Origin: Protula sp. h YS-2021
Taxonomy: Eukaryota; Annelida; Polychaeta; Sabellida; Serpulidae
DNA: 64,000 nucleotides
Direction: 5' to 3'
Assembly: GCA_949752745.1 (NCBI GenBank)
Contig: OX457031.1
Location: 27,420,882-27,484,881, forward strand
Positions 1 to 64,000 of this stretch are shown piece by piece (positions within the stretch are counted from its first letter, which is position 1; each line of letters opens with the position of its first letter). Both the position numbers and the translations under genes were made by a program. The notes beneath the pieces were generated by a model. The model saw nothing but the letters and a program-made list of their open reading frames with translations. It was not told the origin of the DNA and searched no databases.

Positions 1-868
1 CAGTAATGCTCTAGTCACTGCTACAGTAATGCTCTAGTCACTGATACAGTAATGCTCTAGTCACTGATACAGTAATGCTCCAGTCACTGCTACAGTAATG
101 CTCAAGTCACTGCTACAGTAATGCTCAAGTCACTGATACAGTAATGCTCCAGTCACTGATACAGTAATGCTCCAGTCACTGATACAGTAATGCTCTAGTC
201 ACTGATACATTAATGCTCTAGTCACTGCTACAGTAATGCTCTAGTCACTGCTACAGTAATGCTCTAGTCACTGATACAGTAATGCTCAAGTCACTGCTAC
301 ATTAATGCTAAGGTCACTGCTACAGTAATGCTCAAGTCACTGCTACAGTAATGCTCTAGTCACTGATACAGTAATGCTCAAGTCACTGCTACAGTAATGC
401 TCCAGTCACTGATACAGTAATGCTCTAGTCACTGCTACAGTAATGCTCTAGTCACTGATACAGTAATGCTCAAGTCACTGCTACAGTAATGCTCAAGTCA
501 CTGCTACAGTAATGCTCAAGTCACTGATACAGTAATGCTCCAGTCACTGATACAGTAATGCTCCAATCACTGATACAGTAATGCTCTAGTCACTGATACA
601 TTAATGCTCTAGTCACTGCTACAGTAATGCTCTAGTCACTGCTACAGTAATGCTCTAGTCACTGATACAGTAATGCTCAAGTCACTGCTACAGTAATGCT
701 CAAGTCACTGCTACAGTAATGCTCAAGTCACTGATACAGTAATGCTCCAGTCACTGATACAGTAATGCTCCAGTCACTGATACAGTAATGCTCCAGTCAC
801 TGATACAGTAATGCTCAAGTCACTGATACAGTAATGCTCCAGTTACTGATAGAGTAATGCTCAAGTCA
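1..868. repeat. 23-bp satellite array with a 391-bp higher-order period
   Basis: About 37 head-to-tail copies of a 23-bp unit (core CAGTAATGCTCTAGTCACTG plus CTA or ATA) run from the window edge to about 868. Units differ at a few fixed positions: CTC followed by T, A or C, and CTA versus ATA. A rare CATTAATG variant occurs at 208 and again at 599, exactly 17 units (391 bp) apart, and the order of variants around the two is nearly the same. The array therefore grew partly by copying a 17-unit block. The left end lies outside the window. No coding function is visible. Confidence 0.95.
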
Positions 869-917
869 CTGGATGATGCAATACAAGAACTAAAAAAATA
901 CACAAATAAAAGAAAAA

Positions 918-1334
918 CAAGTTATCAGTGAAACTGACGAATGTCCCCCGCCACGAACCATGGTCGAATCGAAAAATAATGCGGCTTCGCACGTCAATAT
1001 ATATATTTTCACTGTAGCAACTATCAAAAACCTGTGTTGAATAGCGGCTGAGATATCGCGTGTACAAAGTTGCACTGTAGGCAACAGAAATACTAAAACA
1101 TTGCCTATTTTCAACAAGTCGCCATTTGGTCATTTTTTGGTCGAATCGAAACACAATAAAACGTCGCACAACTTCAATATATATTTTACTGTAGCAAAAA
1201 TCAAAGCCAGGGCTGAATAGCGGCTGAGGTATCGCTTGCACAAATTTGTGCTTCCAAGTGTCGCCAGGCGGACGGATGGACAGACCCGAATACTATAGTC
1301 CCCCGTTCCCCCCTACGCGGCGGCGGGGGACTAA
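918..1334 (+). mobile_element. Family F non-autonomous element, copy 1
   Basis: Starts CAAGTTATCAGTG after a run of A and ends in GGCGGGGGACTAA. The 5' subterminal motif TGTCCCCCGCC (942-952) is answered by GGCGGGGGACTA at the 3' end, and the 3' end also contains AGTCCCCCG upstream of it, so it can fold as a hairpin. The interior has two diverged copies of a core with the CGTCGCACAACTTCAATATAT motif and a short GGACGGATGGACAG tail. It matches 45,001-45,324 along its length. Family membership is seen in the sequence; the rolling-circle assignment is inferred. Confidence 0.7.
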
Positions 1335-1387
1335 AACAAGACTGCGGCTACACAAACGTATTTTAATCACAATGCGGCTTGCTGTAC

Positions 1388-1543
1388 CTGTAAGTGTTGT
1401 AGTTGGGCCGACAGGAACTGCTGTTGGCACGACATTCACCGTGATGTTTCGGCACATGCAGCAGCATTCGTCCGGGCAGCATCCGCACCGATTCGCGGCA
1501 TCGTTCTCAGGCTGAGGACAGCAACTTTTATATCCGGACACCA
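1388..1543 (-). CDS. Candidate internal exon of a cysteine-rich protein
   Basis: On the minus strand a 156-nt block (52 codons) is open and is bounded by TTACAG (an acceptor-like AG at 1544-1549) and by AG followed by GTACAG (donor-like, just below 1388). The local base composition is more GC-rich than its AT-rich surroundings. The translation is dense in cysteine (SCCPQPEN, RCGCCPDECCCMC) and then runs into VNVVPTAVPVGPTTTLT. I do not recognise the family. The overlapping plus-strand frame is also open, so the strand choice rests on the splice-like borders and the cysteine pattern. It starts 54 bp beyond an F element. It could be chance. Confidence 0.3.
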
Positions 1544-1561
1544 CTGTAATTTTAGTAAACA

Positions 1562-2928
1562 AACATCCGATTAATTAGTTAATTAATTAATTAATTAATT
1601 AGCAGGCCCTACGGTTTCAAAGAATACGGTATTATAAAAGAAACAAAGACATAATTTTAATTCTCCAAAGCAGAACTAGATTTAATCCCAGGCCAATGGC
1701 AAGGAGAACTTTTAAAAGCGTCGTTAAATCAGGAAAATGATCCACAAAGTTTTACTTTGTGATTTCTTCAATAGTCCCTTTTCTTCTATAGTTTTAATGT
1801 AATTTAAGAAGAGTAATTAAATGAAAATGTTTAAACTTCAAACACTTTTTATGACCAATACTTCGCATGAGAATATTTTACTGAGAATTTTTGTTTTAGC
1901 ATTTTAATTGTTTTAAATTTTCTGGTTTGTGTACACAGTAACTTTACCTGAAAGACCGAATTTCAGGTTTTAATTTTTAAAGTGTTTATTCTGTCGTTTT
2001 CTTTTATTGTGCTAGAGAAACTTGAACTTCCTAAACTTAACGCCGTTATATATTATGCATTAATATTAACATGTATGTGTAAAATCTTATAAACTTCACA
2101 AACACTTATTGCCATCATATAAAATCTTCAATGTTTTCTATTTATTTAAATATAGAAGACATTAATGGTCTGGTAATGGGCAGTGTAAAATGCGTTACTC
2201 TTATAATGCGTAAAATGCGTTACTCTTATACGGTGTCTTCGTAATGATTCAAGTAAATAAATGAATAATTATGCTTGTATAGCTAAAATTATTTAATTTA
2301 AAATCAATTTTTTATCAAATAAGCTACAATAAAATAAACAACTGATCTGCCCTAGTGTTAAAATTTTATCCCAAAAAGGAGGTTATGAATAATTACCAAC
2401 AGCCAGAATGCACATCGTAACAGCCTGTGTTATTTTGTACTTCATTTTAGATATTGTTGAGGCTTAATTTGTCGGTAATTTCTGCGAGCTACAGGCATCT
2501 TTTAAATCTTAAATACTTATCTAAAGTCATAAATCATTAACCGGACGCGTATTAATTTCTACTAAAGTCTAATAATGTAGCAAAGAAATCGGTTTATTAA
2601 CACCTTTGGTTCTTACCTTACAGGGAAATGACCCCGTATTATTTGCAGCAAAAAAGGTTTATAAGTATTGATATGTACACCGCTATCTTGACAAAGGAGT
2701 ATCATTTCGACCCGAAATAGAAATAAGCTTTGTTTTGTGCCAAACATGCCGTTTACAATACCACTTCATTTAAATAATTACTTTTTATATCCTCTCAAGG
2801 CTTTTCGATCAAACACGAAACTAAAATCAATTGACTGCCTTGAAAATGTGATCTGTTTTAACGTAAAGCATCTTACTGTATAGCCGTGGCTAAACTCATA
2901 ATTATCCAGCATCAAGACCACGAAGAAA
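1562..2928. other. AT-rich unique stretch, no gene seen
   Basis: No long open frame or recognised repeat family. It holds a (TTAA)n run at about 1,571-1,601 and a direct duplication of TAAAATGCGTTACTCTTATA at 2,186-2,205 and 2,211-2,230. Confidence 0.6.
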
Positions 2929-3670
2929 CAAGTTTATCCAAGGACAAAGTCCCAGCTAACGAAAAGCGATAAGACCAATTCCAGCGTGCAGGAGCAAGGG
3001 AACTTCCCTATAAAATTGGGCTTCAAAAGACGAGCTGGCAAAGGGCAAGCTAAATAATTAATATAGCAACTGACCCGAATATAGACCAATAAACACATAC
3101 AACAGAGATTTACCACAGGGAGGGGAACATGCCCCTACTGTAAGGGGACAAGAAGGGGAAAAAGGCGGGAAGAAAGGAGGAAGATTTAAGCAGAGTGTAG
3201 AGTAGTGTGCAGAGCGTAGGACTTCATTAACAGCTGCACGTGGAGCCAATGTTTCGAACCTCATGTACTCCTAAAAGTGAAGGTTCTAATTCTTACTGGA
3301 CATATTTTTTTCATTTATAATGCAGTTCTGGTACTTAAGTTCCAATGTTTTGTACGTATTATTTTGCGGGGTTTGCATTTCGGACCAGTGCGCATGTTCA
3401 CTTAATTTGTGTCGATGCGCGGTTCGCATTTCGGACCAATGTGCATGTTTATTTAACTTTCCGTTATGCTCTGTTCGCATTTCGGACCAGTGCGCATGAT
3501 TATTGAGCTTGCGTTGATGCGCCGTTCGCATTTCGAACCAGTGCGCATCTTTATTTAACATGCATTGCATGTTTAATTAACTTGCGTTTATGCATGGTAT
3601 TTATTTTAGACCAGTGTGCATGCTTATGCGCGGTTCGCATTTGGAACCAGTGCGCATGTTTATTAACACT
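2929..3670 (+). mobile_element. Family A element, 5' end plus 51-bp array (copy A1)
   Basis: Begins CAAGTTTATCCAAGGACAAAG, a small 5' hairpin (TTGTCC/GGACAA in copy A2), then CCCAGCTAACG, the family A subterminal motif. The first ~180 bp align closely with 14,225-14,400. The middle (3,110-3,330) is unlike the middle of A2, but both lead into the same 51-bp minisatellite. No 3' hairpin follows directly, so the copy is truncated or its 3' part was separated. Confidence 0.65.
3366..3667. repeat. 51-bp minisatellite
   Basis: Unit built on GCATTTCGGACCAGTGCGCA, with the GCATTT starts at 3375, 3426, 3477 and 3528, i.e. exactly 51 bp apart; later units are diverged. Because 51 is divisible by three, the minus strand stays open and would read as a 17-residue repeat (HAHWSEMRTAHQ...). 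The same array recurs at 14,690-15,140 and 17,803-18,020, always inside family A. I read the open frame as a by-product of period length. Confidence 0.85.
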
Positions 3671-3968
3671 TGACAAGCCCTTGGCTTGCAAGGGGTTTTT
3701 GAATTTGTGCGAGCAGCCGTTGGTATCTTTTTTTTCTTGACAGTAATCGTGATTTCTTGTGTCATCTCCTCCACTGGCACTACGGGCCCTAGGGCCACGA
3801 AACTTGGGACTTAGGTAGAACTATGATATGAACGTGTGCATGACGCTTTATATTTTCGCCTTCGATTTCGTTTTTTTTATTTAAACGCCATGTAAAAAGA
3901 GTGTATTTTTTTCCAAGTAAATGCGGCATATAAGACGTATTCAAGTTGTGTTGTTTGCAATATATTAA

Positions 3969-4245
3969 CTAGAGCCTTGGTGAGGCAGAATCCCCCGTGT
4001 AACAGGACATTAAATACCTGCTACATTTTGCCTAAAAAAAAAGTTCATAACAGCATATTTTTCAACCTTGCACCAATTGTTCCTTTTTTAATATTTTTCA
4101 AAAATAATCTGACGCTGCACATGTACAATTGATGGTCTGTTTATGAGTACAACATAAAATGCTTCGGAGATATCGCGCGAACAAAAGTGCGGACAGACAG
4201 ACGGACAAGTTCATAACTATATCCCCCCCTTACACGGGCGATATT
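3969..4245 (+). mobile_element. Family D element, short copy D1
   Basis: Starts CTAGAGCCTTGGTGAGGC (GCCT/AGGC can pair), followed by the subterminal motif ATCCCCCGTGTAAC. It ends with a (ACAG/ACGG) tail and the hairpin made of TATCCCCCCC and CACGGGCGATA. At under 300 bp it carries a single core unit, a minimal version of the D architecture. Confidence 0.65.
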
Positions 4246-4598
4246 AACCTGCCGTTGCACAGCTTCACTATATATACTTTCTCTCTGTAAGGTTTGGTTT
4301 GCTTCCGATAAAAATTTACAGAGATATCGCGCGAGCAAATTTAATAAGTCCAAAAAATGCAAAATCGTCGAAATTTTCACATTTTTTTACAAAATCGAAA
4401 AATAACCTGCCGTTGCACAAACTCACTATACATACTTTCTTCCTGTAACATTTGGTTTGCTTCCGATAAATGGTAACAGAGATATCGCGCGAACAAAACT
4501 GAGAAGTCCAAAAATGCAAAATCGTCGAAAACTTTCACATTTTTTTACAAAATCGAAAAATAACCTGCCGTTGCACAACTTCACTATGCATGACCCCT
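4246..4598 (+). repeat. Tandem core units of about 158 bp
   Basis: Two and a half units containing CCGTTGCACAACTTCACTATA, GGTTTGCTTCCGATAAA and GAGATATCGCGCGA; the last motif recurs at 4321 and 4479. The same motifs end D1 just upstream, so this is D-type core sequence. It is fused at about 4,590 (CACTATGCATGACCCC) to a family A core. Confidence 0.65.
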
Positions 4599-4779
4599 CA
4601 GGAATACCCCATACCAAAAATAAATGACATCGGATCAAAACTGTGGGAGGAAATGCATTTTGAAACAAAGTTTACTAAATAAACAACTAATTAACTAACT
4701 AACTAACGAACGAACGGACGCAACCCGCAAACCGATAGGAATACCCCAGCTGACGTATAACGTAAGCTGCGCTAAAAAG
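4599..4779 (+). mobile_element. Family A 3' end with intact hairpin; empty site for family I
   Basis: One J-type core unit (CATACCAAAAATAAATGACA, then AGGAAATGCATTTTGAA) leads to TTTACTAAATAAACAACTAA at 4,671-4,690, an (ACTA/ACGA)n run, ACCGATAGGAATACCCC and the 3' hairpin. In the hairpin CAGCTGACGT pairs with ACGTAAGCTG around ATA at 4,747-4,769, followed by CGCTAAAAAG. The same sequence at 22,620-23,245 is interrupted by a family I element precisely within TTTACTAAA/TAAACAAC, so this locus is the unoccupied version. Confidence 0.7.
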
Positions 4780-5338
4780 GAAGATGATGAACAACAAACA
4801 AAGAAAAATAGTTTGCATAGGCTCAAGTAGTTTCAGTTTATGAATCAGCGTTTAGGGTTACAATTTAGCAACACGTTCCATTATGTGGAGAAATTACATC
4901 AAAACGCGAAGTTTTACCAAAATTCAAAATACTGTCATTTTTGCTACATTTTATGAATCCGAACAAAAATACTACTTTGCACACCTGCAATATGCGTTAT
5001 TTCCTTGTGTGAAATTTCAAAACATTAGGAGATCTAGCCTGGACACAACGGCGGAAATTTCAATGGCGTCGAACAGTTCAATACGCGAGAAATACTCTCA
5101 CTGACAATTTCTCATAAATCCTAAGAAAAATACACCGTTGCACACCTTCAATATGTGCTTCATACCGTGAAATTTTACAACAATCCGACCTATACTTTCA
5201 CAGATATAGTCCGGACACGATTTTACTTTTCTAGGTTTTACCAAATTTCAAAATACTACATTCTAATTTGAAATGTGTTACCATGCGTGTCCAAAAAAAA
5301 CAAGGTTATTTCAGAATTTTTCTCCTCGTTTGGTTAAA
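4780..5338 (+). repeat. K-type core units, partial element
   Basis: About two units with TTTGCACACCTGCAATATG or TTGCACACCTTCAATATG, GTGAAATTTCAAAAC and a GATCTAGCCTGGACACAAC-like block. They match the units at 51,530-52,290. No clear 5' or 3' terminus is visible here. Confidence 0.5.
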
Positions 5339-5695
5339 CAAGGATGTACAGGGACATTATGACCAGCCGAACAAAAAGTGGTAGTCATAGTTTCAAAAAA
5401 GTCTACTAAAACTGAAAATTGGTACAACATTTTAAAGGAGTACGGTCAAAATTGTCGGATAAGAAACCTTTTGAAAACTGGCTACTTTTTTTCAATCAAC
5501 CCCCCCCCCCCCCTCCCATTTAGCCAATTTACCATTCGACAAAAATTTATCTTTACAGAGGACCGCCTAGTAAACATTCATGCAAAATTTGAAGGCAATC
5601 CGATCAAAATTGTGGAAGAAAAAAACCTTTGGAAAACTGGCTACCAAAACCTTTTTAAGCTCCCATTTAGACAGTTTTCGGTGGATCGACAAAAA

Positions 5696-6168
5696 CAAGT
5701 AAAACTGACTAAGTATCCCCACAAGATTTCAAGACATTTCGAGGTCTGACTAAATCCCTGGCTGCTTGCAATCATAGGTAATTGTTTCAGCTTTCAGGTT
5801 CTTACGACGTACCGTTATATAAGTAGGTGTACAACTACAACCCTTATTCTATGAATGTTTAAGGTGCAAATGAAATCCCTCCAGTAGGTCTTGAGATCTG
5901 TCGCGGAAACGACGCTCTATCCAACCATTTCAAGGTCTGACATTTTGGCAGTCTGTAGGCCCAATTTTTCGGCCGACGGTAAAACCTATACCCAGGTGCA
6001 CAATTAAAATCCTTATTCTATGCATGTGCAAGGTTTAAGTGAAACCCCTCACGTGGTTCTTGAGATCTGTCACGGAAACGACACCCTATGCTGAATGTTG
6101 ATGGACAGATGGACGGACCCGAATTCAATAGTCCCCCGCTCCGCGCGACGCGGCGCCCGGGGACTATT
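5696..6168 (+). mobile_element. Diverged family F element (F3) inside B
   Basis: Starts CAAGTAAAACTGACTAAG after AAAAA and ends with AATAGTCCCC paired to GGGGACTATT (6,127-6,166), just after GATGGACAGATGGACGGACC. It holds two ~170-bp units marked by TCTTGAGATCTGTCGCGGAAA (about 5,886 and 6,056). The flanks are B core: GATCGACAAAAA on the left and a GAAAATTCTTAAGACAG block on the right, matching consensus GCCAAAAA/GTAATTTTTCAAGACAG. The 5' boundary is less certain than the 3' one. Confidence 0.5.
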
Positions 6169-7016
6169 AAGAAAATTCTTAAGACAGAACCATCTCGGGA
6201 ACAATCAGTCACAATCGGAAAGAAATGCCATCCAAATTGTAGTAGAAGAAGGATTTTGAAAATTGGCTACCAATAAATTCAAAAATGCCCCCCCCCCCCC
6301 CAATTGGTCAATTTTTGATGGGTCGCCAAAAAAAGTAATCTTTCGAGACAGGCGTGTGAGCAAAAGTTTGCGCAAAATTTAAAGACAACTCCATCAAAAT
6401 TGTGCGAGAACAAATACTCTGAAAATTAGCAACCAAGAAAGTTTACATGCCTCCCATTTAACTAATTATTGGCGGAATACCAAAACAAGAATATCCAGAG
6501 ACATTGTGACCAGCCAAGATCTAGTGAATCAAGTATCAAAAACCTTGTATAGTCGCCAAAGTGGTAGTCAAAGTTGAACAACCGGTCACTGGAAATTTTT
6601 CAACGGCGGAAATTTGCCTAATCTCTGGCGGCTCTAAAAATAAGTAAATTTCTAGGAGCCCTAACGTTGGACTAGGCCTGAAAATATGAAAGCCAGGTGA
6701 CTAAAATTACTGGCAGAAGAACTTTACTGAAAAAACTTGATCCCAAACTATTCAAACGCTATAGATGATCCAAAACAACCCAATCAAACTGCAGCAGGCA
6801 ACGCAGTTGGAAAACAAAAAGATTTCAAACGCCGCTAATTGACCTTTTTTTTGGAGAATCGCAAAAAAAAGTAATTTTTGTAAGGAAAACATCCAGGGAA
6901 AACTCGCATAAACTTTTGGGGAAACCGGTCTAAATTGTGGGAGAAGCATATTAAAAATTGGCTACTTAAGTTTTCCAACTGTTCCCTATTTAGCTAAATT
7001 TTGGCGAATTGCCAAA

Positions 7017-7725
7017 CAAGCATGTCCAAGGACATGACCCAGCCGAGTATACTGCTAGGCCAAAAAATGAAGTATGTAAAATGCATTTAATTCTGATTTG
7101 GAATCTATCCGAAAAGGGATGCTGGAGAGGTTGGGTTTTGACGATTCACGTATTTACCGACATTTACACAACTTTACCAAAAAAAAAAAAAAATTCAATT
7201 TCGGCATTTTTTTGTCATTTGCGAAAAAAGTCCAGGTGGAGAAGTACCTAAGAAACTTTCGATTAAAATTTTAAAACTAGTTGAAAAAGACCGAGAGAAT
7301 GAATGGTTTGACAATTCAGTCATTTACTACCATTTATTCCAGTTTTTGCCAAACTTCAAAGTTCTGCCATTTCTGCAGTTTTTGGCGAATCGCAAAAAAT
7401 AAATAATGGCCTGATAGGCGAACCCTGGGGAACATCCCTGTGTAACATCTAAACGGTTGCTGTAAAACTGTAGGTGAAGCATTTTAAAAATGGATCAAAA
7501 CAAGCACATAAAGTGCCGCCATTTTGTCAGTTTTTCGTCAGTCGTCAAAAAAAGTAATAGCCAAGTGGGGGACCACCCAGGGAACATTCCTGCGTAATAT
7601 CAATACGAATCGAGCAAAACTGTAGGAGGACTAGCATTTAAAAGAAAAAGTTTAACATACGCACATACATTCAAGCCCCTATAGTGATACAACTAACCCA
7701 GTCCAACAAAGTCGGTCGGGTTAAA
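7017..7725 (+). mobile_element. Family C element (C1) inside B core
   Basis: 5' end CAAGCATGTCCAAGGACATG (hairpin CATGTCC/GGACATG), then ACCCAGCCGAG. The 3' end is AACCCAGTCC, AACAAA, GTCGGTCGGGTT, then AAAAAG, a decayed version of the C2 hairpin. The interior has core units around GAGAGGTTGGGTTTTGACG and TGTCATTTGCGAAAAAAG. The flanks rejoin to B core (GGCGAATTGCCAAA, then AGTTACTTTTTAAAAGAGGG), which supports insertion at the GCCAAAA site. Confidence 0.65.
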
Positions 7726-8789
7726 AAGTTACTTTTTAAAAGAGGGCGCCCTATTGAGCATAATACAAAATTTGAAAGTCATCCGATCAAAACTGTTTTA
7801 GAAAACGCTTTTTGAACTGGCAACCCAAAATTCCAAATGCTCCCCTTTTAACCACTTTTAGCTGGCTAGCCAAAAAAACGTCATTTTCAAGAGAGGCCAG
7901 CCTAGTGAACATTTGTGCAAAATTTCAAGGCAACGAAATCAAAGAAATTTTTTGTAAAAAATTCGCAACAAACAATTTTAAAATGCCCCGTTTGGCCAAT
8001 TTTTGGCGTATCGCCAAAAAGGCAAACTTTTCAAGAGGACCGCCTGGTAAAATTTTTTGCAAATTTCAAGGCAATTCGATCAAAATTCTGGAAGAAGCAT
8101 TTAGAAAATTGGCTACCAAAAAAATTATAAATGCCCCCATTTGGCTAATTTTTGCTAAAATAGACAACCATCTAAGGAACAATAAAAAAAAATAACACGC
8201 ATGCCCAGGGACATTGTGACACGCCGAGATCTAGTGAGTCAAGTATCAAAAGGCTTGTATAGTTGCCAAAAAGTGGCAGACATCTCAAAAAAGTAAAGTT
8301 CTAGGAGCACTAACGTTGGACTCGGGCTAGAAAGTGAAGACAATCTGACTGAAATTACTTGCGAAGAACTATTTTGGAAAACTTGATGCGAAAAACATAA
8401 AAACGTCGGCGCGAGGCAAATTTCTGAAGGTGCGCAAAAAATGTTTTACATTGCATACTTAAGTTTTCTAAATATCCCCTATTTAGCCAATTTTTGGGGT
8501 ATAGCCAAGAAAGTAACTTTTGAAAAGGGGACCGCCTAGCAAACGAACACTTATGCAAAATTTGAAAGCAATCCGATCAAAGTTGTAGCAGAAAAAGCAC
8601 ATGGAAAGTTTGCTACATTAGTAAAAAAAAAGCCCCCCCCCCCCCCCCGTTAGCCAGTTTTTGGTGGACCGCCAAAAAAAAAAGTCACTTTGCAAGACAG
8701 GGCAGACTAGTGAACATTTACGCAAATACTGAACGCAATCAAATCAAAATTCTCTTCAAGAGGGCTACACAGAGCACACTCGTACCAAA

Positions 8790-10208
8790 CTAGATGCTGT
8801 CAGAGAGCAGCAATATCCCCCGTGAAACCCTAAATATTACCCCTATGCAATATCTAAGCTGGACACCCTTCCTTGAAGTCCACTCCGTTTGCATATATGT
8901 CGATTTATGACGATTTTTAAAAGCCTGTCATTTTGTCAATTTTGCTTCGATCAAACTGAAACCTTGACGTTGCACATCTTTATACCCTATATGTTGCCTA
9001 TATGAAATATGAAAGCTGAATTATGCTTCGTTGATATAGAAGTGGTGTCCACAAAGTCCTATACATGTGCACATATGTCTATTTTCGACGATTTTCAAAA
9101 GCCTGTCAATTTGTCAATTTTGCTTCGATCAAACTGAAACCTTAACGTTGCACATCTTTATACCCTATATTTTGCCTATATGAAATATGAAAGCTGAATT
9201 ATGCTTCGTTGATATAGAAGTGGTGTCCACAAAGTCCTATACATGTGCACATATGTCTATTTTCGACGATTTTCAAAAGCCTGTCAATTTGTCAATTTTG
9301 CTTCGATCAAACTGAAACCTTGACGTTGCACATCTTTATACCCTATATTTTGCCTGTATGAAATATGAAAGCTGAATTATGCTTCGTTGATATAGAAGTG
9401 GTGTCCACAAAGTCCTATACATGTGCACATATGTCTATTTTCGACGATTTTCAAAAGCCTGTCAATTTGTCAATTTTGCTTCGATCAAACTGAAACCTTG
9501 ACGTTGCACATCTTTATACCCTATATTTTGCCTGTATGAAATATGAAAGCTGAATTATGCTTCGTTGATATAGAAGTGGTGTCCACAAAGTCCTATACAT
9601 GTGCACATATGTCTATTTTCGACGATTTTCAAAAGCCTGTCAATTTGTCAATTTTGCTTCGATCAAACTGAAACCTTGACGTTGCACATCTTTATTCCCT
9701 ATATTTTGCCTGTATGGAATATGAAAGCTGAATTATGCTTCGTTGATATAGAAGTGGTGTCCACAAAGTCCTATACATGTGCACATATGTCTATTTTCGA
9801 CGATTTTCAAAAGCCTGTCAATTTGTCAATTTTGCTTCGATCAAACTGAAACCTTGACGTTGCACATCTTTATACCCTATATTTTGCCTGTATGAAATAT
9901 GAAAGCTGAATTATGCTTCGTTGATATTGAAGTGGTGTCCACAAAGTCCTATACATGTGCACATATGTCTATTTTCGACGATTTTCAAAAGCCTGTCAAT
10001 TTGTCAATTTTGCTTCGATCAAACTGAAACCTTGACGTTGCACATCTTTATACCCTATATTTTGCCTGTATGAAATATGAAAGCTGAATTATGCTTCGTT
10101 GATATAGAAGTGGTGTCCACAAAGTCCTTAGCTTGAAGAGGGGACGGACGGACGGACGGACGGACGGACAATCTCAAACCTATATCCCTCCGTTTCACGG
10201 GGGATAAT
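8790..10208 (+). mobile_element. Family D element with seven-unit core (D2)
   Basis: Starts CTAGATGCTGTCAGAGAGCA and has subterminal TATCCCCCGTGAAAC (8,814-8,828). It ends with (GGAC)n at about 10,142-10,170 and a hairpin in which TATCCCTCCGT pairs with ACGGGGGATA around TTC (10,183-10,206). The flanks are B core: GAGCACACTCGTACCAAA on the left and TTAGAAAAGAATCAGATTAA on the right, matching consensus CGTACAAAA/TTTGAAAGGAATCCGATC. The inserted segment sits between A and T with no visible target duplication. It is the clearest full-length element of the window. Confidence 0.8.
8884..10130 (+). repeat. 178-bp tandem repeat, seven units
   Basis: TGCTTCGATC starts at 8943, 9121, 9299, 9477, 9655, 9833 and 10011, exactly 178 bp apart each time. 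The units are nearly identical, so amplification was recent or homogenised. Each unit has CGTTGCACATCTTTATACCC and GTGGTGTCCACAAAGTCCTA. The array forms the core of D2. Confidence 0.97.
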
Positions 10209-10261
10209 TAGAAAAGAATCAGATTAAAATTACGAGAGAAGAAGCATTTTGAAATTATATA

Positions 10262-11030
10262 CAGTAAAATCTCCTTTACTGAACACCTCCCAGTAGTTAA
10301 CACCTTCTATAATGGACGAGTTGTCTCGGTCCTAAATTCTCCCAATCACTTTTTCACCTATTTTTATAATAATAATACGACTATGCACATCTACAATATA
10401 TATATATATATTTCACTCTGCAAGGTTGCAGGTCCCGACGAAAAATGGTTATATGCGAAGTGATGCGGACGAAACATCGCATAATTGCCAAGTCCAACGT
10501 AATTTTTGGCCATTTTTGACAATTTGTCGTTTTCTAGATGAATTGAAAGCATGTAAAAAACAATGTAAAACTCTGTTATCATACGTTTTTGCTTTGGGGG
10601 CATTTTTGTCTTGAATTCATTTGGGGGACTTTATGGAGACTTTTTTTCTTCGATTCTACAACGGCAAATGGTTGTATGCGAAGTGGCGCGGACAAAATCA
10701 CACAACTGCAAAGTCCAATGTAATTTTTGGCAATTTTGACAAATTGGCATTCTGTCACTACGACAAATGGCTAAATGTGAAATCGCACAATTGCTAAGTC
10801 CAACATAATTTTTAGCAATTTTTGACAATTTGTCATTTTGTCAATTTTTCAAAGATTTCAAAATAATAAGACTATACACATCTACAGTATATATATTTTT
10901 ACTGTATAAAAATTCACAATTGCACCAAACAGTTCTTGAGAATTTGCGCGGACTAGACCATGCGTTTTAAGCGGACAGACAGACATGACGGACACGCTCA
11001 TAACTATATCCCTCGTTTACACGGGGGATA
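10262..11030 (+). mobile_element. Composite module: pogo-like end plus D-type 3' end
   Basis: 10,262-10,350 reads CAGTAAAATCTCC...ACACCTCCCAGTAGTTAACA and recurs at 16,153-16,250. It resembles the terminal inverted repeats of pogo/Tigger MITEs, but no opposite end is seen. It leads into D-type cores with ATGCACATCTACAATATAT and CACTCTGCAAGGTTGCAGGT. The module ends with a GGACAGACAGACATGACGG tail and a hairpin of TATCCCTCGT with ACGGGGGATA (11,007-11,030). The parallel module at 16,153-16,715 has the same order. Confidence 0.55.
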
Positions 11031-11939
11031 AAAATGCCTCTAATTTGACAAATTTTCAAGAGGCCTGCCTAGGGAACATTCGTACAAACTTGGAAAGGAA
11101 TCCAATCCAAATTGTTGGAGAAACATTTTGAAAATTGGACGCCAATGAATTAAAAAATAACCCCCATTTGGCCAATTTTTGCCGAATCGCAAAAAAATTT
11201 TCAAGACAGATCTACATACAGAACATTCGTACAAAATTTGAAAGGAATCCAATCAAAATTGTGGGCGAAGAGGCATTCTGACAATTGGAAACCAATAAAT
11301 TTAAAAATGTGCCCCCTCTTTCACCAATTTTAGGTGGATCGCAAAAAAAAGTAATTTCAAGAAAGGTCTACCTAGACAACAATCATCAAAATTTAACGAA
11401 AATCTGATCAAAACTGTAGGAGAATTTTTTTTTGAATATCGGCATTCAAATTTTTTAAATGGTTCCAATTTGGCCAGTTTTAGTGGATGGCCGAAAAAGT
11501 TAATTTTTGAAGAGTGGCTACCTATAAAACATTCTTAAAAATTTTCAAGAAAATCTGATCAAAATTATGCAAGGGAAAGCATTTTTAAAATTAGCTACCA
11601 AAAATTACAAATGCCCACATTAGTGCAATTTTGGCGAATAAAAATTGCCCCCCCCCCTCCATTTGGCAAATTTTTGGCGGGTACGAAATTTAAAGACAAT
11701 CTGATCAAAATTATGGGAGAAGAATTCGGAAAACTGGCATCCAAAAAAATTAAATGCGCCCATTTGGCCAATTTTTGGCGGATTGAAAGGAATCCGATCA
11801 AAACTGAAGAAGAAGCATTTTAAGTAATTTTAAGTAAAAGTTTAAATACGTACATACGCACACACGTACATACAGACGACGGATATCCCCCTCTACTAGT
11901 GTGATAATACCAGCCCGACATAGTCGTCTGGGTTAAAAA
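11031..11939 (+). mobile_element. Family B cores and 3' end
   Basis: Five to six diverged B core units are followed by an (ACAT/ACGT) tail (ACGTACATACGCACACACG) and GACGGATATCCCCC. The 3' hairpin then has ACCAGCCCGAC, loop ATA, and GTCGTCTGGGTT before AAAAAG. The long C run at about 11,649-11,657 sits at the usual AATGCCCCCC position. Confidence 0.65.
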
Positions 11940-13424
11940 GGGGGTGTTATTTGAAAATCAGCACTCCACGTTTAGGGGTCGTTTTAAAAACTCATGGACA
12001 CGCATGGTAACCTGTTGGTACCTGAGTGGGATATTATTGAAACAATACGCATCGATGGAAATATATCAGGTATGTTTCGATTTATAGCTTCTTACAAAAG
12101 AGAGCGTGCTTTTTGTATCATTTTCCATTCAATCTGTTTTTAAACTACCGTAATCTAACCCTTTACGGTATTGAGATTGAAGTGAATTCATCAAACAACA
12201 TCGGTTATTTGTGGATCACTTGCAACTGAGTGGGTTGCCTCAAATAGAAAAACCAAACTTTCATGAAAGTGTTATTTATAAAATATTGAAGTCTGATGTG
12301 GGTGGGGATTGATTTAAATTGATACATAATCTTTTCTGTATGTGACAAAGACAGATTGTGTAATGCTGGCAACTGTAACAGAAGCATATACGTGTGTTTT
12401 ATGACTAAGCGATGTATCATTCTCTGTGTGTGTGCTTTTTGTTATTTCAGTTGCGACACCTTCAGCAGCAATTACGAATTCCATTGAAGGGTTAGGTTTG
12501 AACATGAGGTCAGAATTTTGCCATCTCCTGCGATAAATCTGGGTCAAAGTTCAGGTCTCGAAGTGACCCTTACTGTAACTACCAGAACCCAGTGAGGTCC
12601 TAAAATGAGTGTGTTGGTTATATGATTTCTTTAAAGAAACGGTCGATCCTTATATCAAAAGTGAGCTCAAAATCTCTCGAGATAACACAGGTCACGTGAC
12701 CTCTGACTCTGAAAATCTACGCCAAAACGCACATCACGAATGGTAAACCTTACGTAACTCCGTTTGAGTACGAAAATAATGTCAAACGTCTTTTATCTAA
12801 AACTGTTTTCGAGAAATTACTGGTCACATGACCTTTGACCTAGATTTGACCTAGACTTTGACCAAGTCCGTAGGAGGTGGAGAACGCAGATGAGGGCGAA
12901 ATTCAATAACGCTTTCCGAGGTAACAAAGTCACATAACCTTTAACCTTAAAAGTCAAAGTTTGGATCACGTACAAAGTTACAATTATGTCACTTCGTAGA
13001 GGGCACGCAGTCCAAAAATGAGGTCAAATTTGATCTATCTCTAACGGTTTCAGAAAGCTGACTAGATCAAGTAAGTGTTGGCCTTGAAAAATCAAGCTCA
13101 AAGTTCACGAAGTTACCCATGATGTGACAAATGCGGATTGACTTTCTACAAGTCGACGTAATAAATTGTCTCAATTCAGAGCACTTCGAATTATGCTTGA
13201 AAGATGTACTGTGGTAGTTACCTGTGTATTTTGCGGCTCTCGACATCATGAAACCACAAGATAATCTGATTTGTTTGTTTGGTGTTTAACGTCAGGTTCT
13301 CCAACCATGATAGGTATATTGGGACGCACTTTCTAAAGAACATCATGATCTGAAAAGATTAAGAACATATTACTTAAATTTTTCTGTAGAACCAATTCGG
13401 AAATTTATAAAATATATGCTGAAA
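11940..13424. other. Mostly unique stretch with GGTCACGTGACC-type repeats
   Basis: 12,000-12,540 has no recognised repeat. 12,540-13,110 carries several imperfect copies of a block with RAGGTCACATGACCTTTGACC and GAGGTCAAAT; one is the perfect palindrome GGTCACGTGACC at 12,690-12,701. Related blocks occur near 23,460 and 24,010. 13,267-13,300 has TTTGTTTGTTTGGTGTTTAA, a style of repeat I associate with molluscs (weak). No convincing coding frame was found. Confidence 0.5.
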
Positions 13425-14224
13425 CAAGAATATCCAGGGACATTCTGACAAGCCGAGATCTAGCGAATCAAGTATCAATAGTTTATATTGTCGCCCAAAA
13501 GTGGTGGTCATTTTAACAGGAATGTCCAGGGTCACTGTGACCAGCCGAGGTCCAGTGACTCAATTATCAATAACCTTGTATGATCACCAAAAATCGGCAG
13601 TTATATTTCATACACCGGTTGATGAAAATTCGTACACAATTTTACAGTAATCCATTCAAAATTGGCTACTAAATTGTTTTATGAATGCCCCCGCTTGGCC
13701 TATTTTTTGCGGAACGCCTAAAATTCAACATTTCACGAGAGGACCCCCTAACGAACACTAACGCAAAATTTGAAGACAAACAGATCAAAATTGTGGGAGA
13801 CAAAGCATGTTGAAAACTGGCAACAAACAAAAAATGAAAGCGCCCCGTTTAGACAACATTTGGTGGATCACCAAAACAAAAGGTAATTTTCAAGAGAGGA
13901 CAGCCTAGTGAACATTTATGCAAAATTTGACGGCAGTCCTATCCAAATTGTTTGGGGGGGGGGAACCTTTAAAAAATTTGTTACCAAAAAAAATTGCAAT
14001 GAACCCATGTGGCCAATTTTTGGTGGATCGCCAAAAAAGTATTTTTTCGGACCGCCTAGGGAATATTTATGCAATATTTGAAGGCAATTCAATCAATCTA
14101 ACCTGTGGGGAAAAAAACCTTTGGAAAATCAAACAAGAATGTCCAGGGACATTGTGACCAGCAGAGATCTGGTGAATCTATGAATTAGCGTGTATATTTG
14201 CCAAAAAGTGGTAGTCACACTGTA
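13425..14224 (+). repeat. Three successive family B 5' ends with core fragments
   Basis: B 5' ends start near 13,425 (CAAGAATATCCAGGGACATT), 13,519 (CAGGAATGTCCAGGGTCACT) and 14,130 (CAAGAATGTCCAGGGACATT). Each is followed by GACCAGCCGAG-type motif, and the later ones lie inside B sequence. Core units fill 13,640-14,125 and include a G9-type run at about 13,955-13,963. Confidence 0.6.
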
Positions 14225-15145
14225 CAAGTTTGTCCAAGGACAAAGTCCCAGCTTACGAAAAGCGATAAGACCAATTCCAGCGTGCATGAACAAGGAGACT
14301 TCCCTGAAAAAAATGGGCTTCAAAAGACGAGATGGCAACGACCTAGCTAAATAGTTAATTTAGCAACGGACCCGAACATAGACCGATAAATACATGAAGA
14401 GATTTGTTTCCCACAAAAATCGGAAACAGATCTTGCGTTTCTCTGGTAGACTGGGTAATCTACCAGGGATACCTTCGAACAACGTATCGAAATTGCATGC
14501 ACACACGTGTACTGTTGACATGTACTGTGGGATATAAACAATTATTTCAAGGAGCAGAAACGACCAGTGAATGGTGATATGACCAAACACACGTGATTGC
14601 GTTTGCGTTTGAATTTGAGAAGAAGAAAACGCCGTGTCTAAGACACTCTTAAGTTTTAATGTTTTGGTATGTATTACTTTGCGGGGTTTGCATTGCGAAC
14701 CAGTGCCCATGTTTATTTAACTTCCATTGATGTGCGGTTTGCATTTCGGACCAGTGCGCATATGTTTATTTAACTTGGTGTCGATGCGCGGTTTTTCTTT
14801 AGGACAAATGCGCATGATTACTTAACTTGTTTTGATGCGCAGTTTCCATTTCGGACCAGTCCGCCTATTTATTTAGCTTGTGTTGATGCGCGTTTCACTT
14901 TTCGGACCAGTGCGCATGTTTACTTAACGTGCACTGATGCGCGGTTCGCATTTCGGACCATGCGCATGTTTGTTTAGCTTGTATTGATGCGCGTTTCACT
15001 TTTCGAACCAGTGCGCATGTTTATTTAATTTGCGTTGATGCGCCGTTCTTATTTTAAACCGGTTCGCATTTCGAACGGTGGGCATGTTTATTTAACTTGT
15101 TTCGATGCGTGGTCCGCATTTCGGACAAATGCCCATGGTTTATTC
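14225..15145 (+). mobile_element. Family A element, 5' end plus 51-bp array (A2)
   Basis: Starts CAAGTTTGTCCAAGGACAAA, where TTGTCC pairs with GGACAA, then CCCAGCTTACG (14,247-14,257). It lies about 95 bp inside a B element, right after its GGTAGTCACACTGTA. The first 180 bp match 2,929-3,110; the middle is unrelated to A1; then the 51-bp array runs to about 15,145. There it is fused directly to B core (TTTTTTGGCGGATCGCC), so the 3' part of A is missing. Confidence 0.65.
14690..15140. repeat. 51-bp minisatellite, second array
   Basis: About eight to nine diverged units on GCATTTCGGACCAGTGCGCA and TTTATTTAACTTG, in the same orientation as the arrays at 3,366-3,667 and 17,803-18,020. Confidence 0.8.
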
Positions 15146-17080
15146 AACTTCCATTTTTTGGCGGATCGCCAAAAACAAGTAGTTTTTCAAAAGGGGCCTA
15201 CCTAGAGAAGAGGCGACCAAAAAACTATAACTGCCCCCATTTGGCCATTGTTTTGGCGGTTCGCCAAAAAGATATAACTTTTCAAGAAAGGCTTATATAG
15301 AAAACAATGGTACAAAATAGGAACGCAATCCATAAAAGTTGTAAGAGAAGAAGCATTTTAAAAGGAGACACCAAAAAATAACAAAAATGCCCACAATTTG
15401 GCGGATTGTCAAAAAAGTAAATTTTTAAACAAGGACCACGGTAGGGATAGTCAAAATTTAAAGAAAATCCGATCAAAATTGTTCGAGAAGAACCATTTTG
15501 AAAATTGGCGGCAAAAAAATTTAAATGACCCCCACTTAACCAATTTTTGGCGGATCGTCAAAAAAGTACATTTTTCAAGACAGGCCTACCTTGAAAATAA
15601 CTGTTCAAAATTAGAAAGGAATCAGATCAAAATTGTAGAAGCATTTTGAAAACTAGACACCAAAAAATTAAAAAAAAAAAACCATTTAGACAATTTTTGG
15701 CGGATCGCGAAAAATAAGTAATTTTTCAAAAGAGGCATACCTAGAAAAAGTTCGTACAAAATTTGAAAAAAAATCTTATCAAAATTATGGGAGAAGAAGC
15801 ATTTTAAAAATTGACAACCAAAAAATTTTAAATGCCCCCCACTTAGCCAATTTTTGGCCGACCGCCAAAAAAGAATAATTTTTAAAGAGAGGCCTATCTA
15901 GAGAACATTCGTATAAAATTTGAGAAGGACCGATCAAAACTGAAGGAGAAGCATTTTAAGTAAAAGTTTATACATACACACATACATACGTACATACAGA
16001 CGACGGATGCCCCTCTATTGATGCGATAAGATAAGGCCTCTATGACCTCTATTTGACCAGTTTTTGATGGATCGTCAGAAGTTCAAGACAGGCCTAAGCA
16101 GTAAGTATTCGTACAAAATTTAAACGGAATGCTATCCAAATTGTGGAGTAGAAGTAAAACCTCCATTACTGAACACCTCCCAATAGTGAGCACCTTCTAT
16201 AATGGACGAGTTGTCTCTGTCCCAGATTCTATCAATCGATTTTTCACAATTTACGTTATCATACGTTATTTTTTGCTTTAGAAACTTTTTTGCCCTAATT
16301 TCATTTGGGGACCTTATGGCTGGGGACGTTTTGTGTTAAATTCTATTACGACAAATCATTATATCCGAAATGGTGTGCACATCGCACAATTGCTAGGTCC
16401 AACGTACTTTTTGGCAATTTTTTCCGCTTTTGTCAGCTTTTCACCGATTTCAAAAATAATACGACGGCGCACATCTGAAATATATGCATTTTCACTGTGA
16501 AAGGTCGCAGGTCAGTACGACAAATAGCTATATGCGAAGAAGTGCGGACAAAACATGACACAATTGCTAAGTCCAAAGTAATTTCTGGAAAATTTTGACA
16601 AGTTGTCATTTCGTCAATTTTTAACAGATTTCAAAAATAGTAGGACGATGCACATCTACAAATTATACAAACGGACACGCTCATAACTATATATCTCGTT
16701 CACACGGGGATACACATTATAAATGCCCCCATTTGGCAAAATTTTGGCGAATCGACAAAAAATGTAAATCTTCAAAAGAGAAGCATCTGGAGAACAATCG
16801 TACAAAATTGAACAGAAATCCCATCCTAATTGTGGGAGAAGAATTCTGAATTGGCTGTTAAATATTTTTAAATGCCCCTCCCCCGCCTCCCCCCCCCCCC
16901 CCCCCCCTAGTTAGACACTTTTTTGGCGGATGTTCAAAAGCATTTTGAAAATTGGCTACCTAAAAATTATAAATGCCCCTATTTCGCCAATTTTTGGCGG
17001 ATCGCAAAAAAGGTAATTTTTCACGAGAGGCCTACGTAAAGAACATTCGTACAAAATATGAAAGGAATCTGAAGAAAACT
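15146..17080 (+). repeat. Family B cores with an embedded D-type module
   Basis: Core units of about 155 bp run to 15,960. A decayed B 3' end follows (ACATACGTACATACAGACGA, GGATGCCCCTC) near 15,970-16,035. More core leads to the pogo-like block at 16,153-16,250 and D-type cores ending in TATCTCGTTCACACGGGGATA at about 16,689-16,710, then B core again up to D4. The run of C near 16,887-16,906 is at the usual core position. Confidence 0.6.
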
Positions 17081-17802
17081 AGAGCCTCAGTACGGCAGGA
17101 TCCCCCGTGAAGCAGTAAAGTAAAATGCACGTAAAAGTTACAGGTAAAAATTAACGATTTTTGACAGCTTTCCTAACTTGAATTTTTGGCAGATCTTCAA
17201 AATAATAACTTCAATTTATGTATTTCAACAAACGTCGAATGCAGAAATGTAACTATCACACAGTAACGGTCACACAAACATCGTGTCACGGCTAAGTTAA
17301 CGCAAAAAATTCACAAATTTTGGCAATTTCCCACGACGTCAATTTTTCCCCATTTTGACGATAATGCCACGCTGCACATCTTCAATATATATATATATTC
17401 ACCATGCAAGCTTTCAGGTTCCTATGACAATCCGTTCTATGAGAAGTCGGCTGGACAAAACATCGTCTCACGGCTAAGTTCAAGCCAAAAATTTACCATT
17501 TTTGACAATTTCCCACGACGCCAATTATTTCCCCATTTTGACGATAATGCCACGTTGCACATCTTCAATATATATATTTTTACCATGCAAGGTTTCACGT
17601 TCCTATGACAATCACTTCTATGAGAAGTCGGCCGGACAAAACATCGTCTCACGGTTAAGTTCAAGCCAAAAATTCGCCATTTTCGACAATTTCCCACGAC
17701 GTCAATTTTTGGCCGATTTTGACAATAATGCCACGTTGCACATCTTCAATATATATATTTTATCCATGTAAGGTTTCAGGTTCCTATGAAAATCACTTCT
17801 AT
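17081..17802 (+). mobile_element. Family D element, 3'-truncated (D4)
   Basis: Starts CTAGAGCCTCAGTACGGC and the motif ATCCCCCGTGAAGC, inserted in B core after GGAATCTGAAGAAA. Tandem units of 180-182 bp follow, marked by TCACGGCTAAGTT at about 17,286 and 17,468 and TCACGGTTAAGTT at 17,650. Each unit has CACGTTGCACATCTTCAATA and CCATGCAAGGTTTCA. The last unit stops at about 17,802, where the 51-bp array of family A begins. No 3' hairpin is present. Confidence 0.65.
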
Positions 17803-18407
17803 GTTTATTTAACTTGTGTTAATGTGGGCTGCTTATTTTGGACCAGTGCGCATGTTTACTTAATTTGCGTTGATGCGCGGTTCTTATTTTAGAAAAGTGG
17901 GCATGTTGATGTAACTTGTGTTGATGCGCATTTCGCATTTTGGACCAGTGCGCAAGTTTGGTTAACGTGCGTTGATGCGCGGTTTCCATTTCGGACCAGG
18001 GCCCATGTTTATTTAACAAAAATTCCGAGAAAAGTTTTTCAATTAACTCAAAAGGCACAAGCCGTATGCATGACTAACTAGAAGGCTCATACCAAACATA
18101 AATGACATCTGATAAAAATTGTAGGAGGAAATGCATTTTTAATTTTTTCTTCAAAAATTCCCCCAAAATACCCTAATCGACTCTAAAAACACAAGCCGTA
18201 ATCAAGAGCCCATGAGCATGCCTCACACCCAAAATAAATGATTTCTGATCAAAACTGTAGCAGAAGATGCATTTTGAGGTATTTTCTTAAAAAATCCCCA
18301 ACCCAAAAAAAAAAAAAAAGAAATTCCCAAATCGAGCAAAAAAGCATCAGCCACATGCCCAACCTTCCTAGCGATGCCTCATACTAAAAACAAATGAAAT
18401 CGGATAA

Positions 18408-20837
18408 CAAGCATGTCCAGGGACATGGTGACCAGCCGTGACCTACAGAATATATATCCAAGCATCACAGACAAAATCATGATCAAATTCGCAGACAGCG
18501 GTTACGAAAAAAGCCGTAACTGAATGGAGAAAATATTCGCTCACTTGATCGGTGTAGTTGTGGCTGATGAGGAGTCATTCTTTCAATTCTTTCATAAGGG
18601 GAAAAAATTAAAAAATGCCCCCCATTTGGCCAATATTTGGCGGATCGCCAAAATTAGTCATTTTTCAAACGAGGCCTACCTAGGGAGTATTCGTGCAAAA
18701 TTTGAAGAAAATCTGATCAAAATTGTGGGAGAAGAAGCATTTTGAAAATTGGCAACCACAAAATCACAAATGTCCCCCATTTAGCCAATTTTAGGCGGAT
18801 CACCAAAAAGAGCAAATTTTCAAGAGAGGTCTACCCAGAGAACAAGTATCAAAAATCGGAAAAGAATCCGATCAAAATTGTGGGAGAAAAAGGAATTTGA
18901 AAATTTGACACCAAAAAATTAAAAAATGTCCCCCATTTAGCCAATTTTTAACGGATCGCCAAATTGAGTAATTTTTCAAAAGAGGCCTACCTAGGGAATA
19001 TTCGTGCAAAATTTGAAGAAAATCTGACCAAAATTGTGGGAGAAGAAGCATTTTGAAAATTGGCAACCACAAAATTACAAATGTCCCCCATTTAGCCAAT
19101 TTTTGGCGGATCGCCAAAAAGAGTAATTTTTCAAGAGAGGTCTACCCAGAGAAGAACTAATCAAAATTGGAAAAGAATCCGATCAAAATTGTGGGAGAAG
19201 AAGCAATTTGAAAATTTGACACCAAAAAATTAAAAAATGTCCCCCATTTGGCCAATTTTTGGCGGATCGCAAAAACGAGTAATTTTTCAAAAGAAGTTAA
19301 CCTAGGGAATATTCGTGCAAAATTTGAAAAAAATCTGATCAAAATTGTGGGAGTAGAAGCATTTTGAAAATTGGCAACCACAAAATTACAAATGTCCCCC
19401 ATTTGGCCAATTTTTGGCGGATCACCCAAAAAAGTAATTTTTCAAGAGACATCTACCTTGAGAACAACTATCAACAATTGAAAAAGAATCCGATCAAAAT
19501 TGTGCGAGAAGAAGCAATTTGAAAATTGTAAACCAAAAAATTTGAAAATGTCCCCCATTTCGCCAATTTTTGGCGAATCGACAAAATACGTTATTTTTCA
19601 AAAGAGGTCTACCTAGGGAATATGGGTGCAAAATTTGTAAACAATCTGATCAAAATTGTGGGAGAAAAAGCATTTTGAAAATTAGCAGCCACAAAATCAC
19701 AAATGTCCCCCATTTGGCCAATTTTTGGCGGATCACCCAAAAAAGTAATTTTTCAAGAGACATCTACCTTGAGAACAACTATCAACAATTGAAAAAGAAT
19801 CCGATCAAAATTGTGCGAGAAGAAGCAATTTGAAAATTGTAAACCAAAAAATTTGAAAATGTCCCCCATTTCGCCAATTTTTGGCGAATCGACAAAATAC
19901 GTTATTTTTCAAAAGAGGTCTACCTAGGAAATATGGGTGCAAAATTTGTAAACAATCTGATCAAAATTGTGGGAGAAAAAGCATTTTGAAAATTAGCAGC
20001 CACAAAATCACAAATGTCCCCCATTTGGCCAATTTTTGGCGGATCGCCAAAAAAAGTAATTTTTCAAGAGAGGTCTACCTTGAGAACAAACAACAAAAAC
20101 TGAAAAGGGATCCGATTAAAATTGTGCGAGAAGAAGCAATTGAAAATTTGACACCAAAAAATTAAAAAATGTCCCCCATTTAGCCAATTTTTGGCGGATC
20201 GCCAAATTGAGTAATTTTTCAAAAGAGGCCTACCTAGGGAGTATTCGTGCAAATTTGAAGAAAATCTGACCAAAATTGTGGGAGAAGAAGCATTTTGAAA
20301 ATTGGCAACCACAAAATTAAAATTACAATTACAAAGAGTAATTTTTCAAGAGAGGTCTACCTAGAGAACAACTATCCAAAATTGGAAAGGAATCCGATCA
20401 AAATTGGCAATTAGAAGAAGCAATTTGAAAATTTGACACCAAAAAATTAAAAAATGTCCCCCATTTGGCCAATTTTTGGCGGATCGCTAAAATGAGTAAT
20501 TTTTCAAAAGAGGCCTACCTAGGGAATATTCGTGCAAAATTTGAAGAAAATCTGATCAAAATTGTGGGAGAAGAAGCATTTTGAAAATTGGCAACCGAAA
20601 AAATTCAAATGTCCCCCATTTAGCCAATTTTTGGCGGATCGCCAAAAAAAAATAATTTTTAAAGAGAGGCCTACCTAGAGAACATTCGTGTATAATTTGA
20701 GAGGAATCCGATCAAAACTGAAGGAGAAGAAGCATTTTAAGTAAAAGTTTACACACGTACATACACACATACATACGGACGACGGATACCCCTCTATTGA
20801 TAAGATAAGACCAGCCCGACATAGTCGGCTGGTCTAA
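18408..20837 (+). mobile_element. Full-length family B element (B3) inside A3
   Basis: 5' end CAAGCATGTCCAGGGACATG (hairpin) and GTGACCAGCCG. The core has about 13 units of 155/156 bp. Then come an (ACAT)n tail, GACGGATACCCC and the hairpin in which AGACCAGCCCGAC pairs with GTCGGCTGGTCT around ATA (20,808-20,835), ending in AAAAA. The flanks rejoin to one J unit: AAATGAAATCGGATAA on the left, GTGTAGGAGGAAATGC on the right. The 5' motif GACCAGCCG and the 3' CGGCTGGTC are exact reverse complements. Confidence 0.8.
18641..20720 (+). repeat. 155/156-bp units alternating as a 311-bp dimer
   Basis: The CGGA/CGAA landmark lies at 18641, 18796, 18952, 19107, 19263, 19418, 19574, 19729, 19885, 20040 and 20195, so spacings alternate 155 and 156. 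Two unit types alternate: one with CTACCTAGGGAATATTCGTG, the other with CTACCTAGAGAACAACTATC. 19,421-19,731 and 19,732-20,042 are nearly identical 311-bp blocks. One unit near 20,330 is partly deleted. Confidence 0.9.
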
Positions 20838-21794
20838 AAAGTGTAGGAGGAAATGCATTCTGAATTTTTTTCCTTTAAAAATTCCCCAAAATCCCATGAT
20901 CGACTCAAAAAGCACAAGTCGTATTCAAGAGCCCCTAAGCATGCCTCACACCGAAAATAAATGATATCTTATCAAAACTTTAGCAGAAGATGCAGTTTGA
21001 GGTATTTTCTTCAAAAATCCCACCCCCCCAAAAAAAAATCAGAAATCCCAAACGAGTCAAAAAGCATGAGTCATGCGCCCGACCCATCTAGCAATGCTTC
21101 ATACCAAAAAAAATCGGATAACAACTGTAGGAGGAAATGCATTTTGAAGCTTTTTCTTCAAAAATTTCCCAAAAATTTAAAAACCACCCGATCGACGAAA
21201 AAAGCAGAAGCCGTATGTATGACCACTTAGCGACACCTCAAACCAAAATAAATGAAATCGGTTAAAACTGTACGGGGAATTGCATTTTGAATTATCTTTG
21301 AAATTTTTTCTTCAAAAATTCCCCCAAAACACGAAAAAATGCCCGATCGACTGAAACAGCACAAGCCGTATGCACGACCCCTTAGGGATGCCTCATACCA
21401 AAAACAAAGACATCAGATCAAAAATGTAGAAGATACATTTCAAAAGTTGTTCCTCAAAAATTCCCCCAAAATTAAAAAAGCACCCGATCAACAAAAAAAG
21501 CAGAAACCGTACGCAAGACTCTATAGGGACACCTCATACCAAAAATAAATAACATTAGATCACAAATGTAGGAGGAGACACATTTTGAATTATTTTTGAT
21601 TTTTTTTCCTCCAAAATTTCCCAAAAATAGAAAAATTGTCTGACCGACTAAAAAACACAAGCCGTATGCATGACTCCTTTGGAGTGCCCAATGCTAAAAA
21701 TAAATCAAATCAAAATCAGATCAAAAATGTAGGAGAAAATACATTTTTTTCTTCAAGGATTCCCCCAAAATTCAAAAATCATCCGATCGACTAA

Positions 21795-22531
21795 CAAGCA
21801 TGTCCAAGAACATGACCCAGCCGAGTTACAAACAAGGAAAGAGAGGAAAACTGAAACGAATACCGTTAGGCTAAAAAATGAATTATGTAAAATGCATTTA
21901 ACTTGAATTTGGAAGCTTCCCGAAAAGGGATGTTGGAGAGGTTGAGTTTTTACGATTCACGTATTTACCGACATTTACACAATTTTACAAAAAAATTTAA
22001 AATTCCACCATTTCGGCATTCTTTGTCATTTGCGAAAAAAGCAAAGTCCAGGTGGAAAGAAACTTTCAATTAAAATTTTATAACTATTTGAAAAAGACTG
22101 AGAGAAATGGTTTGACAATTCGGTTATTTACTACCATTCATTCCAGTTTTTCCCAAATTTCAAAATTCCGCCATTTCGACAGTTTTTGGCGAACCGCGAA
22201 AAAAAATAATAGACAGGTAGGCGAACCCCTGGGGAACACCCTGCATAATATTGAAACGATTGGTTTAAAACTGTAGGAGAAGTAGCATTTTAAAAATGGG
22301 TCAACGGGCACAAAAAGTGCCGCCATTTTGCAGTTTTTCGCCAATCGTCAAAAAAATAATAGCCAATTGGGGGAGCACCCAGGAAACATTCCTGCGTAAT
22401 ATCAAAACAATTGGCGCAAAACTGTAGGAGGAGTAGCATTTTAAAGAAAAAGTTTAACATACGCATATACATTATTCAATCCCCCCATAGTGATACGACT
22501 AACCCAGTCCGACAAAGTCGACTGGGCTATA
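21795..22531 (+). mobile_element. Full-length family C element (C2) inside A3
   Basis: 5' end CAAGCATGTCCAAGAACATG and ACCCAGCCGAG. The interior includes GAGAGGTTGAGTTTTTACG, TGTCATTTGCGAAAAAAGC and two ~165-bp units with a GGCGAACC...GGGGAAC block. 3' hairpin: AACCCAGTCCGAC pairs with GTCGACTGGGCT around AAA (22,501-22,527). The flanks rejoin to the J unit (ATCCGATCGACTAA / AAAGCACAAACCGTATGC). It is closely related to C1. Confidence 0.75.
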
Positions 22532-22638
22532 AAAGCACAAACCGTATGCATGACTTCTTAGGGCTGCCTCATACCAAAAATAAATGACATCGGATCAAAA
22601 TTGTAGGAGGAGATGCATTTTGAAACAAAGGTTTACTA

Positions 22639-23235
22639 AACAAGCTATCTTCGAAGGCGCAGACCCCAACCGGGCACAAAGAGTCGCCATTTTGGCAATT
22701 TTTTGGCAACTTCAATATATACATATTCACGGCAAGGCAGCATATGCCTGGGATTAATATTTTTGGAGAACTCTCGTGGAAAGCACCCAAGTCTTACATT
22801 GGAGTTATCTTAACAAATCATAATTTTTGACAAATCGCCATTTTGGCAATTTTTGGCAAATTTAAAAAATACCACAACGTTGCACAACTTCATTATATAT
22901 ATTTTCACTGTACAAGGTTGCATATGCCTAGGGTAAATAATTTCGGAGAACTAGCGTGGAAACCACCTAAATCTTACATTACAGTTATCTAAAAAATTCG
23001 CAATTTTTGACAAGTCGCCATTTTGACAATTTTTTACCGATTTGAAAAAATAACACAACGTTGCACAACTTCAATATATATACTTGCACTGTGCAAGGTT
23101 GCATATGACTAGGGTAAATAGTTTCGGAGAACTTGCGTGGAAACAAAACAGCATCCAAAGTGTGACACACGGACGGATGGACGGACAGAGGGCAATCCCA
23201 TGGATCCCCCCTCCACCCCAGTTGGGGTCAAATAA
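22639..23235 (+). mobile_element. Full-length family I element (I1) inside A3
   Basis: 5' end CAAGCTATCTTCGAAGGCG (CTTCGAAG palindrome), motif GACCCCAACC at 22,662. Cores of about 184 bp carry CGTTGCACAACTTCAATATA, TTGCATATGACTAGGGTAAA and TTTCGGAGAACT. The tail is CGGACGGATGGACGGACAG. In the 3' hairpin ACCCC pairs with GGGGT around AGTT (23,213-23,226), then CAAATAA. The 5' GACCCCAAC is the complement of the 3' GTTGGGGTC. The same site is empty at 4,671-4,690. Confidence 0.8.
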
Positions 23236-23306
23236 ACAACTAACGGACGCCATTTGAAAACCGATAGGAATACCCAATCTTACGTGTAACGTAAGCTGGG
23301 CTAAAA

Positions 23307-24391
23307 ACAGGTGTCAATACATGTTCATTGCACCCGGCCACAACAATTACCATTTGAAAAAGAAATACTATAGCCGAATTTATTCTTAAAGGCTGGTGTG
23401 CGAAAGAACAAAAAATTACGCAGTCTTAACACAAGCGATGAACGGTTATCAACAAGGTTGAATCTCTAACGGTTTCCAAGACAACACAGGTCACACGATC
23501 CTTGATCAGTCCCTAAGATTTTCCAGAGCGCTGACGCGCCCACGGGCGCGTGAGCTGGCGGTTTGACGCGCCCTGGGCGCATCAAGTGGAAATTTGACGC
23601 GCATGCGAGCGCGTTAGTTACAGTTTTGAAGCACCCAAAAGCAAAAAAAAGTAAGTAAAGAAAAAATGTGAAACAGAATAACACATCTTATACATCTAGG
23701 TCAATACTGGACACTTGCTGGTACCGCCAGTGTACTCGATCGTAAGAGTGGAAGTTATGAGTACACTATGAGTTAACATCATGTAACCATACATACACGG
23801 TGACGTTGTGGATACATAACCTTAAAAAAAATCAGAATATCACAGGCGCGTCGCTTACGATTTTGACGCGCCTGCGGTGGCGTCGCTCCCAATTTTCAAG
23901 CGCCCGAAAAAATTTTGACGCGCCATGGCGCGCGGGAGCGCCTAAATCCGAGGGACTGCTTGATACTGCATGAACTTACACTTATGTAACTGGCTACAGG
24001 GCGTGTGGTCCAAAAATGAGGTAAAAATCGCTCTAACAGTAAAGGTTATGTGTTTTCGCTTTCCAGGGTACTTCAAATTACGCGCCAAAGTAGTGCTGTA
24101 GCAATTACCTGTGTGTTTTGCAGCTCTTATCCTCGTGAAACGACACCATATTCTGCAATGGAAAAATATATTGGATTATTGTAGCTATAAAAACAACCCA
24201 TGACCAGTTGCTGCATGTCAAGGCTGCATGTCTGCCAGCCGCAGCAATTATAACCTGAAGTAATTATAACCTGAAGTTAAGTCCAACTTAATCTTTAGAA
24301 ACGGGCATGCAAATTAACAAAAATGATAAAAGTGTTAAAAGAACACACACGATGAAGGCGGGACACTTGGATGCATCAAGCAACAATAGGG
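23307..24391. other. Unique stretch with GC-rich TTTGACGCGCC motifs
   Basis: No coding frame stands out. 23,515-23,620 and 23,845-23,945 hold at least five TGACGCGC motifs, several within short inverted repeats such as GACGCGCCCACGGGCGCGT and GCGCCATGGCGCGC. This CpG-rich patch contrasts with its AT-rich surroundings. Confidence 0.5.
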
Positions 24392-24871
24392 TTAAATTTT
24401 ATTGTCAAAGCTAACATTCCAAAAGGGACTTCTATTAGTGTGTACCGCCAAGAGTTTTCCATCTAACAATCGCGATAAATCTGTCTTACGTGTGGATTTC
24501 CGCCCGTACACCCAGAGAAGATGTACGCGTTGAAGGTCAGGAACCTCAGCCCACACTGGGCCGTGAACGATGGTCGATTCAGTGAAGTAACATTGCCGAC
24601 AAAGCGTGTCCGGGGAACCCAGCGCTTGCGCATGACACGCAGAATCTCCGGTTATCCACCCCCCCCCTCCCCCACTCTTCCCGCACCCGCCCCCCCCCCC
24701 CCCTCCCCCAATGGACTCGGCGATGAGGAGTGGCAAGGAACTGCAAGTTACGCCTGCTGATGCCAAACAACGTGTACACAGAGCTCGGATCATATGACCG
24801 GACCATATGATCACAGGTGAAGAAAAATAAACAAATTTGGCAGATCCGTATTGGCCGAACCTAAACTGCAA
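24392..24871 (-). other. Open minus-strand segment related to 36.6-36.85 kb
   Basis: A 159-codon frame is open on the minus strand. Its central part is a G-run artefact (poly-C on the plus strand at about 24,659-24,716). The downstream part (SPDTLCRQCYFTES, then VHGPVWAEVPDLQRV) aligns with PPETLSRQCYFTEP in the plus-strand copy at 36.75-36.82 kb. The nucleotide match extends upstream of the C run (GCGTAA...TTGCA.TTCC), but frame is not kept there. I do not recognise a protein family. It may be a dispersed repeat or decayed duplicate rather than a gene. Confidence 0.3.
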
Positions 24872-25328
24872 ATCCCCCTTTCTTCCAGATCGCTACGGAG
24901 AAGGGGGTACTACTATCATTATTTTTTAAAGCTGCAGACAAGCACCTATAACTCTGGTGTCAAAGAAAGGGTATCCCGACTTTTATCTGTGCGATATTTA
25001 TCCGTGCGACATTTATCAGTGCGATATTTATCCAGAGACATTTTTGGCTGAAACTGGCATCTACGACATTTAACAAATATCTGTTATTGTCTTCAACTGA
25101 TTCGTCAAATTGTGCGTGATACCTTATTGCTGATAGGTCAAAAGGACACTGGAAATAAAAGAGATACAAAGAGTTGATAATTTTTGGTCAAATGGTGAAT
25201 TTTTATCTTTTTGATAATTTATAATAAAGTATAATTATAGTAAATACTTATAATTAATTCTAATTATAATCTTAGATAGTATAAAATTCATATCTTCTTA
25301 AATTGATTGGTCAAATAGAAAAAAATGA
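24872..25328. other. AT-rich stretch with a 16-bp minisatellite
   Basis: 24,979-25,040 contains three to four units of ATTTATCCGTGCGACA type. 24,868-24,908 can fold (ATCCCCCTT with AAGGGGGTA). 25,180-25,320 is very AT-rich and could be non-coding sequence upstream of the split frame that follows. No gene assigned. Confidence 0.45.
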
Positions 25329-26303
25329 AACAATCCAACAACTGATCCTTTTTTGTTCTATTTATTTCAAATCCCTGAAATTCAAGGCAACCGATTCCTT
25401 TTTCACAAACTTTTCACAAACAAATATCCTCCAAATAACTTTGCTGTCCTCGGTTCGTTGTTGAAATTTCTATTGCAAAATAATATGACTGTTTCCAAAA
25501 ACCGCCTATTTTATATGCGCTGGATCTGTTGTCTGGAACAGCATTTGATATTTATTGAAACTAGAGGCTTAGTGAGGCAGGATCTTCCGTGCAACACATA
25601 ATGTCAGTAAGTTCATCCTGCCAACAAACTTCCTGAAAAGCAAATTTTTGACAAGTCGTATTTTTGACAATTTTTGGCCGGTTTCAAAAATAATGCGACT
25701 TTGCACATGTACAATATATATATTTTCACTGCATAAAATTTCAGAACGGTGGATGGAACAGTTTTGAAGGACTCTTATGGACAAAACCTATGTCCGTGCT
25801 AGCAAATGTCCTGAAAACAGCCATTTTTTACCAGTCGTCCTTTTTGGGAATTTTGGCCGATTTAAAAATTAATATGACGTTGCACACCTTCAATATACTT
25901 CTAACCGTATGCCAAAGGAAAACGCTATGCGACAAATACTTTCGGAGATATAGCCCAGACATGAGGGCGCACGAAAGCGGGCAGACAGACGGACAAGCTG
26001 AAACCTATATCTCCTCGTTATACGGGGGATAATGATCTTGGATACTTTATTTCCTATGACTTATTAAGGGAAATAGAACAGTTGCAGTTATGTGATAATC
26101 GCAATTCAATGGCTTCTGCCCAATCAATGAACCCATCTACAAGTCATGCGTTTATTATATCTGTCAATTACAATTCGATGAATATTGAAATTGCGCAGCT
26201 TTTAAATTCCATCTCCAACGCATGGTCACTTCAGCACTTGATGGAATACACGTTTGAAATCGACATTAGAAATCCAGCAATTCAATACCAGGACAACCAG
26301 TAA
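25329..26303 (+). pseudogene. Unrecognised reading frame split by a D element
   Basis: The frame is open from 25,329 (after TGA at 25,326) to the D5 insertion, reading FYLFQIPEIQGNRFLF and ending LEQHLIFIE. After D5 it continues from NDLGYFISYDLLREIEQ to the end DIRNPAIQYQDNQ and a stop at 26,301-26,303. Taking out 471 bp (25,561-26,031) keeps the frame, giving about 167 codons. Composition is protein-like, not repeat-like. There is no ATG near the start, so the left edge may be an exon border. I do not know the family. As it stands the D element brings in stop codons, hence the pseudogene call. Splicing around it cannot be excluded. Confidence 0.5.
25561..26031 (+). mobile_element. Family D element (D5) inside a reading frame
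   Basis: Starts CTAGAGGCTTAGTGAGGCAG and ATCTTCCGTGCAAC. Two ~170-bp core units follow (CTTTGCACATGTACAATATA and CGTTGCACACCTTCAATATA), then GGGCAGACAGACGGACAAGC. In the 3' hairpin TATCTCCTCGT pairs with ACGGGGGATA around TAT (26,008-26,031). Its 471-bp length is set by the requirement that the host frame rejoin. Confidence 0.75.
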
Positions 26304-26880
26304 GAATAACTGAGAGGCACTTGCGTGATTGACTATTAACAAGATAAAAAGAATTCGCCCAAAATTAAAATCAGTTGAAAAGACATCCCACACAGTTATA
26401 AATCTCGGTTAAATGTCATAAATACTAATTTCGGCTAAATGTCGCTCGGCGAAATATTGGGGTATGGTTTTCGGGAACATCTCATTGCATCCAATTTTTT
26501 GCTCCACTGTCTAAACTTTCACTAATTGACGTCTTTTTGCCACGATTACGTGCCAGTCTTCCTTCAGCACACTTGTCCTACGATTTCAAGTATCGCAGTC
26601 TCTTTTCCCCCCACGACCCAGCTGTCTGAAGCTTTTGCATTTCCAGTTACCCAACGGCCCGGTTGTCCTACGATTCGGGCATCCCTAGCTGGGCTGCGAC
26701 TTTCCAGGTTCACTCCCAAAACTTAACAATTAAAGGCGTTTGAAGCAGAATACATCTGCTTTAGTCAGGAACTTCAAAGGTTTCTTAACCCTCTGTAGTT
26801 TTGTGATTTGTTTTTGTAGAGCTTTTGTAGGTGTGAGTTATTGTGATTGTAAGAAAATTGATCCAATTGCAATTGACACA
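26304..26880. other. Unique stretch, no gene seen
   Basis: Downstream of the split frame. A 66-codon plus-strand frame at 26,526-26,726 is serine/proline-rich without a recognisable motif and is not called. No repeat was recognised. Confidence 0.45.
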
Positions 26881-27853
26881 ACAAGTCGCCATTTTACCAA
26901 TTTTTTACCAATTTGAAAAATAACACGACGTTGCACATTGCATTGTATTGTTCTTTAGATCCCTTTCAACTGATATGGTCATGTCGGAATCCCCCTGCCA
27001 CATTATACTGAAATGGGGCATTCCAGCCCTCCTAGCCCTTACATGTGGAGTGCCTCACAGGGTAGCAAGGAGGAGTCCCAATTTTAAAGTCTTAGGTATG
27101 AACCTAAGGTTTGAACCCACGATCTTCCAGTCTCGAGGCGGACACTCTGATCACTAACAGCTTCAATATATATACAGTATATTCACTGTGCAAGGTAGCA
27201 TATGGTTAGGATTAATAGTTTCAGAAAAGCACCCAAGTCTTACATTGCAGTTATCTCAAGAGATCACAATTTTTGACAAGTCGCCATTTTGGCAATTTTT
27301 TACCGATTTGAAAAATAACACAACGTTGCACAACTTCAATATATATAGTTTAACTGTGCAAGGTAGCATATGCCTAGGATAAATGATTTCGGAGAACTCG
27401 CGTGGAAAGCACCCAAGTCTTACATTAAAGTTTTCTCAAAAGATCACAATTTTTGACAAATCGCCATTTTGGTAATTTTTTACCGATTTGAAAAATAACA
27501 CAACTTTGCACAACTTCAATATATATATTTTCACTGTGCAAGGTAGCATGTGCCTAGGATTAATAGTTTCGGAGATCTTGCGTGGAAAGCACCCAAGTCT
27601 TACTTTGCAGTTATCTCAAAAGATCACAATTTTTGACAAGTCATCATTTTGGCAATTTTTTGCCGACTTGAAAAATAACACGACGTTGCACAACTTCAAT
27701 ATGTATATTTTCACTGTGCAAGGTAGCATATGCCTAGGATAAATAGTTTCGGAGAACTTGCGTGGAAACAAAACAGCATCCAAAATGACACACGGACTGA
27801 CGGACGGACAGACGGCAATCCTATAGACCCCCGGGCTCGCCCAGCTGAGGTAT
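26881..27853 (+). mobile_element. Family I element, 5'-truncated (I4)
   Basis: Three units exactly 180 bp apart: TACATTGCAG at 27241, TACATTAAAG at 27421 and TACTTTGCAG at 27601. Each has CGTTGCACAACTTCAATATA, GTGCAAGGTAGCATATG and TTTCGGAG. The tail is GGACTGACGGACGGACAGAC and the decayed 3' end is TAGACCCCCGGGCTCGCCCA. A fourth, leftmost unit is split by the SINE. H1 begins immediately after its final TATAA. Confidence 0.7.
26946..27158 (-). mobile_element. tRNA-derived SINE
   Basis: On the minus strand the head reads TTAGTGATCAGAG (A-box-like), CCGCCTCGAGACTGGAAG (anticodon-arm-like) and GTGGGTTCAAACCT (B-box-like), a pol III promoter pair from a tRNA ancestor. A ~150-bp body follows. It interrupts a family I core between GTTGCACA and GCTTCAATATAT, so it is a later insertion. 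A tRNA-headed SINE of this form is common in molluscs and other marine invertebrates. The exact 3' end and target duplication are unclear. Confidence 0.75.
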
Positions 27854-27855
27854 AA

Positions 27856-28685
27856 CTAGATGCTCGAGAAGCATGAATCCGCCGGGTTCGCGCAAATTGT
27901 ATACCTGATTATGATGTTCCTGTGAACAACTGTTCCAAAGAACACCATACAGCCTTGTGGTCAGTGAAGTAGAGGTTTGTAGAGCCAGTGGTACATGGTT
28001 GATTTGGTGTGAAGATAATAATCAATCCACCCACTAATGCGGCCTGTAGGCGCGTGAGAGCGATATGTGTTATGCTCATTCCTAATTCATTTCTTCCATT
28101 TTTTAAAGTTTTGTCATTTTGACAATTTTAGTCGGATCCGGTCGAATCCTGGTCACTGCACTGCGGGATGCTTAGGAGCAGCCCTGGGTAAAATCTGAAA
28201 TCAATCCACCCACTAATGCGGGCTGTAGGCGCGTGAGACTGATGTGTGTTATGCAAAGTCCTTATTCAATGTCTGCAATTTTTTAAAGTTTTGCCATTTT
28301 GGCAATTTTGCTCGGATCCGGTCGAATCCTGGTCACTGCACTGCGGGATGCTTAGGAGCATCCCTGGGTAAAATCTGAAATCAATCCACCCACTAATGCG
28401 GGCTGTAGGCGCGTGAGACTGATGTGTGTTATGCAAAGTCCTTATTCAGTGTCTGCAATTTTTTAAAGTTTTGCCATTTTGGCAATTTTGCTCGGATCCG
28501 GTCGAATCCTGGTCACTGCACTGCGGGATGCTTAGGAGCAGCCCTGGGTAAAATCTGAAATCAATCCACCCACTAATGCGGGCTGTAGGCGCGTGAGACT
28601 GAAATTGCACAGACGGACAGACGGACGGACGGACAGACGGACAGACAGAATGAAAACTATATCCGTCCGGTTCCCGGCGGATAAT
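27856..28685 (+). mobile_element. Full-length family H element (H1)
   Basis: Starts CTAGATGCTCGAGAAGCAT, where ATGCT pairs with AGCAT, then motif ATCCGCCGGG (27,877-27,886). A 180-bp tandem core is followed by (ACGG/ACAG)n. In the 3' hairpin TATCCGTCCGG pairs with CCGGCGGATA around TTC (28,660-28,683), then A. The arm differs from family D (TATCCC..CCGT) but pairs equally well. The flanks are TATAA and TAAGC. Confidence 0.8.
28015..28600 (+). repeat. 180-bp tandem repeat in H1
   Basis: GTCGAATCCTGG starts at 28141, 28321 and 28501, exactly 180 bp apart. Marks are CACCCACTAATGCGGGCTGT, AGGCGCGTGAGACTG and GCACTGCGGGATGCTTAGGA. The same family core occurs at 38.26-39.05 kb (reverse) and 51.18-51.52 kb. 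Confidence 0.95.
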
Positions 28686-28794
28686 AAGCTGTTTCATATT
28701 AACACACCTTGATAACGGCAGTGTTAAATGAAGTGAATTGCTTTTATTTTATTTGGCGGCCGCACTCTGCTAATAGTTCTACACGGTGAGCCCA

Positions 28795-29005
28795 AAGCGG
28801 TCACACGCTCAGCCTCATATGGATACACGTTCAGCCTCATATGGCTACACGCCCAGCCTAATACAGCCACACGCTCAGCCTTACACAGCTACACGCTCAA
28901 CTTGATAGCCTGTTACAACTACAAGCTCAGCCTCATATGGCCACCACTCAGCCTAATACAGCCACACACTCAGCCTCATACGGCTACACGCTCAGCCTGA
29001 CACGT
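28795..29005. repeat. 22-bp minisatellite
   Basis: About nine imperfect units of CTACACGCTCAGCCTCATATGG and its CCTAATACAGC variant. Confidence 0.85.
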
Positions 29006-30313
29006 GGTTTTGTGTTATTTAGCGACACGATCAGCCCGGCAGACATACTGTGTCATTACAGTTGTCATTTTGTTTCACTTTTGTTTCATCTTTGTCGTGG
29101 CTTTTCACATACATACGTATTATAAAGCACTCATTTTGCACGGAATGGCCATTTCTGTGGTACTCTTTTAGCAAACAGCTACAGACTGAGGACAAATTTA
29201 ATCATTCGTTAAAGACAGATCCAAAGCCACGGTTGATGGAAGAACAGACTTTTTGTCACAGGAAAAGACTTCTGTTGATGCCGTGAAGATATCTCCCCAA
29301 AATTGATAAAATGTTTTATTAAAGGATTAACACTCAGTTATTTGTTTCACCCAGTGTTCTTACGCTGAAGTCATGATGCAAAAGCAAAAAAAAAAAAAAT
29401 CACAAACGCAGCGGAGCTGCAGAAAGCCAAAAAAAATTTATCAGACTATTTTTACCCCTTTTACTTGGTTTAAAAATGAGTGGCAAGCTACATGCAGCTT
29501 GTGTTTTTTATTCTATTTTATTTCTATCACATATATCTGAATAGTTTTCATGACAAACGCGGTGGCAATCCATGACTATTGCTGGTAATGTATTGTTCCC
29601 GTATGGAGTTCCGCTGACAGTTTTCTCCAGAGTCCCTCCTCACCCACCCCCCCCCCCCTTACCCCACTCTTCACGGTGACAGATGCCAATAGCTTACGGG
29701 TTTTTACGCCACGCCAGAGGCTATTGGGATGAATCCTTAACTGCTGTTCTAATAGCTTACGGGTTTTTTACCACCGCGCCAGAGACCATTAGAACGATGA
29801 CATACATCCCACGAGCCTTCGATGAAGCCTATCTACCGTGCGATAACGTAAAGAGTGTGGATATCCCATCTTCTCGTCCATGTCATTCAGCTGAAACACG
29901 GATCCATACGGGATATGCTATATATACATGACATCTCATTGCAACATTAGGCCACGGTAGTGGAATCGCTACATGCCAAATTTGTCAGTTTGGGTTTCCA
30001 TAGACTGGTCGCTTTCAAGTTCTTATGACACGCTTTATTCTTTCAAGAATCTGAACACGTATTAATGGTGCATTTAAAAATAAACCCCGCCGTAATAAAA
30101 AAGCGAAAGCGAATTTAATGAGAAAATAACGTGGCAAAACTAATAAAAATTAATAAACATAAAAAACTCTTAAAACACTGCGAACATGTTTGATTTTAAT
30201 CACGACTTGAACATAAAAACACAGACTGAAACTTAAAATGAAAAAAAATCCTGCCCATTAGATTCCTTTTAAAAGCACAGGAAAAGAAGAAAGGTTTTCT
30301 CTAACCCTAAAAA
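29006..30313. other. Mostly unique stretch, no gene seen
   Basis: Short frames only. An imperfect duplication of AATAGCTTACGGGTTTTT with GCCAGAG lies at 29,688-29,790. C and A homopolymers occur at about 29,648-29,658 and 29,386-29,399. Confidence 0.45.
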
Positions 30314-30598
30314 CTAGAGCAGTGTGCAAGCCCACATATTCCCCACAGGCCCCACATCAGTTAAACACGGCCATCAATAGTTGAAAATTTCGAAGTCCAG
30401 CTAGTCCATTTTCCTTGGACGAACCTGGCCCATTTACAATACCGATCTGTCTTTGTTCCCATAGAAGCTACATACCAAGTTTCATTAAAATCCTGGAGTT
30501 TTTAAGTTAGCGTGTTAACAAGCTCTTGATGACAGACCGACCGATAGACCGACAGACACACGCGGTCGATTGCATATATTCCCCATTGTGGGGAATAA
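30314..30598 (+). mobile_element. Full-length family E element (E1), single unit
   Basis: Starts CTAGAGCAGTGTGCAAGCC after AAAAA, motif ATATTCCCCACA (30,336-30,347), one core, then a GACCGACCGATAGACCGAC tail. In the 3' hairpin TATTCCCCA pairs with TGGGGAATA around TTG (30,577-30,597), then A. The same 285-bp structure recurs at 35,436-35,704, which gives both ends independently. Confidence 0.75.
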
Positions 30599-31331
30599 AC
30601 AAGGACTTTTGAAGTAGCTTGGGTATCACTAGGTCTGGGGGGGGGGGGGCGAATCTATCACTCAGAATGGCTCAGCATCTGATACTGTGGATACAAGTAG
30701 ACGATGTACATGGTGTAAATCCTGTTATTGTAAGAGAATTTCTGCTTAAATAGGAAGCTATGTGACCAGCAAACCACTAAAAACACCAACAAACACAACA
30801 CTCGAGGATATATGTAGAAAGCCGCACAATACGCCAAGACAAAGACAACGGGGGCAGGGGAGGGAGGGAGGGGGAGGGTGCAAGACGGTTGGTTCGATTC
30901 TTCAGCTTTACCGGAGACCAAGCTCCAACTTCAGTCGGCATTAAAATGGACTTTGAGAAGAGGAAAACTAAAATATTATATCACAAGGCATATTTGAATA
31001 TTAAAATGCCTGAGTGATAGAAGCAAAGTGATGGTATAGTGAAGTAGCGAATCTTCCAAGGCCTGACTGATCAAAACAGTGAGGAGGTTTATTGCTTGTT
31101 TACAATAGCCCACGTAGGAGCAGTTGTTTCACTAATTATGCCGTTCACATCTGCCCAGTTAATAATGACTCTTGCACGAAATAAGAAAGAAATTCCGAAG
31201 TTCAGTGCCAAATATTTGAGCAGCTAAATATGATAAAGACATTGTGTTCAGCAAACATTAACAATTTGTTAGAATGGGCACTTTTTAATCAGTGAACATT
31301 GGTATATAGAAATCAGAATTGGTTATAATTC

Positions 31332-31394
<63 letters not shown>

Positions 31395-31501
31395 TGACGT
31401 TATTTTCACTTTCTAAAAACTAATTAAACATATCAGAATATTTGGACTGATCGACAATTTTCTAAATACTGGACGTTCAATCTCCAACAAAATGACAAAA
31501 A
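30599..31501. other. Unique stretch with G-rich tracts and an ATT microsatellite
   Basis: A run of G lies at about 30,639-30,650. A G-quadruplex-capable tract at 30,850-30,878 has blocks of GGGG and GGGAGGGAGGG. (ATT)n is at 31,332-31,394. No coding frame is supported. Confidence 0.5.
31332..31394. repeat. (ATT)n microsatellite
   Basis: About 21 uninterrupted TTA/ATT triplets. Confidence 0.98.
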
Positions 31502-32582
31502 CAAGAATATCCACAGACATTGTGACCAGCCGAGATCCAGTGCAATCAAAGACCAACAGGCTTTTATGGTGGCTAAAAAGTGGTAGTCATACTTTAAAAA
31601 AACCGGTTCTTGACTTCCCTAATCTCTCGTGGATCTCAGAAAAAGTAAATTTCAAAGAGCCCTAACGTTGGACTACGTCTTAAAAGATGAAAACCTGATC
31701 CCTAAAGTAATCAAAGGGTGAGTAATTCTAAAAGTTCGAATAAATCCATTCAAACTGGAGCAGGCAACGCATTATTCGAAAACAAAAAGATTTTAAAATG
31801 CCGCAAATTGACATTTTTTGCAGAATCGGCAAAAAAGTAACTTTCTGAAAGAGAAACATCTAGGAAACATTCGTGCAAAATTTTGAAGTAATTCGGTCAA
31901 AATTGTGCAAGAAGAAGCATTTTGAAAACTGACTACTAATTTTTTTGAAGTCCCTCCCACCTTCCCATTTAGTCAATTTTTTGCGGATGGCCAAAACAGT
32001 AACTTTGCAATCACAAAAATTTGGGAGAAAAAACCTTGAAAATTGGCTACCATTTGGTGAATAAGTTGTGGTTCACCAAAAAAAGTAATAATTTAAAAGA
32101 GGGCTTCCTAATAAACATCTAGCAAAATTTCAAAAAAAAATCCGATCAAAGATTCTGAAAAAGAAGCATTTTGAAAATTGGCTGCCGAGAACTTTTAAAA
32201 TGCCCCCCATCTGGGCAAATTTTGGCAGATCGCCAAAAAATTTCAAAACAGGCCTACCCAGTAAAGACTCGTACAAAATTTAAAGGTACTCTGATGAAAA
32301 TTGTAGAAGCATTTTGAAAATTGCTTACCAATTTTTTAATGCCACCCATTTAACCAATTTTTACTGGATCGTCAATAAAGTGACTTTTCAAGAGAGGATC
32401 GCCTAGAAAACACTTATGCAAAATTTGAAAGCAATCCGATCAAGACTGTGCAAGGAAAAAAAACTTCTCAAAAATCAGCTACAAAAAATGCAAACCCCCT
32501 CCCCCACCATTTACCCAATTTTGGGTGGATGGCCACAAAATTTCAAGAGAGGCCCACCCAGGAAACATTCTCACAAAATTAA

Positions 32583-34040
32583 CAAGCCAGACCCTAACCG
32601 GACACAACAAGTCGCCATTCTGGTAATTTTTGACCAATTTGAAAAACAATACGACATTGCACAACTTCAATACACATATATCCGCTGTGCAAGATAGCAT
32701 ATACCTAGGATAGTTTCGAAGAACTCGCGTGGAAAGCACCTAAGTCTTACATTGCAATTATCTAAAACATAGGCATCAGAGATGCAAAGCCCTCAGCCAG
32801 CCGGAACATTCGAAACAAGGAAAATAGTAGGTTTGAGGCCGGTCACAGGCTCATTTCAATCCTTAAAGCCGAATAGAAAAAAAAGGATGGCAGTGCTTTA
32901 AGATGAACAAAAAACAAAAACATTTACCATGAGAAAGTCCAGCTGCGCCATTGTCCTGTGTCAGATATGGCTCATAAACAACAGGGATCTTCATTAGTCC
33001 ATATACTAGCTATCTCTGAAATATCTTAGTAATTGGTAAAGAATTGTAGGCTAGACAGCGTTCACAAGCCACATGTCACCAAACCTGATAATGGCAGAAA
33101 TATGCAAATTTCAAAGTCCAGCTGAGCCACTGTCCTTGGTCGAATATGGCTCATATACAACAGGGATCCTTATTTCTCCATATAGTAGCTATATATCCGA
33201 AATACCTTAGTAATTGGTAAAGAATTGTAGGCTAGAGAGTGTTCACAAACCACATGTTAAGCAAACTTGATAATGGTACAAATAAGAAAATTTCCAAGTC
33301 CAGCTGAGACACTGTCCTTGGTCGGATATAGCTCATAAACAATAGGGATCTTTATTGGTCCATGTACAAGCGATTGGCAAAAAATTGTAAGCTAGAGCGT
33401 GTTCAGAAGGTAAATGTTAACGGACGGACATTTCACGGCTGAGGACTAAAAAATCGCAGTGTTTGACAAGTCGCCATTTTGGCAATTTTTGGCCGATTTG
33501 AAAAATAATACGACGTTGCACAACTTCAATATATATATATATATATATTCACTGTGCAAGTAAATAGCTTCGGAGAACGCACGAGGAAACCACCTAAGTC
33601 TTACATTACATTTATCTAAAAAATCAAAATGTTCGATAAGTCGCCATTTTTGCACTTTTTTGACGATTTGAAAAATAACACGACGTTGCACAACTTCAAT
33701 ATATACATTTTCACTGTGCAAGGTTGCACATGCCTAGGGTAAATAGTTTCGGAGCACTCGCGTGGAAACCCCTTAGTCTTACATTACAGTTATCTAAAAC
33801 ATCACAATGTTTGACAAGTCGCCATTTTCGCAATTTTTGGCCGATTTGAAAAATAACACAACCTTTCACAACTTCAATATGTATATATTCAATGTGCAAG
33901 GTTGCATATGCCTAGGGTAAACAGTTTTGGAGAATTTGCGTTGAAACAAAATCCAAAGTGTGACACACGGACGGACGGACAGAGGGCAATCCTATAAGAC
34001 CCCCCCCCCCCCCCCAGACTCACCCGATTTGGGTCTAAAA
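32583..34040 (+). mobile_element. Family I element (I2) inside B4
   Basis: Starts CAAGCCAGACCCTAACCGG. The 3' end is ACGGACGGACGGACAGAGGG, a long C run, then CACCCGATTTGGGTCTAAAA, whose GGGTCT complements the 5' AGACCC. I-type 180-bp units (GCCATTTTGGCAATTTTTGG, CACAACTTCAATATA) are at 32,600-32,760 and 33,450-33,950. The segment 32,765-33,425 is a foreign insertion of other repeats. Confidence 0.6.
32905..33425. repeat. ~181-bp repeat units, related to palindrome sequence
   Basis: TAGTAATTGG occurs at 33,027 and 33,208; a third diverged unit ends near 33,420. Marks are AGAATTGTAGGCTAGA, AGTCCAGCTGAGCCACTGTCC and CATATGGCTC-type blocks. The reverse complement of this unit (TTTCGGATATATCC, CTCTCTAGCC) also lies in the large palindrome near 41,930-42,010. 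Confidence 0.7.
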
Positions 34041-35435
34041 AGTTAATCTGATCCAAATTAGGGGTGTGGAACCATGCTCAAAACTGTTAATAAAAAAATT
34101 ACACATGCCTCTCATTTAGCTTATTCTTGGCGGATCGACAAAAAAACTTTCAACACAGAATTATCAAGAGAACAATCATTCATAATTAGAAAGAAATCCG
34201 ATGATGAAATGTGGAAAAGAGACAATTTAAAAATTGGTTACTAAATATTTTTGAAGTGCCCCCACCCTCACAAGTAACTGTTGAAGATAGAACAGTGAAC
34301 ACTTATGCCAAATTTGAAGCCAATCAGATCAAAATTGTGGGAAAACCTTTGGAAAATTGGCTATCAAAAAAATTTAAAATTTCCCTATTCAGCCAGTTTT
34401 TGACCTATCGCATACAAACAATTCAAGAGGTCTATCAAGTAAACACTCGTACAAACTTTGAAAGAAAGTCGATTCAAATTGTGGTAGTAGCAGCATTTTG
34501 AAAATTGGCTATCATTATAAATTATAAATGGCCATTTTTGGCGGCTCAAAAAAAAAAAGCAATTTTTCAACCTAGGGAACAACCGTTTAAAATTGGAGTA
34601 AAATCCGATCCACATTGTGTGAAATTGGCTAACGACAAATTAAAAAAATGCCTCCCACTTAGTCAATTTTTGCCGGAACGCTAAAAAAAAGTAATTTTTC
34701 AAAAGAGGCCTTTCTAATAAACATTTATGCAAAATTTCAAGACAACGGGATCAAAATGTGGGAGAAGAGGCATTTGCCGGAATTTTATAAGAACTTTTGC
34801 CGGAACGCTAAAAAGTATTTTTCAAGACATAGCCGTCTGGGGAACAATCGTTCAAAATTGGAAAGAAATTCGATCCAAAATGTGGGAGAAGAAGCATTTT
34901 GAAAATTGGCAACCGAAAAATTTTAAATGGCTCCTATTGGGCCAATTTTTGGCGGATCGCCAAAACATTTTTTCAAAAGAGGTTATCCTAGTAAACATTG
35001 ATGCAAAATTTCAAGACAATCAGATCAAAATTGTGGAAGAAGAAGCATTTTGAAAATTGGCTACCAAAAAATTATAAATGCCAAACTTGGCCAATTTTCT
35101 GCGGATCGCCAAAAGAAGTAATTTTTTTTTAAGAGAGACCTTACAAAATATGAAATAATCCGATCAAAACAAAGAGAAAACTCATTTTTAAAAAGTTTAC
35201 ATACGCACATGCAGACGACGGATACCCTCTCGAGTCTCTAGTGATGTGATAAGTCCAGCCCGACAAAGTAGGCTGTGTAAAAACTAGTCTAAAAACTTGA
35301 AAACGAGCTCACAGTGCAAAGGACTGTTTTCAACATTTATGCACAAAATATTCAATTTGGGTGTGGTACCTTTACTGGTTTCTAATACAGCTGGCTCAGT
35401 CAAAGCATCTATTCCATTGTTCCAGCAAATAAAAA

Positions 35436-35704
35436 CTAGAGCAGTGTGCAAGCCCACATATTCCCCACAGCTCCCCCCCCCATCAGTTAATCAATAGTCA
35501 ATCAACAGCTGAAATTTTCCTTGGACGAACCTGGCCCATTACCAATACCGATCTGTGTTCGTTCCCATAGAAGCTACATACCAAGTTTCAGTAAAATCCT
35601 TGCAGGAGTTTTTAAGTTATCGTGTCAACAAGCTCTTGATGACAGGCCGACCGACAGACCGACAGACACGCGGTCGATCGCATATATACCCTGTTGGGAA
35701 TAAA
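35436..35704 (+). mobile_element. Family E element, copy 2 (E2)
   Basis: Starts CTAGAGCAGTGTGCAAGCC and ATATTCCCCACAG, has the same core as E1 with a small deletion, tail GACCGACAGACCGACAGAC, and a decayed 3' hairpin (TATACCC/GGGAATA). The flanks are AAAAA and TAATGG. Confidence 0.7.
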
Positions 35705-36011
35705 TAATGGGGTTCTGCCTAAGAAGCCTAGGTTACACACCTACATATTACATAATAGGTGCACAACGGAATTATGGACAAACTCCGCTCACTTACAATG
35801 TATTACAAATGGTGCTCGTGTAAGGCCAAGCTTTCGCCATAAAATATCACTGATTAGAATCTAGTGCAAGGATAAAAGGTCACAGTCAAGGTCACCAAAG
35901 GAGTTTTTCATCAAATACTTTTATGCAGTTTTCAGTGGTGCTATTTTTGTGAACTTTTAGGCAGTTTTAGTTTGAAAGTTAAGCTTGTAACTGTTCGTTT
36001 TCTTGTGTCAG

Positions 36012-36218
36012 TCCTCTCTCGAGCTGTACGTTACTCCGAGCTCTGAAATGTTATCTCCACTGTTATCTACTATCCCTTCTATGAGTGCCAATACATGGGA
36101 TATTTCGGATACTTCCGCTTGGCAATCAAGAGATCATTCTGCTCCGAAAGTTGTCAGCCAACCATGTGTTAATTGCTTTGTATTTATTTATTTAGATCCA
36201 GATTTAACTTTTTTTTAA
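36012..36218 (+). CDS. Possible exon, unrecognised
   Basis: A pyrimidine-rich tract ending TTTTCTTGTGTCAG precedes an open frame (SSLELYVTPSSEMLSPLL, then VVSQPCVNC) that stops at 36,216-36,218. Composition is protein-like and serine-rich. No domain was recognised. A second acceptor-like TTTAACTTTGCAG follows at about 36,227, so a short intron is possible. Low confidence. Confidence 0.25.
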   Translation, partial: SSLELYVTPSSEMLSPLLSTIPSMSANTWDISDTSAWQSRDHSAPKVVSQPCVNCFVFIYLDPDLTFF

Positions 36219-36534
36219 CTTTGCAGGCAGATTGCCTGGTTAACAGTCACTCCCAGTTTCACATTATTTATAGCTTTTTACAGATGAGAATCGAGCTGTC
36301 CTTCTCCTGAACACGGCGTTGTGGGAGGGGGGAGGGGGAGAGGCCGATCCAGGAATATAAATATAAGTATATCCAGGCGTGCCTCAGTCCCGACAATTAC
36401 TCCGCCACAATTTTTCAGATATAGTAAGAAAAATACCGACAACGAATCTCCACTGCTTATTCCTTATATTTTAACTCAAAGTTACCAAATAATTTTTTCA
36501 CTTACTCCCCTAAACCCCTCCACATAATCCACAG

Positions 36535-36819
36535 GCGAAACCCTTTGTTTTTCCTCTCCTGCTGCTTTTTACTCATCCTGGGACTAAGCAGCCAGTCTGC
36601 CCCCTCCCCATCCCACAAACACCAAGTACAGTGTGATGTGCACCCGTGTGCTGGCACCAGCCCCTGCGGCGTAAGCGTTGCAATTCCAACTGCCACTTGT
36701 CATCACCGAGCCCCCCCCCCCACCTCCTCCTCTCCCCCCCCCCCCCCCGCGCTGGGTCCACCGGAAACGCTTAGTCGGCAATGTTACTTCACCGAACCAA
36801 TCACCGGCCACGGGCCAGT
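36535..36819 (+). CDS. Possible exon with signal-peptide-like start
   Basis: Bounded by CATAATCCACAG (acceptor-like) and AGT followed by GTGAGT (consensus donor) at 36,820. The open frame reads a hydrophobic FFLSCCFLLILGLSS, then cysteines in CDVHPCAGTSPC, a proline run coded by poly-C tracts, and ETLSRQCYFTEP. No ATG sits at the start, so it would need an upstream exon. The 3' half is repeated on the minus strand at 24.55-24.66 kb. I do not recognise the product; a dispersed repeat with fortuitous splice signals is a real alternative. Confidence 0.3.
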
Positions 36820-37569
36820 GTGAGTGAAATTCCCGCCCCTTCCCCACGCACACTTTCCCCGAAGGTGTCCAAACAGATAATCAACACGCAGACATCTTTA
36901 TCGGTCATGAAGGGTGAAAAATTCTTGAAAAGTACTATAGTACCTAAAATGGGATTGTTGTTGTTTGAAATATCCAACAGAAAAGAGAAGCGATAGCGAA
37001 AATTACAAAAGCAATACATTGCATCGAAACACCAGGACCGAGAACAATAATCGAAAATATCGATTCATCCAGTTTTAAGTTTTAATATTTTGATTTGTAG
37101 CGTAGGCGTGTCGATGCAATAATAATGTATCCACTTCGTCTGATACAAGATACAATTTTAGACGTGCGAGTTTCGTTAACTTGAATAAAAGTCAAAAACA
37201 TTTAATTTAGCCAAAAACTTCCAATACATTTTACAGACAAAGTGGATATTATTAGAGATATTATTTCTAAAACCCGATCATTTTGAAAACTAGAAATGTG
37301 TTCCTCAGACTACAGATACCCCCCGGCCCCCCACCCCCCCCCCCCCACCCTCCCCCAACAACTTGAAAGTCAGTGAAATGTCAAATCAACTCCGTGCGAT
37401 TCTGGAAATAGAAACAGCATTGAACGTCAACAATACTAGAATCTGACCCGAACTGATTAGGATTTATAGAAAACATAGGCATTAGAGATGCAAAGCCATG
37501 GGGAATATACTCGAAAAAAGAAACAGTAAAACTGCAGGGGACCAATCAGTGCAATGAAATCTATGATAA
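36820..37569. other. Unique AT-rich stretch, no gene seen
   Basis: Contains a poly-C patch (37,319-37,365) and the block AAACATAGGCATTAGAGATG (37,463 on) that is shared with 32,766. Nothing coding is supported. Confidence 0.45.
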
Positions 37570-38263
37570 CAAGTCATCGTCGAAGGCGCAGACCCCAACC
37601 GGACACCACAGGTCGCAATTTTGGCAATTTTTTACCAGTTTGAAAATGACAAGAAGTTGCACAACTTCAATACATATATTTTTACTATGCAAGGTACCAA
37701 ATGCCTAGGATACATAGTTTTGGATATCTCGAGTCGAAAGGACCCAAGTCTCACATTGCAGTTATCTCAAGAAATCACAATTTTTGACAAGTCGAAATTT
37801 TAGCAATTTTTGGCCGGTTTGACAAAATGATACGACGATGCACAACTTCGGTATACCTCCTTTTGCTGTGCAAGGTTGCATATGCCTAGGGTAAATAGTT
37901 TCGGAGAACTAGCGTGGAAACCACCTAAATCTTACATCAGAGTTATCTAATAAATTGGCAAGCTTCGACAAGTCGCCATTTTGACAATTTTTCACCGATC
38001 TAAAAAATAATACAACGTTGCCCAACTTCAATATATATATTTTCGCTGTGCAACGTAGCATATGCCTGGGGTGAATAATTTCGGAGAACTCGCGTGGAAA
38101 GCACCCAAGTCTTACATTGCAGTTATATAAAAAGATCACAATTTTTGAAAAGTCGCCATTTTGGCACTTTTTGGCCGAGTAGCACATGCGTAGGATTAAT
38201 AGTTTCGGAGAAGCACCCAAGTCTTACGTTGCAGTTATCTCAAAAGATCACAATTTTTGACAA
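37570..38263 (+). mobile_element. Family I element, 3'-truncated (I3)
   Basis: 5' end CAAGTCATCGTCGAAGGCG and GACCCCAACCGG match I1. There are about four ~180-bp units with CACAACTTC and TTTCGGAGAACT. It breaks off at 38,263, exactly where the large palindrome begins. Confidence 0.65.
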
Positions 38264-39082
38264 GACTTAGCGCATATACGGCAGTCTCACGCGCCTACAG
38301 GCCATATTAATAAATTGATTCGTTTCAAATTTTCTATACGGCTTCACTGGCCCCTTCAGTGCAATAACCAAGAATTTTGGCGGATGAGACTTAAATTGAC
38401 AAAATGGCGGACTTTTGAAAATCGCCACTGGGCTTACTGTATATAGGGCAGTCTCACGCGCCTACAGGCCGCATTGATAGGTGGATTCGTTTCAGATTCA
38501 AAACACGGGTGCCTTGGGACCTTCCGCAGTGCATTGATCAGGAATTTTCTAGATGGAACTTACATTGATAAAATGGCAGATTTTTCAAAATCGGCGCTGT
38601 ACTTAGAGTACCTACGGCAGTCTCACGCGCCTACTGGTTAATTGATTGATTCGTTTAAATGTTAGACACTACGTCTACCTATCCTTCTACTTTAAATTTT
38701 GTGTAGTCAACACGCAATAACCCTACACACGCCATATCGCCCATGAGTGATAGAAGCACTCCCAGAGAGGTAGTCAGGTTAGTGGATGGATTCGTTTGAA
38801 ATTTTACCCAGGGGTGGTTCCAACCCTTGTGCAGTGCAGTGACCAAGAATTTTTAAAATACCATAGAAATTGACAAAATAGTGAATTTTTAAACATTTGC
38901 AAAGTGCTTTTTTGGAGTTTGTTATATACTGGAGTTAGTCTCACACGCCTAGAGCATTTATTAGTGGATGGATTCGTTTCAAATTTTACCCATAGGTGCT
39001 TCCAGTCTTTGTACAGTGCTGTCACCAGGAAATTAACAAAATGGCAAATTGTTAAAAAAATTCATGCTTCTCGAGCATCTAG
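38264..39082 (-). mobile_element. Family H element on the minus strand (H2), 3'-truncated
   Basis: At 39,065-39,082 the minus strand reads CTAGATGCTCGAGAAGCATG, the H 5' end with its hairpin. Leftwards run ~180-190-bp H units (AGTCTCACGCGCCTACAGGC on plus, at about 38,283, 38,452 and 38,618). No H 3' hairpin is seen before 38,264. It is one of the few elements outside the palindrome arms proper in reverse orientation. Confidence 0.6.
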
Positions 39083-39177
39083 TTCCAACTTGCGAACATA
39101 GTTTGCAAATGGGTATGCTTTGCTAAGAATTCTGGCTGTTTATTCCTTCCTTTTTTTGTTTTTTTTTTTCGTCTCGG

Positions 39178-39640
39178 AGGTTTCCAGAAAACTCCTCCTA
39201 CGCCATTTGACGTAGGATGATGGAATTTGGCAAAGAGATGTCGTGAAATCCGCAAATTTTTTTGACTTTGACCTTCAAGGTCAAGGTCAAAGTGAGGTCA
39301 AATGATTTTTGACCTCAAAGTGGTTTCCAGAAAACACCTACTACACGGTTTATAGCAGAAAGACGCCATTTGGTAGAGACATAGAGGGCAATGAGTTGTC
39401 GTGAAATCCGCAAAATTTTTGACCTTGACGTTCAAGGTGCTTCAAGGTCAAGGTCAAATTGAGGTCAAAATATTTTTTCAAACCCCTGCTCATGAAGTAA
39501 AATTGCTGTAAAAAGCGCTCAAATCCTTGTTTCAACAAGTGTACGATGTCAGTAGGCAGTAACATCGTGGATTGAATCTCGACATTCAGGGTCAAGGTCA
39601 ATGTCATGTGACCTTTGCACATCGTAATCCGTTAGAGCTA
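39178..39640. repeat. GGTCA-rich repeat present only on the left side
   Basis: Two ~150-bp copies of GTCGTGAAATCCGCAAA plus dense GACCTTGACC motifs, including the palindrome TTGACCTTCAAGGTCAA near 39,268. This part has no counterpart in the right arm. Confidence 0.7.
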
Positions 39641-39649
39641 ACTTGTCCA

Positions 39650-40965
39650 TTATCTCGAAAACGATTTTTGACTTTGACCTCCGTCATGGTCAAGGTCAAA
39701 AACCGGAAGTTGACCATTATCTCCAAAAAGATTAGAAATAGAGCGACTTTGAGCTTATTTCCGATCCTTTGGGCCTAAAAGACGTTATGTAAGAGGTGCC
39801 TCACTGACCTTGGCCTCTTCCGTCATGATCAAGGTCAAAAACCGGAAGTTGACCATTATCTCGAAAACGGTTAGCGATTTTGAGCTTAATTTCGACCCTT
39901 TGGGTCTAAAAGATGTTATGTAAGAGGCACCTGGGTGACCTTGACCTTCTTCGTCACGGTCAAGGTGAAAAATCGGAAGTTGACCATTATCTCGAAAACG
40001 GTTAGTGATAGAGCGATTATGAGCTTATTTTCTACCGTTTAGACCTAAAATACGGTATGTAAGAGGTATCTCGGTGACCTTGACCTCTTCCGTCATGGTC
40101 AAGGTCAAAAACCTGAATTTAACCATTATCTCGAAAACGGTAAGAGACAGAGCTGTTTTGAGCCTATTTTCGACCCTTTTGGCCTAAGAGACGTTATATA
40201 AGCGGTACCTCGGTGACCTTGATCTCTTCCGTCATGGTCAAGGTCAAAAACCGAAAGTTGGCCATTATCACGAAAACGGTTAGAGATAGAGCGATTTTGA
40301 GCTTATTCTAAAAGACGTTGTATAAGATGTACCCGAGTAACCTTGACCTCCTCCGTCATGGTCAAGGTCAAAAACCGGAAGTTGACCATTATCTCGAAAT
40401 CGGTTAGAGATAGAGCGATTTTGAGCTTATTTTCGACCTTTTTGGACGTAAAAGACGTTGTATAAGATGTACCCCAGTGACCCTGACCACCACGGTCATG
40501 GTCAAGGTCAAAAACCGGAAGTTGACCATTATCTCCAAAAAGGTTAGAAATAGAGCGATTTTGAGCTTATTTTCGATCCTTTTGGGCTAAAAGATGTTAT
40601 ATAAGCGGTACCTCGGTGACCTTGACCTCCTCCGTCATGGTCAAGGTCAAAAACCGGAAGTTGACCACTATCTCGAAAACGGTTACAGATAGAGCGATTT
40701 TGAGCTTATTTTCGACCCTTTGGACGAAAAAGACCGTAAAAAAGAGGTACCTCGGTGACATTGACCTCCTCGGTCCTGGTCAAGGTCAAAAACCGGAAGT
40801 TGACCATTATCTCGAAAACGGTTAGAGATAGGGCCATTTTGAGCTTATTTTCTACCGTTGGGGCCTAAAAGACGGTATGTAAGATCTTCCACGGTGACCT
40901 TGACCTCCTCCGTCATGGTCAAGATCAAAACCGGAGGTTGACCATTACCTCGAAAACGGTTAGAA
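39650..40965. repeat. ~139-bp array of TGACCTTGACC repeats, left arm
   Basis: CCGGAAGTTGACC-type starts at 39703, 39842, 39973, 40112, 40251, 40375, 40515, 40654, 40793 and 40931: mostly 138-140 bp apart, with two shortened units of 131 and 124. Each unit has GTGACCTTGACCTCCTCCGT, CATGGTCAAGGTCAAAAACC and ATTATCTCGAAAACGGTTAG. TCAAGGTCA is also the extended half-site bound by ERR/NR5A nuclear receptors; function here is only a possibility. Confidence 0.95.
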
Positions 40966-43014
40966 AACTGAATATGATTATTTGCACCCAAAGGGATAAC
41001 ATTATATTTACTTCGATGTCCTCGTTCAAGATAATACTTCGGAAGCTGATAAGCGTGTCGGAACACTGAAATATGTCTTTGACCAGATAGATTGTACCAA
41101 TGCAAGTGGGTACCATTTCGCTACGTGTACCGAAATTCGGACTAGTTTTCATTGCCTTTGTAGATTTGATTGTTTCATTTTCGGCGTTGTCTTTTGTGTT
41201 GGTTTGATGCACATGACTTCTGCTCTGATTTTACTTCGTGACCTCTCATGACTTCAAGGTCATGTCTGAGTTTCCAATTTTGTTTTAGAGACGAATACAT
41301 TATGTGAACAGGGTTCAAGCAAATCTCTAGTTTAATTTGATGTGAGCATTAGTTATATTTTGACTACTGGACTTTTCCCATTGTGAGTTGTGGGAATCTT
41401 AACAGTAGACCCACTGCTTTCCGTTCCGTGCATGCCGTAGGAGCCGACTAACTGGACTTCCTTTCTGGCTCTTCTCTCCACTATTTCCTCATCTTTCCTT
41501 CTTTTTTTCCCACCTGTTCCTATAGCCATCATAGGGCACCCCTAGACACAGATTACTGGACCTTGAATTTAGCAGCTTACGCTTCTTACGAAGGGGATCC
41601 ATGTCCTTGAGCGATTTTCTCGAAAGGACTATGCGTGGAAGTTTATCTAAAGCTGATTTAATCTGGTCTCAAGCTGACTAAATTTGTCTAAAGAAACTGA
41701 CTGTTTTATCTCGAGCTGACTAAATCTGGTCTCAAGTTGACGAAATTTTGTCTCAAGAAACTGACTGTTTTATCTCGAGCTGACTAAATCTGGTCTCAAG
41801 CCGACTAAATTTTGTCTTTGAAAAGTCACTGAAGGTCATTACTGGACTTCTCAATTTTCGCTTCTGTTAATGTTTTTAGCTATTGTTATGGTTGTCGCCG
41901 TCCATCTGTCTGTCCGTCTGTTAACATTTGGCTTGTAAACGCTCTCTAGCCTAAAATTCTTTCGCAATTGCTAAGATATTTCGGATATATCCAGCATATA
42001 GACTAATAAAGATTGGTGGTAGATATAAAATAGGAATGTGAGCACAGTTTCTGGTAGTAGAATTATGCCGTCACTTCCGGTGCTCATATCCCTATTTTGT
42101 TTTTGGAAGTGGATATAAGCACAGTTTCCGGAAGTGGTAAAAAACCGCGCGCGTTGTATCGTAGGTTTGAAAACAGTTTTCAGATGTGGCGGTTTGTGTT
42201 TTCAAACCCATAGGGGTTTGAGCGCAGTTTCCGCAAGTGAATGTAAATGATTTTGCCAAAGCATTGAGAGGCGAAATGACGCATGATTTTTCGTCATGTA
42301 CTTTCGCCATCCCCTCCAGGCACGTGTACTTTTAACCTTGATATCATTTCGTCAAGGACAGTTTCGTCAAAGTACACATGTACTTTCGTCATCCCATCTA
42401 GGCACGTGAAAAGACACGTGTACATTCAACCTTGACCTGATTTCGTCAAGGACACTGTAACCTTTACATCATTCAAGGACAGTGGATGTCAAAGACATTA
42501 TAACTTTGACCTTATTCAAAGACACTGTATCCAAACTGTTTTCATATCATTTTTCAGAAACTGTTTTCGTACTTCTATTTATGGGTCTCAACCTGAAATA
42601 AAAAAATAAACAAATGACAAATGAAATAAATGAACAAAAAAATAAAAAATAAATAAACAAGTTAAAAAAAACAAATAAAACAAAATAAATACAAATAAAT
42701 AAATAAATAAAAAGTAAACAAATAAAGATAAACAAATGGAAGAAAATTAAAAGAAAAATAAGTAAATAAAAAAATACATGTTCTGACTCAGTGTGTAAAA
42801 CGTGGGCATGAAAACAGTTTCCGGAAATGATATGAAAACAGTTTCTGGAAGTGGCATTGTGAACACGAATCCCCTAACCTTAATGTTTCAAACTCTTGCG
42901 GCCTTGAAAACAGTTTCCGTAAGTGGTATAAAAACAGTTTCGTCAAACCCTCACGAGGTTTGACAAACAGTTTCGTCAGACCCCCAGCGACGAAAAAGTT
43001 TCGTCCAACCCCAT

Positions 43015-43870
43015 GGATGACGTTATATATTAAAAGTTTTAAACGTGTATATCTTTAAAACTATTCGGTCCATTTCAACCTTCTTTTCACCATAGTAATC
43101 AATGGAACTCTATGTGTTTATTGTTGACGTCGCTGATGACGCATGGATGACGTCATTTACCTAAAAATTTTAAACGTGTGTATCTTTAAAACTACTCAGT
43201 CAATTTCAGCCATCTTTTCAACATAATATTCAGGAAGAAAAAGTGTTAATGGATGACGCCACAGATGATGTTACTAATGACGTCATCGATGACGTGATAT
43301 ACTCAAAATTTCAAACGCACATGTTTAAAACTTTTCTGTCAATTTCAACCATCTTTTCACCATAGCATTCAGTGAGACTAAGTATTTATGAATGACGTCA
43401 CGTCATCGATAACGTCACATACTAAAAATGTTAAACGTGTATATCTAAAAAACTACTCCGTCAATTTCAACTACCTTTTCACCATCGTACTTGGGAAGAC
43501 CTCAAGAGTTTATGGAAAACGTCACTGATGACGTCTAAAAAATTTAATCTTATACATCTTTGAAACTATTCGGTCAATTTCAGCCATCTTTTCACCATAG
43601 TTTTGAGGAAGACTAAATTTACTGATGACGTCATTGATGACGCCAAGAATGACGTCTATACCTAAAAATTTTAATCGAGCATAACTTTAAAACTATTGGA
43701 TCGATTTTAACCATCTTTTCAACATAGTGTTTAGGAAGAATATTTTTATTGATGACGTCATTGATGACGTAACGGATGACGTCATTTACTTAAAAAATTT
43801 AATCGAATATGACTTTAAAACTACTGGACCGATTTCAAACATTTTTTGCCAATCTGTTCAGCAGGACTTT
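43015..43870. repeat. TGACGTCA-bearing tandem array, left arm
   Basis: About seven diverged units of roughly 110-130 bp with TTTAAAACTATTCGGTC and TTTCAACCATCTTTTCACCA. Perfect TGACGTCA (the CREB/ATF palindrome) lies at 43148, 43278, 43393, 43626, 43753 and 43777; many near copies lie around them. Confidence 0.9.
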
Positions 43871-44005
43871 GACTTAAATGATGAGTAAATTGAACGCTGA
43901 ATATGTGAAGAACTTTGAAACTCCATTTACACATCAAAATGTAATACATAGATTGAACAGTTTTGTTAATACACTTAAATACACAGCGCTTAAATCAATA
44001 AACTA

Positions 44006-44627
44006 TTACAACATTTGTTGATTTACAAAGTTTTTATTATAAAGTTTAGTCAAATAAGTATGTTCTTCATCTGTTTCACTCTTTTGCACCTCACTGTCCT
44101 CATCCACATCACTTTCTTCGTCGCTGCTTTCATCATTCTCCACCTCGTCTAGTAGCTCTTCAAAGAATGCATCGTTTCTTCTTATAACCACCTTTAATGC
44201 CTTTGAATATTCGTAATGTTTTTCATCAACAAAGTAATTAAGTCTTCTAAAATGGTTTGACAATGTTTGCTTTGTTCTAGACGTTGAGTCATTTGAATAG
44301 TCTCAAACATTTGTTTTAGGCTGTGCTTATAAATGGGTCAAAGGTCATCACTTGCTCTTTCACGCGCATCTTCAATCCCTTGTTCTTCATATTCTGAAAC
44401 CTTTTTTTTGAAATTTGCCAATATAGTCATCATATACTTCTTGGACCATGTCATACCAAACAGAGTATTTCTGACTCATTTTCATAACTGCTGTCATCGT
44501 TGCCCTCGCTACAATGGTTCATATGTTTGAACAAAGCTTCTTCGCTGTTGTACAATGCACCGCATTCTATACAAGCATGTGCATTATTTTCACCCATGTC
44601 GACTGTTTTACTTTCACTAGAGGACAT
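44006..44627 (-). pseudogene. Decayed gene for a zinc-finger protein with acidic tail, left copy
   Basis: Minus strand. ATG at 44,625-44,627 opens MSSSESKTVDMGENN. A C2HC/C2H2 finger follows (CIECG, then EALFKHMNHC: C-x2-C-x12-H). A stop at 44,451-44,453 ends the first frame after 58 codons; homology goes on in another frame (YDMVQEVYDDY). After at least one further shift near the A8 run at about 44,400-44,410 it returns with NHFRRLNYFVDEKHYEYSKA. The C-terminus is an acidic stretch (ELLDEVENDESSDEESDVDE), stop just below 44,009. It points outward from the palindrome centre. I do not know the family; similar finger-plus-acidic proteins occur in mobile DNA. Confidence 0.65.
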
Positions 44628-44865
44628 CTAATGTTTTCGTGGAAGGTGCTTTTATAGGGTTTTCCATCTCCTCCCATTCACCTTCTACGCACGCTTCCAT
44701 TCACTTCTGAAGTGTGTACATGCTTTAGGGTCTTCTAAGACTGTGGCCAATGGTAAGATTTCGAACAAATGTTGCATTGATACATCCTTTCGGTTAAACA
44801 TCCAGTTCTCAAATGATGAAGAAGTCTTTGAGTGTCGATATATATAATAATATATGACAACAACG

Positions 44866-45774
44866 GTAACAGCAACTATGGAAACAACGCAAAAACAACG
44901 AAACAACAACAACAACGCAACAGCATCACAACAACGCAACAATAACAGCACAACAACGGATTAACAACAACAATGCAACTACAACAACGCAACAACAACA
45001 CAAGTTATCAGTGACACTGATGAATGTCCTCTGCCACGAAATATGGTCGAATCGCAAAATAATGCAATAAAACATTGCTATTTTCAACAAGTCGCCATTT
45101 CGTCGTTTTTTGGTCGAATCGAAAAATAATGCGACGTCGCACAACTTCAATATATATATTTTCACTGTAGCAGAAATCAAAAGCCAGGGTTTAACAGCGG
45201 CTGAGATATCGCGTGCACAAACTTGTGCTTCCAAGTGTCGCCAGACGGACAGACGGACGGACAGACAGACGGATCGACAGACCCGAATACTATAGTCCCC
45301 CGCTCCGCGGCGGCGGGGGACTAACAACGCAACAACAACGCAACAAAAACGCAACAACCCAACAGCAACAACAAAAACAACGCACCAGCAACAATGCAAC
45401 AACAACGCAACAACAATGCCACAACAATTCAGCAACACAACGTGAAAACAATGCAACAACAACACAACAAATATACCGCAACAAGACAAGAAAGCAACAA
45501 CACAATAACAACGCAACAACACAACAGCAACAACAACGCAAAGACAACGCAACAACAATAACGCAACAACACAACAATAACACAACAATAACACAACAAC
45601 ACAACAATAACACAACAACAACACAACAATAACACAACAATAACGCAACAACACAATAACGCAACAATAACAGCACAACAAGACAACAACGCAACTACAA
45701 CTGATCAACAACCCAACTACAACAACGCAACAACACAATAACAACGCAGCAACACAACAACAACGCAACAACAA
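44866..45774. repeat. CAA-rich spacer of the palindrome
   Basis: (CAA)n/(CAACG)n sequence such as AACAACAACGCAACAACAAC fills 44,866-45,000 and 45,325-45,774. The long minus-strand frames rich in leucine, cysteine and valine are artefacts of this composition. Both arms meet it at (TATA)n runs next to TCGACACTCAAAGACTTTTT or its complement. Confidence 0.9.
45001..45324 (+). mobile_element. Full-length family F element (F2) in the CAA spacer
   Basis: Starts CAAGTTATCAGTGACACTGA (ATCAGTG pairs with CACTGAT), motif TGTCCTCTGCCACG, one core, tail CGGACAGACGGACGGACAGA. In the 3' hairpin TAGTCCCCCGC pairs perfectly with GCGGGGGACTA (45,293-45,323), then A. The pure CAA flanks make both ends unambiguous to within a few bases. 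Confidence 0.8.
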
Positions 45775-46014
45775 GATAGTTGTTGTCATATATATATATA
45801 TATATCGACACTCAAAGACTTTTTCATCATTTGAGAGCTGGATGTGGAACCGAATGGATGTATCAACGCAGCATTTGTTCGAAATCTTACCATTGGCCAC
45901 AGTCTTAGAAGACCCTAAAGCATGTACACACTTCAGAAGTGAATGGAAGCGTGCGTAGAAGGTGAATGGGAGGAGATGGAAAACCCTATAAAAGCACCTT
46001 TCACGAAAACATTA

Positions 46015-46676
46015 GATGTCCTCTAGTGAAAGTCAAACAGACACAGTCTTAAAAGACACTTAAAGCATGTACACACTTCAGAAGTAATGGAAGCGAACGT
46101 TTAGAAGGTAAATGGAAGAGATGGAAAACCCCATAAAAGCACCTGTCACGGAAACATGCTTGTATAGAATGCGGTGCATTGTACAACAGCCAAGAAGCTT
46201 TGTTCAAACATATGAACCATTGTAGCGAGGGCAACGATGACAGCAGTTATGAAAGTGAGTCAGAAATACTCTGTTTAGTATGATATGGTCCAAGAAGTAT
46301 ATGATGACTATGATGACAAATTTCAAGAAAAGGTTTCAGAATATGAAGAACAAGGGATTGAAGATGCGCGTGAAAGAGCAAGTGATGACCTTTGACCCAC
46401 TTATAAGCACAGCCTAAACCAAATGTTTATGAGACCATTCAAAAATATTCAACGTCTAGAACAAAGCGAACATTATTAACCCATTTTAGAAGACTTAATT
46501 ACTTTGTTGATGAAAAACATTGCGAGTATTCAAAGGCATTAAAGGCGACTATAAGAAGAAACGATGCATTCTTTGAAGAGCTTCTAGATGAGGTGGAGAA
46601 TGATGAAAGCAGCGACGAAGAAAGTGATGTGGATGAGGACAGTGAGGTGCAAAAGAGTGAAACAGATAAAGAATAA
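46015..46676 (+). pseudogene. Decayed zinc-finger/acidic-tail gene, right copy
   Basis: Plus strand, pointing outward. ATG at 46,015 opens MSSSESQT. Within about 35 bp the frame is broken by a local duplication: 46,040-46,155 repeats 45,900-46,015 (AGTCTTAGAAGACCCTAAAG, TGTACACACTTCAGAAGT). The finger resumes at 46,155 (CIECG, EALFKHMNHC). The middle has stops, but EVSEYEEQGIEDARERASDD-type sequence is readable around 46,330-46,390. The acidic end (EVENDESSDEESDVDEDSE) closes at TAA 46,674-46,676. The damage differs from the left copy, so the arms decayed independently. Confidence 0.65.
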
Positions 46677-46929
46677 TAGGCTGATTTGACTAAACTTTAT
46701 AATAAAGACTTCCTATCAACAAATGTTGTGACAGTTTATTGAGCTAAGCACTGCCCATTTAAGTGATTTAATAAAACTATTCAAAATATGTCATACGTTT
46801 TGATGTGTAACGCAGTTTCAACGTTCTTCACATATTCAACGTTCAGTTTATCCTTCATTAAAGACAAAGTCCTGCTGAACAGATTGGTAAAAAAATGGCT
46901 GAAATCGGTCTAGTAGTTTTAAAGTCATA

Positions 46930-47665
46930 TTCGAATAAAGTTTTTAGGTAAATGACGTCATCTGTTACGTCATCAACGACCCCATCAATAAAAACAAAGT
47001 CTTCCTAAACACTATGTTGAAAAGATGGTTAAAATGGGTCCAATAGTTTTAAAGTTATGCTCGATTAAAATTTTTAGGTAATGACGTCATCCGTAACATC
47101 ATCAATGACTTAATCAATAAATTTAAAGTCTTCCTCAATACTATGGTAAAAAGATGGCCGAAATTGACCGAATAGTTTCGAAGATATACATGTTTTAAAA
47201 AAAATTTTAGTATATGACGTCTTCCATAAACACTTTGAGGTCTCCCTAAACACGACGGTGAAAAGATGGTTGAAATTGACTGTGTAGTTTTTAAGATATA
47301 CACGTTTAAACTTTTTAGTATGTGACGTCATAAGCGACGTCATCCGTAAATACTTAGTCTTACTTGAAATTTTGTGTATATCACGTCATCGATGGCTTCA
47401 TTTGTAACATCATCTGTGACGTCATCCATAAACACTTGAAGTCTTCCTGAATACTATGTTGAAAAGATGGCTGAAATTGACTGAGTAGTTTTAAGGATAC
47501 ACACGTTTAAAATTTTTCGGTAAATGACGCCATCCGTGACGTCATCAGCGACGTCAACAATAAACACATAAAGTTCCATTGATTACTATGGTGAAAAGAC
47601 GGTTGAAATGGACCGAATAGTTTTAAAGATATACACTTTTTAATACTTTTTAATATATAACGTCA
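46930..47665. repeat. TGACGTCA-bearing array, right arm
   Basis: Inverted partner of 43,015-43,870, with AAATGACGTCATCTGTTACG, TAATGACGTCATCCGTAAC and similar units separated by 100-130 bp. Several TGACGTCA sites are kept in both arms. Confidence 0.85.
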
Positions 47666-49869
47666 TCCATGGGGTTTGAGGAAACTGTTTTTCGTCCCTG
47701 GGGATCTGACGAGACCGTTTCGTCAAACCTTATCAGGGTTTGACGAAACTTTTTTATACCACTTCAGGAAACTGTTTTTAAACCCGCAAGAGTTTGAAAA
47801 CATTAAGGTTAGGAGATTCGTGCTCACAATGCCACTTCCAGAAACTGTTTTCATATCACTTCCGGAAACTGTTTTCAGACCCGTTTTACACACTGAGACA
47901 GCACATTCTTTTTTTATATACTTATGTTTCTTTTAATTTTCTTTCATTTGTTTATTTGTTTATCTTTTTTATTTATTTATTTATTATTTATCCTTTTTTT
48001 ATTATTTTTCATTTCTTAATTTATTTTACGTTTTATTTGTTTTTTTTATTACTTGTTTATTTATTTTTTTATTTATTTTTATTCTTTTATTTATTTCATT
48101 TTTATTTGTTTATTTTTTTATTTCAGGTTGAGGCCCATAAATAGGAGTATGAAAACAGTTCCTGGAAAATGACATGAAAACAGATTGGATACAGTGTCCT
48201 TGAATGAGATCAAAGTTATAATGTCCTTGACATCCACTGTCCTTGAATGATGTCAAGGTTATAGTCCCTGAGGAAACAAGGTCAAGGTTAAATGTACGCG
48301 TGTCTTTTCACGTGCCTGGATAGGATCACGAAAGTACATATGTATTTTTACGAAAGTGTCCTTGACGAAATCAGGTCAAGGTTAAATGTACACCTGTCTT
48401 TTCACGTGCCTGGATGGGATGACGAAAGTACATGTGTACTTTGACGAAAGTGTCCTTGACGAAATGAGGTCAAGGTTAAAAGTACACGTGCCTGGAGGGG
48501 ATGACGAAAGTACATGACGAAATCATGCGTCATTTCGTCTCTCAATGCTTTGACAAAATCATTTAAATTCACTTGCGGAAACTGCGCTCAAACCCCTATG
48601 GGTTTGAAAACACAAACCGCCACGTCTGAAAACTGTTTTCAAACCTACAATACAACGCGCGCGCTTTTCTACTACTTCCGCAAACTGTGCTAATACCCAC
48701 TTCCAAAAACAAAATAGGGATATGAGCACCGGAAGTGACGGCATAATTCTACTACCAGAAAATGTGCTCACATTCCTATTTTATATCTACCACCAATCTT
48801 TATTAGTCTATATGCTAGATATATCCGAAATATCTTAGCAATTGCGAAAGAATTTTAGGCTAGAGAGCATTTACAAGCCAAATGTTAACAGACGGACAGA
48901 CAGACGGACGGCGACAACCATAGCAATAGCTAAAGACATTAACAGAAGCGAAAATTGAAGAATCCAGGAATGACCTTCAATGACTTTTCAAAGACAAAAT
49001 TTAGTCGGCTTGAGACCAGATTTAGTCAGCTCGAAATAAAACAGTCAGTTTCTTGAGACAAAATTTCGTCAACTTGAGGCCAGATTTAGTCAGCTCGAGA
49101 TAAAACAGTCAGTTTCTTTAGACAAATTTAGTCAGCTTGAGACCAGATTAAATCAGTTTTAGATAAACTTCCACGCATAGTCCTTTCGAGGAAATCGCTC
49201 AAGGACATGGATCCCCTTCGTAAGAGGCATTAGCTGATAAATTCAAAGTCCAGTAATCTGTGTCTGGTGCTGCCCTATGATGGCTATAGGAACAGGTGGG
49301 AAAAAAGAAGGAAAGATGAGGAAATAGTGGAGAGAAGAGCCAGAAAGGAAGTCCAGTTAGTCGGCTCCTACGGCATGCACGGAACGGAAAGCAGTGGGTC
49401 TACTGTTAAGATTCCCACAACTCACAATGGAAAAAGTCCAGTAGTCAAAATATAACAACTGCTCACATCAAATTAAGTAGAGATTTGCTTGAACCCTGTT
49501 CACACAATGTATTAGTCTCTAAAACAAAATTGGAAACTCAGACATGACCTTGAAGTCATGAGAGGTCACGAAGTAAAATCAGAACAGAAGTCATGTGCAT
49601 CAAACCAACACACAAGACAACGCCGAAAATGAAAGAATCAAATCTACGAAGGCAATGAAAACTAGACCGAATTTCGGTACACGTGGCGAAATGGTACCCA
49701 CTTGCAATGGTACAATCTATCTGGTCAAAGACATTTTTCAGTGTTCCGACACAATTATCAGCTTCCGAATTATTATCTTGAACGAGGACATCGAAGTAAA
49801 TATAATGTTATCCCTTTGGGTGCAAATAATCATATTCAGTTTTCTAACCGTTTTCGAGGTAATGGTCAA

Positions 49870-51165
49870 CCTCCGGTTTTTGATCTTGACCATGACGGAG
49901 GAGGTCAAGGTCACCGTGGAAGATCTTACATACCGTCTTTTAGGCCCCAACGGTAGAAAATAAGCTCAAAATGGCCCTATCTCTAACCGTTTTCGAGATA
50001 ATGGTCAACTTCCGGTTTTTGACCTTGACCAGGACCGAAGAGGTCAATGTCACCGAGGTTCCTCTTATATACCGTCTTTTCAGCCCAAAGGGTCGAAAAT
50101 AAGCTCAAAATCGCTCTATCTGTAACCGTTCTCGAGATAATGGTCAACTTCCGGTTTTTGACCTTGACCATGACGGAGGAGGTCAAGGTCACCGAGGTAC
50201 CGCTTAACGTCTTTTAGCCCAAAAGGGTCGAAAATAAGCTCAAAAGCGCTCTATTTCTAACCTTTTTGGAGATAATGGTCAACTTCCGGTATTTGACCTT
50301 GACCTTGACCGTGGTGGTCAGGGTCACTGGGGTACATCTTATACAACGTCTTTTACGTCCAAAAGGGTCGAAAATAAGCTCAAAATCGCTCTATCTCTAA
50401 CCAATTTCGAGATAATGGTCAACTTCCGGTTTTTGACCTTGACCATGACGGAGGAGGTTAAGGTCACTAGGGTACATCTTATACAACGTCTTTTAGAATA
50501 AGCTCAAAATCGCTCTATCTCTAACTGTTTTCGAGATAATGGCCAACTTTCGGTTTTTGACCTTGACCATGACGGAAGAGATCAAGGTTACCGAGGTACC
50601 GCTTATATAACGTCTTTTAGGCCAAAAGGGTCGAAAATAGGCTCAAAACAGCTCTGTCTCTTACCGTTTTCGAGATAATGGTTAAATTCAGGTTTTTGAC
50701 CTTGACCATGACGGAAGAGGTCAAGGTCACCGAGATACCTCTTACATACCGTATTTTAGGCCTAAACGGTAGAAAATAAGCTCATAATCGCTCTATCACT
50801 AACCGTTTTCGAGATAATGGTCAACTTCCGGTTTTTCACCTTGACCATGACGAAGAAGGTCAAGGTCACCCAGGTACCTCTTACATAACATCTTTTAGGC
50901 CCAAAAGGTCGAAAATAAGCTCAAAATCGCTAACCGTTTTCGAGATAATGGTCAACTTCCGGTTTTTGACCTTGATCATGACGGAAGAGGCCAAGGTCAG
51001 TGAGGTACCTCTTACATAACGTCTTTTAGGCCCAAAGGATCGAAAATAAGCTCAAAACCGCTCTATTTCTAATCTTTTTGGAGATAATGGTCAACTTCCG
51101 GTTTTTGACCTTGACCATGACGGAGGTCAAAGTCAAAAACCGTTTTCGAGATAATGGACAATTTA
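49870..51165. repeat. ~139-bp array of TGACCTTGACC repeats, right arm
   Basis: Inverted partner of 39,650-40,965. About ten units with GATAATGGTCAACTTCCGGT and TTTTTGACCTTGACCATGAC. The order of variant units mirrors the left arm (for example the shortened unit near 50,490). Confidence 0.92.
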
Positions 51166-51416
51166 GCTCTAACGGATTACGATCTGAAACGAATCCACCT
51201 ATCAATGCGGCCTGTAGGCGCGTGAGACTGCCGTATATACAGTAACCCAGTGCCGATTTTCAAAAGTCCGCCATTTTGTCAATTTAAGTCTCATCCGGAA
51301 AATTCTTGGTTATTGCACTGCGAAAGAGTCCAGAGAAGCTGTGTACAGAAGTTGAAACGAATGAATCTATTAATGTGGCCTGTAGGCGCGTCAGACTGCC
51401 GTATATACGCTAAGTC

Positions 51417-52312
51417 CAGTGCTGATTTTCAGAAGTCCGCCATTTTGTCAATTTTTTCTGATCCGAAAAATTCTAAGTCACTGCACTGCGGAAGGGTCCA
51501 GAGAAGCCGTACATCAAATACTATAATTTTGACGATCTGTCATGAATCGAAATAAAATGTAACATTTCACACCTTTAATATCCGTATGCTCTATCAGTAT
51601 ACATAAAATTCAAAATTCAATTATCAGTTTGAGACATCTAGCCTGAACACTATGTCGAAAATGCGCTAAGAAATGCGTTAAGTTCCAATAATCGACAAAA
51701 AATACAGCCAACTCGACTTTTTGCATGAATTGGAATAAAAATACGACGCTGCACACCTTCAATATATGGCTCTGTCTGCGCACGAAATTTCAAAATAATC
51801 CAATTAATCGTTTTGGAGATCTAGCTCGGACACGACGAAGGAAATGCGTCAAGCTCCAATAATCGAACAAAATATGATTATTTTAACAATTTTTCATGAA
51901 TCCAATCCAAATTAAGATTTTTGCACACCTGAATATGTACTCTATCCGTAGTTGAAATTTCAGAATAATCCAACATATACGCTCGGATATATATCCCCGC
52001 CCGACCTTCCATCCTGCGGACAAAATTGTGTGAATGCTAATTTTTAACAAATTTCAAATTACAGTCATTTTGACACTTTTGTCGTGAATCGGAATAAGAT
52101 ACCAAGCTGCACGCGTCTAAAATTTGCTCTCTCCGTATGTGAAATTTCAAAACAATCCAATGAATAGTTTGCGAGATCTAGCCTTGACACAACGCAGAAA
52201 ATGTAAATAATTCATTTAATCCTATTCTTTCAGAGATACAGCCCGGACACGCATGCGCACAGACACACAAACTCAAAACTATGTCCCTCGGTAACTCGGT
52301 GGATAACAAAAA
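51417..52312 (+). mobile_element. H-core remnant followed by family K element fragment
   Basis: 51,417-51,520 continues H-type core. 51,530-52,290 has about four K units of ~170 bp (CTGCACACCTTCAATATATG, GAGATCTAGCTCGGACACGA). It ends near ACACGCATGCGCACAGACAC, TATGTCCCTCGGTAACTCGG and TGGATAAC, a decayed 3' hairpin of the common style. The 5' end is not identified. Confidence 0.5.
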
Positions 52313-53174
52313 AATTCACAAGACACCCACGAACCATGCGGGAGCACTGTAGAAAGGGGAAAATTTATCCTGCGGTTTGACGGACTAACAGTCCAGTCAA
52401 AAACATTGACCTGATCAGGTAGGGGTAGAAAATGTTCTTAACGCTTTTAAAACTGAAAAAAAAAAAACAGCAGAATACTTCAAGTAAAATGATCGATTTT
52501 TACAAATAATCAATATAACACACAGGAAAGAAAAGAGGAATAACATAGAAGCGGGAAGGTGGTATTTTAAAGTATCCCTGAAACGATTACATAAAAAATT
52601 ATTTTTCCGAAATTGAAATTCAACACGGCCAAATATTAAACAAAATTGCAATTGCAAATAAAATGTACCTTCCCACCTGACCACACAAGCTTATTGAACA
52701 CAAAAACACGCACACAAAGTAAGCCCTTCCAACACACCAAACACCCCCACCCCACCATCCCCTAGCCAGTTCTTAATCCCAAAGATCAATTGAAATCAAG
52801 TATAATTTACTTGGATCAACCAGTCATTTTTTAGTAGCAGAGATAAGCAGCTGTACAAACGTGTACAAAGTGATAATCAAGCTTATGTGAGTTTGATGTT
52901 AAACAGAAAGGCTAAAGGATGGGCTGAACAAAAGACCAATCAAACAATCACAAAGTTAGTAACTTAATCAAAGTCCTGTATGCTCATCTGCATGTGCAAA
53001 CGCCGTGTGTTTCATTTTCCTGTAGGTTTCAATGAGGAGTAATTACAACTGCAAAAGTTACTTATCTTTGTTCTCCGAATTGGTTCCTTTGGTGGTATCT
53101 GTGTCAACAAATAAAAATAGAAAATTACGTAACGTTTTGAAATTACATAGGACATAACCCGACTTCTATTCAAA
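52313..53174. other. Unique stretch, no gene seen
   Basis: AT-rich, with short frames only. A minus-strand 89-codon frame at 52,415-52,684 is phenylalanine/leucine-rich but shows no motif and is not called. Confidence 0.45.
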
Positions 53175-53902
53175 CAAGCATGTCCAAGGACATAACCCAG
53201 CCGAGCTACCAAACAAGGAAAAGAGAGAACAAGTGAGTTTTTGTGAAACACGAGCTGACCCCAACCGCCCCCAAATTCAAAGGGGTATAAAGTCAATTTT
53301 TCACCACTTCCGGATGACTAAATCTGACCAAAGTACCAAAAGGCACATGTATGTTTACAAGCTTAATTTCCCCCAAAAAAACTCCAATTATCACCCATTT
53401 TGGTCAATTTGACCACTTCCCGATGACTGAATCTGACCAAAAGTACCAAAAGGCACATCTACAGATCGAGACTTTTCTTTTGAGCCTATTCATAATGTTC
53501 TACGACTAATAGAACCGAAGATATAGCGTGTGCAAGCTTATTTCACTAAAACCTCAATTATCGACCATTTTGGTAAATTTGACCACAATTTCAGGCACAT
53601 CTACAGGTCGAGACCTTTCATTTAAGCTAACTATCAATGCTCTACGATCAATAAAACTGCAGATATGGCGTGTCCAAAAAAGCGATGCCGGACAGACGGA
53701 CAGACAGACAGACGGACGTTGGAGAGGTTGGGTTTTGACGATTCACGTATTAACCGACATTTACACAATTTCACAAAAATTTTTTAACTTACCACCAATT
53801 CGGCATTTTTTGTCATTTGCGAAAAAGGCGAAGTCCAGGTGGAGAAGCACCTAAGAAACTTTCGATTAAAATTTTATAGCTATTTGAAAAAGACCGAGAG
53901 AA
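53175..53902 (+). mobile_element. Family C element, truncated (C3)
   Basis: 5' end CAAGCATGTCCAAGGACATA and ACCCAGCCGAGCTACCAAAC. Internal units differ from C1/C2 at first (ACCACTTCCCGATGACTGAA, TACAGATCGAGAC), then GGACAGACAGACAGACGGAC and the C-type block GAGAGGTTGGGTTTTGACG. It stops where D6 starts; no 3' hairpin. Confidence 0.6.
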
Positions 53903-53903
53903 A

Positions 53904-54966
53904 CTAGACCCACAGTAAGGCAGCATCCCCCACGAAGCAGTAAAAGTAAATGCATGAGAAAGCTACAGGTAAAAATCAACGATTTTTGACAGCTATACTC
54001 ACGTGAATTGGCAGATTTTCAAAATAACAACTTCAATTTAAATATTTATCACACACTTTGAATAATCCTTAAAACACCAAAATGAGCAACGTTTCCTGAA
54101 ACGCCACCGCATTTCATTTTTTTTCTTAAATAGGCATTAATTACAGACCATACGTAAATCGCAACATTACATAATAGTCAGATGTATTTCTGAAACAAAC
54201 GTCGAATGCAGAAATGTAAATACCAAAACAAAAATATCGTCTCACGGCTAAGTTGAAGCTAAAAATTCACCATTTCTATAATTTCCCACGACGTCAAGTT
54301 TTGGCCGATTTTGACAATAATGCCACGTTGCACATCTTCAATTTATATATATTAACCATGCAAGGTTTCAGGTTCCTAAGACAATCACTTCTATGAGAAG
54401 TGGGCCGGACAAAACGTCGTCAAGCCAAAAATTTACCATATTTGACAATTTCAACGACCTCAATTTTTGGCCGATTTTGACAATAATGCCACCTTGCACA
54501 TCTTCAATACATATATATTCACCATGCAAGGTTTCAGGTTCCTATGACAATCCCTTCTATATATAAGAAGTCGGCCGGACAAAACAGTTTCACAGCTAAG
54601 TTCAAGCCAAAAATTCACAATTTTTAACAATTTCCCCCAACGCCAATTTTTGGCCGATTTTGACAATGATGCCACGTTGCACATCTTCAATATATATATT
54701 TTCACCACGCAAGGTTTCACGTTCGAACGACAATTCCTTCTATGAAAAGTCGGCCGTGCAAAACATCGTCTCACGGCTAAGTTCAAGCAAAAATTCACAA
54801 ATTTTAACAATTTCCCACGACGTCAATTTTTGGCCGAGTTTGACAATAATGTCACGTCGCATATCTTCAATATATATATTTTCACCATGCAAGGTTTCAG
54901 GTTTCTATGAAAAGTCGGCCGGACAAAACATAGTCTCACGGCTAAGTTCAAGCCAAAAATTCTTCT
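53904..54966 (+). mobile_element. Family D element, 3'-truncated (D6)
   Basis: Starts CTAGACCCACAGTAAGGC and ATCCCCCACGAAGC, inserted in C core after GACCGAGAGAAA. About four ~180-bp units resemble D4 (GCCACGTTGCACATCTTCAA, CACCATGCAAGGTTTCA, AAGTCGGCCGGACAAAAC). It ends abruptly at about 54,966, next to the X repeat. Confidence 0.65.
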
Positions 54967-54979
54967 GACAGTAATTCCT

Positions 54980-56063
54980 ACCACTTTTATTTTGTATCAC
55001 TCGGTCGCAATCTGTCCAAGCCCGAGGGTTTCAGTGGACATGTGAAGGAACGTCTTTATATCTCCGCAGATTATGTGCCCATTGCCCAATCAAAGCTCTG
55101 TAGCTTTATGATGTGCAAAATTGGCATTCAGCAGATACGCGAATGATTTTCAACTGGAAACTCCGGCCAACAGTTAGAAATCGTACCTTTATGCAAGCCA
55201 CCTGGCTCGCCCGGCATATTGGGTAGTACGAGGCAGTACAAAGAATCCAAAACTGTCCAGGGAAGAGGTCTCGGCTGGGTTACTGGCATCTGCATGTCTG
55301 GCCTGCTGGCGGTTGGGTCTGCGGTTGGTTGTCTCTGCTAACCCTGTCGCAGATTTGCGGCTAGTTGCCTGGCGACGTATGACGCTCTGACTTTCCATAG
55401 GTGATCATGGATACACACTCTATACACCACTGAAACACTGACCAAAACTGGTGATCACACATGTGAACCATCAATAACAAAAGAATACAAAACAGTGAAT
55501 ATTTTTATTTCTTCGGTTGAACATTACTTTTCTATATAAAGAGGGGAACAGCAAAGCTTTGCACAAGGAAAATTAAGGTAAAACATTTACACTTGAGTTC
55601 ATAAAAATAATTACTGTTTGAAAGAGATTATCGGTGTTGATTCATTACTTGCACTGATTTGGCCAAAGATACACACTTACATATTTCAAAGCGCAGTTGC
55701 TTATCAAAACAAAATGTTATCTGATTCAAATTTGCGATTAACTGGAATCTAGTTCGATCCATTTAATTCTCGTGTTGTTTTCAAATTTCACCTCAAATTG
55801 GGAAACCGAAATTAAAATCTTTATCTACACTTAATTGATATTATTAGATTAACATCGAACTGGAAAACATCGATTGGGCGTCGAATACTAGAGACACTTT
55901 CTAAAATTAACATTGAATTACTTCCAGCGACTCGTTTTGTCCTGTTTGGTTTGAAAGCATGCTTAAGGCTGAGAAATGATGGAGATGGCACTCGGTAGCA
56001 TGTGCGCTACCATGCGCATCAAAACGGGACGAGGTGTTCCGCAACCGCAATTCTTATACTGAA
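54980..56063 (+). repeat. X repeat, first direct copy
   Basis: Matches 56,860-57,925 in the same orientation and 61,497-62,470 in reverse. Marks are TTTTGTATCACTCGGT, TCTCCGCAGATTATGTGCCC, GCCACCTGGCTCGCCCGGCA and TGTTTGGTTTGAAAGCATGC. A minus-strand frame (HDHLWKSQSVIRRQATSRK) is partly open in several copies, but they share DNA ancestry and I recognise no protein. Confidence 0.85.
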
Positions 56064-56757
56064 CTAGAAATGTGTCCGTTGGAGCACATATAGCCCGCCT
56101 GCCTCCATTTGTCACACCCTTGAGAGAAGTTTTTTAGACATATTCTTCACAGAAGTTAATGACATAAAGCTCTACACGTGTGTATGTACTGAAAACGTGC
56201 ATTTTGAGCCTAAGTTCGGGCGACCCTTATGGACTGACGGACGAACCGACGCAGACACAAAGGAGAGGTACACAACTGTAACCCATAAGCTTTCAATCCA
56301 TACAGGTTTCAGGTTGATTAAAGCAAAAGCCTAGGACAAGTTCGGTCCACAAACTAGAAACTACGCTGATAGCCTTTCTGCCCCTAGGTTCAGAGGCCAC
56401 ACACGGACCGACGGAAAAACCGACGTCAGCCCCAAGAGGAGGTGCACAACTACGACCCATAAGCTTTCAATCCATATAGGTTTCAGGTTTATTGAAGCAA
56501 AACCCTAGGACAAGATCGGTCCACAAAACTTAAAAACTGCGCTAATAGCCGTTCTGCACCTAACTCGACACATATATGAAGTCACAACGGAGCCCAAATT
56601 TTTCTTTCACCAAAGTAGGCTTATTTTAGCAAAGAAACGCGTATATAGGCCTAATATGAAACTTTTGTCTTGAGTCACGCACGCACGCACACATAAGCAC
56701 AAGGGCAAATCAAAAACATAATAGCCCTTCCGACTATCCTCGCGCGGGCTATAAAAA
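56064..56757 (+). mobile_element. Full-length family G element (G1)
   Basis: Starts CTAGAAATGTGTCCGTTGG, where ATGTG and CACAT can pair (hairpin with GGAGCACAT), then TATAGCCCGCCTGCC. Two ~190-bp core units follow (GACGGACGAACCGACG, CATAAGCTTTCAATCCATA, CCTAGGACAAG), then ACGCACGCACGCACACATA. In the 3' hairpin ATAGCCC pairs with GGGCTAT (56,721-56,752), then AAAAA. Right flank TTTC. Confidence 0.75.
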
Positions 56758-58459
56758 TTTCATGTAATTACCTTTTAACCTGATATACACAGTCCACTCG
56801 TCGAACAGCTTCATTTTTTATACATTATCTCCTTTTAGCTCTTCTGAGTTTAATTCGTACCACTTTAATTTTGTATCACTCGGTGGTAATCTGTTCAAGG
56901 CCGATCGTTTCAGCGGACACGCGAAGGAACGTCTTGACATCTCCGCAGATTATGTGCCCATTGCCCAATCAAAAGCTCTTTGGCTTTATGATGTACGAAA
57001 TTGTCATTCAGCAGCTACGCGAATGATTTTCAAATGGAAAACCTCCGCAAACGGTTAGAAATCGTACCTTTATGCAAGCCACCTGGCTCGCCCGGCATAT
57101 TGAGCAGTACGAGACAGTACGGCAAACCCAAAACTGTGTCCAGGGAAGAGGTCTCGGCTGGGTTACTGGCATCTGCATGCCTGGTCTGCTGGCAACTGGG
57201 TCTGCAGTTGGTTGTCTCTGCTAACCCTGTCGCAGTTTTACGGCTAGTTGCTTGGCGACGTATGACGCTCTGACTTTTCCATAGGTGATCATGGATACAA
57301 ACTATATACCACTGAAACACTGACCAAAACTTTTGAGCAGATATGTGGAACACCAATAACAAAAGGATACAAAGCAGTGAATATTTTTAATTCTTCGGTT
57401 GAAAATTTCGTTTTTATATAAAAAGGAGAACAGCAAAGCTTTGCACAAGGAAAATTAAGGTACAGCAATTACACTTGAGTTCACAAAAATAATTACTGTT
57501 TGAAAGAGATTATCGGTGTTGATTCATTACTTGCACTGACTTGGCCAAAGATACACTTACATATTTCGAAGCGCAGTTGCTTATCAAAACAAAGTTATCT
57601 GACTCAAATTTGCGATTAACTGGAATCTAGTTCGATCCATTTAATTCTCGTGTTGTTCTCAAATTTCACCTCAAATTGGGAAACCGAAATTAAAATCTTT
57701 ATCTACACTTAATTGATATTATTAGATTAACATCGAACTGAAAAACATCGATTTGGCATCGAATACTAGAGACACTTTCTAAAATTAACATTGAATTACT
57801 TCGAGCGATTAGTTTTGTCCTGTTTGGTTTGAAAGCATGCTTAAGGCTGAGAAATGATGGAGATGGCACTTGGTAGCATGTGCGATACAATGCGCATCAA
57901 AAGGGGAAGAGGTTCCGCAACTGCATTCATCGTCCAACCAAAAAGAAGATCCCGTATATTTTTCAAGTAGAAGCATCCTTTACAGTTACTGATATTCTTA
58001 ATATCTAGAAACATCTACACAATCTAAGAATCGTGGAGACGCAAGGGGCGAACGACCAGTTTGTAAAGGGAAACAGTAGAGAAGAGATTTCTGAACTCCA
58101 AACGGTCATTAAAGTGCTACTCGAAGAGAGGGTTCTTGAAACCTTCGCTTGAAATAAATATGAACAACCCACTTCACTTACTTGAGCAAACATGGGTGGG
58201 GGTGAGGAGGGCAGAGCACACGCTTGTGGAAGAAGATAAGCAGCGGAGAACCCGGATAGTAATTGGATACCTGACCGTCGGTAGATGTAATCTTAACTCT
58301 CTGTCACAGTACGACTGTCATTTTACGAAATCGGTACGACATTTGAGGCTTATTTGAGATGGCGATCTTGAAACCATTCTTGAATTTTGATATATTTGAC
58401 ATTCTGCAGAAATCTAACATGGACGACAAATTGACATCGAATTGAGAGACTGGAATGTT

Positions 58460-58950
58460 GATTTATAAGACTGCTCAATGAGTCTTGAATTACGCGGGTT
58501 TCCTTTGTTCGGGTTGAAGGTTCGTTCACATGCAAGACTGATTCCCCTTTCACCACTGTTTCACAGCCGTGCAATGACTGGACCGTTGGCTAATTCATGA
58601 GCGAAAGCACGTGATCTTGTTTGGTCTTTTCGACGCCCCGGGTAAGAGGTCAAGGGTCCTTGTGTGGCAACATGTTAACACCAATTATGGTGTTAGAGAC
58701 GATTGTTGTGCTGGCGGCAACATCGAAACCGGACACAACAACGGTTGAGAAGTGTCCTGTTCATCGACGAGTCACGGTTCGTACTAATCGCAACGATGGG
58801 GTGGAGATACAGACGGCGGCGGCGTGACAGGCGTTTTACGTCGATTTGCAGTATGCAAGTCAACTGTTTGCGAAGAGGATTCGACGCTGAATCGGTTTGT
58901 GGAAGAAGTGTTGCCAGTTGAAGTGATATTGTACACACCTAAGCATCTTA
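58460..58950 (+). pseudogene. Tc1-like transposase remnant, left copy
   Basis: One frame reads WRQHRNRTQQRLRSVLFIDE and SRF, then LIATMGWRYRRRRRDR. The VLF.DESRF block with a W/R-rich lead-in and the following RRR patch is the first catalytic aspartate region of Tc1/mariner-type DDE transposases. An upstream piece in another frame (ARLIPLSPLFHSRAMT) resembles the linker before it. Stops and shifts break the frame, and no second D or the last D/E motif is convincing. Non-functional. Confidence 0.6.
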
Positions 58951-59158
58951 TCAGTGATATCTCAGACAGACCCTGGGTAGCATGTCTCCAGAAACAATTG
59001 AGCGAGTTGCATTCTTGTGTTCACCCACGAGTTGTTCCATCATACAGGTCGCTTCGTAGCGTCCAGTGTTGACAAATAAATGTATGCAATTGGTTGCCAA
59101 GAATATGGCAAGAGTCGTGTAGAACTCGAATGGGTTCCAGGAAAAGTTGCATAGTAAG

Positions 59159-60263
59159 AAACAAAGGCGTGTTTTCTGGATGATCTTGCTCCCGGAGGAA
59201 AGTAACAACTTTCTCCTCGCGCGCGGAATCTGAGGATTAAGCCGTAACTTAAAGTCGCCAAAATTCTGGGTTCCTTGTGGGTCATTTGCTGTCATGTCAC
59301 TGCCTAGTCTTAGTCCTATACATAGACGAGACAACATGTCTGGAGCACACAAGAGAAGTTGTGAGTACAAAATCCATCGCTGCTCTGTAAGAAGCTTTTG
59401 AACAACTTAAAGACCTCTCCAAAACATCCTCGCAAAATTTCTCCACTTTCTATTTTATACCCACAAATTGCTACTTTCTGCAACTTAGCTCTTTAAAAGC
59501 AGGTGAAATCCATACCTGCTTAGCACAGAATTCCACCTGCTGCACATCCCACCCATGTTGCCTTTGTAACAGGTGGATTACGTTTTCACTGGGGGCAATC
59601 AGCCCGCCAGATGAGAGGTGTGCCGGCAACACCCCCAGTGTGGACATTACATACATGCTGTGGATACGCCGGCAAATACCCGCAGCATTTATGTAATGAC
59701 TTAAAAATAACAAAATACTATTATTTGAATGTTAGCAGATTGCCCAAACAGTAAAGCGTCTCTCCAGCCTGTACATAGGTACAGCAGGATAGGCAACTTT
59801 ACCAGTTGTTGTTCAGCCCGCAAAAACAAAGCAGCCATTCGTGTGCACAAAACCAGAAAGATGTTGAAATTCCTTAAGGCTGTTTGCAGAATAATGCATA
59901 TACGAAGCCATCCTTGATGATATCACGCATCAGACACTGGAATCCAGGAAGCTTCACACACCAAGACTGCCAGCATTGAAAACTAGCAAGACAACGACGA
60001 GGATACTGCAAACAGAAGCGCGGCAGGAAATTACCACTGCTGCAGTTCAAGCACTGCAATCAGATCACAGGCTGTTGTAATTCGAGCGATGTGTTTATAT
60101 CACAGGCTGTTGTAATTCAAGCGATGTGATTATATCACAGTCTGTTGCGATTCAAGCGACGTGATTATATCACAGGCTGTTGCAATTCAAGGGTTGTAGC
60201 TGTACCCCAAGCTGCTGCAATTCAAGCGCTGTATTTATATCGCAGGCAGAAACCACACCACTG
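59159..60263. other. Spacer of the second palindrome
   Basis: About 1.1 kb without inverted partner. Short frames only; a 35-bp tandem repeat sits at its right end. Confidence 0.7.
60066..60245. repeat. 35-bp minisatellite
   Basis: Five units with CTGTTG-type starts at 60071, 60106, 60141, 60176 and 60211, exactly 35 bp apart (ATCACAGGCTGTTGTAATTC, AAGCGATGTGATTAT). Confidence 0.95.
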
Positions 60264-60439
60264 CTTAATACGTTGCAACTTTTCCTGGAACCGATTCGAG
60301 TTCTACATGATTCCTGCTAAATTCTTCGCAGCCAATTGCACACATTTATGTGGCAACATTGAACGCCACGAACCGACCTCTTTGATTGGATGACCCGTTG
60401 GTGAACACAAGAATGAAGCTCACTCAATTGCTAGGATCT

Positions 60440-60960
60440 ATGGGACCCAGGTTCTACCAGACATATCACTGATAAGATGCTTATATGTGTACAGTATCAC
60501 CTCAACCAGCAGCACTTCTTCCACAAACCGATTAACCGTCGTATCCTCCACGCCAACGGTTGACTTGTATACTGCAAACTGACATAAATACCTGTCACGC
60601 CGCCGCCGTCTGTACCTCCGTCCCATCGTTGCGATTTGCACAAACCGTGACTCGTCGATGAACAGGACACTTCTCAACCGTTGTTGTGTCCGGTTTCGAT
60701 GTTGCCGCCAGCACAACAATCGTCTCCAACACCATAATTGGTGTTAACATGTTGCCACACAAGGACCCTTGACCTCTTACCCGGGGCGTCGAAAAGACCA
60801 AACAAGATCACGTGCTTTCGCTCACGAATTAGCCAACGGTCCAGTCATTGCACGGCTGTGAAACAGTGGTGAAAGGGGAATCAGTCTTGCATGTGAACGA
60901 ACCTTCAACCCGAACAAAGGAAACCCGCATAACTCAAGACTCATTGAGCAGTCTTATAAA
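60440..60960 (-). pseudogene. Tc1-like transposase remnant, right copy
   Basis: Minus-strand counterpart of the left remnant, reading WRQHRNRTQQRLRSVLFIDE, SRFVQIATMGRRYRRRR and DRY. It keeps the DES block (about 60,641-60,669) but has the same kind of breaks. Confidence 0.6.
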
Positions 60961-62573
60961 TCAACATTCCAGTCTCTCAATTCGATGTCAATTTGTCGTC
61001 CATGCTAGATTGCTGCAGAATGTCAAATATATCAAAATTCAAGAATGGTTCCAAGATAGCTATCTCAAATAAGCCTCAAATGTAGTACCGATTTCGTAAA
61101 ATGACAGTCCTACTGTGACAGAGAGTTAAGATTACATCTACCGACTGTCAGGTTTCCGATTACTATCCGGGTTCTCCACTGCTTATCTTCTTCCACAAGC
61201 GTGTGCTCTGCCCTCCCCATCCCCACCCATGTTTGCTCAAGTAAGTGAAGTGGGTTGTTCATATTTATTTCAAGCGAAGGCTTCACGAACCCTCTCTTCG
61301 AGTAGCACTTTAATGAACGTTTGGAGTTCAGAAATCTCTTCTCTACTGTTTCCCTTTACAAACTTGTCGTTCGCCCCTTGCGTCTCCACGATTCTTAGAT
61401 TGTGTAGATGTTTCTAGATTATTAAGAATATCAGTAACTGTAAAGGATGCTTCTACTTGAAAAATATACGGGATCTTCTTTTTGGTTGGACGATGAATGC
61501 AGTTGCGGAACACCCCTTCCCCTTTTGATGCGCATTGTAGCGCACATGCTACCAAGTGCCATCTCAATCATTTCTCAGCCTTAAGCATGCTTTCAAACCA
61601 AACAGGACAAAACTAATCGCTCGAAGTAATTCAATGTTAATTTTAGAAAGTGTCTCTAGTATTCGATGCCAAATTGATGTTTTTCTGTTCGATGTTAATC
61701 TAATAATATCAATTAAGTGTAGATAAAGATTTTAATTTCGGTTTCCCAATTTGAAGTAAAATTTGAGAACAACACGAGAATTAAATGGATCGAACTAGAT
61801 TCCAGTTAATCGCAAATTTGAGTCAGATAACTTTTTGTTTTGATAAACATTAAGTTTTATTTTTATGAACTCAAGTGTAAATGTTGCACCTTAATTTTCC
61901 TTGTGCAAAGCTTTGCTGTTCTCCTTTTTATAAAAAAGAAATTCATCACCGTGGAAATAAAAACGTTCACTGCTTTGTATCCTTTTGTTATTGATGGTTC
62001 ACATGTGTGCTCACCAGTTTTGGTCAGTGTTTCAGTGGTATATAGTTTGTATCCATGATCACCTATGGAAAAGTCAGAGCGTCATACGTCGCCAGGTAAC
62101 TAGCCGCAAAACTGCGACAGGGTTAGCAGAGACAGTCAGCCGCAGACCCAGCCGTCAGCACACCAGACATCCAGATGTCAGTAACCCAGCCCAGACCTCT
62201 TCGCTGGACACAGTTTTGGGTTTGCCGTACTGCCTCGTATTACCCAGTATGCCGGGCGAGCCAAGGGGGCTTGCACAAAGGTACGATTTCTAACTATTTG
62301 TGGGAGTTTTCCAGCTGAAAATCATTCGCGTAGCTGCTGAATGACAATTTTGTACATCATATTGGGCAATGGGCACATAATCTGCGGAGATGTAAATACG
62401 TTCCTCCCCGTGTCCGCTGAAACCATCGGCCTTGGACAGATTACCACCGAGTGATACAAAATTAAAAGTGGTACGAATTAAACTCAGAAGAGCTAAAAGG
62501 AGATAATGTATAAAAAATGAAGCTGTTCGACGAGTGGTCTGTGTATATCAGGTTAAAATGTAATTACATGAAA

Positions 62574-63280
62574 TTTTTATAGCCCGCGCGACGATAGTCG
62601 GAAGGGCTATTACGTTTTTGATTTCTCCGTGTGTGTGTGTGTGTGTATGCGTGTGTGTGCGTGACCCAAGACAAAAATTTCATATTAGGCCTAGAAACGT
62701 GTTCCTATGCTAAAATAAGCCTAATTTGGTAAAAAAAAGAATTTGATTCTGCTCCGATGTGACATCATACATGTGTGGAGTTAGGCGCAGAACGGCTATT
62801 AGAGCAGTTTTTAAGTTTTATGGACCGAACTTGTCCTAGGGTTTTGCTTCAATAAACCTGAAAAATACATGGATTGAAAGCTTATGGGTCGTAGTTGTGC
62901 AAATCCCCTTAGGGCTGGCGTTGGTTTTTTCGTTGGTCCGTGTGTGGCCTCTGAACATAGGGACAGAAGGGCTATCAACGTAGTTTTTAGTTTGTGGACC
63001 GAACTTGTCCTAGGGTTTTGCTTTAATCAACCTGAAACCTGTATGGATTGAAAATTTACGGGTTGTAGTTGTGTACCTCTCCTTTGGGTCGCCGTCGGTC
63101 CGTCCGTCAGTCCACGAGGGTCGCCCGAAGTTAGGCTCGAAATACACGTTTTCAGTACATGCACACGTGTAGAGCTTTATGCCATTAACTTCTGTCAAGA
63201 ATGTGCCTAAAAAACTTCTTTCAAGGCTGTGACTAATGGGGGCAGGCGGGCTATACGTGCTCCAACGGACACATTTCTAG
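62574..63280 (-). mobile_element. Family G element in the right arm (G2)
   Basis: Inverted copy of G1: plus strand reads TATAGCCCGCGCGACGATAG at its 3' end and ACACATTTCTAG at its 5' end. The tail has become (GT)n/(GTGTGC)n at 62,630-62,662 instead of the (ACGC)/(ACAC) mix in G1. Because both arms carry G at the same place, G inserted before the arms were duplicated. Confidence 0.75.
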
Positions 63281-63445
63281 TTCAGTAAAAGAACTGTAGT
63301 TGCGGAACACTTTTTCCCCTTTTCATGCGCATGGTAGCGCACATGCTACCAAGTACCACCTCCATCATTTCTCAGTCTAAAGCACGCTTTCAAATCAAAA
63401 CAGGCCAAAACGAGTCGCTCGAAGTAATTCCATGTTTACTTTAGA

Positions 63446-64000
63446 GAATATTTCTTAAATTTACGCTATATTCAATTCATATATTGAATTATACTGGATT
63501 TTGCGAGGCCTCAGGCCTGTAATGGACTGTGGAAAGAAACGAAGCACGAAGCTTACATTGATAACTCTGGGTCTGAAAGGAATCGACATAGACGATATTA
63601 AGCAGGGAGTTTAAACCTTGCAGAGTCCCACCTGGTCGATACTGAGAAAAAGAATGGCGTACTTCTTACCATACACTCTACATATTCATGACGTTACCAA
63701 GTGGTATGGGCGGACTCTACCACCTCCAATCCAACCTATACAAGGTGCTTGTCCTCTCGTGGTTGTCCCCTGTATATGTCCTCTGCAGGGTGTCTCCTGA
63801 AAGCGTCCTCTGCATGGTGTCTCCTTAATGCTTCCTCTATAGGGTGTCTCATGAATGTGTCGTTTGAAGCGTGTCATCTGAATGTGTCCTCTGAAGCGTG
63901 TCATCTGAAAGTGTCTGCAAACAACTACAACAGATAATCTTGTGTCTAAATGAATTCGATTTTGGGATTGCTTGGACACACGCGACACGTCCTTAAAAAA
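63446..64000. other. Unique end of window with a minisatellite
   Basis: No gene supported. Contains a 27-bp minisatellite (63,744-63,917). Confidence 0.5.
63744..63917. repeat. 27-bp minisatellite, open on the minus strand
   Basis: About six units of GTGTCTCCTGAAAGCGTCCT-type sequence, diverged. As 27 is divisible by three, the minus strand reads as a 9-residue repeat (HIQMTRFRG, SIKETPCRG, RFQETPCRG). No further coding support. Confidence 0.75.

Follow-up and report, generated by a model that had tools for sequence, protein, structure and literature searches.

Non-autonomous Helentrons with family-specific matching ends in the genome of Protula sp., and Rep-type elements that share end sequence with two families

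The stretch of Protula sp. h YS-2021 DNA analysed here (contig OX457031.1; 64,000 nt, hereafter the window) is densely packed with short non-autonomous Helentrons that contain no genes, and every family among them carries its own sequence code at both ends. The two subterminal inverted repeats (subTIRs) of an element match each other, and for two of the families end sequence is shared with Rep-type elements found elsewhere in this genome. Judging from their sequence, the elements are very probably HINEs, namely non-autonomous Helentrons of the Helitron2 type, which would be mobilised by the Rep-helicase-endonuclease of autonomous Helentrons residing in the same genome, with the subTIR as the family address. 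In the layout that we propose, each element runs on the minus strand from a T into the 5' subTIR, which forms the 5' hairpin with a complementary stretch further along, and then through a (GTCC)n-type microsatellite, a tandem core, the 3' subTIR, a short palindrome, and CTAGT or CTTGT, to a final T. The initial annotation had the 5' and 3' ends the other way round, whereas the Rep/helicase/endonuclease elements of the genome run towards CTAGTT.

All nine motif pairs and both bulged variants named in the initial annotation were found in the window, but the set begins earlier than position 3969, where it had been thought to start. Its first member, an element of family F (code GTCCCCCGCC), lies at 917..1333 on the minus strand, like the window elements listed after it, with the 3' palindrome end at 917 and the 5' hairpin end at 1289-1333. 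A degraded copy of family A (2928..4774) contains a nested D1 element (code ATCCCCCGTGTAA, 3968..4245), which has a 5'-hairpin-like end and then a 158-bp tandem array; a query with the D1 region (3969-5000) turned up 5133 candidates in the genome, and the 40 of them that were scored gave 107 matches. Next come a family C element with a degraded hairpin (code ACCCAGCCGA, 7016..7723) and a D2 element (code TATCCCCCGTGAAAC, 8788..10206), which consists of seven 178-bp repeats and a (GGAC)n microsatellite between ends that match over 15 nt. The family A element at 14224..23303 (code CCCAGCTTACG) is split by later insertions and encloses elements of family B (code GACCAGCCG, 18407..20836, with core repeats of about 155 bp and a hairpin whose IR arm has a bulged G), family C (21794..22529), and family I (code GACCCCAAC, 22640..23229). 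Further on lie a D-group element with degraded ends (25560..26031), elements of family H (code ATCCGCCGGG, 27855..28683) and family E (code TATTCCCCACA, 30313..30597), a degraded family B copy (31501..35279) with a nested family I element whose code is degraded (32582..34037), and a second family E copy (35435..35702). Another family F element sits within a (AACAACGCAAC)n array (45000..45323), which continues with AAC past the element, and a family G element (code TATAGCCCGC) at 56063..56753 has an inverted copy at about 62575-63280. The bulged hairpin variants are TATCCCTCCGT at 10183 and TATCCGTCCGG at 28660. Rfam gave no match at the gathering threshold over the whole window.

The end matching in the window is far beyond chance. 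The catalogue of ends, which was compiled visually and with knowledge of the codes, comprises 27 palindrome-type and 23 hairpin-type ends, forming 18 label-matched pairs, some of which enclose other complete elements; 9 of the 27 palindrome ends and 5 of the 23 hairpin ends had no partner. In a label-free permutation test on 16 adjacent end pairs, the summed code match was 214, compared with a permuted mean of 161 and maximum of 205 (0 of 20,000 permutations as high), and 14 of the 16 pairs also bore the same family label. A blind detector of palindrome ends was weak: the score with the own partner reached at least 17 in 5 of 40 candidates, against 16 of 1560 swapped pairs, and in 200 kb of random genome its candidates were mostly without a code match. 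A strict detector requiring a microsatellite plus a hairpin found only 6 hairpin ends in the window. With the criterion of a code and AC[AT]AG upstream, 19 ends were found in the window and 1 in the random genome (200 kb, from 20 of the 60 stretches drawn), with none for reversed codes in either, a contrast that is biased because the codes were picked from the window itself.

The subTIRs of HINEs span about 11-15 bp and do not differ between the two ends of an element. Here, the inverse match between the ends was exact over 9-15 nt in one copy each of families F, D1, D2, B, I, A, H, E, and G, and shorter or degraded in family C and in the remaining copies. The left arm of the hairpin is often an imperfect copy, with a bulge in D2, H, B, and C and a degraded sequence in I and A. 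The 3' palindrome was a perfect stem of 5-7 bp adjoining AC[AT]AG in ten code-bearing copies (families A, B, C, D2, F, and H), and this strict rule missed the D1, E, G, and I copies. As regards insertion at TT without target-site duplication, the flanks look A-rich on the forward strand, but the ends were partly anchored on that base, and the F insertion at 45000..45323 is in a repeat array.

Beyond the window, end matching exceeded chance in the genome for one family group (D). Exact D2 3' ends numbered 595, exact D-group 5' hairpins 1719, and H 5' hairpins with at most 2 mismatches 530, while the reversed-pattern controls gave 0. On C1 (0-55.7 Mb), 24 of 30 exact D2-type 3' ends were preceded, at a distance of no more than 8 kb and in the same orientation, by an exact D-type 5' hairpin, and none had one on the wrong strand. 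These counts and the permutation result bear out the suggestion that motif identity pairs the two ends of a family. The codes had also been called interchangeable, which the data do not support: between 83 D2-type 3' ends and 74 H-type 5' hairpins on C1, all of them exact, there was one candidate H/D2 cross-pair. The D-group codes vary at a loop base (T in D1, A in D2, C in D3, G in D4). Exact D1-type 3' ends were found 223 times, and for only 2 of 14 did an exact D 5' hairpin lie no more than 8 kb away; copies of the D1 family have diverged.

Could the ends match solely by descent of the copies from one master, with no selection for matching and no further function of the code? For family H, the 40 copies scored of 1244 candidates, including the window's own copy, were 96-100% identical, many over 748 of 836 bp, as such descent would predict, and matched ends within a family are therefore no independent evidence. 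That D and H are separated by a single lineage split also agrees with it. Nevertheless, nine families, each with a different code, all have a 3' copy that matches their 5' subTIR, and D and H differ at paired positions, with changes in both hairpin arms and the 3' end, so that, as had been proposed, base pairs are exchanged while the hairpin, bulge, and 3' copy are kept. Descent leaves unexplained why two separate sites stay copies of each other while families diverge, and we regard it as an improbable sole cause.

The preferred reading, in which the subTIR is a family address, would give the matching ends a role in transposition. The displaced strand would begin with the 5' hairpin; after copying has reached the 3' end, the two subTIRs could pair with each other and the weaker hairpin would open, and this pairing may hold both ends for cleavage and joining, as in the proposal of Bao and Jurka (2013) for Helitron2. 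Rep would bind these ends, and each family's Rep would prefer its own code. Hairpins were predicted at the 5' end in 10 of the 10 copies folded (-4 to -14 kcal/mol). For 9 of these 10, the predicted end-to-end duplex was more stable than the hairpin, by energies that ignore protein, topology, and the bimolecular penalty, and this fits the published idea of end pairing. In a cross-pairing energy matrix of nine HINE families, no foreign code gave a better 3' partner, although for D2 the C3 Helentron described below, whose end has the same sequence, scored equally, and C led by only 0.1 kcal/mol. For the Helentron copied on C8 and C2, the duplex was not stronger than the hairpin (own 3' end -14.1, family I 3' end -15.1, hairpin -14.5), and its 5' end pairs equally well with the family I 3' end.

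A lesser possibility, though one of some weight, is that recognition involves nothing but the hairpin, the 3' copy being a by-product or a separate binding site with no pairing of 5' and 3' strands: the 5' hairpins are predicted to form by themselves, and canonical Helitrons move without a 5' hairpin or ATIRs (PMC3627910). However, the match between the ends extends beyond the stem into the loop in D2 (15 nt) and E (11 nt), which recognition of a hairpin would not need. The elements themselves do not fit the canonical Helitron1 as described in that paper (no 5' hairpin, no ATIRs), having both a 5' hairpin and ATIR-like matching ends. A bolder form of the address reading, which we put forward tentatively, is that the subTIR is an address for a specific transposase and acts through strand pairing, the 5' hairpin, with its weakening bulge on the IR arm, being a latch to which the matching 3' subTIR is the only key. 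Many Helentron families could then live side by side in a single genome with little cross-mobilisation, and codes would change in a coupled manner at three places and with Rep.

A search for autonomous Rep elements carrying these motifs, as called for by the initial annotation, found code-matched Rep loci for 2 of the 9 families (D2 at both ends, H at the 3' end only) among 27 PF14214 matches at Rep loci of the genome. These loci uphold the view that the elements are Helentron-associated, and mobilisation by a Helentron is suggested by the shared ends. The C3 Helentron (C3:13392666-13401103) carries the D2 code at both ends; its 3' 74 bp are identical to those of the window D2 element, and its 5' part, with the same 178-bp repeats, is 94-99.8% identical. 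PIF1 and Exo_endo_phos were both above the cut-off (L034:2-2965), PF14214 was partial (profile 143-191 only; L036:8165-8998), and the coding region is spread over several frames in the assembly. With Rep, PIF1 helicase, C-terminal endonuclease, and HINE-like termini, the locus has the parts that define a Helentron and is a putative autonomous partner. At the Rep/endonuclease locus on C6, the 3' end equals that of family H over 166 of 167 bp (99.4%), and no 5' end was found in 4 kb upstream; this locus has a Rep match, with Pif1_2B above and Exo_endo_phos below the cut-off. The Helentron copies on C8 (ORF of 2347 aa) and C2 (ORF of 2339 aa) show 99.8% identity over the parts compared, which breaks off sharply at CTAGTT. 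Helitron_like_N, PIF1, and Exo_endo_phos were found in the C8 copy. The C2 copy has an upstream hairpin, TGGAAGGCCAGC, and the initial 10 nt of this hairpin are found again in inverted form close to the CTAGTT edge, the 5' boundary of this element being inferred from structure and not from copy comparison. The initial annotation had envisaged one mobilising machinery, but the three Helentrons have three codes, and two comparisons between their helicase-endonuclease parts gave identities of 41% and 29%; the third, with yet another code, indicates that codes differ between machineries. Rep loci on C5 (L037) and at C2:76.4 Mb (L035) had no clear 3' end of their own in the parts examined, and an F-like end at the latter looks like a nested HINE.

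The Rep-type domains and the asymmetry of the ends also led us to reject foldback transposons or MITEs of cut-and-paste transposons, which have almost no probability here. Short inverted repeats near both ends would suit such elements, and the Pearl elements of bivalves were formerly called MITEs (PMC7492417), but here the subTIRs are asymmetric, one of them forming a hairpin, and the coding elements that share these ends carry Rep, PIF1, and endonuclease domains. Moreover, the F insertion at 45000..45323 has no clear target duplication, although the repeat array could hide a short one.

The architecture of end codes, the compensatory changes, and the mechanism are already published (PMC3627910). 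Matching subTIRs, a 5' hairpin, microsatellite, tandem core, and 3' palindrome are described for Helitron2, Helentrons, HINEs, and Cg_HINEs (PMC4067079, PMC7492417, and PMC3627910). In Helitron2, as here, the 5' ATIR lies in the 5' hairpin and the 3' ATIR immediately precedes the 3' hairpin, and two related elements show compensatory changes; the hypothesis offered there is that pairing of the ATIRs breaks up the 5' hairpin and fixes where replication ends. The compensatory changes of that account concern two elements, whereas our test of matching draws on permutation over the window families and, in one family group, on genomic proximity. Nor are many parallel families unusual, as had been supposed: PMC7492417 and PMC4067079 give eleven Cg_HINEs with different subTIRs in C. 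gigas (Vojvoda Zeljko et al. 2020), and seven families with 21 subfamilies in a mite. The Cg_HINEs resemble our elements in their satellite-like cores of 140-180 bp and GTCY/GTCC/GTCK microsatellites, and are described with T-rich targets; they could not be linked to autonomous Helentrons in that study (PMC7492417), while here end sequence links two families. In oysters, many satellite-like arrays are carried by non-autonomous Helentrons whose drivers the same study could not name. What is new is the C3 Helentron with the D2 code at both ends and the C6 Rep locus sharing the family H 3' end. These two loci, with hundreds of matching-end copies, make a concrete system for studying Helentron end recognition and for asking if the stopping point of rolling-circle transposition is determined by pairing of the ends.

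Thomas et al. (2014, PMC4067079) assign HINEs to one family when their subTIRs agree without a mismatch over 11 bp or more, and describe HINE/DINE-1 elements much like ours, with subTIRs at both ends, an IR partner of the 5' subTIR, a microsatellite, a 3' palindrome, a tandem core in some, and autonomous Helentrons sharing the code; the target given for them is TT. The present elements differ in host and in that at least nine codes are nested within about 57 kb. In four of the window families, the IR arm is bulged.

The window, located at G000:C8:27420882-27484881 in a genome of 863 Mb, contains many tandem arrays, a good share of them with units of about 140-180 bp, as well as GACA/GGAC-type microsatellites, in a style like that of the bivalve Helentron-derived repeats described in PMC7492417. 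Every family motif named in the initial annotation was found in the window by motif search. On the forward strand, ends of one type consist of AAC[AT]AG, a small palindrome and the family motif, and those of the other type of a microsatellite followed by a hairpin that has the motif, reverse-complemented, as its right arm. A catalogue compiled by eye, with the codes (family motifs) already known, comprised 27 palindrome-type and 23 hairpin-type ends. The 16 adjacent end pairs formed without the use of labels had a summed code match of 214, as compared with a permutation mean of 161 and maximum of 205; this sum was reached in none of 20,000 permutations, and 14 of the 16 pairs had identical family labels, bearing out the proposal that the motif joins the two ends of one family. 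Pairing by label, as nested brackets, gave 18 pairs, with one A element stretching over 9 kb and enclosing complete B, C and I elements, and left 9/27 palindrome-type and 5/23 hairpin-type ends without a partner. A blind detector was weaker than the by-eye catalogue (score of at least 17 in 5/40 own versus 16/1560 swapped combinations). The coded ends between 917 and 56753 were nearly all on one strand (18 plus versus 1 minus by the code criterion). Helentrons insert at TT, and thus nested insertions into T-rich elements may preserve one orientation.

A search of the genome with the PF14214 profile gave 27 matches, including loci with ORFs of 2347 aa at C8:41.6 Mb and 2339 aa at C2:24.29 Mb. 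The two Helentron copies are 99.8% identical in the fetched stretches, about 6 kb from the middle of the C2 copy excluded, and the identity ends at a sharp edge after CTAGTT. The C8 copy encodes Helitron_like_N, PIF1 and endonuclease domains. Judging from the Rep domains and the CTAGTT edge, the coding strand runs toward the end that had been named 5' in the initial annotation, and the orientation given there has to be reversed. The C2 copy has an upstream hairpin (TTTT-TGGAAGGCCAGC...GCTGGCCTTCC), the first ten bases of which recur, inverted, close to the CTAGTT end; the 5' boundary was inferred from this structure because the fetched C8 sequence stops short of it. Upstream of Rep, the 2347-aa ORF (fetched stretch L029, 6397-10000) also matches Pfam Herpes_teg_N and DUF6570.

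The suggested search for a Rep/helicase element with window motifs at its ends identified a second Helentron, at C3:13392666-13401103, which in sequence comparison with the window D2 element carries the D2 code at both ends. Over 74 bp its 3' end is identical to that element, and its 5' part, which comprises the hairpin, the microsatellite and the 178-bp repeats, shows 94-99.8% identity; its coding region is split over several frames. Its 5' end (hairpin, microsatellite and core repeat) is doubled in tandem (L036, 4168 and 4994). A third Rep locus, at C6:36.5 Mb, terminates in the family H 3' end (166/167 bp match), the only end seen, as its 5' end was not found within the 4 kb fetched upstream. 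The D2-type protein is 41% identical to the H-type protein over 402 residues and 29% identical to the C8 protein over 1036 residues. In the C. gigas paper (PMC7492417), the non-autonomous elements (HINEs) could not be tied to autonomous ones. Our literature search, with most subscription journals outside its reach, found no such link in molluscs among the papers listed.

Genome-wide, there were 1719 exact D-group 5' hairpins, 595 exact D2-type and 223 exact D1-type 3' ends, and, when at most 2 mismatches were allowed, 530 H-type 5' hairpins; reversed-pattern controls gave 0 matches. Proximity was assessed among the matches listed, the first 100 places of each pattern; for the D group, the D 5' list covers C1 at 0-55.7 Mb. 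There, 24 of 30 D2 3' ends had a D 5' hairpin at most 8 kb away, upstream and on the same strand, while wrong-strand hairpins accounted for 0 and wrong-side ones for 1, among the matches listed; by our arithmetic, chance would give under 1% per end. Only 2 of 14 D1-type 3' ends in this region had an exact D 5' hairpin, which counts against matching. Among the scored H copies on C1 that include the 3' end, 6/8 lay no more than 8 kb from an exact H 5' hairpin, and a listed D 5' hairpin was near none of the three lying inside the D-listed stretch. Comparison of 74 exact H 5' hairpins with 83 D2 3' ends on C1 revealed one candidate cross-pair among the matches listed, at G000:C1:55523028-55523869 (minus strand), where 815 bp separate an H-type 5' hairpin from a D2-type 3' end. 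The matches listed include no exact D 5' hairpin nearby, and the pair possibly belongs to a chimeric element, although a diverged D hairpin could be present instead.

Pairing energies were predicted with DNA parameters for ten copies. The duplex between the two subterminal motifs (subTIRs, or ATIRs) was predicted to be stronger than the 5' hairpin in 9/10 (D2, -20.1 versus -7.7; H, -16.5 versus -8.9; C, -10.5 versus -8.8), the decayed F copy being the sole exception. The inverted-repeat arm is bulged in families D2, H, B and C. The best predicted partner was the own 3' end in nine HINE families, with D2 tying with the identical C3 end and family C leading by 0.1 kcal/mol; this own-end score was matched by 0/100,000 permutations. 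For the C8/C2 Helentron, the family I 3' end scored slightly above its own. These predictions agree with the idea, put forward in PMC3627910, that the two ATIRs, by pairing with each other, destroy the 5' hairpin and determine where replication ends. Matched ends, predicted hairpins and coding elements with common codes were observed here; inside the cell, the 5' and 3' subTIR strands would pair, and Rep would be specific for its code. HINE anatomy, subTIR-defined families, compensatory change and the end-pairing hypothesis are already published in PMC4067079, PMC7492417 and PMC3627910, as are several families per genome; the proposal that the many parallel families are the unusual part is not supported.

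The window also contains a large inverted repeat at about 38300-51500 (39678-40964 and 49843-51124), centred near 45.4 kb and adjoining an F element; tandem arrays with a 139-bp unit, repeats rich in GACGTC and flanking blocks recur on the other side of the centre in the opposite order. A second large inverted duplication, at 55000-63500, contains two G elements in opposite orientation. Near their start, copies of the D1 family (window 3968-4591; fetched stretches L003, L006, L007 and L008) carry a modified sequence resembling a 5' hairpin, and those in L006 and L007 have better hairpins farther along, as if the old end had possibly been bypassed and a new one used.
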